Origin: Fidelibacterota bacterium
GTDB taxonomy: Bacteria; Fidelibacterota; Marinisomatia; Marinisomatales; UBA1611
Assembly: GCA_018649625.1 (NCBI GenBank)
Contig: JABIHN010000087.1
Coordinates: forward strand, 1 to 53,314
Reading direction: 5' to 3'
DNA: 53,314 nucleotides
Part shown: positions 1 through 53,314 of the stretch, in pieces
Numbering within the stretch: the first letter of the stretch is position 1
How the letters are laid out: the number at the start of each line of letters is the position of its first letter
Translations under genes and position numbers: made by a program
Notes under the pieces: generated by a model
What the model was told of the DNA's origin: nothing
The model's database searches: none
Seen by the model: only the letters and a program-made list of their open reading frames with translations

Positions 1-57
1 AATTTTATATGTTATCTTTAAGCTTACCATTAATCGATAAACAACCAATATAATACC

Positions 58-261
58 ATGATTTTTATTTTAGCTATAGGAGTATTATCAGCCATATTTG
101 GCTTATTGCTTCTTGTGTCCCCAAAGACAATACTAGAAATTGAGCAACATGCAAATAAAGTGATTTTAACGGATCCTTTTTTTCTTAAATATCGCCGTCC
201 GCTTGGATTTTTTCTAATTGCTGGTTCAGCATACATGATTTACGTTTTTTACACCAGTTAA
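58..261 (+). CDS. Small two-helix membrane protein, unknown function
   Basis: A 67-residue protein with two hydrophobic stretches (about residues 2-20 and 49-65) separated by a short charged loop, so a double-spanning inner-membrane protein is the simplest reading. I do not recognise a family. It ends 22 bp before the ATPase-PilM-PilN fusion and points the same way, so it may be the first gene of that operon. An overlapping antisense reading frame of similar length exists here, but it has no hydrophobic or family signature and I leave it out. A real gene is likely from the clean alternation of hydrophobic segments and the position. Confidence 0.55.
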   Translation: MIFILAIGVLSAIFGLLLLVSPKTILEIEQHANKVILTDPFFLKYRRPLGFFLIAGSAYMIYVFYTS

Positions 262-283
262 TTTTATAAGTAAATAATTTTAT

Positions 284-3133
284 ATGAACTTTTTCAAATC
301 ACTGGGCTTAACCGGAGATCCATTTTCCACATCACCAAACACCCAGTTATTTTATAACTCCACAGGACATCGTCAATGTTTGGAAGGCTTAGAATTAGCC
401 ATTCGCATGAGGCGTGGTTTATCCGTTGTGCAAGGTGGTGTTGGTGTTGGTAAAACAACAGTTAGCCGCAAACTCATTCAACTCTTTGAAAATAAGTCTG
501 ATATTTATGACTTCTATCTTATTCTCGATCCAAAATTTGAATCTGAACTTCTTCTTTTAAAGCATTTAATTGAATTATTTGGCATCCAGAAAAAAGGGAT
601 AACGGTTCAAGATTGTCGAGATATTATTGAAAGTTACTTACTCAAAGTAGGTGTTGAACAAAATAAGGTTCTTGTTCTAATTATTGATGAAGGTCAAAAC
701 TTAGAAAGCAAATACTTAGATGTGTTTCGCACCTTGCTCAATTTTGAAACGGATGATTATAAATTATTACAATTAATAATTTTTGGCCAACCAGAAATGG
801 AAAGCAATATCCAACAATACCCGAATTTTGAAGATCGAATATCTTTTAAATTTAAGATTGAGCCAATGGATTTAGATCAAATGCGTGGACTTATTTATCA
901 TCGTTTGAAATTGTCTGGGGCCCCTGATAATAATTGGTTTCCAGATGATATTCTTGAACTCATATATACCCAAACGAACGGTTTCCCGCGAAAAGTTTCT
1001 AAAATATGTCATGAGCTTTTATTACACATGATTAGTGATGAAAAAAACGCAATTGACTCAGAAATCTTCCAAAATGTCATTGATGGAAAACCACCAGTTA
1101 ACTTATTGAAATTTGAAGATGATGAACCAAGTAAAGCATCAGCAAATAAGCTTTTAAATGTTCTCAGAAAAAAAAGCACCCAAGAGCCCATCTTAGAAAT
1201 CGATGAGAATGACGACGAATTAATTGGAAATGCTTCACCGAGCATCAACCTTGAAGAAGCTGATACTCAAGAAGATGATGAAGCAATTGGTGAACCTATA
1301 AAACTTGAACCCGAAATATCAGATTTGGGCATTAAAGAAAATGAGCAAACCTTAAGTCCAAATGAATCTATTTCCATTGATAATGAGAGCAACTTATTAG
1401 CACCTCCCTTAAGTAATGCCGGCCAAGTTCCTAAAGGGATTAATACACCTTTAATTTTTAAAGATGAAACCATCCTAGGTATCGCTGTAGATGGAAACAA
1501 AATTATTGCAGTTTCCCTTCAAAATCATCGCAAAATAAAGCGATTAATTGATATCCAGATTTATGAACATTCTGAAAGAATTGACTTTGCTCAGAATCCC
1601 GTTGAAGCATTAAAAGCTTTAAATGAACTAATGGGGTTATGTAAAAAATCTGCAATTAAAAAAGATTTTTTATTAAAAAGAACGATTGAATCCATTACAA
1701 ATGGAGCTTCAATTTCCCTATCAATTAATTCTCATTTAATGCAATTAAAAAGAATTAATATTCCAAAAGACAGTCAAAATGATCGAAAAAAAATCATCGC
1801 TTGGAATGCAAAGAAACAGCTCTCTTTTGATCCCGATTTACTATTATACGACTCTGTTAATTTAGGGTCTAATAAAGAATCATTATTAGTGGGAACAACC
1901 AATAGCCAATTACTTAATCAAGCTAGTCATGTTTTTTCTGAACAAGATTGGTCAATTAGATGGTGGCACCCCGTCACGATGGCGATTCATAATGCATTTA
2001 TTTGGAATTACTCCGATGAATCAAAAGAGACTTGTTTCTTACTTCACCTAGGTGAAACTGAAAGTTATATTTTGGGATATACTCATGGCCTTTTACAGGT
2101 CATTAGTCCCATTTCAATTGGAATTCAAAACTTAAAAGATGTTGTCTCAGAATCATCATCAAATAATGATTATCGAGTTCCTCCATCTCTCATTCCTGGA
2201 CAAAATAAATCTAAAAATAATAACGATAATCAATTTAGACCTGTCATTGAAAGTTGGACACGAGAAATAGACCGTTCATTTAATAGCATAAAACGATCAT
2301 TCCCTGCGGGCAGTGCTAAACGACTTTATTTAAGTGGAACAGCTATACATATTAAATCAATAGATGAATATTTCGCCAACCATCTTCAATTAAAAACAGA
2401 ATATCTCAATCCACTCCGAAACATTAGTATCTTACCAGACGAAAGTGAAAGAGAGCAAATTAAGTTTGCAATGCCACTACTAACTGCGGCGGTTGGATCT
2501 GCACTGAATTTATCAAATACAATTAACCTTCGACCTTCGACTATGAAGGAAAAAGAATCATTTCGCTTTTTATTAACAAGAGGTATTAAAGTTGCGGCGA
2601 GTTTATTAATAAGTTTCTTTTTATTTACAGGATGGGTTTCTATTCAGAATAATCGATTTAATGATGAACTTGAATCCCTGAAAAAAGAGACAGCTCTTTT
2701 AGAACCATTCAAAGATAGCTTTTATTCAATGAGTGATAATAAAGCATCTATTGAAGCGCAAATAAATCAATTAAGCAATGATACAAAATATTTTGATCGA
2801 ATATTAAATACCCTCAGGTTCATCAGTCATAGTACACCTGCTGAAATCACTTTTAATGAAATTCGATTTCAGATGGGGTGGGAAGAAACAAAATATTATA
2901 TTGAAGGCAACACTAAAAAGCCTGAATTACGAATAACAGACCCCGACCAACGATTATTAAAACTTTCAGGAACTGTCTCAGCAAATTCAGCTTATAAAGA
3001 TCGTATTCTTGATATTTTTATTAATAACTTAGAAAATGCTTCTTTATTTAATAAAGTTGAAATTGTGAGCCAACATACAAGCGTTGGGCTTGATATAAAA
3101 GAAATGAGCTTTGTACTAAAATGCATTCTATAA
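284..3133 (+). CDS. ExeA/MshM-type AAA ATPase fused to PilM-PilN (MshI/GspL-like) pilus assembly protein
   Basis: 949 residues combining parts that are usually separate proteins. Residues 1 to about 280 are an ExeA/GspA/MshM-like AAA ATPase: the N-terminus FGLxGDPF-like start (GLTGDPFSTSP), Walker A GGVGVGKTT at 51-59, Walker B ending IIDE at D135-E136. An acidic linker (about 300-395) follows. Residues about 397-740 begin ILGIAVDGNKIIAVSL, matching the actin-like PilM/GspL cytoplasmic fold. About 746 onward (INLRP) starts a PilN-like part with one membrane helix (about 770-786) and a periplasmic coiled-coil/ferredoxin-like tail. In known systems PilM/PilN or MshI links cytoplasm to PilO-PilP-secretin, and the ExeA-type ATPase helps secretin assembly. 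Its stop overlaps the next gene as TAATG. The domain names are from family knowledge. The fusion itself is seen directly as one uninterrupted frame. Confidence 0.85.
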   Translation: MNFFKSLGLTGDPFSTSPNTQLFYNSTGHRQCLEGLELAIRMRRGLSVVQGGVGVGKTTVSRKLIQLFENKSDIYDFYLILDPKFESELLLLKHLIELFGIQKKGITVQDCRDIIESYLLKVGVEQNKVLVLIIDEGQNLESKYLDVFRTLLNFETDDYKLLQLIIFGQPEMESNIQQYPNFEDRISFKFKIEPMDLDQMRGLIYHRLKLSGAPDNNWFPDDILELIYTQTNGFPRKVSKICHELLLHMISDEKNAIDSEIFQNVIDGKPPVNLLKFEDDEPSKASANKLLNVLRKKSTQEPILEIDENDDELIGNASPSINLEEADTQEDDEAIGEPIKLEPEISDLGIKENEQTLSPNESISIDNESNLLAPPLSNAGQVPKGINTPLIFKDETILGIAVDGNKIIAVSLQNHRKIKRLIDIQIYEHSERIDFAQNPVEALKALNELMGLCKKSAIKKDFLLKRTIESITNGASISLSINSHLMQLKRINIPKDSQNDRKKIIAWNAKKQLSFDPDLLLYDSVNLGSNKESLLVGTTNSQLLNQASHVFSEQDWSIRWWHPVTMAIHNAFIWNYSDESKETCFLLHLGETESYILGYTHGLLQVISPISIGIQNLKDVVSESSSNNDYRVPPSLIPGQNKSKNNNDNQFRPVIESWTREIDRSFNSIKRSFPAGSAKRLYLSGTAIHIKSIDEYFANHLQLKTEYLNPLRNISILPDESEREQIKFAMPLLTAAVGSALNLSNTINLRPSTMKEKESFRFLLTRGIKVAASLLISFFLFTGWVSIQNNRFNDELESLKKETALLEPFKDSFYSMSDNKASIEAQINQLSNDTKYFDRILNTLRFISHSTPAEITFNEIRFQMGWEETKYYIEGNTKKPELRITDPDQRLLKLSGTVSANSAYKDRILDIFINNLENASLFNKVEIVSQHTSVGLDIKEMSFVLKCIL

Positions 3134-4011
3134 TGACCGAATTTTTAAAAAACCAAAAAAATGCCTTTTTTGCTCTCATGGGAACAACACTAGTGGTTGC
3201 GATGGTTTGGTATTTCGCTCTTCATAAAAAAGTTCAATCATCTTACAATGAAAACCGAGCACAATATCTGGTCATTAAAAACAATAGAGACTTGTATCGA
3301 AAAATGAAAAAACGCCTTCCATCTGTAGAAACAGAATTGGAAACTCTAAATTCAGCATTTCAAGAAACTCTAAATAAAATCACAACAAAAGCGAATTATG
3401 ATAATGCTGCAAATGCATTATATGAATTATTTATGAAACGGGGGTTTGATGTAAAAATATTCTCACCATCAAAGATTCCTCTTGAAAAGAAAAAGATAAA
3501 ACTTTCGAATTCCGATAATATAATATCCGTTGGAAAATACCCTATTGATATTCAAATAAATGGTGATTTTATTCAACTTGGAGAATTGCTAGACGATGTA
3601 AAAAACCTACCATATCGAATTACGATAAATAATATACAAATTGAAAATGGAAGTCCAAATTCAATACAAAGTATTAAACTAATTGCTTACTTGTATTTAC
3701 AATCTGAACAAAAAATACTTAATTCTTCAAAAACAACTGATTCAAAATCGATACAATCTAAGTCCAAACTTCCAAAACCAACATCATCTACTCCTAGCTT
3801 ACCAAAATCAAACGATATGGGAATGAATATTAATAATCCATTCCAAAACATGACATTAGGGAAAGCAAACTATAAAGCAAAAACACTCGGGCTAGAATAT
3901 TTTTGGTGGAAAAATTCTGAGGGTGTCTATCTAAACGATTTAACAAGAACAAATGGTCTAGGCGATTACATCGAATCAAATTCAACAGGTAAAGTAACTG
4001 TTTATAACTAA
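3133..4011 (+). CDS. PilO/MshJ-like inner-membrane pilus alignment protein
   Basis: The start chosen is the ATG that overlaps the previous stop (TAATG); another in-frame ATG lies 12 bp upstream. The protein is about 292 residues: a short cytoplasmic start, one membrane helix at about 11-30, a coiled-coil stretch at about 40-100, then an alpha/beta periplasmic domain containing LPYRITINNIQIENG, which fits the PilO/MshJ/GspM fold. Residues about 205-235 are a Ser/Lys/Pro-rich low-complexity linker leading to a C-terminal extension (about 245-292) with LGLEYFWWKNSEG that I do not recognise in PilO. Assignment rests mostly on topology and on its place between the PilM-PilN fusion and the PilP-like gene. 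Sequence identity to the family is low, as is normal for PilO. Confidence 0.7.
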   Translation: MTEFLKNQKNAFFALMGTTLVVAMVWYFALHKKVQSSYNENRAQYLVIKNNRDLYRKMKKRLPSVETELETLNSAFQETLNKITTKANYDNAANALYELFMKRGFDVKIFSPSKIPLEKKKIKLSNSDNIISVGKYPIDIQINGDFIQLGELLDDVKNLPYRITINNIQIENGSPNSIQSIKLIAYLYLQSEQKILNSSKTTDSKSIQSKSKLPKPTSSTPSLPKSNDMGMNINNPFQNMTLGKANYKAKTLGLEYFWWKNSEGVYLNDLTRTNGLGDYIESNSTGKVTVYN

Positions 4012-4059
4012 ACAGAAATTTAAAATTTTGATGATAATTAATACAACTATACAAATACG

Positions 4060-4560
4060 ATGACACCTAGATTAAAAAAATTAATTATCTTATTTGGAGC
4101 TTCGGTTCTTATTCTTATCGTTGATAAAATAAGCACACCTTCAGCTTCAAAAAGTGTTTCTAAAAAAACACAGGTTCAAAAAATAACGACAAAAGAAAAC
4201 CTAGATAATTCCCAAAATAAAGAAGTCGTAATTAACCATCATTTCACAAAAGTCTCTGAAGAAATTCTATCATTAAAAGGATGGGATAGAAATCCGTTTG
4301 TAAAAGTATATACAGCATCACCAAGTCAATCACGAGGCTACAATAATAGAAATGAAAAAGCACCCGTAAAACTAGCTGAGCTAGATAATATCAAAGTTTC
4401 AAGTGTTGTTAAAATAGGAAATGATTCAGCTGTGATTATTGATGGTAAGTCTTATAGAAAAGGAGACTCTATTAATAATATGATTATTGATAAAATTGAT
4501 CATACTCAACTCACCTTAAAATTAAATGGCAAAAAATATGTCATTAAAATTGGTTCATAA
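4060..4560 (+). CDS. PilP/MshK-like periplasmic pilus protein
   Basis: 166 residues with an N-terminal membrane helix (about 7-21), a polar Lys/Thr/Gln-rich linker, the motif KGWDRNPF (about 80-87) resembling the (R/K)DPF segment that precedes the HR domain in PilP and GspC, and a small beta domain from about 105 to the end (IKVSSVVKIGNDSAVIIDGK...). In type IV pilus and type II systems this domain sits in the periplasm and docks on the secretin N0 domain. A 48-bp gap separates it from the PilO-like gene, and the secretin start follows its stop by one base, so translation of the two is probably coupled. Confidence 0.7.
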   Translation: MTPRLKKLIILFGASVLILIVDKISTPSASKSVSKKTQVQKITTKENLDNSQNKEVVINHHFTKVSEEILSLKGWDRNPFVKVYTASPSQSRGYNNRNEKAPVKLAELDNIKVSSVVKIGNDSAVIIDGKSYRKGDSINNMIIDKIDHTQLTLKLNGKKYVIKIGS

Positions 4561-4561
4561 T

Positions 4562-5878
4562 ATGGTCGTTCGATTCATAATAGGTTTTATTTTACTATTC
4601 GAATTTGGAATGTCTTTAACACCTCAAGAGAATACAGATTCGGAAAACCCTTTTAATATTTCGGGAACTAAATATGATTTAAATCAGACGATGTCTATTT
4701 ATTTGAAAAAGTCAGATATAAAAGATGTATTAATGATTATTAGCGAACTAACTGGGTTGAATATTGTCATTAGCCCAAATGTTACCGATACAATTACTGC
4801 AGATTTAAAGGATGTAAGCGTTCGTTCTGCCTTAGATGCTATTTTAAAACCAAATGGATACAGTTATTTTGTTCAAGAAAATGTAATCATCGTAAAAACG
4901 ACTGAAATACAAATGATTGGAGAATTAGAAACTGCAGTTATAAAATTAAAATACATTAGCTCCAATGATTTAACAGGACCACTCTCTTCAATAATGACAA
5001 GTCGAGGAACTTTAGTGCCTTTTATTCCTGTAATTTCAAATCAAGGAACAACAGGCCCTCCAAATGTTATTATTGTTTCGGATGTCCAAGAAAATATTCA
5101 AAGAATTCAGAAATTAATCCATGAATTAGATAAACCTATCCCCAATATTAATATTGCCATTCGGTTTATTGAATCTCAAATGGATACGTCAAAAGGGTTT
5201 GGTGTGGATTGGTCCCAAAAGCCAATTCAACTCGGAGAAAGTTCTAGCACAGATTCAAGTTTTACTTTCCCTATTAATATAAACAATGTAAATATTGGTA
5301 CCTTAAACCCACTACAATTATCAAATGCTCTTCGCATTATGCAAGCAAGAGGTAAATCTAAATTATTATCTAGTCCACAAGTCACCACCATGGACAACCA
5401 TGAAGCAGAAACAGAAGTTGTCACTACAGTCTATATTGAAGGATTATCAAATCAAAATCAAAAATATAGTACTTTAGGAACATCTCAACAGCCTAATAAC
5501 TTATCTGCTAATTTTTTAAATATAAATACAGTTCAAGAAAAAGATATAGGAATAAAACTAAAAGTTACGCCCCGAGTCAATGAAGGGAATAAAATAACAC
5601 TTGTTGTTAATACAACTGTAGAGGCTCTGTTATCTGCAGCTGAAGTAAGCACAGATAAACCACGATCAACAAAAAGAACCGTAAAAACTCAAGTAACAGT
5701 CAACAATGGTGATACCGTAATTATTGGTGGTTTAATTGCTGAAAATACTATAGAGAACTTAAAATTCGTTCCTATCCTAAACTCTATTCCTCTTATAGGT
5801 AAATTATTTCAATCTACATCAATCGTGAAAGAACAGAGAGAACTTTTAATTTTTATAACACCAAATATAGTTCCTTAA
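4562..5878 (+). CDS. Secretin (PilQ/MshL-like outer-membrane channel)
   Basis: About 438 residues from the ATG at 4562, which lies one base after the previous stop and begins directly with a signal peptide (VVRFIIGFILLFEFGMSL). Upstream in-frame ATGs (4526, 4538) would add residues overlapping the PilP-like gene. The N-terminal part (about 40-110) is an STN/N0-like domain, then an N1-like domain ending NVIIVSDVQENIQRIQKLI. The C-terminal secretin core carries AxGKSKLLSSP-like, DIGIKLKVTPRV, GDTVIIGGLI and the hallmark VPILNSIPLIGKLFQ followed by ELLIFITPNIV. Short N-region and single N1 resemble MshL more than the long PilQ. It forms the outer-membrane pore of the system encoded by the four genes from 284 to 5878. 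Confidence 0.92.
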   Translation: MVVRFIIGFILLFEFGMSLTPQENTDSENPFNISGTKYDLNQTMSIYLKKSDIKDVLMIISELTGLNIVISPNVTDTITADLKDVSVRSALDAILKPNGYSYFVQENVIIVKTTEIQMIGELETAVIKLKYISSNDLTGPLSSIMTSRGTLVPFIPVISNQGTTGPPNVIIVSDVQENIQRIQKLIHELDKPIPNINIAIRFIESQMDTSKGFGVDWSQKPIQLGESSSTDSSFTFPININNVNIGTLNPLQLSNALRIMQARGKSKLLSSPQVTTMDNHEAETEVVTTVYIEGLSNQNQKYSTLGTSQQPNNLSANFLNINTVQEKDIGIKLKVTPRVNEGNKITLVVNTTVEALLSAAEVSTDKPRSTKRTVKTQVTVNNGDTVIIGGLIAENTIENLKFVPILNSIPLIGKLFQSTSIVKEQRELLIFITPNIVP

Positions 5879-5885
5879 TAAATTA

Positions 5886-8759
5886 ATGAATAAAAATACT
5901 CCCTATATAGTTATCGCATTTGGAATTGCATCTATCATTGCATTTTTGTCATTATTTGAAGTTTATAATTCAATTGAGCATAAATTATTAGATATGAGAT
6001 TTAATTCTAGGGGACGAATTGAAACTCGTGATGATATTGCAACTTTAGACATTGATGTCCGAGCCCTTCAAACTATTGGGAAATGGGATCCTTGGAGTCG
6101 AGAAAAGCATCTTCCAATGGTAGAAGCTGCCGGTGAGCATGGAATGGATGTATTGGCATTTGATATATATTTCATTGAAAAAAGTGAACGAAAATTAAAT
6201 ATTTCAGCATTAGAATCTGTTAAAGATTCACTTGTTTCGATGAATCAAGTAAGAAACTTTTTCCCAAACCCCGACTCAGACTTAGCAACTGCTGCTGAAA
6301 AAGCAGGTAATATTACATTTGCACAAAGTTTTAAACCACAATCCAAGAAAAAAGAAAAAATAAAAGAAAGAACAGATGTACAAAATACACGTCTTTCACT
6401 TATGGAATCCAAAAACCTATTCCGGAAAGTCGATACAAATGATTTCTCTTCCATATTTGACTTTTATGATGGTGAATTTCCAGTTGAAATATTCATTGAA
6501 AAGTCAGCGGGTATCTATTTTTTCCAAGCAAAGTCAGATAAAGATGGCGTTATGCGAAAATATCCATTGCTTGGATTATATGAAGATCGACTCTTCCCAT
6601 CTGTTTCTCTCGCATTAGCTTTAAAACATTATAATGTATCCTTTGATAGTGTAGATATTGTACCGGGAAAACATCTTCGCTTTGATCTCCCGGAACCGGA
6701 TGAATATGGGCAAACAGAAGTTGTAATTCCCATCAATGACGAAGGAATGATGCAAGTAAATTGGGCAGGTAATTGGGAAGATGCCGATGGAAATTTCGAT
6801 GTAATGCATTATCCATATAATGTTCTAAAAGATTTTCAAAAAACAGAATTCATGAACTATGTTATGGCAGAATATAAAAAGTTAGCAAATCTGTCCTATG
6901 GTGGTAACATAAAAGCAACCCTAAAACCTGCTGTCGCATCTATCAACGCAAGCAAAAGACAAATAATGGGAGCTGCGAAAAAAATATTCCCAATGAGTGC
7001 TGCTGAAAAATGGATTGTTAAAAATCCAAATGGGACTGCAGCAGATTTTAAAAAGCTCCCACCATTTATGTTTAATGAAATTAAAAATAATAATATAATT
7101 GCTGATGTATTTTTAGATTCAAATCAAACATCGATTCCCACCTTAGATGAATTAATGAAGAATGGGGCTCTATTTTTTGAATCAGGATTACCTGATTTTA
7201 CATTCTCATCTGTTAAACAATTAGCAAATGATTATAAAAGTGCAATTGAAATTGCAGATGAAGATCAACAGAAAGTATTAAAAAAATCACAGGCAAAATT
7301 TGCATTGATAGAGCGCAACTATCAAATTATTTCTAACTTATATCAGAATGATATGATCTCTGAGCAACGTCCTCTCTACTTCTTTCCAAATTCCCAACGT
7401 CTCGTTGCAGGAAAAGAAGAAAAAGGAAATGCACGACTCATTGTTCCTTTTGAATTTGTTGGTAAAAAACTATTTTATGGATTAACTGCAACGGGAACTC
7501 ACGATTTAAACCCCATGCCTTTTAATCCACGATATCCAATGGTCGGGCTCCACGCCAATGCTTTAAATACTATTCTATCAAGTCGGTTTATTGTAAAGAG
7601 TCCAACAGTTCTTAATATTTTATTAATTTTAATGGTTGGTGGAGTTCTTGCATTTGCAGTTCCTAAACTTTCAGCAACCAACGGTGGAATTCTTGTAGGT
7701 GTATGTATTTCAGGATATACCTATCTCACTTTTTTCTTATTTAGTAGCCATGACTATTGGTTAGATCTTTTTGGTCCAGGCATTACCATGGTTGTTGGAT
7801 ATTTAGGGATCACGATTTATAATTATATTCAAGAAGAAAAAAATAAAGAATTTTTGAAAGAATCTTTCGGCACATATGTTTCCCCGGAGTTGATTGACCA
7901 AATGTATGAAAGTGGTGAAGAGCCTTCCCTAGGTGGTGAAGAAGGGTATCACACTGCATTTTTTACTGATATACAAAGTTTTTCTGCATTTTCTGAGAAG
8001 TTGACTGCCAGTGAACTTGTTGCATTACTTAATCAATATTTAACTGATATGACAGATGTTCTTTTAGAAAACAAAGGAACATTGGATAAGTACATTGGAG
8101 ATGCTATTGTCGCTTTTTATGGTGCACCCATTGAAATTAAAGACCATGAATATTGGTCTTGTATCACCGCAATAAAAATGCAAGAAGGTCTAGAACTTCT
8201 TCGGCAAGGATGGCAAAAAGAAGGCGATCGATGGCCCGAGATTGTTCACCATATGCAAAATAGAATTGGAATCAGTTCTGGACAGATGGTCACGGGAAAT
8301 ATGGGGTCAGCATCGAGAATGAATTATACCATGATGGGAGATAATGTAAATACAGCAGCCCGCCTAGAATCTTCTGCAAAACAATACGGTATATATATCC
8401 AAATTGCTGATAGTACATATCAACCCATTAAAGATAAAATGATTGTTCGAGATTTAGATTTAGTCCGAGTTATGGGGAAAAATGAACCGGTGAAAGTATG
8501 GGAACTCATCTCTGAAGTTGGGAAAGAACCCGAACAATATAAAAAAATATTACCTGCCTATCACGAGGCATTGGACCTTTATAAAAACCAAAATTGGGAA
8601 AAAGCAATCGAGGCGTTTAAAGCATCAGATGCGTTAGAAGATATGTTTAATGGACGAAAAACAAATCCTAGTAGAATCTACATTCCTCGATGTGAATTTT
8701 TCAGTGCCAACCCTCCTGGAGATGATTGGGATGGCGTTTGGACACTCACCAGTAAGTAA
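5886..8759 (+). CDS. CHASE2-domain class III adenylate cyclase
   Basis: 957 residues. A membrane helix at about 9-29 leads into a large CHASE2-type extracytoplasmic sensor (about 30-570, including VLAFDIYF), three membrane helices (about 576-645), and a class III cyclase domain (about 690-870). The catalytic set is complete: metal-binding D695 (FFTDIQSFS) and D739 (YIGDAIVAF), adenine-selecting K735 and T815 (NYTMMGDN), transition-state N822 and R826 (NVNTAARLE). Lys plus Thr predicts ATP rather than GTP as substrate. A TPR-like C-terminal tail follows (YHEALDLYKNQNWEKAIEAF). The gene starts 7 bp after the secretin and probably shares its transcript, so cAMP signalling may be tied to the envelope machine. 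The sensor ligand cannot be told from the sequence. Confidence 0.93.
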   Translation: MNKNTPYIVIAFGIASIIAFLSLFEVYNSIEHKLLDMRFNSRGRIETRDDIATLDIDVRALQTIGKWDPWSREKHLPMVEAAGEHGMDVLAFDIYFIEKSERKLNISALESVKDSLVSMNQVRNFFPNPDSDLATAAEKAGNITFAQSFKPQSKKKEKIKERTDVQNTRLSLMESKNLFRKVDTNDFSSIFDFYDGEFPVEIFIEKSAGIYFFQAKSDKDGVMRKYPLLGLYEDRLFPSVSLALALKHYNVSFDSVDIVPGKHLRFDLPEPDEYGQTEVVIPINDEGMMQVNWAGNWEDADGNFDVMHYPYNVLKDFQKTEFMNYVMAEYKKLANLSYGGNIKATLKPAVASINASKRQIMGAAKKIFPMSAAEKWIVKNPNGTAADFKKLPPFMFNEIKNNNIIADVFLDSNQTSIPTLDELMKNGALFFESGLPDFTFSSVKQLANDYKSAIEIADEDQQKVLKKSQAKFALIERNYQIISNLYQNDMISEQRPLYFFPNSQRLVAGKEEKGNARLIVPFEFVGKKLFYGLTATGTHDLNPMPFNPRYPMVGLHANALNTILSSRFIVKSPTVLNILLILMVGGVLAFAVPKLSATNGGILVGVCISGYTYLTFFLFSSHDYWLDLFGPGITMVVGYLGITIYNYIQEEKNKEFLKESFGTYVSPELIDQMYESGEEPSLGGEEGYHTAFFTDIQSFSAFSEKLTASELVALLNQYLTDMTDVLLENKGTLDKYIGDAIVAFYGAPIEIKDHEYWSCITAIKMQEGLELLRQGWQKEGDRWPEIVHHMQNRIGISSGQMVTGNMGSASRMNYTMMGDNVNTAARLESSAKQYGIYIQIADSTYQPIKDKMIVRDLDLVRVMGKNEPVKVWELISEVGKEPEQYKKILPAYHEALDLYKNQNWEKAIEAFKASDALEDMFNGRKTNPSRIYIPRCEFFSANPPGDDWDGVWTLTSK

Positions 8760-8772
8760 ACTATCCAATTCT

Positions 8773-11700
8773 ATGAATAGGCTTAGTCAGTTCCTGGTTA
8801 ATCTCTCAATATGTATTGGATTTTCTACTCTCCAAGCTCAGAATCCATTTGTTATAGATTCAACGCTTTCCAGTATTTTTCTCCATACGAATACACATTC
8901 CATAGCAAATACAATTCAAATTGCTGATGTTAATAATGATACAATCAATGACCTTATATTATCTGGTTACGATTCAACTCGATTTGGTGTTTTCTTTGAT
9001 GTAATCCATGGAAATTCAGACGGAAGTCTTTCTGTAGCAACTCAATCTAACTTTATCACTTTTACAGATACAATTGCAAAATATATTGGAGGAATTGGAG
9101 GAATTGATCTTGTTGACGTGAATAGAGATGGATGGATAGATGCTTATCTTACCGGATCAGCGCAATCTAAAGTATTTATTAATTCTGGTGGTTTATTCTC
9201 CCCTTCCACTAAATTAGAATCCATGACTCTCACTTACTCTGATGGGAAATGGGGAGACGTGAATATGGATGGATTACCCGATTTATTTATAATGGGTGCT
9301 GATCAAATTCAAGATGTAATTATAAATGAATTATACATCAACGATGGAATCAATCTGAATAAAGACGAATCTACAATTTTCCCTGGACTCTTTAATGGAA
9401 GTAGTATTTGGGGTGATTATGATAATGATGGTGATCCTGACTTAATTATTTGTGGCCAAACTGCAGATAAAACTGCATCAGTTACCCGGTTTTATCAAAA
9501 TGATCCAATCGGTCGTTTAACAGAACTCACGAGTGCAGATGAAATTGTTGGACTCAAAGCAGGAACATTTAAATTTGTAGATTTGGATTCTGATGGCGAT
9601 CAGGACATTATTATGTCTGGTTGGAATAAAATACAAGTCAAGCTAGTAACCCAGATACTTATAAATGAACCTTTAGGAACATTTACACCTATTGACACTC
9701 AAATTGATTTTGGTGTAGCCTACGGAACAATCGATGTAGTTGACTATAACTTAGATGGTTTAAGGGATATTGTTATTTCTGGAGCAGATTCAGTGAGTGA
9801 ACATGCTGGAAAAGTTCATTCCTTATCGGGACGAGTTTATAGAAATAATGGAGACGAAACCTTCTCTTTAGAATTGGAAATACCTGGAGCACGCTCAGCA
9901 AAATTCATAGATATTGATCAAGATTCTATTCCTGATTTAATTGCCAGTGGAGCCACTGAACTCAAAAATGATTCAACAACTTTTACTCATGTCTATATCA
10001 ATACTTATGACGGTACAAATCAAACACCGACCACTCCTTCTGCACTTACCGCGTTTGCTGTAAGTACCAGAGCTATTTTCACTTGGGGTTCGGGTACAGA
10101 TGATATTGATGCTCCTGTTAATTTAAGCTATAATATTCGTATTGGTACTTCTTCTGGTGGACATGAATTAATGTCTGGGACGGTTCCATTTAATAATTCA
10201 AATGTGGGACAACTTCTCATTCGTGAATTTAACGAAATTCCACATGGTACTTATTACTGGGCAGTCCAAACTGTGGATGGCTCTGGAATTACATCTAATT
10301 GGTCTAAAGAAGATACTCTATTTATTTCACGACTAGTAACATCCACTCAATCTTTGCCAGGCACATATTTTTCTACAGGTGGATGGGCAGATTATAACGA
10401 AGATAATTTTCTTGATCTTGGATTAACTGGGGTTACTTTTTCCGGAGAAAGCATTACTAATTTATTTGAATATTCAAATGGCCTTTTATCTCAAGATTTA
10501 TTCCAAGATATTGAAGCTGTATTTGGTGGACATCTTTCTTGGGTGGATTATACAAATGACGGTCATCTTGATTTATCTTTGTCCGGATTTCAAATTATTA
10601 ATTTTTATCCGTATCGAGTTACCAAATTTTATACATATCAAAATGGTTCATATATTGAAGATTTAAATTCAGAAATTTATACTGATGATAATTTTGATGG
10701 TTTAGCAGACTACTGGGTCACTGGTGGAGTAAACGGTCATCACTGGGGCGATTATGATAATGATGGCGATTTAGATTTTGTACAAGGAGGATTTGATAAT
10801 TATAATGTTCGTCATCTTGATATATTTTATAATGATAATGGGATCCTTCGTTTAGATACCAATCAAATAAATTTAACACCAATTTATCCAGCACTTGTTC
10901 AATGGGTAGATTTAAATCGCGATGGCTTTTTAGATTTAGTTGCCATTGGATCCGATGCAACAGAAGCATTAGGAATGCGTGTTTATTTAAACAATGAAAC
11001 AAATATTCTTTCAGATGCGATTACATGGACTTCTCATATTTATGGCGTGACTGCTGGTGGAATTGCTTTTGGCGATTATAATGACGATGGATACGATGAC
11101 TTTGCCATTACTGGCAAGAATAGTGAAGATCAATTAATTTCCTATATCGTTACCAATTCTTTTGGACAGCGATTTACAGTTGAAAGTGACAATATATTAG
11201 AAGGTGTTTATTATGGACGACCTGCTTGGGGTGACTATGATAATGATGGCGATTTAGACTTACTGGTTACGGGTCAATCTAGCACGGATGGAAATTTAGG
11301 GTCTGCTCCGGTTACCTTTGTTTATGCTCAGGACCAAAATGGCATATTTTCACTTGACTCAACTTTATCTATTGATAGTGTTGGAATCAGTTTTGCCCAA
11401 TGGGGCGATTATGATGTTGACGGTGATTTAGATCTATTTATCGCAGGATTTAAAGCGAACCAAGATGTCGTTGCTCAAGTTTATGATAATTTAGAAGGAT
11501 TAGAGAATCATAATAAAGCCCCCAATGCTCCCTATGGATTAAATGATTCTGATATCAATGATAATCAAATCGAATTAAAATGGTCTGCACCTGTCGATCC
11601 AGATAACCCAAAAGGCGGATCAACTTCAGAAGCAGGTTTAAGATATCAACTCCAAATTGGGTCTGAAGAAGAGAATAATGAACATTTTATAAGTACAGGA

Positions 11701-12891
11701 CATTATGGAATTGGAAATATTGGCACCATTAATATAACAGAAAAAACAATTAATAATATTCCAGAAGGAAATTACGGCTGGCGTGTTCGTGCCATAGATC
11801 ACAGCTATGCTGCTTCAAATTGGTCAAACTTTGATTATTTTTATATTGATGTGACTGCACCAATAGTTGATACAATTCGGACAAATTATGTTTCTGAAGA
11901 ACAAGTCATTCTTATTATAAAATTTCATGAAGATTTTTATCTAGATTTAAATGTGGATCCAATCGTAATTGTCACCCACCCTGTTTATACTGATTTTGAT
12001 GGAGACGGTGTGAATGACTCACTTCTGGTAGAGAAACAAAGCTTTAACGGAGATGAATGGACTGGCGTGCTTATTTTACCTAATAATTATAACGGAAAGG
12101 CTATTCAAATTCATGTTTCTGGTGCGCAAGATGACAGAAATAATACAATGACCCCTGTCTCTATATTCAAAACACCCGAATCTATTATTTCTTTATTGGG
12201 TGGAACTTCCATTAGCTCTGATGGACAAGTTTCTATTCTACTTCCTCAAAATGCTGTTAAGAGCGATGTGTCTCTTTCCATCGTTGGATTAAATGTAAGC
12301 CCCAATGAAGGTGATTCAACTTTTTTAATTACAGATCTATATGATATAAAGCCATTTGAACTCGCTTTGAATAAACCAGGAATATTAAGAATTGCATTTC
12401 AGGACTCTTCAATTCTTGATACAGGAGCAACGCCTTTTATTGCCCGAGTTTTATCAGACGAAATAGTAAAAATGGGTGGAACTAGAATAACGATAAATGA
12501 TCATCCCTACCTACAAGTCCAAATTGATAGTATGGGGACTTTTGGTATTTTCACAAGTCGAGACTCTTTGGATACTGATTCATTAAATGTTGATAAAGTA
12601 GTTTGCCAACCTCGAATCTTTTCTCCGTCTGGTTCTATATTTGAATTTGCTCAAACCAATATTCTTTATGACTTGGATGAGCCAGGAGAAGTAACTGCAC
12701 GAATTTTTAATTTATCAGGGCGATTAAAAAGAATCATTAAACCAGAAAACTCAGGACAGTCTGGACATCAAGTCCTTAACTGGAATGGAAAAGATTCCAA
12801 AGGAAATGTTGTACCTAGTGGTCTTTACATCGTCACGTTAGAAAAGAGTGATACCATTCTCCGAACGACTGTGGGTGTATTGAATCGATGA
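8773..12891 (+). CDS. Large secreted FG-GAP/VCBS beta-propeller protein with divergent C-terminal sorting domain
   Basis: About 1372 residues from the ATG at 8773, chosen because it opens a clean signal peptide ending TLQAQ and lies 13 bp after the cyclase stop; longer starts overlap the cyclase. More than a dozen repeats of the FG-GAP/VCBS type follow, each with an Asp-rich calcium-loop-like core such as GDYDNDGDLDLLVTG or DVNRDGWIDAYLTG, arranged in blocks typical of seven-bladed integrin-like propellers. Two fibronectin-III-like segments interrupt them (about 450-550 and 920-1010). The last 85 residues (NLSGRLKRI...WNGKDSKGNVVPSGLY) are a FlgD-Ig/type IX-like tail but lack PNPFNP and end VGVLNR. 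Probably a surface protein. Its stop overlaps the next start (ATGA), so it is likely co-expressed with the barrel-transglutaminase protein. Confidence 0.85.
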   Translation: MNRLSQFLVNLSICIGFSTLQAQNPFVIDSTLSSIFLHTNTHSIANTIQIADVNNDTINDLILSGYDSTRFGVFFDVIHGNSDGSLSVATQSNFITFTDTIAKYIGGIGGIDLVDVNRDGWIDAYLTGSAQSKVFINSGGLFSPSTKLESMTLTYSDGKWGDVNMDGLPDLFIMGADQIQDVIINELYINDGINLNKDESTIFPGLFNGSSIWGDYDNDGDPDLIICGQTADKTASVTRFYQNDPIGRLTELTSADEIVGLKAGTFKFVDLDSDGDQDIIMSGWNKIQVKLVTQILINEPLGTFTPIDTQIDFGVAYGTIDVVDYNLDGLRDIVISGADSVSEHAGKVHSLSGRVYRNNGDETFSLELEIPGARSAKFIDIDQDSIPDLIASGATELKNDSTTFTHVYINTYDGTNQTPTTPSALTAFAVSTRAIFTWGSGTDDIDAPVNLSYNIRIGTSSGGHELMSGTVPFNNSNVGQLLIREFNEIPHGTYYWAVQTVDGSGITSNWSKEDTLFISRLVTSTQSLPGTYFSTGGWADYNEDNFLDLGLTGVTFSGESITNLFEYSNGLLSQDLFQDIEAVFGGHLSWVDYTNDGHLDLSLSGFQIINFYPYRVTKFYTYQNGSYIEDLNSEIYTDDNFDGLADYWVTGGVNGHHWGDYDNDGDLDFVQGGFDNYNVRHLDIFYNDNGILRLDTNQINLTPIYPALVQWVDLNRDGFLDLVAIGSDATEALGMRVYLNNETNILSDAITWTSHIYGVTAGGIAFGDYNDDGYDDFAITGKNSEDQLISYIVTNSFGQRFTVESDNILEGVYYGRPAWGDYDNDGDLDLLVTGQSSTDGNLGSAPVTFVYAQDQNGIFSLDSTLSIDSVGISFAQWGDYDVDGDLDLFIAGFKANQDVVAQVYDNLEGLENHNKAPNAPYGLNDSDINDNQIELKWSAPVDPDNPKGGSTSEAGLRYQLQIGSEEENNEHFISTGHYGIGNIGTINITEKTINNIPEGNYGWRVRAIDHSYAASNWSNFDYFYIDVTAPIVDTIRTNYVSEEQVILIIKFHEDFYLDLNVDPIVIVTHPVYTDFDGDGVNDSLLVEKQSFNGDEWTGVLILPNNYNGKAIQIHVSGAQDDRNNTMTPVSIFKTPESIISLLGGTSISSDGQVSILLPQNAVKSDVSLSIVGLNVSPNEGDSTFLITDLYDIKPFELALNKPGILRIAFQDSSILDTGATPFIARVLSDEIVKMGGTRITINDHPYLQVQIDSMGTFGIFTSRDSLDTDSLNVDKVVCQPRIFSPSGSIFEFAQTNILYDLDEPGEVTARIFNLSGRLKRIIKPENSGQSGHQVLNWNGKDSKGNVVPSGLYIVTLEKSDTILRTTVGVLNR

Positions 12892-15623
12892 AAAAACTCC
12901 TTTTTTCGTTATTGTTTGTTTCAGCCTTAATCGCACAATTTGATCAATTGTTTGTTGGGACACGGCCCTTAAGTATGGGCGGAGCTTTCATTGCTGTAGC
13001 AGATGATGCAAATGCAATTACATGGAATCCTGCTGGATTACCTGGCCTTCGTCGTACAGAATTCACGACAACTTATGCAGATCTTTATGCCATGGGAATC
13101 ACTCAATCTTATGTAGGACTCGTTCGACCTTTTTCAGATCGCATTGCACTTGGATTTGATTGGTCTAATGTAGGATTTGATGACAAAGAATTACTTTATG
13201 CTGAAAATAAATTGAATTTTGCCTTGGGATATCAGCCCCATAAAATGTTTTCTCTCGGGTTTACTCTTAAATACCTTATGAGAGATATGCAATTGGATGG
13301 AACATCTTATGGTAAAAGTTCTGGAATTGGCTACGATGCAGGAATTTTAATTCAGCCATTAAAAAATCTTAAAATGGGGCTAGGGCTTTACGATTTAGGT
13401 GGCACTCAGGTTGCCTATAAAGATAAAACAAGTGAAGTGATTCTTGGACAAGCTTTTAAATTGGGAATCAGCTACATGCCAATTGACGTATTAACGCTAG
13501 CAGCAGATTTTGGTGATCGATTTCATTTTGGAGCAGAATATATTTTTGCAAATCGTATCAGTTTCAGAGCTGGTATGCAGCACGATTTTAGTGGAAGTGA
13601 AAAAATTCTAGTACCATCTGCTGGAGTTTCTCTAAAATTCAAGAGTATTGTTGTTGAGTATGGGTATGAAAGTCATCCATATCTTGAATCAACACATCGA
13701 ATGACATTTGCGCTTCAACTTAGTCCAGCTGTCGTCAGTATCACATCTACCATAATTAATCATAATCCAATATTTCGTTCTCTTCATCGTTATTATGAAT
13801 CAGAGCCATTCATCAAAGTTGGATTAAAGAATATATCAGATGCAGATTTACCTGTGAATGTATCCTTATACGTCCCGACCATGATGGATAATCCTCACTC
13901 AGAATCCATAACGCTTCCTCCAAAATCAGAAGAAGAATATGAAATTGGTATTTCCTTTTCTAGTGATATCCTAACGTCTAAAAAAGCAACTTTCGATAAT
14001 TTAGTCCAGCCAGAAGTAAAGGTTTCCTACAAGCAAGGTGGGGAAGAAAAAATTGCGCAAAAAAAGATGGAATCATCTTATGTCTTAGGAAAAGGAAAAC
14101 TAACCTGGAGTAATCCAGATATGATTGCCTGTTATGTAACACCAGCAGATCCCGTTGTAGATAAATTTGCCCGTGATTTTATCCAATATTATACACCCGT
14201 TCTAAACAGCTATTTTGGTCGAAGTAATTTGGGACGTGGAATCATACTTTATGATGCACTTGGTACACATGGTTTAGTTTATAATATTGATTTAGAAACC
14301 CCATTTCTTGATATTGCTGATGACAAAACTGCTTTTGATACCGTTAAATATCCAGGCGATATGCTTCGAGACAAGATTGGTGATTGTGATGATTTAACTA
14401 CACTTTATGGATCACTCATGGGAAATCTTGGAATTGAAACTATGTTTTTAGATGTATTCAAACCCGGTGCTGGACATATTTTCCTTATGTTTGACAGTGG
14501 TGTTAAACCCGATGAAGTTGGAAAATATTTCCTTGATGAAACCGAAGTTGTTGTTTTAAATGATAAAGTATGGATTCCCATTGAAGCAACTCTGGTTGGT
14601 AAACCATTTTTCAGTGCATGGAAACAAGGTGCAATGAAATATAATGAAATGAAAGAAGGCAATTTTGTTAACGAAATTTCAGTCAAAGAAGCCTCCGCAA
14701 AATATTTAGCTGGATCCCATATTACACAGGATATGCCCATACCTGAAATAGATGGAATTAATGACCTTTTGAAAGAAGATATTAAACAATACGGAATGTG
14801 GTTAGAACAAATTGTATATAATTCGGTTGGAAATAAACTTGAAAAAGCTGAAGACTACTATGATGGCGGTGTAAAATACATGGAATTTGGTCGATATAAA
14901 GAAGCTATAGATATGTTGGAAACAGCTATCAATATGAAACCATTTTTCCCCGATGCAATTAATACACTTGGTGTTTGTTATACCAAAAAAGAAAATTTTG
15001 AAAAAGCCATAGAGTTTTATGAAAAAGCATTGGAACAATCTGGGGATCATGCCGGGTATATGCTAAATATTGCTATTTCTCATTTTATGATGGGAAATAA
15101 AGGAGTAGCAAAACTTAAATACAATGAAGTTGTTCTCGTTGATCCAGTCTTTGCAGGAAAATTGGATAAAGTATTTGGTGCGGCTAAAGCTTCTCTGGGT
15201 GGTAGTATCTCTCAAGGTCCTAAATTAAAAATATCTGATGATCTTGAAGCTGAATTAGCTGAAGGATCTTCCCAAGGATTAGTCGAAATAAAAGACGTTC
15301 CAAAAAATATTAAACCGCAAGATATTGAAAAAGTTGATTATAGAAAAAGATCAGCAAGAGGTGATAATACAATTGGAATTACCTTTGCACGATTGGGAAA
15401 TTATTCGATGGCCGTTGATTATTTTAAAAAATCTGTACTCAATGATCCTGAAAATATGGATTATAAAGTAGATTTAGCCGTTGCGCTCTATCGATTATTT
15501 AAATACGACGAAGCAATCGAGTATTATGACATTGTTAAAAGGGCAAAGCCTGAGTTAGTATCCCAACTAGACTTTATTGAAAGTGTGGGGGAAATCACAC
15601 CTAATTACAAAAAATTTGATTAA
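12888..15623 (+). CDS. PorV-like outer-membrane barrel fused to transglutaminase-like and TPR domains
   Basis: 911 residues. A signal peptide (MKKLLFSLLFVSALIAQ) precedes a PorV/UPF0164-like barrel (about 18-285) with the family start RPLSMGGAFIAVADDANAI and WNPAGL. Residues about 290-400 look like an Ig-type beta domain. About 410-590 resemble a transglutaminase-like cysteine peptidase: C500 in GDCDDLTTLYG, H530 in GAGHIFLMF and E566 in VWIPIEATL, where the family normally has Asp. From about 650 on there are TPR units (EFGRYKEAIDMLETAINMKP and NFEKAIEFYEKALEQSGDHA, then a further pair near 820-890). Periplasmic or surface display of the enzyme domain is inferred. In type IX secretion PorV escorts cargo to the PorU cysteine peptidase; here a barrel and a cysteine-enzyme-like domain share one chain. 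Activity is unproven. Confidence 0.75.
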   Translation: MKKLLFSLLFVSALIAQFDQLFVGTRPLSMGGAFIAVADDANAITWNPAGLPGLRRTEFTTTYADLYAMGITQSYVGLVRPFSDRIALGFDWSNVGFDDKELLYAENKLNFALGYQPHKMFSLGFTLKYLMRDMQLDGTSYGKSSGIGYDAGILIQPLKNLKMGLGLYDLGGTQVAYKDKTSEVILGQAFKLGISYMPIDVLTLAADFGDRFHFGAEYIFANRISFRAGMQHDFSGSEKILVPSAGVSLKFKSIVVEYGYESHPYLESTHRMTFALQLSPAVVSITSTIINHNPIFRSLHRYYESEPFIKVGLKNISDADLPVNVSLYVPTMMDNPHSESITLPPKSEEEYEIGISFSSDILTSKKATFDNLVQPEVKVSYKQGGEEKIAQKKMESSYVLGKGKLTWSNPDMIACYVTPADPVVDKFARDFIQYYTPVLNSYFGRSNLGRGIILYDALGTHGLVYNIDLETPFLDIADDKTAFDTVKYPGDMLRDKIGDCDDLTTLYGSLMGNLGIETMFLDVFKPGAGHIFLMFDSGVKPDEVGKYFLDETEVVVLNDKVWIPIEATLVGKPFFSAWKQGAMKYNEMKEGNFVNEISVKEASAKYLAGSHITQDMPIPEIDGINDLLKEDIKQYGMWLEQIVYNSVGNKLEKAEDYYDGGVKYMEFGRYKEAIDMLETAINMKPFFPDAINTLGVCYTKKENFEKAIEFYEKALEQSGDHAGYMLNIAISHFMMGNKGVAKLKYNEVVLVDPVFAGKLDKVFGAAKASLGGSISQGPKLKISDDLEAELAEGSSQGLVEIKDVPKNIKPQDIEKVDYRKRSARGDNTIGITFARLGNYSMAVDYFKKSVLNDPENMDYKVDLAVALYRLFKYDEAIEYYDIVKRAKPELVSQLDFIESVGEITPNYKKFD

Positions 15624-15649
15624 ATTCAAGTGTATTAAATGAGGTTATC

Positions 15650-16099
15650 ATGAAAAAGCTAAAATACATACTACCACTTATTGTCTTTAGTTTCATCTTT
15701 GCCCAAGATGAAGATGACATGGATTTAGATGCCATGTGGGATAATACTGTCTGGAATGAAATTGAAGAAGTCACCACCAAAGAATATGAAGTAGAAAAAG
15801 TAACCACAGTGGCCGGTGTTCGTGGCGCTGAAGCTGAAGATGAAGCTCTTCATCATCTTTACTATCGCCAATCTATGAAAGGGCCAAGTGAGATAGAGCT
15901 AAATAAAGCTTTAGGTAAATTGTTAATCACATTAACAACTTTGAAAGAGAAAGACCCAACTCATGTGAAAATTCCTGAAGTGACTCACTATGTGATTCAA
16001 ATCTATAAAAAACTAAATAATATGCCTAAATCAAAAGAAATGGAAAATGAATTGTTGGCAACTTCACCAGATTCTAAATGGGCGAAATTTTACAAATAA
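15650..16099 (+). CDS. Small exported protein, unknown function
   Basis: 149 residues with a signal peptide (about 1-18, ending FIFAQ), a strongly acidic stretch (DEDDMDLDAMWDN) and a helical remainder that looks like one or two TPR-type helices ending in NELLATSPDSKWAKFYK, a pattern common at the end of TPR repeats. A good Shine-Dalgarno (GAGG) lies 8-11 bp before the ATG. It is the last gene before a strong terminator and probably belongs to the same transcript as the barrel-transglutaminase protein, which ends 26 bp upstream. A partner or adaptor role for that protein is only a guess from position. I do not recognise a family. Confidence 0.6.
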   Translation: MKKLKYILPLIVFSFIFAQDEDDMDLDAMWDNTVWNEIEEVTTKEYEVEKVTTVAGVRGAEAEDEALHHLYYRQSMKGPSEIELNKALGKLLITLTTLKEKDPTHVKIPEVTHYVIQIYKKLNNMPKSKEMENELLATSPDSKWAKFYK

Positions 16100-16119
16100 T
16101 CAATTATTAGTTATAGCAT

Positions 16120-16152
16120 AAAAAAGGCTTCGAATTCGAAGCCTTTTTTTTT
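16120..16152 (+). terminator. Rho-independent terminator of the 284-16099 operon
   Basis: GGCTTCGAATTCGAAGCC is a perfect palindrome flanked by A6 on the left and T9 on the right, giving a long GC-cored hairpin followed by a U-tract 20 bp after the stop codon. Confidence 0.93.
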
Positions 16153-16250
16153 CCATATTTATTAAAAAGATATTCAAATTTTCTTTTTAATTTGATATAA
16201 TTATTTAATCAATATTTCCATCCAAGCTTTAACCATTAAAAAGGAAACTA

Positions 16251-17018
16251 ATGAAATATTTTATTGAAGTGATTGATTTCAAATCAATTATTGTAATCAG
16301 TATTGCATGTTTTTTTACCTACACATGCCTAGAACTAGGATTTATTTTTGATATTCCAACAGACCTGATTGGGATAGCAATTGTATTTCCAATTGTGTTT
16401 TCGATTAATGCAGCTTATGTGCGCCGAGAAAAAGCACTCACTCACTTCTCAGAAATAAAAGGCAGTGCATTAGCAATTCGATTAGCACATATGCATTGGG
16501 TCAACGCTGATACATCTTCTCATTTAAAAAAACTTGATAATTTATATTCACAGTTTTTTAAAAAATTATCGTCCTACCTGAAATCAGATTCACCAACAAA
16601 AGAACTGTATAATGATATCATTTTACAATTTCGAGATATCTCATTACAGCACGAGGAATTACGTAGCGCTGGACTATCAACTAGTGAAACATCCCGATCA
16701 AATCAATATTTAAGAATCATGATTGTCCACTTTGAAAATATAATAAATATTAAAAGCTACAGAACCCCAAATTCTCTCCGAGCATATTCAAAAGTATTTC
16801 TCAATGCATTTCCAATTATTTTCTCTCCATTCTTTGCCTTTGTAGCAAGTAATAACTCTCCCCTATTTGGGTTTGCGTTAGCCATCATGTATGGTCTTGT
16901 TCTAACATCACTCGATAACATCCAAGACGATTTAGAAGATCCATTCGATGGAATCGGTAGTGATGATATTTCATTAGAGTTTCCAGATATGCTATCACCA
17001 GATTTAATTACTGATTAA
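16251..17018 (+). CDS. Bestrophin-like membrane protein (tentative)
   Basis: 255 residues with paired hydrophobic segments near the N-terminus (about 11-30 and 36-52) and near the C-terminus (about 176-198 and 203-218), with a hydrophilic helical middle. The segment SLDNIQDDLEDPFDG just after the last helix resembles the conserved (E/D)xxxPF(D/G) motif after the final helix of bestrophin-type anion channels, and the paired-helix topology also fits. An alternative is another four-helix membrane family of unknown role. It stands alone between two terminators with an AAAGGAAAC ribosome site, so it is probably monocistronic. Confidence 0.5.
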   Translation: MKYFIEVIDFKSIIVISIACFFTYTCLELGFIFDIPTDLIGIAIVFPIVFSINAAYVRREKALTHFSEIKGSALAIRLAHMHWVNADTSSHLKKLDNLYSQFFKKLSSYLKSDSPTKELYNDIILQFRDISLQHEELRSAGLSTSETSRSNQYLRIMIVHFENIINIKSYRTPNSLRAYSKVFLNAFPIIFSPFFAFVASNNSPLFGFALAIMYGLVLTSLDNIQDDLEDPFDGIGSDDISLEFPDMLSPDLITD

Positions 17019-17027
17019 TTTTGATCC

Positions 17028-17061
17028 AAAAAAAGGGCTTCAATTATGAAGCCCTTTTTTT
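17028..17061. terminator. Bidirectional terminator between convergent genes
   Basis: A perfect 15-bp stem (A7 GGGCTTCA pairing with TGAAGCCC T7) with a 4-base ATTA loop. Because the stem is bordered by A7 and T7 it can terminate on both strands: the bestrophin-like gene from the left and the type IX cargo gene ending at 17097 from the right. Confidence 0.9.
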
Positions 17062-17096
17062 ATCACACCTTTATTAAAAAGGTATCGTAGGTGAAA

Positions 17097-20000
17097 TTAC
17101 TTTAGTAAAATCATTTTCTTTACAGCTCTATACTCACCTGCACTAATTGTGTAAATATACACACCTGCTGCTACAGGAGATCCTAAATCATTCGTTGCAT
17201 TCCATAATGTAGAATGATATCCTGCTGAAACTTCCTTATTTACCAATTGACGTACTTCTCGTCCCATCACATCATAAATAGAAATAGAAACAGTAGAATT
17301 TGTTGGCAATGCAAACTGAATCTGAGTACTTGGATTAAACGGATTTGGATAATTTTGTTGTAATGCAAATTCCGTTGGAATCGTTAAACCATCTTCAATA
17401 GCAAGCATAATTGCAACAACATCTGATGGATTACTTTCATTTCCATTAATATCGACTGCAGTTACCCAATATTCAAAGTTTCCATCTGATATATTATCGA
17501 CAAAAAAGGTATCAACTGTTGTGAATTCATCCGCAATATCTCCAGTATTCACATCATGACGATATATGCGATGATATCCAAAATCTTCATCCATGGGTAC
17601 ATCCCAAGTTAAAAGAATACCTTCATTCCCTGTAAACGCTTGAATACCGCCAGGTGCGCCCGGATGAAGATTATCAATTGAATAGCCTGTAATAGGTGCC
17701 GAATCATAAAATTCATTTGGGTTTTCTGTATGAGCAGTCACACGGAATGTGCTCCAATAAACTCCCATATGGGTTGAGTCACCTAAGGTTGGAACCACTG
17801 CACTATATGCTTCCATTCCATGCCATGGTACAGTTGTAACAAAGTCCCAAAGTTCTTGAGGCGCCTGATTGACTTGTCTCCAAATAGAATAAAATGAAAA
17901 ATAATCCCACTCTCCAGGCATACCCGGGTTCCAAACTAAACGCATCTGACGACCTTGATCATTGGGAACATCACCTGCAAATTGAATATGAGGTGGATTC
18001 ACAAACCCATACTCAAAAAGATTAATATCAAAATTCACTACATTATTTTCAATATTAATCCCAAATGGAATAAATACATCTTGATACCCTTCTGCGCCTG
18101 CAAATAAATGATAACTGCCATTAGGTAGGTCAACTTCTTGAAAACCAGGCTCTTCAACAAATCGAAGAACTTGATAATCTTCACCCATAATTCCTAAGAA
18201 GATCATACCCGGGTCATGATTACCCATTAAATTAATATTCCCCTGCCAAGCACCGTCGAACGATTCAACATGAGAAAGAGAAAAGTCTAACCATACATCA
18301 TCATCCATTCCAACGTGAACCGAATCATAGGCACTTACCCAAAATCCTTCCGCTCCAGCAGAAACTCGATAGTCTCCTTCCTGTAAATACAGTTCAAAAT
18401 AACCTTCTTCATTTGAAATCGTACCTTCTAATTCCCAATCATCATATAGATAGCTGGCATTAATAAAAGCAAATGAAATAGGGTTTCCTGCTTCATCTGA
18501 AACTTGTCCCGAAACTACTGTCATTTGCATTTCTTCGTCGAGCCAAAATTCTACATAGGATGTTTCATTTGGATGCACTTGAACCCAATTCATTTGAGAA
18601 TGATATCCTTCACCAGATGCATCCATCTCATATTGTCCGGCAGGAACTTCCATCCAAAAATATCCATCAATATCGGTAACGATCTCAAACCAATGGTTAT
18701 CATTCCAAGCCATAACCTGAGCATCAGAAATCCCCCAACCTTCTGAATCCATCACTTGACCTTCAATCCAACCGTGTTCACCACCATCATCATAGAAATC
18801 AAATTGCACATAATTTATAGAATCTGGATAGGTATAAACCCACTGTTCATCAGAGCCATACTCAGATTCAAAACGAACAAGGTAAGGGTTAGGTAAAACT
18901 GATTGATCAGCAACTCCGAATAGAGATGTGGATAATTCATATAATACATTTCCAGATGTATCTTCTATTGTCACTGACGCATTTATTATTGCTTCTTGCT
19001 CTCCATTTTCATTATACTGATTTCCAACTAAAAGAATTTTGCCATACATATCTCTTGGGTAAAGTGTAAACTCAAGAGTTAACTCTTCATTTTCACTAAC
19101 TTCAATCATACCATCATAAATATCATCCCAATTTACCTCACCATCATTTTCATATGCTGCAGCAAAATATGATCCAACCGGAACTTGAATTTCAAATGAA
19201 CCAGTTTCATCTGTACTTAAAGTAAATTGTTCATCAAAATTATTTGCTATCCAAATACTAGCATTAGCAAAGGGTCTATTTTCAAAATCATAAACCATTC
19301 CAGAAATGGTACCTGTCTCGCCATCATTAGGATGATCAAACTTCAAACGCATACCAGAATAAATTGATTCTTCATCATCAGGACTCCAAACGGTAATACC
19401 ATCGTCAGCTACCTCATTCTGAATACCAATGGTTGTCCAATTATAATCATCTACCGAAAAAGCCACATTGTTGTATTGCATCACAAAATCACCGCTTGGA
19501 AATAGAATGAGTTGCATATCATACATAGATGAATCTTCACAACAAAAACTCCAATTAGACCATGTAATTACAAAAGAATCATCTGATTCTCCGAAAGTCA
19601 CCAAACCTGGACCATAACCACCACCATTCGGGAAACCATCCGTTGCAAATACGGCAATTACAGGAGAAGGTATATATTCAGAAGTATCCCCACTTGGTAA
19701 ATAATCACTCCAAATTTCCCCCAAGTATGGTTGTTCGTCGTTAGTTGAGTTAATAAATGTGACCCAGCCATTTGACGAAATGCCCACTGAATCATACCAC
19801 ATATCGTAGAAAGGGAATTCTCCGGGGAGTTCAACCCATTCTCCATCATCATCACTCAACCAGAGTGTATCTGCTTCATCGAGTTCTATCCATTCAAATG
19901 ATTCATCATTGAACATATATTCATATCCAAACTCATCACGATCTTCTGATGTTAAACTCCAATCATACTCCGAGTTTTTCATCTTTATCTGACGTTCACC

Positions 20001-20462
20001 CTTATTTTGGTTTAACGTAACTATTCTATCAGAAGGAACATACTTTGGAAGTTCGGCATTGGTTCTACGTGTTTCTACGCTAGCCCGGAATTCTTCCAGC
20101 TTTTGCTTTGCTAAATTCTGTTTTTCTAAATAGGCTTCTTTTTTGATTTGAATATTTGATTTCTTTAGTTTTTTATGGTTTTCTATCATTTCAAATAAAT
20201 CAGCAGTTTGGTTATTCCCTTTTTTTTGCGTCAATACGGTAGGGCTTCCAATTGGTTTTGGGATTTTTTTTCCAACTTTGGCTTGTTTTAAAATATTAGA
20301 TAGCCCTTTCTTAATAAGTCTATTTTCTTGAAACTCATCAGCATTAAACTGAATTTCTTGAGACTGAGTCCTCTGGGAATTTGAACCTATTTCACTGGGC
20401 GTATCTACACCGAATAATAATGGAAAAGACAAGGTTAGTGTTAAAATAAAAAGACGAAACAT
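17097..20462 (-). CDS. Secreted multi-domain surface protein with type IX sorting domain
   Basis: 1121 residues. A signal peptide (about 1-18) is followed by a Lys/Glu/Gln-rich helical stretch (about 35-150), a beta-rich domain (about 170-375) and at least three carboxypeptidase-regulatory-like beta-sandwiches starting near 385 (GTISGMVYD), 566 (GWIEGQVMD) and 647 (VVSGQVSDEAGNPISF). Residues about 850-1010 look like fibronectin-III domains (GIQAFTGNEGILLTWD). The last 85 residues are a type-A Por/type IX sorting domain: YPNPFNPSTQIQF, DVMGREV, ending KKMILLK. A clean AGGAG sits seven bases before the ATG. Likely exported through type IX secretion and held on the surface or released. The domain mix suggests an adhesin or carbohydrate-related surface protein; no catalytic site is visible. 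Confidence 0.85.
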   Translation of the reverse strand: MFRLFILTLTLSFPLLFGVDTPSEIGSNSQRTQSQEIQFNADEFQENRLIKKGLSNILKQAKVGKKIPKPIGSPTVLTQKKGNNQTADLFEMIENHKKLKKSNIQIKKEAYLEKQNLAKQKLEEFRASVETRRTNAELPKYVPSDRIVTLNQNKGERQIKMKNSEYDWSLTSEDRDEFGYEYMFNDESFEWIELDEADTLWLSDDDGEWVELPGEFPFYDMWYDSVGISSNGWVTFINSTNDEQPYLGEIWSDYLPSGDTSEYIPSPVIAVFATDGFPNGGGYGPGLVTFGESDDSFVITWSNWSFCCEDSSMYDMQLILFPSGDFVMQYNNVAFSVDDYNWTTIGIQNEVADDGITVWSPDDEESIYSGMRLKFDHPNDGETGTISGMVYDFENRPFANASIWIANNFDEQFTLSTDETGSFEIQVPVGSYFAAAYENDGEVNWDDIYDGMIEVSENEELTLEFTLYPRDMYGKILLVGNQYNENGEQEAIINASVTIEDTSGNVLYELSTSLFGVADQSVLPNPYLVRFESEYGSDEQWVYTYPDSINYVQFDFYDDGGEHGWIEGQVMDSEGWGISDAQVMAWNDNHWFEIVTDIDGYFWMEVPAGQYEMDASGEGYHSQMNWVQVHPNETSYVEFWLDEEMQMTVVSGQVSDEAGNPISFAFINASYLYDDWELEGTISNEEGYFELYLQEGDYRVSAGAEGFWVSAYDSVHVGMDDDVWLDFSLSHVESFDGAWQGNINLMGNHDPGMIFLGIMGEDYQVLRFVEEPGFQEVDLPNGSYHLFAGAEGYQDVFIPFGINIENNVVNFDINLFEYGFVNPPHIQFAGDVPNDQGRQMRLVWNPGMPGEWDYFSFYSIWRQVNQAPQELWDFVTTVPWHGMEAYSAVVPTLGDSTHMGVYWSTFRVTAHTENPNEFYDSAPITGYSIDNLHPGAPGGIQAFTGNEGILLTWDVPMDEDFGYHRIYRHDVNTGDIADEFTTVDTFFVDNISDGNFEYWVTAVDINGNESNPSDVVAIMLAIEDGLTIPTEFALQQNYPNPFNPSTQIQFALPTNSTVSISIYDVMGREVRQLVNKEVSAGYHSTLWNATNDLGSPVAAGVYIYTISAGEYRAVKKMILLK

Positions 20463-20593
20463 TTTTGACTCCTGGTTGTGTTTTTGCTAGAAAGACATTG
20501 GGTATGCCTTATGGGTAACTAAAATATAAAGCTATTTATTAAACTAAATCAATTTTTTATATTTAATGTGATTCTACTCACAATTTCAACTCT

Positions 20594-20636
20594 AAAATTG
20601 ATGATATATATCATAAGTGTACATTATTTTTTATTT
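20594..20636. repeat. 43-bp direct repeat, copy 1 (with 14-bp palindrome)
   Basis: Begins AAAATTGATGATATATATCA and matches copy 2 (20933-20975) with three mismatches over 43 bases, 339 bp apart. Each copy contains the perfect palindrome ATGATATATATCAT, which could be an operator or simply part of a mobile repeat. This copy lies about 130 bp upstream of the start at 20462. Confidence 0.85.
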
Positions 20637-20693
20637 GGCTCTTCAGGGTTTAGGATGAAATAATGAAAATTAGGATTAGAAATAAAACACTTA

Positions 20694-20713
20694 CCTCGTC
20701 CTTTAGGTCGAGG
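20694..20713. repeat. REP-like palindrome 1
   Basis: CCTCGTCCTTTAGGTCGAGG: five paired bases, one T-T mismatch, three paired bases and a two-base centre. The shape is typical of bacterial REP elements mobilised by RAYT (TnpA-REP) transposases. Confidence 0.75.
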
Positions 20714-20733
20714 ATTAGAGAACAAACAAAAAA

Positions 20734-20745
20734 GGGCTTTAGCCC
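20734..20745. repeat. REP-like palindrome 2
   Basis: GGGCTTTAGCCC, a 5-bp stem with a TT centre. It is the reverse complement of palindrome 3 (20833-20844); including the adjacent AA/TT the inverted match is 14 bp. Confidence 0.75.
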
Positions 20746-20832
20746 AATAAAGAAAAATTAATTGACATATATTAAATTATGAGTTCATTTTGCGTGGACA
20801 ACGATGAAGAAATTTGGATTTAGTGAGTAATT

Positions 20833-20844
20833 GGGCTAAAGCCC
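20833..20844. repeat. REP-like palindrome 3, inverted copy of palindrome 2
   Basis: GGGCTAAAGCCC preceded by TT, the reverse complement of 20734-20747. The pair in opposite orientation about 100 bp apart resembles a BIME-type arrangement. Confidence 0.75.
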
Positions 20845-20866
20845 ATCATAGTTTTGTACTTATTAC

Positions 20867-20886
20867 CCCAACGCTAAAGCATTGGG
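20867..20886. repeat. REP-like palindrome 4
   Basis: CCCAACGCTAAAGCATTGGG: five paired bases, one C-A mismatch, three paired bases, two-base centre. This is the same 5-1-3-2 layout as palindrome 1, with a core (GCTAAAGC) shared with palindromes 2 and 3. Confidence 0.75.
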
Positions 20887-20932
20887 TAAGTGGGTTGAGC
20901 TTAATTAAATCCACACTAAAGTCGGAAGAACC

Positions 20933-20975
20933 AAAATTGATGATATATATCATAAGAGAATATTATTTTTTATTT
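20933..20975. repeat. 43-bp direct repeat, copy 2
   Basis: Second copy of the repeat at 20594-20636. It overlaps the last two codons of the - strand hydrolase gene, including its stop codon (20970-20972), so the repeat edge lies exactly at the end of that gene. Confidence 0.85.
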
Positions 20976-22940
20976 TAACAGAACTATTTTTTGTACTACT
21001 CTATCTTTTCCAGACATTAATTCTACAAAATAAATACCACTAGATTGTTGAGATGCATTCCATTGAACTTCATGGGTTCCTGATGCCAATACTTCATCCA
21101 CCAGAGAAATCACCAAACGACCGTTTATATCAAAAATATGTAAAATTGTATTTCTTTGTGTTTTTACATCAAACCGGATTGTAGTACTTGGATTAAACGG
21201 ATTTGGATAAGATGGATAAAGATGAAATTGTTCAACAATAATATTTCCATCAACATCTAACGGAACAGATGAGCCATTGATAAATGATATAACACCATAA
21301 AAAACACCTCCGTTTTCTACTTCAAAATATTGTGATTCATCAGGTGTCAACAAAATATCTTCACCATTATATTGCCCATACACATCCCATTCATATTCAC
21401 CATCGATAATAAAATCAATGGACCCTGACCATACATTATCCCCAACAAATTGGTCGCCATCTTCACCATTATTATTTAATTCTAATGGTAATCCACTCGT
21501 CATATCTCCCACAATATAATACCCATCCCAACCACTCATTGTGGAGTCATATACCATAAAGGTTGTATTTCGTGTTGCATGCGGTAATTGATTTGGAAGA
21601 AAACTAACATCCGTTGTAAATGTAAAATAATAAGGAGCTGTGGTTGGATATATAGCTTCAATAAACAAAGCTGAATACCCTGAATCTGGCTCGGGTATTT
21701 CACCCACATAAACACCTGGTTCAATCTCTGACAAAGTTAAATATTCCCATAATGCACCCATCGTATAAAATCGGAAATCAAATTCGTTGGGATTATGAGC
21801 AGTCCATAGTCTCACTGATGTTGGTGGACTAATTGTTTCAAATTGGATAGAACCATTTTCTTGGATTTCCCATGAAAACTCTGGTAACGGATAGTCATTT
21901 AACATGGCTCTATAAAAAGCCATTAGACTAATTATAGCGCTTTCAAATTGCTCATCCATCCCATGCCCCGTATTAGGGATATAACGTTGATAAGTTACAC
22001 CTGGCAATTGATCTAAATAAAACTGAGATGATGGTACAAAAAATTCATCACCTGAAGCATGAATCAAGAATTTGGGTAACTCAAGTCGATCTAAATAATT
22101 TAGCGGGTCCACAATTTCCATTAAATCGTATATTTCTGGTTGAGAAAAACGATCAAAAATCCCTGCATCTTCATAATCTTGGACAGCTGGCGACCAAAAC
22201 CCATATGCACCATAATGATGTTTAAATGATTTCACCAAATTCAATGCATCAAACACAATAGGAATAATTGAATGAACTCGATCATCGACAATACCGGTAA
22301 GCCAAGTCGTCCACCCTCGTTTTGATGCACCTAAAAGAATAAATTCTTCTACCAAATTTGATGTTCCAAGTTCATCAGAAAAAAATAATTGTACTACATC
22401 CATGGCTTTTACAACCGATTTTACCATTGGAAGCTGTAAGGGCCAATCGCTATCACCCGTATTTAAATATTTATCCCATGTGTACGCAATAATTGCATCT
22501 TCAGATCTCGTAAAATCTTCATCCGAAAATTGTACTGGTTCATTGGGAATCATCTGAATATCCATAATAACAGAATTAGAGATAAAAGCTAAATTCACTA
22601 AGGTCTCATCAACTCCATTTGGAACAGAACCACCATTACTTCCTCCACCAATAAGTAACATTGCTTTATTCTTATCTGCACCATCCGGCACAATTATATT
22701 TATCCAATGTTGCCAATGAGCTTGATCCACATCATCTGTTGATCGCCAAGTTTGAGAATACAATTCTATATTATAACCAGTATAGCCATTACCATCAATG
22801 GTATTATGAAGTGTATATGACCATGTTGAATCTGGTCGATTTACATATTCATCAAGAATAGTATTTTGACCATACAAAAAAGTCAAAAAGAAAAATAAAT
22901 AATATAATTTAGTACAGCATCGAAATTGATTTATTATCAT
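20970..22940 (-). CDS. PhoPQ-regulated (PqaA-like) alpha/beta-hydrolase with type IX sorting domain
   Basis: 656 residues with a signal peptide (ending LTFLYGQ), a PhoPQ-activated pathogenicity-related (PqaA) domain at about 28-440 and a type-A sorting domain at the end (YPSYPNPFNPSTTIRF ... KIVLLK). Catalytic-type residues fit an alpha/beta-hydrolase: nucleophile S206 in GASKRGW, D298 in HASGDEFF and H326 in NTGHGMDEQ. The family was named for a PhoP/PhoQ-controlled Salmonella gene linked to resistance to antimicrobial peptides; its substrate is not settled. Residues about 455-570 form a beta domain between the two. The sorting tail indicates export to the cell surface, unlike the classical PqaA. 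No obvious Shine-Dalgarno precedes the ATG. Confidence 0.85.
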   Translation of the reverse strand: MIINQFRCCTKLYYLFFFLTFLYGQNTILDEYVNRPDSTWSYTLHNTIDGNGYTGYNIELYSQTWRSTDDVDQAHWQHWINIIVPDGADKNKAMLLIGGGSNGGSVPNGVDETLVNLAFISNSVIMDIQMIPNEPVQFSDEDFTRSEDAIIAYTWDKYLNTGDSDWPLQLPMVKSVVKAMDVVQLFFSDELGTSNLVEEFILLGASKRGWTTWLTGIVDDRVHSIIPIVFDALNLVKSFKHHYGAYGFWSPAVQDYEDAGIFDRFSQPEIYDLMEIVDPLNYLDRLELPKFLIHASGDEFFVPSSQFYLDQLPGVTYQRYIPNTGHGMDEQFESAIISLMAFYRAMLNDYPLPEFSWEIQENGSIQFETISPPTSVRLWTAHNPNEFDFRFYTMGALWEYLTLSEIEPGVYVGEIPEPDSGYSALFIEAIYPTTAPYYFTFTTDVSFLPNQLPHATRNTTFMVYDSTMSGWDGYYIVGDMTSGLPLELNNNGEDGDQFVGDNVWSGSIDFIIDGEYEWDVYGQYNGEDILLTPDESQYFEVENGGVFYGVISFINGSSVPLDVDGNIIVEQFHLYPSYPNPFNPSTTIRFDVKTQRNTILHIFDINGRLVISLVDEVLASGTHEVQWNASQQSSGIYFVELMSGKDRVVQKIVLLK

Positions 22941-23032
22941 AACAATAATTTAATCTATTCGAATCCTTTGTAAAACCTTGTTCATAAAGAAAAAAGAGTT
23001 AATATTTTTCTGATTAATTCAAAAAATGGAGC

Positions 23033-23055
23033 CCATTCGCCAACTGGTCGGATGG
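23033..23055. repeat. Isolated REP-like hairpin
   Basis: CCATTCG pairs with CGGATGG (one T-G pair), with an inner CCA/TGG extension next to a bulged T and an AC loop. It lies in the 248-bp gap between the divergent hydrolase and SIS genes. It could be a REP element or part of the leader of either gene. Confidence 0.45.
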
Positions 23056-23188
23056 AGAATTTTAAACTTTTAATGTGTAAATCAGTTATTTCAAAGGATT
23101 CTATTCATTGATTATTTCTAATCTGCTTCTCAATGTCTTAAACTTAGATATCGTTCCAACCGTTAGAATAACAAATTAAAGGTATAAA

Positions 23189-23779
23189 ATGGATTATATA
23201 AAATCGGGGAAACATCTGCTTGAAAAAGAGTGCAATGCATTAAAACAATTAGCAACATCTTTAGGGAATGAATTCACTCAATCCTGTGAAAGTATAAATA
23301 AGACAACGGGAAAAACAGTTTTTCTAGGACTGGGGAAATCTGGACATGTTGCCAAAAAATGTGCAGCGACATTCTCAAGCTTAGGGATTCCTTCTTTTTT
23401 TGTTCACGCAGGTGAACTATTTCACGGTGATTTTGGTATGATTTCTAAAAATGATCTTATCATTGCTTTCTCATATAGTGGAAATACTTCTGAAGTTGTA
23501 AATGCAGTCAAATATTGTGTACAAAATAATATTTCCACAATTGGTATATCTGGAGATTCTGAATCTCTCCTAGCCAAAACGAGTGAAATTCATTTGGATA
23601 TTTGCGTAGAAAATGAAGCCGATCACTTAGGACTCGCTCCAACTTCATCCACAATAAATATGATGGCATTGGGAGATGCTTTGGCTTCAGCAGTCTCAGA
23701 AGCCAAAAAATTTGGCTGTAACGACTTTCATCGATTTCACCCTGGCGGTAGTTTGGGAAATCAATTAGAGAGCGTATAG
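23189..23779 (+). CDS. kdsD: Arabinose-5-phosphate isomerase-like SIS protein (KpsF/GutQ family, no CBS domains)
   Basis: 196 residues forming a single SIS domain. Family motifs are clear: LGLGKSGHVAKKCAATFSS (about 45-63), FFVHAGELFHGDFGM, SYSGNTSEV and the C-terminal HRFHPGGSLGNQL with the histidine used in arabinose-5-phosphate isomerases. Known members convert ribulose-5-phosphate to arabinose-5-phosphate for KDO synthesis. Most are about 320 residues with two CBS domains after the SIS domain; this one stops right after HPGG, like the single-domain enzymes known in some Bacteroides. The stop TAG is followed immediately by the ribokinase ATG, so the two are translationally coupled. No other KDO gene is nearby, so the cellular role is open. 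The symbol is by similarity. Confidence 0.8.
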   Translation: MDYIKSGKHLLEKECNALKQLATSLGNEFTQSCESINKTTGKTVFLGLGKSGHVAKKCAATFSSLGIPSFFVHAGELFHGDFGMISKNDLIIAFSYSGNTSEVVNAVKYCVQNNISTIGISGDSESLLAKTSEIHLDICVENEADHLGLAPTSSTINMMALGDALASAVSEAKKFGCNDFHRFHPGGSLGNQLESV

Positions 23780-24697
23780 ATGGGACACGTAACCGTAGTT
23801 GGAAGCTTTATGTATGATCTTGTGGCAACTGTTCCGCGCCGACCCAGAGCGGGAGAAACACTCGTTGGAGATTCATTTGGAATGTTCCTAGGTGGAAAAG
23901 GTGCAAATCAAGCCATTGCAGCTTCAAGAGCAGGCGCAACCGTTACCATGATCGGACGACTGGGAAATGATTTATTTGGAAAACAATTTTTAGAGAAATT
24001 TTCACAAGAGGGAATCAATACAGATTTTGTTGTCCAGGATAAAGAAAATGGAACGGGTATTGGAATGCCATTAATAGATTCATCTGGCGATAATAGTATT
24101 GTAATAATTCCTCAAGCAAACATGGCTCTTACAGTTAAAAATATTAATCAAGCTGAAGCATCTATTGCTAAAGCTGATGTATTAGTTATGCAATGTGAAG
24201 TTCCATTAGAAGCCAATCAACGAGCGGCTGAAATCGCCAAAGAAAATGGAACTTTAGTCATACTCAACCCTGCACCCGCTCAACTCATTCCTAATCATAC
24301 TTTAGAACTTGTAGATATTATTACACCCAATGAAACTGAAACTGAGATCTTAACTGGATTGCCTACAAAAACTGAAGATGAAGTCATATTAGCCGGGAAA
24401 TCTCTTCTATCTAAAGGAGTAAAAACTGTAATTCTGACTTTGGGAGAACGTGGTTCGATGCTATTAACTAAAAATGGTGAAAAAATAATTCCAGCATTTG
24501 ATGTTAATGCGGTGGATACAACAGCTGCCGGAGATTCTTTTTGTGGCGCACTTGCCGCATCATTAGCCGATGGGAAAAGTATCAATTCATCTGTGGAAAT
24601 TGCCAATGCTGCCGGTGCCCTAGCTGTTACAATATTAGGCGCTGAACCTTCGTTGCCTCATCGAGATGCAATTGAGAGTTTGCTTCAATCTAATTAA
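23780..24697 (+). CDS. rbsK: Ribokinase (PfkB family)
   Basis: 305 residues, the usual ribokinase length. The first PfkB signature is present as GGKGANQAIAASRAG (about 38-52) and the second as VDTTAAGDSFCGAL with catalytic base D252. NPAP, TPNE(T) and TLGERGSM segments also match ribokinases. It would phosphorylate ribose to ribose-5-phosphate in the cytoplasm, although related sugar kinases share these motifs. It begins on the base after the SIS gene stop. Ribose-5-phosphate and the ribulose-5-phosphate used by the SIS partner are one isomerisation apart, so a pentose-phosphate route is plausible. It converges with the lyase gene, overlapping it by 8 bp at the 3' ends. Confidence 0.9.
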   Translation: MGHVTVVGSFMYDLVATVPRRPRAGETLVGDSFGMFLGGKGANQAIAASRAGATVTMIGRLGNDLFGKQFLEKFSQEGINTDFVVQDKENGTGIGMPLIDSSGDNSIVIIPQANMALTVKNINQAEASIAKADVLVMQCEVPLEANQRAAEIAKENGTLVILNPAPAQLIPNHTLELVDIITPNETETEILTGLPTKTEDEVILAGKSLLSKGVKTVILTLGERGSMLLTKNGEKIIPAFDVNAVDTTAAGDSFCGALAASLADGKSINSSVEIANAAGALAVTILGAEPSLPHRDAIESLLQSN

Positions 24698-25607
24698 CGG
24701 GAGTTAATCCTAATCCGATTAAATGTTGGCGAATGATTTGCCTTTCGGATTCCCTAAACTTATGAAATGGTTCGGCCATAAAATCATTACAAATCCCCAT
24801 CACTGACAAGGCACATTTAAGACCTTTTAAATAACTTGATCCATATTTCCCTACTGAATAAATAGATGAACTTATTTTCATGATTTTCTCATGCAATTCA
24901 CCCATTTTTTTCAAATCCCCTTTCATGGATGTTTCGTACATACTCACATATAATTCAGGGATCAAATTTGCACCCCCACATACACCACCATCGCCCCCCA
25001 ATACAAGAGTCTCTCCCAGTAATTCTTCCGGTCCAACAAATAATTTAAAATCGTCTTGATCCTTAAAAAGATGCTGAAGTTGATGAAAATATATCATATT
25101 TGCGGAGCTATCTTTTAATCCAATCACTCCTGGTAATTCAGATGCTCTTTTGACCGTTTCTGGTTCAAAAATCATTTTTGTATGACTCGGCATATTATAT
25201 AAAAACAATGGAAGCGGTAACCGTTGCTCTAAATGTTCTATATATTCGAGCAATTCTGATTGACCAGCCGGAAAATAATATGGAGGAGCTAATACAACAG
25301 CACTAGCACCTTTTTCCGCAGCATATTCTGCTATGTTAATTGATTCAATAAATGATGTGTCAGTAATCCCAACTAAAACGGGAACCTTTTCATCCACTTG
25401 ATCCATGGTGTTTTTAATAACTTGTTTTCGTAATTGATGACTTAGACTCGGTGCTTCACCTGTTGTTCCAAGAACAAAAAGTCCATGAACGCCGCCATCA
25501 AGAATATGAGCAATAAGCGATTCTAGTCCCTGATTATCAAGTGTATCCCAATCTTTAAGAGGCGTAACCATGGGAGGAATTATTCCATAATATTTTTTTG
25601 TAGTCAT
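24690..25607 (-). CDS. DapA/NanA-family lyase (class I pyruvate aldolase family)
   Basis: 305 residues from the ATG at 25607 (MTTKKYYG); a TTG nine bases upstream would add three residues. The fold signatures are GTTGEAPSLS, the Tyr in FLYNMPSHT (Y137) and the Schiff-base Lys in GVIGLKDSSANM (K165). This Tyr and Lys have the numbering of E. coli N-acetylneuraminate lyase. The DapA residue Arg138, found in its YNVPSRT segment and binding the aspartate-semialdehyde carboxylate, is His here, so a true dihydrodipicolinate synthase is less likely than a sugar-acid aldolase/dehydratase (for example acting on 2-keto-3-deoxy acids). Substrate cannot be fixed from sequence. It lies 4-14 bp after the gene ending at 27093-25621 and may be transcribed with it. 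Confidence 0.85.
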   Translation of the reverse strand: MTTKKYYGIIPPMVTPLKDWDTLDNQGLESLIAHILDGGVHGLFVLGTTGEAPSLSHQLRKQVIKNTMDQVDEKVPVLVGITDTSFIESINIAEYAAEKGASAVVLAPPYYFPAGQSELLEYIEHLEQRLPLPLFLYNMPSHTKMIFEPETVKRASELPGVIGLKDSSANMIYFHQLQHLFKDQDDFKLFVGPEELLGETLVLGGDGGVCGGANLIPELYVSMYETSMKGDLKKMGELHEKIMKISSSIYSVGKYGSSYLKGLKCALSVMGICNDFMAEPFHKFRESERQIIRQHLIGLGLTPVN

Positions 25608-25620
25608 TGATGTCAACCTA

Positions 25621-27093
25621 TTATTTTAAATAAATGCACTTGCCAATTTTGGATCCTGATTTAACAGAGAGTTTGTAAAAATATACTCCACTACTTAAAC
25701 CATCAGGGCTCCAATCAATTGAATGTTTTCCAGATGAATACCATTGATTTAAAATCAATGAAACTTCACCACCTAAACTATCAAAAATAGATAAAGATAT
25801 TTTTTCATTGTTTGATAAAGAAAAACTAAATGTTGTAGATGGATTAAAAGGATTTGGGTAGTTTTGAAATAAAGTGAATTGAGTTGGAATACTATTAGAA
25901 GTAATTTCTAAATCATCGGTATTTAATAGAAGAAGTGTAGCATTATTTGAAATATCATCATTAAAACTAAATAAAACCAAATTTCCTTCAGTATATAAAT
26001 CAATTGCATTTTGGCTTTTTATGGGTTGTGTTACCACACCACCGTCTTCCGGCCATGAGATGTTATTTAATATCGAAACCGAATCTCCTAAAATTAATCC
26101 CTGGAAAAAGATTAATTCTGATGAAACAGAAAGCATTCCAATATCATGTTCATTGGCTGGAAATATTATTTCATAATTTTGGTTATTTTCATTCCAATGT
26201 GTCCCCAGCGCAACCTCGCCGGGGAAAAAAATACCTTGAAATGAATTAAAAGTTGTCCTATTCCCTAATGTATCCACCAAACATGAATAGATATTTTGCC
26301 CATTTTCAGAACTTGCAACAATCACATATTTATTTATTTCTTCCAACCAAGAAACACTATAATTATATAATGAAATATTGGAAATATAGACATGGGGAGC
26401 AGTTGCCGTAACTGTTATAGAATCAGGTCTAACAATGCTTCCCAATATTCCTTCACCATCTGTCCAAATTGTGAAAGAATGAGATTGATTATTCGTTGCT
26501 GAAACCGGCCACCAATGATCTTCTAATTCATCGGTTAAATTAAGATGATGTTTTAAATCACCTGTATTTGAGTCTAACACGATTACTTCTTTCATCGCAT
26601 GTTGTGCCGGTGGTGCTTCATCAGTGTATGCTATTACAAAATAGCCATTACAATATATCACTGATGGTGAATGCTGTGCATCTGACCCACCCGCTATTAT
26701 CCAATTGCCTCGTATAATTCCACCATCTGCGGTATGAATCTGTCCACGGATATCTATAGTAGATCCGCTTCCATCTTCCCATACGCTTAAAAAATTATTA
26801 TCGATTGGATTGTAAGCAATTGAAACAGGTTCTTGTGCTTCATCATTCCCACCATCACCGATATAACATACAGGTCCATTTGTACTCATATTTCCATCGT
26901 CATCAAAGGATACAATTTGCTTATAAATATCATGCTCCCAACTATCCCCAAATGAACTTGACCACGAAAGATAATAATGAAATCCCGATGAATCTGAAAA
27001 TTCTTCAATTGACATAGAATGATTATATTGCCAAGTATCCATCTGACAAAAGGTCAAATTCCCTGTCAATAATATTGGAATGAATATTCTCAT
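25621..27093 (-). CDS. Secreted protein with type IX sorting domain, unknown function
   Basis: 490 residues: a short signal peptide (about 1-17, ending NLTFCQ), a beta-rich body with repeated four-stranded-sheet-like units (SVWEDGSGSTIDIRGQ, YNGYFVIAYTDEA-type segments) that suggests a beta-propeller, and a C-terminal type-A sorting domain (QNYPNPFNPSTTFSF ... GKCIYLK). I recognise no enzyme motif. The gene follows the CBM9-like cargo gene by 9 bp on the same strand and precedes the DapA/NanA-family lyase. Whether the lyase and this exported protein work on the same sugar is a guess. Confidence 0.75.
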   Translation of the reverse strand: MRIFIPILLTGNLTFCQMDTWQYNHSMSIEEFSDSSGFHYYLSWSSSFGDSWEHDIYKQIVSFDDDGNMSTNGPVCYIGDGGNDEAQEPVSIAYNPIDNNFLSVWEDGSGSTIDIRGQIHTADGGIIRGNWIIAGGSDAQHSPSVIYCNGYFVIAYTDEAPPAQHAMKEVIVLDSNTGDLKHHLNLTDELEDHWWPVSATNNQSHSFTIWTDGEGILGSIVRPDSITVTATAPHVYISNISLYNYSVSWLEEINKYVIVASSENGQNIYSCLVDTLGNRTTFNSFQGIFFPGEVALGTHWNENNQNYEIIFPANEHDIGMLSVSSELIFFQGLILGDSVSILNNISWPEDGGVVTQPIKSQNAIDLYTEGNLVLFSFNDDISNNATLLLLNTDDLEITSNSIPTQFTLFQNYPNPFNPSTTFSFSLSNNEKISLSIFDSLGGEVSLILNQWYSSGKHSIDWSPDGLSSGVYFYKLSVKSGSKIGKCIYLK

Positions 27094-27102
27094 TATTAAA
27101 AT

Positions 27103-28308
27103 TTATTTAATATACACCATTGATTTTGAAATAGCATTTTGTCCATTTTCTAACACTGAAATATAAATACCTGATGAGATGGGTTCTCCAATTTGGTTAT
27201 GCGCATTCCAAATAATTTGATGGTTGCCTGCATCCATTTTACCTTTGACTAATGTAATTATTTCTTTACCTGTGATATCAAATATCTTCAATGATACTTT
27301 TTGAGATTTTGGCAAAGAATAACTGATGATTGTTTCTGGATTAAATGGATTTGGATAGATTTCTTTAATAGACAGGTTATTTGGTAACATTACATTTGAA
27401 ATGAGTGAGACCGTTTCATCAGTCACAAAATAACGAAATGGTTCAGCCGTATCAGATCCCCAAACAGAATGACTCCCTGGTGTATATCCAGCATCAGCTG
27501 CAGATTCTGATAATTCTCCACTAGCTTCTAAAGATGCCGAAATATTGATATATTGACCTACATCAATAATTCTATCTCCATCGGGCGTGTTTAAAAATCC
27601 CCACATTGGTGCTTTAATCTCTGCTTCATGTCCATCATCAGAAATAGCAATTGTAATAATACCTTGATATACAGGTCCTCGATCCTCCACCACCACATAA
27701 GAAGAATCTTCAAACGTAACCCATTGGGTATAATGATCATATGTTCCGGGAGCAAGATTGACAATACCATTTTCTAAATCTTCTAGACCTTGAGTTTGGG
27801 CTTGATTTTCACTTGTAAATTCGTGGTTGATATAATGTCCGGTGTTAAACCCTCCATCAAAAAACTCAACTTCCATATTCATATCATAACCACGACTGTC
27901 TGGATAATAACCACCATCTTTCAATTGATACCCGGTTGTATCATTATCATCTACGTCAATGGTGAAAATAAAATAATACCGGCCTTCCCTGTCATGTCCC
28001 AAAGTATCCGAAGACGTTCTCCCAATTTCCCCTGTTGCTTTGATATACCCATATAAATTTTCCGCATCATTGGTAAACTTAACTTCAAGAATATCAACAT
28101 CTGTAGAATTTACATAGTTAGGTGAACCTCCATCCGGATATCCATCTGTATCATGTACATCATCAGCAGAATCAACTATGGCAGATGGAATATTGGACCA
28201 ATCATTAAATTGGCCATCAATTACAATACCTATTTGTGCATAAATACACACAGGAATTATTGATATCGATACGATATATATTTTAATATTATTCATTATA
28301 TTATTCAT
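27103..28308 (-). CDS. Secreted CBM9/DOMON-like protein with type IX sorting domain
   Basis: 401 residues with a signal peptide (IYIVSISIIPVCIYAQ), then a beta-sandwich starting IGIVIDGQFNDWSNIP, the same GDxxDW start seen in the duplicated protein at 39179-41221 and typical of CBM9-like extracellular domains. An Asp/Gly-rich metal-loop-like region (DVDDNDTTGYQLKDGGYYPD) follows, and the protein ends with a type-A sorting domain (YPNPFNPETIISY ... KSMVYIK). The start is ambiguous: a 12-bp tandem duplication repeats the codons for MNNI, giving ATGs at 28308 and 28296. It is separated from the SurA-like lipoprotein by 111 bp, so it may have its own promoter. Confidence 0.75.
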   Translation of the reverse strand: MNNIMNNIKIYIVSISIIPVCIYAQIGIVIDGQFNDWSNIPSAIVDSADDVHDTDGYPDGGSPNYVNSTDVDILEVKFTNDAENLYGYIKATGEIGRTSSDTLGHDREGRYYFIFTIDVDDNDTTGYQLKDGGYYPDSRGYDMNMEVEFFDGGFNTGHYINHEFTSENQAQTQGLEDLENGIVNLAPGTYDHYTQWVTFEDSSYVVVEDRGPVYQGIITIAISDDGHEAEIKAPMWGFLNTPDGDRIIDVGQYINISASLEASGELSESAADAGYTPGSHSVWGSDTAEPFRYFVTDETVSLISNVMLPNNLSIKEIYPNPFNPETIISYSLPKSQKVSLKIFDITGKEIITLVKGKMDAGNHQIIWNAHNQIGEPISSGIYISVLENGQNAISKSMVYIK

Positions 28309-28419
28309 TATATTATTCCTTTAGAAATGTCTTTAATTTCTCGATTTTATTGCTCTTTTTCTTCCGATTTGAATGAATACTCTAAATTTATATGACAGAT
28401 TTGTCCATAAGTTTAGGAT

Positions 28420-30027
28420 CTAAAAAGTAATCCATTGTAGATCTACTGTAGGCACAGATGCTTCACCTGAAAAGTTTTTCCTAACAAATAAAGACGTTTG
28501 AGTATCTTTATAACTATCAGGAAGAGATAATGTATCTAAAATATCGGTATTCACCCAAACAGGATATTTTTTTCTTAATTTCCCCAATTGATCGTCAACC
28601 TCTTGTTGATGCTTTTCATATAATAATGCATTATAAACATCTTCTTTATATTTATAAAATCGGGTGGTATCAACATCAGCTAAATCCAATTCTTTCCAAC
28701 GATTTTTAAAATAGGACTCCATTTCACTCAATGTAACATCCAAATCTTTTACAACATTATGCCGATAAATATCATATATCCATTTCTTTTTCCAATGTTT
28801 AATATCTGTATATATTTTATCGTGTTCTCCTAGACTATCCCGTTCTGCAATGTCAACATATGTATCATTTTTTATCATTCTGCCGATTTCTGTAATCAAA
28901 ACAATTCTAAATGTTTCAATAGATTGATTATTATTTTTTAGTTCTCGACGATAATAATTCATATAACCTAAATAATCACGAACAGTTTTATCCCATTGGG
29001 TACTTGAAATTAATTTCTTATTTAATAATTGATTTATCTTAATCAAATAAGGTTTTGAAGTATCAGAAATTATTTCAACATGAGAGATGATATCGCCTCT
29101 TGATGGTAAACCATCTTTGAACCATTGAAAAAGTGCATCGGTAAAATCTTCAAGAACTGTTCCTTTTAATCTAATATTCATCGGAGTTAGGATTGAATCC
29201 AATATTGTATGTGAAATACTGTCTGTCTGTATATTATGAAGTCTCGCTAAAATACGTTTTCGCTTGGAACCATATTGTAATTCGTTGTCCAATATCCCTT
29301 CTCGATGAATATCAAGAATTTGAAATAAGGCATACCCATCACCATAAGGAATTGGTGTAGAAACCGCACCTATATTAAGATCTGAAATACTAGACAAATA
29401 TTTTGGATGAATCTCAAGATAATCAATCCAGTCTGTTTCATAATCTTTAATTGTTTGTACTTTAAATTCGTTTTTTTTAAGTATATCATTTACATAGTCT
29501 ACTAATGATTTTTGTTGAGCTTGATTATATACATTTTCTGCTAAATCTAAAGTTGGAATTGGCCAAATTAACATTCGCCATTTTACCGTTGATTTTTGAA
29601 TCGCATTTTGAATATCATTTTCTGAAACATTAACTCTACCATGGATATTCGACAGGTAAAATGCTTCTAATTGATTAGAGTAAAATCTCTGTTTAACTCT
29701 TTTTTGAACATAGGGATGTTTATCAAAACCCAAATGAGTACCTTCTAAGGAAAGCAATAGCTCATTAATCATATAATTTAGATATACGGTGCGAGGATCC
29801 CCACCCGCTTTCAAGGGCGAAAAACCCATTTCAAAACTCATTTTAAATTCATCCACAGTAATATTAGAGTTACCAACTTTTGCTATAATTACCTTATCAA
29901 GGTGTTTAGATAGTTGTTGTTTATTACATGATAAAAATAAGGGAATCATAATTCCTAAAAAAACTAGCTTACTTTCCTTTAACAAAATCTTTTTATAGGC
30001 AATATATATATATAAACAAAAATTCAT
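28420..30027 (-). CDS. SurA-like periplasmic chaperone lipoprotein (cassette A)
   Basis: 535 residues. A lipobox-like end of the signal peptide (IMIPLFLSC, Cys34) predicts a lipoprotein. The segment after it (VIIAKVGNSNITVDEFKMSF) is the typical N-domain of SurA/PpiD/PrsA-type chaperones, where a short strand (VG...ITVDEF) is followed by long helices. A weak PpiC-like region may lie at about 150-250 (WRMLIWPIPTLDLAENVYNQAQ ... PIPYGDGYALFQI), probably without isomerase activity. The ATG at 30027 gives a long n-region; a TTG at 29985 would give a normal signal peptide, so the start is unsure. It is the last gene of cassette A, 18 bp after the large surface protein. A likely role is chaperoning cassette proteins across the periplasm. 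Confidence 0.7.
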   Translation of the reverse strand: MNFCLYIYIAYKKILLKESKLVFLGIMIPLFLSCNKQQLSKHLDKVIIAKVGNSNITVDEFKMSFEMGFSPLKAGGDPRTVYLNYMINELLLSLEGTHLGFDKHPYVQKRVKQRFYSNQLEAFYLSNIHGRVNVSENDIQNAIQKSTVKWRMLIWPIPTLDLAENVYNQAQQKSLVDYVNDILKKNEFKVQTIKDYETDWIDYLEIHPKYLSSISDLNIGAVSTPIPYGDGYALFQILDIHREGILDNELQYGSKRKRILARLHNIQTDSISHTILDSILTPMNIRLKGTVLEDFTDALFQWFKDGLPSRGDIISHVEIISDTSKPYLIKINQLLNKKLISSTQWDKTVRDYLGYMNYYRRELKNNNQSIETFRIVLITEIGRMIKNDTYVDIAERDSLGEHDKIYTDIKHWKKKWIYDIYRHNVVKDLDVTLSEMESYFKNRWKELDLADVDTTRFYKYKEDVYNALLYEKHQQEVDDQLGKLRKKYPVWVNTDILDTLSLPDSYKDTQTSLFVRKNFSGEASVPTVDLQWITF

Positions 30028-30045
30028 AGAGTGTTAGGTTGAACT

Positions 30046-33000
30046 CTATTTAATAACCGCAAATTTTCCTCGTTTTATACCCACTCCTTTTGCTTCAACA
30101 ACAAAGAAATACATACCAAATGAAACTTCGGGACCATCTTCAGATGTAAGATTCCAATCATGCCTCCCATATTCTTCAATAGAGTTATGAGAGATTTTTT
30201 TAACTAACTTTCCACTAGCAGTAAAAATACTTATCTCACATTGAGGAGGTAAATTTACAAATTCAATTTTTCTGGCTGATCGACCACCCAAATCATAAAT
30301 AGATTCAAAGCTGCTTGCAACAACATAAGGGTCTGGCACCACATAAATATTCTTCATTTCTTTTTTAGCTTGTTCCTTAATCCATTCACCACCTTCAACT
30401 GTAAATCTATACACGTCATCTCGACTTGGATTTCTAGTAGTCCTAAATTTGTAAACATCACCTGGCGATGGAGGAATAACAGAATTTAGAGAATCAAATG
30501 GGTTTTTCAAAAATCGAAGTGACCATGAAAGTTTATAACTAGAAGTGGAATCTTTAGGAGGAATTGTGATAATGACTCGAGTACTATCCCATAATTGCCC
30601 AATTATATCAGGATTATTTTCTAACGTTGAATGATGCACATCATAATGGAATTGGACTTTCATTTGCTCGGGATTATTTGGGTCAGTTACGTTCCATGTT
30701 GTAAAGTTTAACGGATAAATAGGAATTAAGGGAGGGTAGGGGCTAATGGATGTATCTACGCCCATTTCATTTTCAACTCTTATTTCAAAATCATAGGGTA
30801 ATGGGATATAATTCACAGGTAATTCTATCCGATCAACTCTCAGATTTGAATTTGTCTCTGTCGACCATTTTTTCCACTCATGAGTCGTTCGCCCTCTATT
30901 ATTCCATGTAATAATATCAATACCTCTTGTTTTATCATTCCATGAACTTGGCAATGGCCAACTAAAGTCAAAATGAAGTCCTTGATAATTTAATCGTTCT
31001 AAAACCGGAAGAGACGAAGATAAAAATGTTCTGTAATCATCTTCATAGAAATCAAAAAGTGTATCTCCGGTCGTCAAGTTCATACACATCATTCCATTTA
31101 TTGTCCCAAATTCATAAGGGGAATAAACCTCTTCAAGCCATCCATTATCTGAAAACGTTATTTCATATTCATTTCCAAGCTTTACATTGTGACGATTAAA
31201 AACTTGAATATTATTTATAACACCTCTTGCGTACCCGGATACATGTTCAACCCGTGAGGTATCAACATTAGGGTCAGTATATCCGGCAGAAGTCTCTACA
31301 GGGACAACAACAGCAGTGTTTCTATCTCGATAAACAACTTCTCCAAGAGGATTCACCGTAATATTGAATGGAGATTCACTCGGCATCGCCTGTAAGGGAT
31401 AATACTCTGTCACTAATCCTCGATCATAAAAATCGTAATCATTACCAGCATCAATAGATGTTATAGCATAATAATATAATCTGCCATTATCAACCAGTGT
31501 GTCAATATATGAGTGTTTTAAACCACTATCTTTCCCCATATCATAATGTACACCTAATGCAGGGAAGGGAACTGGATGAGGCCCCTTCAATCCATCACTT
31601 TTATCATAAATAGCAAGTGGTTTTAATAAAATAACATTCCCAAAAGCATCAGATATTGTTTTGATATCTAAAAATTTAGGATTTGTACTTTTATAAACCC
31701 TATATCCTTCAAAATCATAACCAAAATACGGGTCCTTTGAAAACTCTGCTTCAGTATCCCAATATAATATAACTTTTTTGTCAAAGGCGGTTGAAATAAC
31801 AGTCGGGCGGATGGGTGGCGTAAGAAAACGATAGTTATTATTGTATATTTTTTGCATAGTTGATTTATTTCTAACAATATCATCATTATCCTCACCCATC
31901 AACATAGAAATAGTAAACCGTTTCCATTCATCTTTTTCAAGTTTGATGTTTCGGGCACCAAAAGTAAAAGCTATATTATCATCAGTCTCTTCAATATCAA
32001 TTCCTTCTTGGTTTAAATATCTTACCCAAAACAGATTATCACTTTTTAAATCTTTATTCTGCTCATAAACATAAATATGTTTTAAACCTGCTTGATCTTG
32101 TTCATCGATATCGGTTTGATCAAAATCAGGTTCTCCTGGATCCATAACATTGTTACATTCTGTCCCGTCAGAGTCCGGACCAGTCCAGCCATATTCGCTT
32201 GGTCCAATCCCATCGGATCCAACATCATTTCTTTCTGGCTCATAATCCAATCTGTCATTTTCATTAATATCTTCGCCAAGATCTAAAGCACCATTTAAAT
32301 TAATATCTTCGGTATCCCACTGCCCATTATTTTCTGAACCATCTTCATCTGGAGCAATATATAAAGAGTCATTTGGGCCGACTCTATCCAACCCAACATC
32401 TGCAAAAGGAAACCAATCACCGTCATTATCAATTCCATCAGACATTGATTCATCAATAAGGCCATCTGCATCGTCATCAATACCATTATAAGCTACACCA
32501 GGACTTTCTAAAAACCCAAATCCAAAAACTCCAATTTTTTGATAAGTATCTAATTGTTCAGGGAATGCATACCATTGGTACATAATATCAAATTCAAGTC
32601 GGCCTCCTTCACCTTCATGATCATATTCTGCAATAATATAATCTGCACGATTATATTCTGATTGCCCACCAATATTTGCATCAGCATATGTACCTGCAAT
32701 CAATCGAGGTAATTCATAATCACTGTAATTATGAATTTTATATACTGATACAATCAAATCTTCTGCCAATGGGTGAAACCAGGCATACGTTCTAGCTTCT
32801 ATTTCAAGACCTGCTCCTTGTATACCACCATCAGTCCAAGATGTGATATTCGGTGTCCCATCGTCATTTTTCATTGGCCAATATTTTTCTGATTTATAAT
32901 CATTCCAATGATCATTCTCATGATCATCCATCATATAATATGATTCCTGATCTGCAATTGTTTTTGTTCCATATTCACCGTTCCATAATCCTGCCCGAAG

Positions 33001-33720
33001 ACCAGCATTTGTTGTTCGTGGAGGTCGATTAAAATATGGTCTTGTATCTCCAGGATATGTCCCACCTGGCCAATATTCAGGCCAGGTACGCTTATCTGTA
33101 CTCATGGCTATACTTTTTATTATACTTTCTGGCGGGTCTAGATGATAATCTAATTGTCCATTAAAATTTAAATCTTCAGCAGGTGCTAATTCTCCATCAC
33201 CATTAATATCTTCATTAATACCCCAAATAAAACCATTTATACCACCATTATAGAATCCGGGAATCGGTGACCAGATTTGCTGGTGAGTTCGATCTGATGA
33301 TAATTGAGCAACTGAATGCTGGCTAATATGCGGTAAATAAGCATCACTAAGAATTGGGAACTGTTCGCCATCCCACTGTTCGGGTACAACTTGACCTTCA
33401 AATTGTGACATGTCAGTAACTAAAGTTCCAATATAAAAATTAAAGTAGCTTCCATAAGATAGTCCTTCACTTCCTGGCCATTTCATTGGAACCCCTGGAG
33501 ATATATTAGAATCGGTTATATTCCCTATATTCCAAACGGGAGAATAAATAAGGTTACGATTAAAAACACCTCTTGCCCAAAAACGAGCCCAATGCATAGG
33601 ATGAGTATCATACTGTGTATCATCCAATCCTTGAGGTAAAATGGATTGATTTATTAAAATCAAACATAAAATAAATTTGAAATTAATCCGTTTTTTTAAT
33701 TTAACAATGTTTTTAATCAA
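30046..33720 (-). CDS. Large secreted surface protein of cassette A with Asp-rich repeats
   Basis: About 1224 residues if translation begins at the TTG at 33720, which overlaps the upstream TGA (TTGA) and opens a clean signal peptide (KKRINFKFILCLILINQSIL). An ATG at 33771 would overlap the PorV-like gene by 55 bp and add 17 non-signal-like residues. After an N-domain with ARFWARGVFNRN and WPEYWPGGTYPGD, residues about 408-545 are Asp/Asn-rich repeats of thrombospondin-3/EF-hand-loop type (GIDDDADGLIDES, DINGDGE). A fibronectin-III-like region follows near 640 (VYKSTNP). The C-terminus (CEISIFTASGKLVKK ... RGKFAVIK) is FlgD/type IX-like without PNPFNP. It is a clear paralogue of the protein at 48729-52157. 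Surface location is inferred; no catalytic motif is recognised. Confidence 0.8.
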   Translation of the reverse strand: MIKNIVKLKKRINFKFILCLILINQSILPQGLDDTQYDTHPMHWARFWARGVFNRNLIYSPVWNIGNITDSNISPGVPMKWPGSEGLSYGSYFNFYIGTLVTDMSQFEGQVVPEQWDGEQFPILSDAYLPHISQHSVAQLSSDRTHQQIWSPIPGFYNGGINGFIWGINEDINGDGELAPAEDLNFNGQLDYHLDPPESIIKSIAMSTDKRTWPEYWPGGTYPGDTRPYFNRPPRTTNAGLRAGLWNGEYGTKTIADQESYYMMDDHENDHWNDYKSEKYWPMKNDDGTPNITSWTDGGIQGAGLEIEARTYAWFHPLAEDLIVSVYKIHNYSDYELPRLIAGTYADANIGGQSEYNRADYIIAEYDHEGEGGRLEFDIMYQWYAFPEQLDTYQKIGVFGFGFLESPGVAYNGIDDDADGLIDESMSDGIDNDGDWFPFADVGLDRVGPNDSLYIAPDEDGSENNGQWDTEDINLNGALDLGEDINENDRLDYEPERNDVGSDGIGPSEYGWTGPDSDGTECNNVMDPGEPDFDQTDIDEQDQAGLKHIYVYEQNKDLKSDNLFWVRYLNQEGIDIEETDDNIAFTFGARNIKLEKDEWKRFTISMLMGEDNDDIVRNKSTMQKIYNNNYRFLTPPIRPTVISTAFDKKVILYWDTEAEFSKDPYFGYDFEGYRVYKSTNPKFLDIKTISDAFGNVILLKPLAIYDKSDGLKGPHPVPFPALGVHYDMGKDSGLKHSYIDTLVDNGRLYYYAITSIDAGNDYDFYDRGLVTEYYPLQAMPSESPFNITVNPLGEVVYRDRNTAVVVPVETSAGYTDPNVDTSRVEHVSGYARGVINNIQVFNRHNVKLGNEYEITFSDNGWLEEVYSPYEFGTINGMMCMNLTTGDTLFDFYEDDYRTFLSSSLPVLERLNYQGLHFDFSWPLPSSWNDKTRGIDIITWNNRGRTTHEWKKWSTETNSNLRVDRIELPVNYIPLPYDFEIRVENEMGVDTSISPYPPLIPIYPLNFTTWNVTDPNNPEQMKVQFHYDVHHSTLENNPDIIGQLWDSTRVIITIPPKDSTSSYKLSWSLRFLKNPFDSLNSVIPPSPGDVYKFRTTRNPSRDDVYRFTVEGGEWIKEQAKKEMKNIYVVPDPYVVASSFESIYDLGGRSARKIEFVNLPPQCEISIFTASGKLVKKISHNSIEEYGRHDWNLTSEDGPEVSFGMYFFVVEAKGVGIKRGKFAVIK

Positions 33721-34796
33721 TTTGAACTTATCCCTATTGTAACACGACTGACAGATGATAAAATTGTCCAATCAGAATATGAGTAATCTACTGTAACTGC
33801 CATAGCGTGATATAATTTATATTTTAAACCGCAGCCTAAAGTAAGACCATCAGCCGCATAGTCTGCACCCAAAGAATGATATCCCGCTCTCAAATAATAG
33901 GACTTCATTATTTTTGCTTCTATTCCTATATCAACAGTTTCTACATCATTACTTGGGTGATTAAAATTTATTGCAGTTTGCACTGAATTATTCACACCCA
34001 TTTCCAGTTCATATGCTAAACCAAATCGGAACAAGACTGGTAATAGATATTTTTCTGTTTTTAATTGAATCGGTACATTATCAATATTAAAGTAATCGTC
34101 TTGTCGTCCATCAACATCCATACTTCGAGTTAAATCTCTCCCATCTAACTTAAATTCCGGGCCAAGATTATTAATAACCCCTCCAAGGCGTAACCCTTTT
34201 ATTGGCGTTTGAAAAAAGATAGAAACATCAACAACATTTGTTGAACCGGACTCATGCCAAATCCTTTGGCTAAAATATTTTGCTCCTAATCCGACTGAAA
34301 TATTAGGTGTAATTAAATATGCCCAATAAAGACCAACACATAAATCCATTGCAGAATACGATTCACCTGTCCCTTCTGGCCTAAATACTGTTCTAACCGG
34401 ATTTTCCCCATAATCCAATGCTGCTAAATGTAGTCCAATTGTTGATCGTGTCGGACGAATGGGTATAACTAAATCCACTACATTAAAATAAGTATCAACA
34501 AACCAATTTGTTTTGGTTGTTTGTAGCGAAAGTGATTTTATTCTTGAAATACCAGCGGGATTCCAATATAAAGCCGATGGATCTTCTGATATGGCTACAA
34601 AAGCTCCTCCAAGTCCTTCCGCACGAGCACCAACACCAATTTCCAACATGGCTCCGGCAGTTGAACCTCTTCTAGTCACATCCGTTTCATAAGCAATATC
34701 TTCCGGATCGGTCTGACAAAAAACCATATTTAATGTACAAATTATTCCTATTAATATAATTCTTAACCTATAAATATTTTTTACAAAATTATACAT
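33717..34796 (-). CDS. PorV-like outer-membrane barrel (cassette A)
   Basis: About 359 residues from the ATG at 34796, which overlaps the receptor stop as TGATG. A signal peptide ends NMVFCQ. The body matches PorV/PorQ-type barrels: AMLEIGVGARAEGLGGAFVA, the ISEDPSALYWNPAGI segment, alternating short beta strands and a C-terminal strand ending VTIGISSN. In type IX secretion PorV shuttles cargo to the surface attachment complex. Paired here with a receptor and one large secreted protein, it may serve that cargo specifically. It shares long segments with the barrel at 52171-53196 (RPEGTGE, SYSDW/AYADW). Confidence 0.87.
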   Translation of the reverse strand: MYNFVKNIYRLRIILIGIICTLNMVFCQTDPEDIAYETDVTRRGSTAGAMLEIGVGARAEGLGGAFVAISEDPSALYWNPAGISRIKSLSLQTTKTNWFVDTYFNVVDLVIPIRPTRSTIGLHLAALDYGENPVRTVFRPEGTGESYSAMDLCVGLYWAYLITPNISVGLGAKYFSQRIWHESGSTNVVDVSIFFQTPIKGLRLGGVINNLGPEFKLDGRDLTRSMDVDGRQDDYFNIDNVPIQLKTEKYLLPVLFRFGLAYELEMGVNNSVQTAINFNHPSNDVETVDIGIEAKIMKSYYLRAGYHSLGADYAADGLTLGCGLKYKLYHAMAVTVDYSYSDWTILSSVSRVTIGISSN

Positions 34797-37684
34797 CAAA
34801 ATTGTACCATAATTCCAAATTGGATTAACCGTGGACGAGAGTAATTACTTGGATTATAGTTTGCTTCATCTAACGAGAATTCATCTATTTTTAAAATTCT
34901 ATTATTTCTTAAGCGATTTATTTCCGGTAAATAAGCATTAGGCCCAGCTCTTCCAGTAATACTTCTCACAGAATTTTCATTTAATTGATTAAATATATTA
35001 AATACATTTATTATAAACCTGCTATTATATCCAAATAATACGGAAGATCTTACTAGCTTCAGGTCTACTCCCCAGCGAACTGGCTTACGTCCCACATTAT
35101 CCCACTCACCCCCTGGTAATGAAATTGATGGATCCAATGTTGAAGGTGAATACGGTAATCCTGAACCTAGTTGATTAACTAAACTAATATTCCATTTTTT
35201 ATTGGGACGATACGACATTGTTACATTTAAAGAATGACGCTGATCCCAATCTAAATACTTTATTTTCCTTACTGAAATTGTATATGAACCCATTCCTGGA
35301 CCAGAGAGAATACTTATATTTCTCAACATTTCAGGACTCGACGCACTACCTTTTGCCAACATATAAGTATAATCTACACCCGTATTAAATTTTCTATCAG
35401 GTGACTGATAATTAAATGAGAGTGTTGCGCCAGTGGAATTGCCATATTCTTTATTTACATATCTGTAAAATGTAGCCGCATTACTTAGGGTTAATATTTC
35501 TATACCCAACAAATCTTTAATATCTTTATGAAATATAACAAGCTCCATCGCCAAGTTACTGGTTATTTCTTGTTGATATCCCACTTCGTATTGGACTGTA
35601 TTTTCAGGTTTTAAATTGGGGTTCCCAATTCTAGACCCAATAATACTAAACTGATTATAGTGTGAAAGAACCGGATTTTGATACATTTTTTCATAGCTTG
35701 GTATTTGGAAAAAATGCCCATATGATAATCTTAACGCACCACTTGTAGATATTGGGAACGATAATCCAAAACGAGGACTAAATTTAAATTTACTTTTTGC
35801 TTGTTCATAATAACCATCTGCCCCAACAAATTCCGGGTATACTATCGAATAGTCAGGTGCCCAACGATCCTTTGGATTAAAATAATCTAATCTTAGCCCA
35901 GCATTTAAAATAATTTTACCAAGTTCCAATGATGTTTGAGTAAAACCTGATGCTTCCAATGGTTTTCGTGTATAATCTATATAGAATAAGTGATCAAATG
36001 CACTATCAGGGTGAGTCTCTCGTAACTGTAAATTACCAAATTCATAATTGGCAGTAGAATCACGAAATACATTATAGGGTATTTCAAACTCAAAAATTTC
36101 TGATCTCGACCACGGAAACTGCATAGTTTCATATCCTAATTTTTCGCGCATGGGCGAATTCAAATAATGCAATGCATGTTTTTTTATTTCAAAACCGCTT
36201 TTAATTTGAATGATATTATTAATTTGCCACGTTATATCTCCATTTGTTAAATGAATCAGTTGTTCATCATAATTTCGGTTCCAACTACTAATACCACCAA
36301 AATCATAACCTGTTAATTTCGCAGGGTCCCAAGCATTGACTGCTGTTGTTTGATATCGAGGGTCATTAGAATCCTTAAAAGTATATCGTTGGGAATTAGA
36401 TTTTTGTAATGAGTACCTTAAATTATAAAATATATTTATAGATGGGCTATGTGTCATAACCAGCATATATGACAAATTTTGATCAGCCCAGAATGAATTC
36501 CCATCTGGGCAAAATCGCCAAGAGGAACTATACCCTTTTCCATGAGAATCATTATAAAATGAATTGAGTGAAAATGTTAAATTTGATGATGGTTTGTATA
36601 CAAGTTTTAAATTTATATTAACTGTTTTTTCCCAATCCATGGGAATTATTTTGCCATCACCAGTATGTAATGAATCCGGAATAGGAATAACAATAGGATC
36701 TTTTGGATCAAAACTTGCTGAATACCATTCTCGATAAACTTCAATTTCCCAACCATCTTCAGGCATATACCTTCTTTCGCCATTTAGCCAACCATTTGAA
36801 TCAACTATCCGGCCATTCAAAAAAAATCCAATCTTACCAATTTTTTTTATGTTTAATAATGGTCCTGATACGGAAATTTTCATTTCTTTTTCTGACATAG
36901 GTTGAAACGTATCCAATGCTATATATTGAGGCTTATTAGAAGAATAGAATCCACCTATTAATTGTTCTATACTACCTTCATATTTTGCCCCGGGCATTTT
37001 AGTGACCACGTTAACTACACCCGATTGAGCAGAGCCATATTCGGCATTGAATGTTCCAGTAATTACTTGGAGTTCTTCAATAAAATTATTCTCAATTTCA
37101 ACCATAGACCCACCGGACTGACTGTAATTATCGGTCACAGGAATTCCATCAATCATATATGATATTTCTCTAGATCTTCCGCCTCTGATATGTAGATTAC
37201 CACTCGCATCAGAAACAACACCTGCTTGTAATTGAATTATATCTTCCAAAGAAGTAACAGGCAACAATTCAATTTCACTTCGATTAATATAAGATGCTGA
37301 ATTTGTGCGATCTAATTCAACAACTTTTCTTTTTGCAACAACGGTTATTTCTTCTCCTTCAATGATTGTTTCTCTTAAATAGAATTCTAATCTAGTCGTA
37401 CGATCTACCGATACATTTACATCTATAATGGTATATTTTTTATATCCAATCATTGATGCACTAACAGAGTATTCACCCGGTGGTATATTGATAATCATAA
37501 AACTTCCTTCTGTGCTGGAAGCAGCACCAAGCATAGTTTCACCAATTATAACATTAACGCCTGGAAGTGGTAAACCCGTTTTTTCATCTAAAACTATCCC
37601 ACCGATTTTACCCGTTGACCCTGCAATTAAATATCCAAAAAATATTATTGAACTAAACAGAATTTTCATTATTTTTTTCAGCAT
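34796..37684 (-). CDS. TonB-dependent receptor with carboxypeptidase-regulatory N-domain (cassette A)
   Basis: 962 residues. Signal peptide (about 1-21), then a carboxypeptidase-regulatory-like domain (about 22-105, GLPLPGVNVIIGETMLG), a plug domain (about 125-235, ending FNAEYGSAQSGVVNVVTK, with RGGRSREISYMIDGIPV) and a 22-strand-type barrel. This is the SusC-like/type IX-associated receptor build, but no SusD gene is next to it. Known receptors of this class import ligands using TonB energy; some act in protein export or surface assembly. It starts 5 bp after the PpiC-type lipoprotein and its stop overlaps the PorV-like start, so all are coupled. Confidence 0.92.
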   Translation of the reverse strand: MLKKIMKILFSSIIFFGYLIAGSTGKIGGIVLDEKTGLPLPGVNVIIGETMLGAASSTEGSFMIINIPPGEYSVSASMIGYKKYTIIDVNVSVDRTTRLEFYLRETIIEGEEITVVAKRKVVELDRTNSASYINRSEIELLPVTSLEDIIQLQAGVVSDASGNLHIRGGRSREISYMIDGIPVTDNYSQSGGSMVEIENNFIEELQVITGTFNAEYGSAQSGVVNVVTKMPGAKYEGSIEQLIGGFYSSNKPQYIALDTFQPMSEKEMKISVSGPLLNIKKIGKIGFFLNGRIVDSNGWLNGERRYMPEDGWEIEVYREWYSASFDPKDPIVIPIPDSLHTGDGKIIPMDWEKTVNINLKLVYKPSSNLTFSLNSFYNDSHGKGYSSSWRFCPDGNSFWADQNLSYMLVMTHSPSINIFYNLRYSLQKSNSQRYTFKDSNDPRYQTTAVNAWDPAKLTGYDFGGISSWNRNYDEQLIHLTNGDITWQINNIIQIKSGFEIKKHALHYLNSPMREKLGYETMQFPWSRSEIFEFEIPYNVFRDSTANYEFGNLQLRETHPDSAFDHLFYIDYTRKPLEASGFTQTSLELGKIILNAGLRLDYFNPKDRWAPDYSIVYPEFVGADGYYEQAKSKFKFSPRFGLSFPISTSGALRLSYGHFFQIPSYEKMYQNPVLSHYNQFSIIGSRIGNPNLKPENTVQYEVGYQQEITSNLAMELVIFHKDIKDLLGIEILTLSNAATFYRYVNKEYGNSTGATLSFNYQSPDRKFNTGVDYTYMLAKGSASSPEMLRNISILSGPGMGSYTISVRKIKYLDWDQRHSLNVTMSYRPNKKWNISLVNQLGSGLPYSPSTLDPSISLPGGEWDNVGRKPVRWGVDLKLVRSSVLFGYNSRFIINVFNIFNQLNENSVRSITGRAGPNAYLPEINRLRNNRILKIDEFSLDEANYNPSNYSRPRLIQFGIMVQF

Positions 37685-37688
37685 GGAA

Positions 37689-39089
37689 TTAGTCTATTAT
37701 ATTAACTTTATTTTGCAAATTCTTTTTTTCTAAAGCAACTTTAAGGGCTCGATCTAATTGATGACTATTTAATTTATATCTATATTTAGATTTTAATTCT
37801 GATTCTAGTATTTGTTTAAACTCTTTTTCGGTATCCAAATGTAATCGTCTAAGTTCAAATCGAGTTAATTCTTTTATATTTTTGGTAGCTATAGAATTAA
37901 TTTTTTCATCTGATTTTAATTTCACTTCCTGATAAAAAAGTTCATTTTTCAAAAGAGTTTCATAGATACTCTGAAGTTCATTATCTATATCATTCTCTTT
38001 ATGAAGATTCAATTTCCGTGCATGTAAAGAAAATAGGTTTTCCTGAGCAATCGCGTCAACGCGAAGCCTGAAATCAAACATATCAGTTGGTCGTTTCTTT
38101 TTATTTTCATAAATATCTTTTAAATAAAGTGTATCGTCATTAAAAGTTGCAACGATTTCATTTAATAATTGATCTGATATGTTTTTCAATAAAAATGCCT
38201 TATCATCTGTAATATTTAAATTTTGATTTATAATCATATCAGTTATCTTTTCATTTTCCTGATAACTAAACATAGGAGCCATTTGAATAAATCTTAACTT
38301 TGCTTTTTCTTTAATATAGTGCCGTCTTGTTCTATAAAGAGTTTTCCATATTTTGTTTTTGATTTCTTCAAAAGGCGGGGTGGATACAACTCGTTTTTCG
38401 CCTTTAAATAATATATAATAACCTGCTACACCTAAAAATGGCTTGGAATAGGAATAATCCTTTAATGTATCCATTACAGCACGAATAATTTCATCACCAA
38501 TAGATTCTCTTATTAGATAACCTAAATCTCCGCCTTTTTTATTCGATGCTATATCCTGAGAAAACTTTTTGGCCACTTCATGAAATGAATCACCATCTTC
38601 AAGTAAAGTATAAATAAAGTAAATAGAATCTTTTTGAGATTTTTTAAATTCTTGTTTTGACTTTTCAAAAAACGGCCTAAGAATATATTTCATATTATAT
38701 TGAAGACTATACTCCGAATAAAATCTATCTATAAGGCTATCAGTTATAACTGCATCAATAATTTCTGTCCTCATATATCGATAAAATAAAACTTTATTTT
38801 GACTATGGTTTAATTTTTTTATAAAACTTGGATTATTATATATTTTTTTATCCGTTGCATCTATTAAAGCAATTTTCTCAATTGCTTTATCGGAAACGAT
38901 TTTAATTAAATTTTCTTCAGTTGGTAATTCATTAAGTTTTTGTTTAGTACTAAGTAAATAATGATCTACGTATTCCGTTACTGAAACATCACCTCCATTA
39001 AATGATACCAAAATATCTTCATTTTGTTCTTTTGAGCAGTTCGTTAATAAAAAAACGAAAGCTATAATTAATAAAATTTGATTATACAT
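37689..39089 (-). CDS. PpiC-type (parvulin) peptidyl-prolyl isomerase lipoprotein (cassette A)
   Basis: 466 residues. The signal peptide ends in a lipobox (FLLTNC, Cys18). A SurA-like helical N-domain precedes a parvulin domain at about 140-245: the DGDSFHEVAKKFSQD, KGGDLGYLIRES and PFLGVAGYYILFKGEKR segments are the usual PpiC landmarks. The remainder (about 260-466) is helical, as in PrsA/SurA-type foldases. It probably folds or escorts the receptor, barrel and surface protein encoded directly downstream. First gene of cassette A; a TATAAT hexamer lies just upstream of its ATG on the coding strand, but I am not sure it is the promoter. Confidence 0.85.
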   Translation of the reverse strand: MYNQILLIIAFVFLLTNCSKEQNEDILVSFNGGDVSVTEYVDHYLLSTKQKLNELPTEENLIKIVSDKAIEKIALIDATDKKIYNNPSFIKKLNHSQNKVLFYRYMRTEIIDAVITDSLIDRFYSEYSLQYNMKYILRPFFEKSKQEFKKSQKDSIYFIYTLLEDGDSFHEVAKKFSQDIASNKKGGDLGYLIRESIGDEIIRAVMDTLKDYSYSKPFLGVAGYYILFKGEKRVVSTPPFEEIKNKIWKTLYRTRRHYIKEKAKLRFIQMAPMFSYQENEKITDMIINQNLNITDDKAFLLKNISDQLLNEIVATFNDDTLYLKDIYENKKKRPTDMFDFRLRVDAIAQENLFSLHARKLNLHKENDIDNELQSIYETLLKNELFYQEVKLKSDEKINSIATKNIKELTRFELRRLHLDTEKEFKQILESELKSKYRYKLNSHQLDRALKVALEKKNLQNKVNIID

Positions 39090-39120
39090 TTGATTAGATT
39101 ATATTTTATAATAAAGAAAA

Positions 39121-39155
39121 TAAAATGGGTTTATCATAATGATAAACCCATTTTA
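39121..39155 (-). terminator. Strong terminator between cargo gene and cassette A
   Basis: TAAAATGGGTTTATCA pairs perfectly with TGATAAACCCATTTTA around a TAA loop (16-bp stem). It lies just after the stop at 39179 on the - strand and is followed there by a T-rich run, so it should end the CBM9-like transcript and insulate cassette A. Confidence 0.85.
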
Positions 39156-39178
39156 TTATTATTTTTAAGAAGCGCTAA

Positions 39179-41221
39179 TTACTTTAATAAAACCATAGAC
39201 TTAGTAATTGTACTGGCATCCATTTTCAATGAATAAAAATAGATTCCACTAGAGACTTGGTTGCCACTCCCATCCAATCCATTCCACTTTACATTATGTT
39301 CACCACTGTGCTGATATCCATCAACTAAAGTAGCAACTCTTTGTCCTGTAATATTATAAACAGTTAGATTAATGCTCCCACTAATTGGGATATTAAATGA
39401 AATGTTTGTTTGTGGATTAAACGGATTTGGAAAATTATCATTTAAAATAAATTCCCTTGGCAATGAAGACGAATCATCATTACCAAGAACGACCACTTCA
39501 CCGCGAGGAGAAACATCGGTACCCCAATCATCGATAGGTGTTTCTGTCATCCCCACCACTGCGAAATTTGACAAATCGTCCATATCATCAAATCCCATTG
39601 CTGACCAATAATTACGTAGAGTTCTTAATGATATCCCAACTTGAAGGTAATCATCCCCCCAACGACTTGCAAACCAATCGGGAAAACCGTCAATTAAATC
39701 TGCACTTCCATCACCATCAGCATCAAGATCAGAGCTATTATTTAGAAGCGAGCCATCGTAATCAAACACAGTTTCAAGTGAAGGATTAGTAATGTCATAA
39801 TTGAAAATTTCATAATCATCACCATCGTCCGTTTGTCCATCATAACCATGATAATCTGCAGCCCAATAACTAATATAGTCATATTCTGTACTATCAGCAT
39901 TTGCATGATAATTAGTGCTGGTACCCCACTCGAGCAACATTTCAGTACCTATAGCATCAGTATCTGCCATACCTTGGCTATTTAAATAACCAACTGGTGT
40001 ATAATGACCTTCATAATAATGGCTATTCCAACCAGTGGTTACATCATTATCTATATCAATTAGTAACTTGTAATAACCTCTATTTTTATATTCACCATCG
40101 TCATTTGTATATGCCATGTTTGGCCAAGCCGGCCCACCATGGAATTTCAAACTCCAATATAAAGCATCATCGGCGACATTTACAAAAGCTTTAACTTCAG
40201 CAATATCTACAATATCTGTAACAGCAGCACCCACTTCTGATGGATAGGCACCATCAAGGTTATCAACTGCCGTTGCTAAAGCAGATTGAGCAGCAAATTC
40301 AGCTTCGCTTGGAAAGGTAGGACGTGATGGTTGGTCACTAAGAGTAAATGAGCCTCCAGAAGACATATCTGTACCCCAATCATCAATAGGCGTTTCTACC
40401 ATACCCGCAAATCCAATAACATCGCCTGCATTAAAATAATCAAGTCCAAGGTCAGCATAATAATCTTTAAGTGGCTCAATTTCAACAGCAAATTCTAAAA
40501 AATCACTTCCCCAACCATGTCCATTCCAAAAATGTCTATTATCTGCACTAAGTGCATCACTATCAGTAGAGCCAATTTGTAGGGCACCTTCCCATAATAG
40601 CGATGTGGCAACATCAATATCTTCTACACTCATATCATAGATTTCATAATCATCACCGTCATCAGTTTGCCCATCATAGCCACTATAATCAGCAGCCCAA
40701 TAACTAAAATATTCTATTGGTGTACTATCAGCAACAGCATGATATTCAGAACTAGCACCCCACTCGAGAAGCATTTCAGTTCCAATAGCATCTGTATCTG
40801 TCATCCCTTGGCTATTTAAATAACCGACTGGTGTATAATGACCTTCATAATAATGGCTATTCCAACCAGTGGAAGCATCATTATCTACATCTAGAAGGAT
40901 TTTATAATACCCTCTATTTTTGTATTCACCTTGATCATTTGTATATGCCATGTTTGGCCAAGCTGGCCCAGCCTGAAACTTGAGATATGCATAAAGAACA
41001 TTTCCCACAACAGTAGCCTTTACTTCTGCAAGATCAACAATATCAGTTACAGCAGCACCAACTTCAGATGGATAAGCACCATCAAGGTTGTCCGATGCTG
41101 TTACACCTGATATATTCACCCAGTCTGAATCGTCTCCATCCATTACCATTTGAGCAACTGATGTATTTAAACATAGGCTAAATAGTACTAGAGGAAGAAC
41201 TTTCATTATCGTTTGGTTCAT
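39179..41221 (-). CDS. Secreted protein with two near-identical CBM9-like modules and type IX sorting domain
   Basis: About 680 residues from the ATG at 41221, preceded by AAAGGAAAG; a GTG at 41245 would add eight residues. A signal peptide (ending NTSVAQ) leads to two tandem CBM9-like modules that repeat at a 278-residue period. The matching blocks include DNLDGAYPSEVGAAVTDIVD, GPAWPNMAYTND, GEYKNRGYYK, HYYEGHYTPVGYLNSQGM and AIGTEMLLEWG. The first module also has the start MVMDGDDSDW. The tail is a type-A sorting domain (FPNPFNPQTNISF ... KSMVLLK). Extracellular binding of a carbohydrate or other ligand is inferred. The period is a multiple of three and the reading frame is intact, so both modules are likely used. 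Confidence 0.82.
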   Translation of the reverse strand: MNQTIMKVLPLVLFSLCLNTSVAQMVMDGDDSDWVNISGVTASDNLDGAYPSEVGAAVTDIVDLAEVKATVVGNVLYAYLKFQAGPAWPNMAYTNDQGEYKNRGYYKILLDVDNDASTGWNSHYYEGHYTPVGYLNSQGMTDTDAIGTEMLLEWGASSEYHAVADSTPIEYFSYWAADYSGYDGQTDDGDDYEIYDMSVEDIDVATSLLWEGALQIGSTDSDALSADNRHFWNGHGWGSDFLEFAVEIEPLKDYYADLGLDYFNAGDVIGFAGMVETPIDDWGTDMSSGGSFTLSDQPSRPTFPSEAEFAAQSALATAVDNLDGAYPSEVGAAVTDIVDIAEVKAFVNVADDALYWSLKFHGGPAWPNMAYTNDDGEYKNRGYYKLLIDIDNDVTTGWNSHYYEGHYTPVGYLNSQGMADTDAIGTEMLLEWGTSTNYHANADSTEYDYISYWAADYHGYDGQTDDGDDYEIFNYDITNPSLETVFDYDGSLLNNSSDLDADGDGSADLIDGFPDWFASRWGDDYLQVGISLRTLRNYWSAMGFDDMDDLSNFAVVGMTETPIDDWGTDVSPRGEVVVLGNDDSSSLPREFILNDNFPNPFNPQTNISFNIPISGSINLTVYNITGQRVATLVDGYQHSGEHNVKWNGLDGSGNQVSSGIYFYSLKMDASTITKSMVLLK
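39795..41105. repeat. Internal 834-bp-period duplication
   Basis: The DNA blocks around 39830-40260 and 40660-41095 are nearly identical over long runs, for example GGTGTATAATGACCTTCATA in both, at an offset of 834 bp. Similarity at the DNA level, not only protein level, indicates a recent duplication or homogenisation by gene conversion. Outer limits are approximate. Confidence 0.8.
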
Positions 41222-41401
41222 AGTTACTTTCCTTTTTTTGTTCACTTGTTATTTTGCGCTTCATTTTGATTCAAGCACTCAAAAAAGTACTAAATTATAC
41301 AATAACATCCTAATAATAATGTAATATCATTTTTTTTTCTATCTAGTTTTTCTTAAACTAAAGAATGTTTATTATAAATTATTTGTTATAAACCTATTGA
41401 A

Positions 41402-42763
41402 ATGAGAGCGTTAAATACGATTTTGAACTTTTTTATTGCCCTAATTACACTTTTTTACTTTATCGACTGTACTAATGTTGAAGATAAATTTGAAGTTACC
41501 CAACTAACATTTAACACTTACAATCATAGCCTTGATAATAATGATAATTTTTCACCAAATGGACAATGGCTGGTTTACGATACACGAATGGAAAATGGTG
41601 GAATTCGAATGGGACAAACCATTGAACGAGTTCATCTTGGATCGGGGGAAATAGATACAATATATATGGCTCCGAATAAGAGTGAATATGGCCCGGGTCT
41701 GGGTGCTGTCAGTTATAACCCCACCAAAGATCAAGTTGTTTTTATTCACGGATTGTTAAATCCAACCAAAGATGAGCCCTACACATTTACCCGACGATTT
41801 GGCGCTATCGTAAATATAGGTCAGCCAAATGATATGGTCGCTTTAGATGCACGAGATGTAACCTTCCCATTTACCAAAGGAGCTTTACGGGGTGGAACCC
41901 ACCGCCATGAATTCAGTGGAGATGGGAAATGGGTTGGATATACGTATAATGATGCATTAATGGCGATTAATTTTCCAGAAAAGAATCTGCGTACAATTGG
42001 CGTTTCAAAAATTGGAAATTCAATTTCTGTAAAGTCAATAAATCGGAAAAATTTCAACGGTATATCAGAAACAGTAGTAGCTGTTTCTGTAACGCCTAAT
42101 CCTGAATCCGGTTCAGATGACATATCTCATGCCGCTGATGATAGTTGGGTTGGTACATCTGGCTATATCAATAAAAATGGAATACGGCAAAGAGCACGAG
42201 CCTTTTTGGGGGAAGTCAGATCAAAAACAAACCAAAAAGTGAAAGAATTATTTATTGTTGATATACCTGAGAATCTAGACTTAACACATGAATCAATTGA
42301 AATTGCTGGCACGCTCTCTAATTTACCTACACCGCCAAAAAAAATTTTACAAAGGCGGTTAACATGGACAGCTGAAACAGAATTTCCAGGGTGCAGTGGA
42401 ATTGTAAGATCTTCTCCTGATGGGAACAAAATAGCTTATCTTTCACGAGATGAGAATGGCATTCAGCAAGTTTTTCTCATGTCACCATTGGATGGTAAAC
42501 CAACACAGTTGACATCCTTTGACTCATCGGTTCAATCAGGTGTTCGTTGGAACTCAACAGGAACCCATGTCATTTTTTCATTAAATAATTCAATAACTCT
42601 TTTCAATTCTAAATCAAAAAAATGGATATCCATTACACGTAAATTCGAGCAACAACCATCTGGTATTGTATGGTCTCATGATGATAAAACAATTGCATTT
42701 AATCTTAGAGATCAGAACCAAAATCAACAAATTTTCATAATAAATTCCATTGATTTAAATTAA
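41402..42763 (+). CDS. TolB/PD40-type beta-propeller lipoprotein (DUF3748/YidR-like)
   Basis: 453 residues. The signal peptide ends LFYFIDC, a lipobox-like sequence with Cys23. The body has PD40/WD40-like blades: QLTFNTYNHSLDNNDNFSPN, NGQWLVYDTR, SSPDGNKIAYLSRDENG and WSHDDKTIAFNLRD. The N-terminal NHxLDN...WLVYDTR arrangement recalls the DUF3748 family (E. coli YidR); I am moderately sure of this. Function of that family is unknown. It is divergent from the CBM9-like cargo gene across a 180-bp AT-rich gap and 54 bp before the DUF5916-like gene, with which it may form an operon. Confidence 0.7.
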   Translation: MRALNTILNFFIALITLFYFIDCTNVEDKFEVTQLTFNTYNHSLDNNDNFSPNGQWLVYDTRMENGGIRMGQTIERVHLGSGEIDTIYMAPNKSEYGPGLGAVSYNPTKDQVVFIHGLLNPTKDEPYTFTRRFGAIVNIGQPNDMVALDARDVTFPFTKGALRGGTHRHEFSGDGKWVGYTYNDALMAINFPEKNLRTIGVSKIGNSISVKSINRKNFNGISETVVAVSVTPNPESGSDDISHAADDSWVGTSGYINKNGIRQRARAFLGEVRSKTNQKVKELFIVDIPENLDLTHESIEIAGTLSNLPTPPKKILQRRLTWTAETEFPGCSGIVRSSPDGNKIAYLSRDENGIQQVFLMSPLDGKPTQLTSFDSSVQSGVRWNSTGTHVIFSLNNSITLFNSKSKKWISITRKFEQQPSGIVWSHDDKTIAFNLRDQNQNQQIFIINSIDLN

Positions 42764-42817
42764 CTCATTTATTCTCGACAAAAGCTTCATAATATCCCTA
42801 CCCAATTTCAAGGTAAA

Positions 42818-45226
42818 ATGAATCTTTTCAAAAATTTAATCATCAGTTTTATTGCTACATTTGCAGCTCTTTTTTCAGATACAAGGGAATTAACAATTTC
42901 CCCTACATTAACATCTCCCGTTATTGATGGGGTCATTAACGATTCTGCTTGGGAAAAAATAAATCCAACATCACATTTTATTCAATCAAGCCCTAACCCA
43001 GGCAAACCCATGACCGAAAAGACAGAAGTCAGGGTGACATATTCCGAAGACTCACTATATGTTTTTGCCATGCTTTACGATTCGAGTCCAGATAGTATAA
43101 TGACTCAAATGACGGGTAGAGAAGGCATTGGAAATTCAGAATACTTTTCACTAACCATTGATACATTTAAAGATAAAATGAATGGATATCGATTTGGTGT
43201 TTCTTCAGCAAACTCTCGTAGCGAAGGTCGAATTTCAAATGAAAGATATAATGGGCAATGGAATGCCATTTGGAATAGCCAAGTTACATTTAATGATAGC
43301 GGATGGGCTCTAGAGTTATCTATCCCCTTTTCTATATTAAGATTTTCTAATGAGAATAAACAAGGTTGGCGAATAAACTTCAATCGCACCATTCGGAGAA
43401 AAAATGAATCAGGATCGTGGAATGAAGTGAAACCAACAATTGCAGGTTCCATGACACAGATGGGGGAATTATTTGGAATACGCGGAGTAAAATCTCATTC
43501 TCAACTTGTATTAACTCCCTATTTATCATCTGCTGTACAATTTGGAGAATCATTTCGAGCTGGATCTGCCCAAGCATATCGAGGTGGAATCGATCTGCAT
43601 TTCACCCCAAATAAAACAACAATTCTTGATATGATATTATTGCCTGACTATGGTCAAGTCACTTCTGATAATAAAGTACTAAATTTAAGTTACTCAGAAA
43701 TTGTATATGGAGAACAAAGACCATTTTTCAGCGAGGGAATGAATTTATTTAATAAAGGTGGTTTATTTCTTTCTCGTAGAATTGGTGGGAAACCATCTAA
43801 AATAGAATCTATATATAACGAAATGAATGATACAGATTCTATTGTTTCAAACCCCGCGGAAAGTGCACTATTAAATGCAACTAAATATGTCAAACATTTG
43901 AATGACAATGCCAGTTACGGTATTTTTAACGCATCAACAGAAAAAACATATGCAATTATAGAAGATTCTAATCACGTACAACGATCTGTATTGACCGAAC
44001 CATTTGTGAATTATAATGTATTTGTTTACGATAAAATTATTCGAAATAATTCAACTGTTACCTATACAAATACAAATGTATATCGTGCGAATGTGTCATT
44101 TAATAACGCTTCTGTAAATGGAATTACATTCCAACTTAAAAACCCTTCAAACACTTATGCTATAGCTGGAAATTCTAAATATTCTTCCGTTAGCCAAGAT
44201 GATTCAATAGGAACTGGATATCAATATAAGATACAGGCACTAAAGACGAGTGGGAAAACTCGATTTACTCTATCACATTATGCCGAAAGTGATACGTATA
44301 ATCCAAATGACCTAGGCTATTTACATGCAAATAATGAATTTTCTTATCATGGTCGAGTGAGTTATTCTCTATATGACCCAATTGGCCCATTCCTAAGAAG
44401 CTCAATATCAGCATCTGCAAAATATCGCCAATTATTTAAGCCGAGAACTTATACAGACTCTCGTCTATCTTTTAATAGTTCTGCCACATTTACAAATTAT
44501 ATAAGTAGCTCATTTGGTGTGACTTTTCAACCTGGGAATGCATATGATTATTTAGAACCACGAAGAAAACTATTTGATAAGAAATTACTTCTCCCTTCCT
44601 ATTACCAGATGCATGGACATATAAGTACGGATGGACGAAAAAAAATTGGAATGTCTGGAGGAATATACTGGATAGATCGAAAAGGGTTTTCTGAAACAGG
44701 GCTTTCACTATGGAGTTCTATTTGGTATAGATTTAATGACCAATCATCTATGAGTTATAGTATTAGTACAAATAACGAGTTCAATGATCATGGATGGGTC
44801 ACTGAAGTAAATGATTCAACAATCTTTGGCGCACGGAATATTGAAAAAATTGAAAATAATTTTTCATTGGGTCATCGATTTTCAAAAGATCTTTCAATGG
44901 GAATGAGAGTCCGTCATTATTGGACACAGGGACATTATGTAGATTTTTTCAATTTAGAAAATAATGGAGAACTCAGTTCAATTCCCTGGGGAATAAATAA
45001 TGACTTTAATTATAATACCTTTAATATTGACTTTAACCTGTCCTGGCAGTTTTTACCATTAAGCCAATTATCATTATCTATCAAGGATTCCTTTTCAAAC
45101 TATACATCAGATATAACTGGAAACTATGTTTCAAATTTCAATGATATTATCCAACAACCAAGGTCAAAACAAATCTCATTAAAAATGATTTATTATTTTG
45201 ACTCATCACCTTACCTATTACGATAA
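42818..45226 (+). CDS. DUF5916-like protein with CBM9-like N-domain
   Basis: 802 residues. Signal peptide (about 1-20), then a CBM9-like domain beginning SPVIDGVINDSAWEK and running to about 200 (YRFGVSSANSRSEG, WALELSIPFSILRF). The C-terminal 580 residues carry the DUF5916 hallmark run around YGEQRPFFSEGMNLF, SRRIGG and TILDMILLPDYGQV, followed by beta-strand-rich sequence ending LKMIYYFDS, which looks like an outer-membrane barrel. Members of this family are common in Bacteroidetes and relatives; their function is not established. It overlaps the convergent thioredoxin-like gene by 9 bp. An AAGGTAAA-type ribosome site is adjacent to the ATG. Confidence 0.85.
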   Translation: MNLFKNLIISFIATFAALFSDTRELTISPTLTSPVIDGVINDSAWEKINPTSHFIQSSPNPGKPMTEKTEVRVTYSEDSLYVFAMLYDSSPDSIMTQMTGREGIGNSEYFSLTIDTFKDKMNGYRFGVSSANSRSEGRISNERYNGQWNAIWNSQVTFNDSGWALELSIPFSILRFSNENKQGWRINFNRTIRRKNESGSWNEVKPTIAGSMTQMGELFGIRGVKSHSQLVLTPYLSSAVQFGESFRAGSAQAYRGGIDLHFTPNKTTILDMILLPDYGQVTSDNKVLNLSYSEIVYGEQRPFFSEGMNLFNKGGLFLSRRIGGKPSKIESIYNEMNDTDSIVSNPAESALLNATKYVKHLNDNASYGIFNASTEKTYAIIEDSNHVQRSVLTEPFVNYNVFVYDKIIRNNSTVTYTNTNVYRANVSFNNASVNGITFQLKNPSNTYAIAGNSKYSSVSQDDSIGTGYQYKIQALKTSGKTRFTLSHYAESDTYNPNDLGYLHANNEFSYHGRVSYSLYDPIGPFLRSSISASAKYRQLFKPRTYTDSRLSFNSSATFTNYISSSFGVTFQPGNAYDYLEPRRKLFDKKLLLPSYYQMHGHISTDGRKKIGMSGGIYWIDRKGFSETGLSLWSSIWYRFNDQSSMSYSISTNNEFNDHGWVTEVNDSTIFGARNIEKIENNFSLGHRFSKDLSMGMRVRHYWTQGHYVDFFNLENNGELSSIPWGINNDFNYNTFNIDFNLSWQFLPLSQLSLSIKDSFSNYTSDITGNYVSNFNDIIQQPRSKQISLKMIYYFDSSPYLLR

Positions 45227-45562
45227 TTTATTATCTAAAATCTCTTTCACCTGTTCTGTGTTTTGAATACTTGTTGTAGCTTGAACGACTTTACCATTTT
45301 TGTAATAAACAGTGAATGGTAAACCCATAAAATTTGAGCATTCGGGTAAATCTCTTATGATATTCGCAAAAGATGCATCAAATGCCATATCATAAAATTT
45401 AACTTTATTATAGTCTGGTTTTAATTTTTCCATAGCTGTAAAAACAGGAACGCACATAGGCCCCATCCTCCCACAACAAATCATAACATTTTCATTATCA
45501 GTAATAATTTTATGATGATCTTCTTTAGAAACAACATGATCTAAACTAGTTTGTAATAACAT
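45218..45562 (-). CDS. Thioredoxin-like protein with non-canonical active site
   Basis: 114 residues, close to thioredoxin length. The active-site loop reads CCGRMGPMC (C29, C30, C37) instead of WCGPC, and the cis-proline loop is present as MGLPFTVYYKNGK (P82). A further Cys75 (LPECS) is unusual. So a thioredoxin fold is likely but the cysteine spacing differs from CxxC, and reductase or ligand/metal-binding roles are all possible. A good AGAGG Shine-Dalgarno precedes the ATG. No signal peptide, so it is cytoplasmic. Confidence 0.75.
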   Translation of the reverse strand: MLLQTSLDHVVSKEDHHKIITDNENVMICCGRMGPMCVPVFTAMEKLKPDYNKVKFYDMAFDASFANIIRDLPECSNFMGLPFTVYYKNGKVVQATTSIQNTEQVKEILDNKLS

Positions 45563-45773
45563 TATTTATCCTCTCAATAGTTATATTTTTGATGAACTAT
45601 ATATTAGATGGTACTTTTTTCGTTAGGTTACAATTAATTAGGATAGATTTAAATCATTTTGATTCTAGGTTTACTTTTTACTATCTAAAATATTAAAAAA
45701 CATAATAATTTATATTTATTTTGCATAATTCTTCTTTTTTTATTTGATAATGGATTTAAAAATGAACTATGAT

Positions 45774-45792
45774 ACCAAAAGTTCCTTTTGGT
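45774..45792 (+). promoter_or_regulatory. Inverted repeat upstream of cassette B
   Basis: ACCAAAAGTTCCTTTTGGT: a perfect 8-bp inverted repeat with a 3-base centre, 51 bp before the cassette B receptor start, in the 281-bp AT-rich gap between divergent genes. It could be an operator or a leader hairpin. No T-run follows, so it is not a typical terminator. Confidence 0.4.
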
Positions 45793-45843
45793 GATTGTAT
45801 TTAGCATTCATTAGAATTAATATTCGGCTTTAATTATTAAAAA

Positions 45844-48723
45844 ATGAAAAAGTTTTCCACTTATTATATTCTATTATTTATAGGATTATCTTCAACACTT
45901 TTTGCCGGCACAACCGGGAAGATATCTGGACAAATTGTAAGCGCAACTTCGAATGAAGGTCTAATTAGTGCAAATGTTATGCTTCTAGGGACCAATTTAG
46001 GCTCATCGACGGATATAAATGGATATTATAGTATCATTAATGTTCCACCTGGGACTTTTGAAATGCAGGTGCATTACATGGGATATGCAACGCATCGAAT
46101 ACAAAATATCAAAGTTCATATAGATCGAACAACAACTCAAAATGTAAGCCTTTTGGAAGAATCTGTTGAGTTGAATGAAATAATTGTAAAAGCTGAACGC
46201 CCAATTATTGAAAAAGATCGAACTCATTCATCTACCAAAGTAACATCAGACATGGTTGATCAAATGCCCGTTACAGAAATATCTGAAATCATCTCTCTAC
46301 AACCAGGAGTTGTAAACTCAGGAGGTTTGCATTTTCGTGGTGGGCGAAGTAGAGAAGTTGCCTATTTGATTGATGGTGTTCCTGTCACCAATTCATTTAG
46401 TCAGGGAGGTGGAAATAATATTCCCATTGAAAATGCAATGGTGGAAGAATTAGAAGTAATTAGCGGAACATTTAACGCTGAATATGGGTCTGCTCAATCA
46501 GGAATTGTAAATATTGTTACTAAGCGAATTGAGCATGAATTCCACGGAACCGTCAAAGCATATATGGGTGATTGGTTTAGTAACCAGTCAGATATTTTTC
46601 TTGGGATTGATGATTATAATCCTCTTGGTGAATTAGATAAGCAATTCACATTATCCGGTCCTTTTCTACATAAAAATATGGGATTCTTCATTTCAGGGAG
46701 ATTCAATAATTGGGAGAGCAAGGAATGGTATGAACGAAGATATAATATAATTGATGGGTGGAAAATTTCGGCTTATGAACGCTGGTTCCGAGAGCATAAT
46801 CCGTCAGAATACGCCGCCTCGCAAGGGATTCTAATTCCAGATTCATTAAAAACAGGTGACGGGGCTAGAGGCCCACTCCGAACTGGAAAACAAAATTCGA
46901 TGACGGCAAAATTATCGTGGCTACCTACAGAAAAAATTAATTTTATTTACCAATTCTTTGGATCAAATTCTAACAGCAACGGTGGTGGAAGTTCGCGACG
47001 ATATCAGCCGGATGGTTCTTCAAAGAGTATTAACTGGTCAGGGTCTCACATTATTTCATTCAAACATTTTCCCGCCCAAAACTTTTTTTACAACATTACC
47101 CTTTCCTATCAACATAATAATAGTGAATCTTATTATCGGAAAGATAATAAAGTTGCTCTTTTTCCAGGAGATACAGGCATTCAACTCATTAATGCAAATG
47201 TAAGTGGATTTTCTTTAGGTAGCACCGATGGATTTTATACAGGAAAAGACGGGAAAGGATATCGAGATCTTTACTTAGTTAAAGGTGATTTTAATTGGCA
47301 AATTAATCGAAGAAACTTTATAAAAGCAGGATTTGAATTTAAACAACATGACGTAAATACCTACTCTTGGGGTGTTCGGCAAACTAATGTTTGGAAAAAT
47401 TCACAATGGCCAAATCAATCAGATTTAAATGGTGTTAACCACACATTTGACGCCTATTGGGATTCTCTTGAAACATATTGGCAAGATTGGGAATCTATTT
47501 ATGACACTGTTCGTTTTGTCGCAATTGCTGATTCTGAATACACACTTTGGCGTGATTATACTATTAAGCCAAAGGAAGCAGCACTATATGTTCAAGATAA
47601 AATTGAATTAGGAGAAATCATAATAAATGCAGGTATTAGGCTAGATGCTTTTTTCCCTAATGAAGTTTATCCTATCCAACTACGCACAGAAGCACGAAAT
47701 CTAGGTTCACCCCAAAATCTAAAACCAGCATCCACAAAATTACAATTCAGTCCAAGGATTGGACTATCATTTCCCATCTCTGATAGAGGTGCTTTTCATG
47801 CATCTTACGGACATTTTTTCCAAATGCCAGCATTTCAATATATGTACAATGAGCCATTATATATATTAAATAAACTTCAATTAGAAGGCCGAACTTTAGG
47901 GAATGCCGATTTAAAAGCTGAAAAAACAATTGCTTATGAAATTGGAATTCAACAAGGAATTACAAAATCTGTTTCTATTGATATTACAGCCTATTATAAA
48001 GATTTTAGGAATCTTCTGGGTATTGAGCGTATTTCAACTATTGATGCTGTAGGATATAATCGGTTTATTAATCGTGATCATGGGAATACAAAAGGAGTAT
48101 CAATTGGGTTAATGAGTCAAGGCAATGATTTTATCACTGGTGGACTCAATTATACCTTATCGTATGCAAATGGAAGTTCATCTGATCCTAATTCGTTATT
48201 TCTAATTCAATCATCCACGCAATTAGGCGGAGAAGATGATGCATATGTTGAAAGGAAAATCCTACCACTTAATTGGGATCAACGACATACTCTAAATCTG
48301 TTTGTCAATATTGGACGACCAAATGATTGGAGCGTTGGTCTTATTTCCTATCTAAATAGCGGAACACCCTATAGCCCTTCTTTTGTAGAACGATTTGATA
48401 TAGCAAGTCGGGAATATAGAAATCTAGGTCGTAAACCTTTAAGGTGGAGTGGAGACATTCAAGGTAAAAAACATTTTAAAATTTTAAAATATCATTCAAT
48501 CATTTTTATTAAAACAGATAATTTATTAGATCATCTTAACCATGAATCCGTGTTTTCTTCAACGGGAAAAGCCGATCAAATTGCTAGGCTACCTGAAAAT
48601 GAACTTCTCGATAAAGAGAAGCTCGAACAAGAAGGGCATTTCACAATGAATGAAATTGATATTCGCCCCGGTTACTTTTCAGCCCCTAGAAATATTCAAA
48701 TTGGACTTGAAATAAAATTCTAA
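45844..48723 (+). CDS. TonB-dependent receptor with carboxypeptidase-regulatory N-domain (cassette B)
   Basis: 959 residues, paralogue of the receptor at 34796-37684. Signal peptide (about 1-21), carboxypeptidase-regulatory-like domain (about 23-110), plug (about 125-230) with FRGGRSREVAYLIDGVPVTN and FNAEYGSAQSGIVNIVTK, then the barrel, ending FSAPRNIQIGLEIKF. Shared segments with the A copy include TGDG, NAGIRLD, SYGHFFQ(I/M)P, LNWDQRHTLN and YSPS. Substrate is unknown. No SusD-like lipoprotein follows; the next gene, 5 bp away, is the large Asp-rich surface protein. No convincing Shine-Dalgarno precedes the ATG (run of A/T), as for several genes here. Confidence 0.92.
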   Translation: MKKFSTYYILLFIGLSSTLFAGTTGKISGQIVSATSNEGLISANVMLLGTNLGSSTDINGYYSIINVPPGTFEMQVHYMGYATHRIQNIKVHIDRTTTQNVSLLEESVELNEIIVKAERPIIEKDRTHSSTKVTSDMVDQMPVTEISEIISLQPGVVNSGGLHFRGGRSREVAYLIDGVPVTNSFSQGGGNNIPIENAMVEELEVISGTFNAEYGSAQSGIVNIVTKRIEHEFHGTVKAYMGDWFSNQSDIFLGIDDYNPLGELDKQFTLSGPFLHKNMGFFISGRFNNWESKEWYERRYNIIDGWKISAYERWFREHNPSEYAASQGILIPDSLKTGDGARGPLRTGKQNSMTAKLSWLPTEKINFIYQFFGSNSNSNGGGSSRRYQPDGSSKSINWSGSHIISFKHFPAQNFFYNITLSYQHNNSESYYRKDNKVALFPGDTGIQLINANVSGFSLGSTDGFYTGKDGKGYRDLYLVKGDFNWQINRRNFIKAGFEFKQHDVNTYSWGVRQTNVWKNSQWPNQSDLNGVNHTFDAYWDSLETYWQDWESIYDTVRFVAIADSEYTLWRDYTIKPKEAALYVQDKIELGEIIINAGIRLDAFFPNEVYPIQLRTEARNLGSPQNLKPASTKLQFSPRIGLSFPISDRGAFHASYGHFFQMPAFQYMYNEPLYILNKLQLEGRTLGNADLKAEKTIAYEIGIQQGITKSVSIDITAYYKDFRNLLGIERISTIDAVGYNRFINRDHGNTKGVSIGLMSQGNDFITGGLNYTLSYANGSSSDPNSLFLIQSSTQLGGEDDAYVERKILPLNWDQRHTLNLFVNIGRPNDWSVGLISYLNSGTPYSPSFVERFDIASREYRNLGRKPLRWSGDIQGKKHFKILKYHSIIFIKTDNLLDHLNHESVFSSTGKADQIARLPENELLDKEKLEQEGHFTMNEIDIRPGYFSAPRNIQIGLEIKF

Positions 48724-48728
48724 TCACA

Positions 48729-51700
48729 ATGAAAAATAAAATAATATTTCTTTTATTAGTGTTTACAACTGTCGGATCTTCCTTTTCTCAAGATATTGAA
48801 AAGGATAAATATTTATCAAATCTACAGAATGGAACTCGTAGTCAAATTCGATCCTTCACAACAAATAAAACTACAATAAGTGAAGAAGGCAATGATCGCT
48901 TTTTGCGATTTTCAATTCACGATGGAAACCTGATTACGGGTGGTGTTACAAATTCGGGATTAATGTCCCACCATTACGTTTCAGGAAATCCTGAAATTTC
49001 ATGGCCTAAAGGACCAAAAAAGATATCCTATATACATGGTGCAGTCTTTTATGTCGCTGCCGAAGTCGTAGATGCGAATGGAGATACAATCCATATTGTA
49101 TCTGATAATTATCGTCGATCATCAATCGAAACTTCCGATGATTTATCACATTTTTATGCTTTTATGCCTCTTCCAAAATATTTCAACATGGACCAACCTG
49201 AAGCCTATGAAACTCCAGAAATATATGGTATTTCTGAAGATGTAGGTGAAGATGGAATCCCCAATACAAATGACTTTGGCGAAGGGGATGGCTTACTTCA
49301 ATTTGCTGAAGATTTTAATGGAAATAATATTTTAGACATCAGCATGCAAAATGAAGTGGGATGGTTTGCAATTAGTCATAGAAAAGAAACATGGCCACAG
49401 TATTGGCCTCCTCAATCCTATCCTGGAGATGATCGAGAAATCGGTGATGAAATACCCGGAGTACGTGCTGGGCGTTGGAATGGTGAATACGGTGCGTATA
49501 TGCGTGCAGATCAAGAATCTTTTTATGCCATGGATGATAGTGAAAATGATGAATTTGAATATTATCCTATTGAAGGAGACTCTCTCGATTTCCCTGAAGG
49601 GAAAAGAGGACTTGGAATAAAAGTGGATGTGCGTTCTTATCAATGGAGCGCTCGTTTAGCGGAAGATATTTTTATCAGTATTTACGATATTACCAATGAA
49701 GGTAAAGATTTAAATAATTGTATAGTTGGAATGTATATTGATCCTGACATGGGCGGGTCAAGTAATGGCGATGATGCAGATTTTGATAATATCGCTGATA
49801 TTACCTATTCATGGAATAGAACTGGTATCTCAAATAATGGACTTCCAACTGGCTATTTTGGATTTGGTTTTTTTGAAAGCCCCGGACTTGCAAATGATGG
49901 AATCGACAATGATGACGATGGGCTAATCGATGAAAGTCAAAATAATGGTATTGATGATGATGGAGACTGGGTTGGCTGGGAAGATGAAAATGAAAATGGT
50001 GTTTGGGACAGTGAAGACTTGAACTTCAATTTAATTCTTGATTCAGATGAAGATATTAATGAAAATGGCCTATTAGATATTGAACCATTAAATGATGATT
50101 TAGGAGCAGATGGTCTAGGTCCAAATTATGATGGTTATACAGGACCTGACCAAGGTGAAGCCAATGGAGTCCCTGATTTAGGCGAACCAAATTTTGATTT
50201 TACGGACAATGATGAATCTGACCAAGTTGGGTTAACATCATGGTATTTAAGAGATGTTGATAATACCATGGCAGATGATGAGCAGTATTGGGACGTAGAG
50301 ATTCAACCTGGAACATACATCATTCGTCCTGGTTATCAGCGAGATATTGCTTGGACATATGGAAGTGGATTTGTAGAGTTCGCCGGTGAAGAAAAAACAC
50401 ACCGATATGCAATCGCACTTTTATTTGGAAATGATCAAGATGACATTCTCCGAAATAAAAGGACCATGCAAGTTATTTACGATAATGATTATAGTTTTGC
50501 TAAACCACCTCGTACACCAATTGTAAAAGCCACTGCTTATGATAAAAGAGTTGTTTTAACATGGGACGATAATGCAGAAAATTCTCGTGACCCTATTTAT
50601 GGAAAAGATTTTGAAGCTTACTACGTTTATAAAAGTACTGATCCTACTTTTTCAGAAATAAAAACCATTACAGATGCTTATGCTAATCCACTTCTTTTCA
50701 AGCCTGAAGCTATTTATGACATCAAAAATGGTCTTGGCGGAATTCACCCAGTAAATATTGGCGGTGAAATGGGATCGGATAGTGATTTAGGCGTTTCTTA
50801 TAACATGGGGTCTGATAGTGATTTGAAACATTTTTATGTGGATTCAACTGTTACAAATGGAAGAACATATTACTACGCAATTGTTTCGGTGGATCGCGGA
50901 CATCATTATTCCTTTTATCCAAGCCTTACCAATTTAGAAAATATCAGTGATATATCTCCTACAGAATGTAGTGCAAATATTCAAATTGACATTTTAGGAC
51001 GCGCAATTGCTTTTGATCGAAATACAATAGCCATCACTCCTGAAGAAACTTCCGCTGGATGGATTTTCCCAACAGTTCAAATAGAAAAAGTTAATGGTGT
51101 TGGGACGGGAACAGTCGAAATACAAATCCTTGATCCTACTAAAATAAATCATGGAACTTCCTATAGATTAGAATTTGACGATGATGGAAGTTTTGAACAA
51201 TTTGATTCAACTCATTTTACAGGACTCACTTCCCAAATGGTTTTGTATTCAAATACAGAAGAAAAGTTAATGGGATCTGTTACTGATCCTAACTCAAATC
51301 CCTTGGCTCAAGAATTTATATATGATGGATTTCAAGTCATTTTACATAATGATGGGACAGGAATGAATGAAGCTGGATGGATTTCGGGATTATCATCATT
51401 AACTGCTCATGACATTACAAGTGGCTTTGGTGGTTTACAATTAAGAAGAGATTACGAAATACGAGTGAGTACAGTTGGAGCCGATACATCTGTCGTATCT
51501 TTGCCTGTCAGTACAAATTTTCAAATTTGGGATGTGACAAAATCAGATAATGAATTCCAAGTAGATTATATGTATACACCTAATATTTGGCCAAATGACC
51601 CAACAAGACGATATTTGAAAAATGGTGACCAAATAAAAATCGTTAATAATATTGACGACCAGATTTTTTTATGGCAATGGCTTATGGCTTTTCCGGAAAA

Positions 51701-52157
51701 TGCTGATTCAACATCCATGACCATGCCTGATAGTGGTGATGTTTACTCTATCACAACCTATAAACCTTTTGATAGATATGATGCATTTGAGATTTCTGTC
51801 ACTGGAAATTATATATCACAAGATCTTGCAAAGAGTGAAATGGATAATATTTATGTTGTGCCGGATCCATATATATCAGTTAATCCATTAGAAAGAAAAG
51901 TCATAAATCAAGAAGAAGGACGTGGCGATCGTCGAATTGACTTTGTTAATTTACCCCAGGAATGTGATATTTTTATTTTTACCTCATCGGGTAAATTGGT
52001 GCGAACACTTCAACATTCTACATCCGAAAATAATTCTCGTAAAAGTTGGGATTTAAGAACAAAAGATGGCTTAGAGATATCCCATGGTATTTATTTCTAT
52101 ATTGTTGAATCTTCAAAATTTGGTTCAAAAAAAGGTCGTTTTGCAGTTATTAAATAA
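48729..52157 (+). CDS. Large secreted surface protein of cassette B with Asp-rich repeats
   Basis: 1142 residues with a signal peptide (about 1-20, ending VGSSFSQ). It matches the cassette A protein along its length: WPQYWPPQSYPGD, RAGRWNGEYGAY, the ADQESFYAMDD(S/H)END block, FGFGFFESPGLANDG, then Asp/Asn-rich loops (about 391-505: GIDNDDDGLIDES, DINENGLLD) likely to bind calcium. A fibronectin-III-like part starts near 597 (VKATAYDKRVVLTWDDNAE). The tail is CDIFIFTSSGKLVRT ... KGRFAVIK, the same variant sorting-like domain as in A. It differs in gene order, coming before rather than after the PorV-like gene. Function unknown; export to the surface through the neighbouring barrel is an inference. 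Confidence 0.82.
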   Translation: MKNKIIFLLLVFTTVGSSFSQDIEKDKYLSNLQNGTRSQIRSFTTNKTTISEEGNDRFLRFSIHDGNLITGGVTNSGLMSHHYVSGNPEISWPKGPKKISYIHGAVFYVAAEVVDANGDTIHIVSDNYRRSSIETSDDLSHFYAFMPLPKYFNMDQPEAYETPEIYGISEDVGEDGIPNTNDFGEGDGLLQFAEDFNGNNILDISMQNEVGWFAISHRKETWPQYWPPQSYPGDDREIGDEIPGVRAGRWNGEYGAYMRADQESFYAMDDSENDEFEYYPIEGDSLDFPEGKRGLGIKVDVRSYQWSARLAEDIFISIYDITNEGKDLNNCIVGMYIDPDMGGSSNGDDADFDNIADITYSWNRTGISNNGLPTGYFGFGFFESPGLANDGIDNDDDGLIDESQNNGIDDDGDWVGWEDENENGVWDSEDLNFNLILDSDEDINENGLLDIEPLNDDLGADGLGPNYDGYTGPDQGEANGVPDLGEPNFDFTDNDESDQVGLTSWYLRDVDNTMADDEQYWDVEIQPGTYIIRPGYQRDIAWTYGSGFVEFAGEEKTHRYAIALLFGNDQDDILRNKRTMQVIYDNDYSFAKPPRTPIVKATAYDKRVVLTWDDNAENSRDPIYGKDFEAYYVYKSTDPTFSEIKTITDAYANPLLFKPEAIYDIKNGLGGIHPVNIGGEMGSDSDLGVSYNMGSDSDLKHFYVDSTVTNGRTYYYAIVSVDRGHHYSFYPSLTNLENISDISPTECSANIQIDILGRAIAFDRNTIAITPEETSAGWIFPTVQIEKVNGVGTGTVEIQILDPTKINHGTSYRLEFDDDGSFEQFDSTHFTGLTSQMVLYSNTEEKLMGSVTDPNSNPLAQEFIYDGFQVILHNDGTGMNEAGWISGLSSLTAHDITSGFGGLQLRRDYEIRVSTVGADTSVVSLPVSTNFQIWDVTKSDNEFQVDYMYTPNIWPNDPTRRYLKNGDQIKIVNNIDDQIFLWQWLMAFPENADSTSMTMPDSGDVYSITTYKPFDRYDAFEISVTGNYISQDLAKSEMDNIYVVPDPYISVNPLERKVINQEEGRGDRRIDFVNLPQECDIFIFTSSGKLVRTLQHSTSENNSRKSWDLRTKDGLEISHGIYFYIVESSKFGSKKGRFAVIK

Positions 52158-52170
52158 ATCTACCAATCCA

Positions 52171-53196
52171 TTGCATTCGCTAGGTCTCGTTGTTTTATTG
52201 CTAATCAATTTTGAACCACTCTCTGCCCAGTTTGATTCAAATGTATCAGGTGTAGGAACAACATCTGCTTCATTTCTCGAAATTGGAGTAAGTGCTCGAG
52301 CCATGGGAATGGGTGGTGCATATACTTCTGTCATTGATGGTCCAGCTGCTCTCTCTTATAACCCTGCAAATATAGTTTGGTTAAATGGCACTCAAGTTGA
52401 ATTCATGCATAACCAATGGTTTATTGACGCATATCATGATTTTGTTGGTGTTGTCATACCTTTATCCGGGTTAAGGTCTTCCATTGGATTTCAATATGTT
52501 GGTTTAAATTATGGTGATCAACCTGTAAGGACTATAAATCGTCCTGAAGGTACTGGAGAGTTATATTCTGCAGGAGATTATTCATTAGGAATAACATTAG
52601 CAAAAGCACTTACAGATCGGTTTTCATTTGGATTATCACTAAAATATATTGAAGAACGTATTTGGAATACTCGAGGTAGCGCTCAAGCAATTGATATGGG
52701 AATTTTTTACAGATCCCAGTTAGAAGGTCTTCAAGTGGGTATGAGTATCAGCAACTTTGGCTCTGAAATAAAACTAATTGGGCGAGATTTAGATACCACA
52801 GTTGACCCCGAAGATGACAATGAGAATGTAGACAATGTGCCTACAACATATCAAACAGATTCATACCCTCTCCCTATATTATTTCGTGCTGGCTTATCCT
52901 ATAAAATGAAATTGGGCTCAGTTGGGAATTTATTAACAACCATAGATGTTTTACATCCATCTAATACAACAGAAAGTATAAACATTGGCTCTGAATTTGG
53001 ATTTCAAAATATGTTTTATATTCGAGCTGGTTATAATAATCTATTTGAAGAAAATGCAGAAAACGGAGTAACAATTGGTGGTGGTTTGGATATGTTTTTC
53101 CAAAACGACTCCTGGGGGTTACGATTAGATTATGCCTATGCTGATTGGGGAATGTTAGGCTATAGCTCCCGTATTTCTTTAGGATTAGTGTTTTGA
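52171..53196 (+). CDS. PorV-like outer-membrane barrel (cassette B)
   Basis: About 341 residues if started at the TTG at 52171, which places HSLGLVVLLLINFEPLSAQ as signal peptide right after the upstream stop (52157). A TTG at 52141 is the other option. The only in-frame ATG (52084) would overlap the large surface gene by 74 bp and give an implausible N-terminus. PorV features: SFLEIGVSARAMGMGGAYTSV, DGPAALSYNPANI, NRPEGTGELYSAGDYSLGI and a final strand ending SRISLGLVF. It closely follows the cassette A barrel in layout. Probable cargo-shuttle role by analogy with type IX PorV. Confidence 0.85.
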   Translation: MHSLGLVVLLLINFEPLSAQFDSNVSGVGTTSASFLEIGVSARAMGMGGAYTSVIDGPAALSYNPANIVWLNGTQVEFMHNQWFIDAYHDFVGVVIPLSGLRSSIGFQYVGLNYGDQPVRTINRPEGTGELYSAGDYSLGITLAKALTDRFSFGLSLKYIEERIWNTRGSAQAIDMGIFYRSQLEGLQVGMSISNFGSEIKLIGRDLDTTVDPEDDNENVDNVPTTYQTDSYPLPILFRAGLSYKMKLGSVGNLLTTIDVLHPSNTTESINIGSEFGFQNMFYIRAGYNNLFEENAENGVTIGGGLDMFFQNDSWGLRLDYAYADWGMLGYSSRISLGLVF

Positions 53197-53201
53197 TCTA
53201 A

Positions 53202-53314
53202 ATGTTTTATCTCCCCTTTTACCTTTTATTTTTATCTTTTACATCTCTACAATGCACCAACTCTAAACCTGAGTTAGATCAGCAAGATAATATTGTAGCA
53301 ACCATTGGAAATAC
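53202..53314 (+). CDS. Lipoprotein, N-terminal part only, probable SurA-like member of cassette B
   Basis: Cut by the window end; 37 codons are visible. ATG at 53202 lies 5 bp after the PorV-like stop. The signal peptide ends SFTSLQC with a lipobox-like Cys18, and then DQQDNIVATIGN appears. This matches the start of the SurA-like lipoprotein of cassette A (VIIAKVGN after its lipobox) in position and pattern, so a peptidyl-prolyl isomerase/SurA-type chaperone probably continues beyond the window. The assignment rests on few residues and on context. Confidence 0.6.
   Translation, partial: MFYLPFYLLFLSFTSLQCTNSKPELDQQDNIVATIGN

Follow-up and report, generated by a model that had tools for sequence, protein, structure and literature searches.

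Two operons combining a TonB-dependent receptor, a large surface protein, and a PorV-family barrel in Fidelibacterota

The window analyzed here, a stretch of 53,314 nucleotides from a Fidelibacterota bacterium (contig JABIHN010000087.1), is the whole contig because the contig ends at position 53314. It contains two gene cassettes on opposite strands, A and B (Table 1). The gene positions given for both in the original prediction were all borne out, and both cassettes are intact. The surface protein of A has 1183–1241 aa, depending on the choice of start, and its true start probably lies between 33597 and 33720; that of the B barrel is probably further in than 52084. Both surface proteins are Asp-rich, as noted earlier (9.2% and 10.7% Asp versus a window median of 6.4%). 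The order of barrel and surface protein is indeed switched between the cassettes, and the A order is common to locus L055 and to the A orthologue in G009, a genome of another genus that carries orthologues of both A and B. This order, in which the barrel precedes the surface protein, is an older variant that is seen rarely. The claim that each A protein has its B counterpart holds for the receptor, barrel, surface protein, and SurA-like lipoprotein, but not for the isomerase lipoprotein PPI466, which has no visible counterpart in B.

Table 1. Features of cassettes A and B and of the adjoining secreted protein
Feature	Position	Strand	Basis
A: SurA/PrsA-type foldase lipoprotein (predicted), 535 aa	28420..30027	-	PDB profile search, AF2, Foldseek
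A: large surface protein, cassette-type T9SS CTD (predicted)	30046..33771	-	weak CHU_C/FlgD_ig at C-terminus; CTD score
A: PorV/PorQ-family barrel, inferred cognate shuttle/anchor	33717..34799	-	NF033709; PDB profile search
A: TonB-dependent receptor, CarboxypepD_reg + Plug	34796..37684	-	PF00593, PF07715, PF13715 above cut-off
A: PpiC-type peptidyl-prolyl isomerase lipoprotein (predicted; PPI466), 466 aa	37689..39089	-	PF00639 1.7e-11, above cut-off
A-associated secreted protein, tandem CBM9-like domain, generic T9SS CTD	39179..41245	-	PF18962 above cut-off
B: TonB-dependent receptor, CarboxypepD_reg + Plug	45844..48723	+	domain models; closest relative in locus L049
B: large surface protein, 1142 aa, multi-β-sandwich, Asp-rich repeats, cassette-type T9SS CTD (predicted)	48729..52157	+	AF2
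B: PorV/PorQ-family barrel, inferred cognate shuttle/anchor	52084..53196	+	NF033709
B: foldase lipoprotein start, cut by contig end	53202..53314	+	reads MFYLPFYLLFLSFTSLQCTNSKPELDQQDNIVATIGN

Both receptors have Plug, barrel, and CarboxypepD_reg domains, and they score far below the cut-off of the SusC/RagA subfamily model TIGR04056 (68 bits for A and 70 bits for B versus 368). As originally predicted, the cassettes lack SusD: no cassette protein gave a SusD match. SusD (PF07980) occurs at no more than one place per genome in the 21 genomes, and that of the present genome is on contig C3, outside the window. The barrels of A and B belong to the PorV/PorQ family (NF033709, 166 and 170 bits versus a cut-off of 90) and not to PorV proper (NF033710 equivalog, 49 bits each versus 250). 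They matched the models PorV_fam, PorQ, PorV, and PorV2, with no match to the PorP/SprF models at E 0.1. The only PDB match of the A barrel family profile was PorV of the SprA complex (4e-25). In the phylum of the window, the PorV-family profile matches up to about twenty places per genome.

The family profile of the 535-aa lipoprotein matched HP0175 (2.9e-22), SurA (7e-17), and PrsA (1.6e-16) in the PDB, and the top Foldseek matches of its AF2 model (pLDDT 85.6) were SurA, PrsA, and PEB4. Judged from the model, it is a predicted foldase of the SurA/PrsA type, with the parvulin domain placed within an N-terminal chaperone architecture. PPI466, whose parvulin domain (PF00639) scored above the cut-off, is a predicted isomerase; homologues are linked in L055 and in the A orthologue of G009. 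The gene after the B barrel had been expected to encode a SurA-like lipoprotein, and the final 113 bases of the window encode a lipoprotein start that resembles the A protein. In the B orthologue of G009, a complete foldase lipoprotein gene is found at this place, 5 bp after the barrel. A member of the foldase-lipoprotein cluster lies within six genes in 22 of 79 cross-phylum loci. The foldase is a usual member of the cassettes in the A/B clade and is seen again outside it, but it is not obligatory.

The C-terminal domains (CTDs) of the surface proteins appear, from sequence comparison, to form a distinct class of type IX secretion system (T9SS) CTDs. A PorV gene comes next after 110 of 132 carriers of the cassette-type CTD, compared with 1 of 122 for generic T9SS CTDs, and the CTD of the A surface protein scored 123 bits with the cassette model versus 40 bits with the generic one. 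The type A CTD models gave no match to the A protein at E 0.1, and B remained below their cut-offs (TIGR04183, 15.4 bits versus 23; PF18962, 13.6 versus 27). CHU_C was detected at the correct C-terminal position, weakly and below the cut-off (E 0.0014 and 0.0074). In the PDB, the sole T9SS matches of the cassette profile were PorU (E 0.019) and PorZ (E 0.63), both weak and located at their CTDs. The AF2 model of the B surface protein (pLDDT 83.5, pTM 0.79) is a multi-β-sandwich. Its top PDB match was PorZ, with an E value of 1e-6 but a TM-score of 0.09, and PorU was also matched; the matches are β-sandwich modules with TM-scores near 0.1. A SusD-like fold was not seen in the model or the fold search, which indicated mostly β-sandwich, and a viral fold library gave only generic Fn3/tail β-sandwich matches.

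The invariant core of the cassette consists of the TonB receptor, the large surface protein, and the PorV-family barrel. Among 82 testable surface-protein loci from many FCB-type phyla, 74 have both the receptor and barrel genes adjacent, and the order receptor, surface protein, barrel is kept in 72. The receptor is linked to the surface protein in 82 of 85 loci, as tightly as the barrel. In the converse test, which started from 40 PorV paralogues in 14 additional genomes of the phylum, 32 were accompanied by receptor and surface protein, four had a receptor directly upstream, four were cut by contig ends, and none was contrary. With species effects removed, none of 2000 label shuffles within genomes attained the observed correlation, and the correlation between CTD and PorV within genomes was r = 0.84. 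The families sit together across genomes and share a history, as had been anticipated; of the fixed set first described, the receptor, surface protein, and barrel are co-inherited, and the foldase is optional. As all three core families are multi-copy in these genomes, their association might be attributed to chance, or to a general clustering of outer-membrane genes among ordinary members of large families. This possibility is contradicted by the constant order over phyla, the converse test, and the shared history within genomes, and we regard it as negligible.

In partial Mantel tests, the surface-protein body correlated with the receptor (partial r 0.37, 0/500), and the CTD correlated with the barrel at only 0.12 when the other parts were controlled for. 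Because of the latter value, a simple division of labor, pairing the CTD with the barrel and the body with the receptor, was not demonstrated. These data bear on whether the surface protein is instead an adhesin or a scaffold for enzymes, exported by the T9SS, anchored by PorV, and keeping the cell attached to polymers, comparable to a surface glycan-binding protein or an SprB-type adhesin, with the receptor importing products separately and no stable complex formed. Type B adhesins are likewise paired with their own SprF barrel (PMC12618676, PMC9143113), the surface protein is long and multi-β-sandwich in the AF2 model, and orphan surface proteins without a cassette occur (e.g. L039 and L077). 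However, a receptor of matching lineage, present in nearly every locus and co-evolving with the body, is not needed by an adhesin, and we consider this explanation unlikely.

All three core genes of A are closest to those of L055, and those of B to L049. That A and B arose by recent local duplication was rejected, since their nearest relatives are in different loci for every gene. The G009 orthologues are 86% identical for the A surface protein, 77–82% for the B receptor, and 73% for the CBM9-like secreted protein, which is found there at the same place and has a relative in the L055 operon as well. The present genome carries at least eight cassettes or fragments.

Across phyla, 194 close same-strand neighbors of the cassettes included LacI regulators (17), ABC permeases (12), solute-binding proteins (8), GH94 (9), glucanase-type PF10091 (9), and GH16 (4). 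In the 14 phylum genomes, 9 of 18 LacI genes lie just upstream of a PorV gene, where 0.33 would be expected. GH94 near PorV genes was directly adjacent in only one of eight cases in phylum genomes, so its linkage comes mainly from other phyla. The window's own cassettes adjoin no glycoside hydrolase, and LacI was not found in the genome; elsewhere in this genome, a sodium symporter and a GH38 mannosidase come after cassette C14. Some relatives are located beside noncarbohydrate genes, such as PhnW-PhnX (L043/L049) or penicillin amidase and carboxyltransferase (L054/L072). The cross-phylum neighbors, often LacI regulators, glycoside hydrolases, and sugar ABC transporters, belong to carbohydrate use and point to nutrient uptake, and the genes beside the orthologues nearest to A and B hint at sugar or sugar-acid derivatives as their substrates.

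The T9SS translocon SprA is present in 20 of 21 genomes, including the present one (PF14349, E 7e-32), which also encodes PorU-type C25 peptidases (PF01364 at three places, best E 1e-75). The GldM motor model gave no match in this genome, but none in the controls either. The original prediction suggested a dedicated export or surface-assembly unit, in which the TonB receptor would energize or shape export or assembly. Each cassette has its own cargo and barrel, and in the A/B clade also a foldase, as such a unit would. With SprA and the peptidases available for export and with catabolic, carbohydrate-use neighbors, this idea has become less likely, and we now hold it to be improbable. TonB receptors are importers in the established cases.

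Here, we propose, with reasonable though not high confidence, that each cassette encodes a SusCD-like complex for nutrient uptake, in which the T9SS exports the binding protein and a PorV-type barrel dedicated to this protein holds it. Its role is probably that of the SusC–SusD uptake pair in gut Bacteroides. The foldase lipoprotein may maintain the large surface protein in a foldable state within the periplasm. The surface protein would then very probably exit through SprA via its CTD, as suggested by this CTD and the presence of SprA in the genome. The cognate barrel would collect the CTD and stay bound as an anchor, without handover to the general sortase, by analogy with type B CTD–SprF pairs and with PorZ–PorQ and PorU–PorV, where the retained CTD stays bound to the PorV/PorQ barrel (PMC10202324). 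The anchored protein could sit over the TonB receptor of the same operon, bind a particular nutrient, in many cases a glycan, and then deliver it into the receptor.

No matching named system was found, in agreement with the original prediction, and no description of the cassette was found in the openly accessible literature. SusC–SusD and RagA–RagB also place a CarboxypepD_reg TonB receptor beside a large cell-surface protein, are multi-copy and patchy between species, and share with many cassette relatives the proximity to LacI, glycoside hydrolases, and transporters. In contrast, the cassette partner is a β-sandwich protein with a predicted T9SS CTD, whereas SusD is a helical lipoprotein; almost every cassette also has a PorV-family barrel, and the receptors fall far below the SusC cut-off. 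Type B cargo usually has its own shuttle/anchor barrel gene next door, as in SprB–SprF of F. johnsoniae and PG1035–PorP of P. gingivalis (PMC12618676, PMC9143113). The cassettes similarly join a large putative T9SS cargo to an adjoining barrel gene, but the barrel is of the PorV/PorQ family without a PorP/SprF match, a TonB receptor belongs to the set, and the CTD weakly matches PorU and PorZ while remaining below the type B model cut-off. PorZ–PorQ and PorU–PorV resemble the cassettes in combining a surface protein with a PorV/PorQ barrel, and the cassette profile weakly matches the CTDs of PorU and PorZ, but they are parts of the secretion machine, unlike the repeated operons with a TonB receptor.

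More tentatively, with the balance slightly against it, the cassettes may represent a three-protein uptake architecture, in which a T9SS-exported binding protein on a TonB receptor is held by a dedicated PorV-family barrel. With the same reserve, this architecture may use no lipid anchor and occur widely among FCB-type phyla beyond the classical Bacteroides model. It might also, at a similarly guarded level, replace SusCD in lineages almost without SusD. If so, many PorV-family barrels in the phylum would be private anchors of uptake complexes. T9SS CTDs would fall into two classes, of which one is dealt with in a general way and the other is held by a barrel specific to it; in F. johnsoniae, one PorV shuttle is described as serving all type A cargo (PMC12618676). 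Annotation sets of hypothetical protein, PorV/PorQ family, and TonB receptor would become predictable nutrient-uptake systems, and LacI and glycoside-hydrolase neighbors would indicate substrates, such as β-glucans beside GH94/GH16. The published table of the xylan locus Rmar_1067–1081 of Rhodothermus marinus lists LacI, GH43, Xyn10A, the TonB receptor Rmar_1070, a hypothetical protein with a Por-CTD (1071), and another hypothetical protein (1072) (PMC6987092). A separate SusCD pair is present there and the authors did not identify a cassette (PMC6987092), but Rmar_1070–1072, as judged from this table, have the layout expected of one.

The original prediction of ORFs, strands, and coordinates proved correct. 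Domain searches confirmed the identity of the TonB receptors and PorV/PorQ-family barrels in both cassettes and of the PpiC-type foldase in A; each surface protein ends in a weak match to the type IX secretion (T9SS) C-terminal domain (CTD). Profile comparison and structure model both identify the 535-aa protein of A as a SurA/PrsA-type foldase. The window is the entire contig C107 (genome, 2.39 Mb in 115 contigs), and the truncated last gene of B has a lipoprotein-type start (sequence ...SLQCTNSKPELDQQDNIVATIGN). In the nearest B orthologue found (genome G009; surface protein 81% identical), a complete 465-aa foldase lipoprotein begins 5 bp after the barrel. Because of this start and the G009 foldase, the SurA-like lipoprotein expected after the B barrel is borne out. 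The claim that each A protein has a B counterpart fails for PPI466, the PpiC-type isomerase lipoprotein of A, which has no counterpart visible in B.

The surface-protein alignment was scanned against 84,980 species genomes, giving at least 563 confirmed relatives. The best 79 loci, used as the cross-phylum set, are labeled Calditrichota, Ignavibacteria, Neomarinimicrobiota, KSB1, WOR-3/Stahlbacteria, Gemmatimonadota, Rhodothermia, Latescibacterota, Delongbacteria, Kryptonia, and others; some metagenome-bin labels (e.g., Deltaproteobacteria and Actinomycetota) may be wrong. Around the 90 surface-protein genes among the matches listed, a receptor was no more than two genes away in 82 of the 85 cases that could be tested; the same held for a barrel in 80 of 87 and for both in 74 of 82. 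The order receptor–surface protein–barrel was found in 72 of these matches and that of A in one (L055). The genome itself holds eight or more of these cassettes or fragments of them, most intact ones in the former order. Since the first scan began from the surface protein, a second was begun from 40 PorV paralogues picked among the stronger matches in a further 14 genomes from this phylum. The surface protein and receptor were upstream of PorV in 32, the receptor directly upstream in four, and the remaining four were cut by contig or region ends. A conserved variant (L144, L145, L151, and L164) encodes a surface-type protein, a CTD protein (~665–890 aa), a ~500-aa protein, a TonB receptor, and PorV directly after the receptor. 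A large-cargo subfamily (L087, L091, L093, L096, and L129) has surface proteins of ~1565–1604 aa, with the cassettes in tandem in the first three.

The distances of receptor, surface protein, and barrel were correlated over 72 cassettes (Mantel r 0.73–0.84; 0/2000 permutations). When species effects were removed by shuffling partners within genomes only (54 same-genome pairs), the observed value was reached in 0/2000 shuffles for every pair of parts tested, the strongest correlation being CTD–PorV (r 0.84); the shared history persists. The two cassettes represent distinct lineages of old origin; among the matches listed, all three A genes are closest to the foreign locus L055 and all three B genes to L049. 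In L055 the complete A set recurs downstream of a LacI regulator, with the two foldases and a CBM9-type secreted protein among its members. The cassettes are patchy, because the B protein has no close match in any same-genus genome yet the G009 match belongs to another genus of the family.

The surface-protein CTDs form a class of their own. In the same loci, a PorV gene immediately follows 110 of 132 proteins with the cassette CTD versus one of 122 with generic T9SS CTDs. The T9SS matches of the family profile in the PDB, weak and correctly positioned, are the C-terminal domains of PorU and PorZ, and PorZ is the top fold match of the B surface-protein model. PorU and PorZ retain their CTDs and remain bound to PorV and PorQ, and cognate barrels have been suggested to shield CTDs from cleavage (PMC10202324). 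SprA (PF14349) was found in 20 of 21 genomes searched, including this one, which also has three C25 (PorU-type) peptidases. The SprA translocon itself includes a peptidyl-prolyl isomerase whose function is not known (PMC10994853), so that a foldase in the cassette is plausible.

Here, we propose a mechanism starting from the established gene set, its conservation and co-inheritance, the CTD class, the presence of SprA, and the foldase identity. The surface protein would be exported via SprA, be retained on its cognate PorV barrel, and contact the TonB receptor, and the complex would serve nutrient uptake. We hold this entire chain with moderate confidence. Its chief rivals are an adhesin or scaffold role of the surface protein, which we consider unlikely, and the dedicated export unit originally suggested, which appears distinctly improbable.

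The neighborhoods bear on the substrates. Pfam annotation of 194 close same-strand neighbors of the cross-phylum loci (best 79 of at least 563) gave 58 generic T9SS-secreted proteins, 17 LacI regulators, 12 ABC permeases, eight solute-binding proteins, nine GH94 phosphorylases, nine PF10091 glucanase-type proteins, eight CBM9, four GH16, and two GH3. In 14 genomes of the phylum, 9 of 18 LacI genes were at most 14 kb (a limit chosen post hoc) upstream of a same-strand PorV gene, against 0.33 expected. The contig of the G009 B orthologue encodes GlcNAc 2-epimerase, 3-keto-disaccharide hydrolase, GFO/IDH oxidoreductases, and a DapA-type aldolase; a regulator-propeller protein follows the G009 A orthologue. 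As PhnW and PhnX (2-aminoethylphosphonate catabolism) adjoin B-like cassettes close to B, substrates need not all be glycans, and some cassettes may import phosphonates. The neighbors in L054 and L072 hint at a non-sugar substrate.

Features in the window and beside related loci
Location	Coordinates	Feature
Window	284-5878	Apparent type IV pilus/type II secretion operon (PilM/N/O- and secretin-like); first ORF seemingly an ExeA-like ATPase–PilM-like fusion
Window	12888-15623	Distant PorV relative; single ORF, PorV-like barrel segment, then apparent TPR-rich region; no adjoining TonB receptor
Window, near A	20970-22940; 23189-25616	Short KpsF/KdsD-type sugar-phosphate isomerase, ribokinase, DapA/NanA-type aldolase; PhoPQ_related hydrolase with generic T9SS CTD
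L040	1354-3624; 3653-5935	Tandem 756- and 760-aa proteins, identical start and end sequences, cassette-type CTD; no adjoining receptor or barrel
L043	20670-22643	PhnW, PhnX
L049	1028-2973	PhnW, PhnX; additionally GntR-type regulator
L054 (Neomarinimicrobiota label)	15204-17958	Apparent penicillin amidase and KipI/KipA-type carboxyltransferase after cassette
L072 (Neomarinimicrobiota label)	15192-17949	As L054

The cassette probably works like SusCD, but its receptors fail the SusC model and SusD is lacking; SusD was absent or single in the 21 genomes searched. Type B cargo often has a cognate SprF barrel encoded adjacently and bound ~1:1 (PMC12618676, PMC9143113); the cassette is similar, but its barrel belongs to the PorV family and a receptor is added. 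No description of the cassette was found in the openly accessible literature. The xylan locus Rmar_1070–1073 of Rhodothermus marinus has the layout expected of a cassette (PMC6987092) and may be an unrecognized instance.
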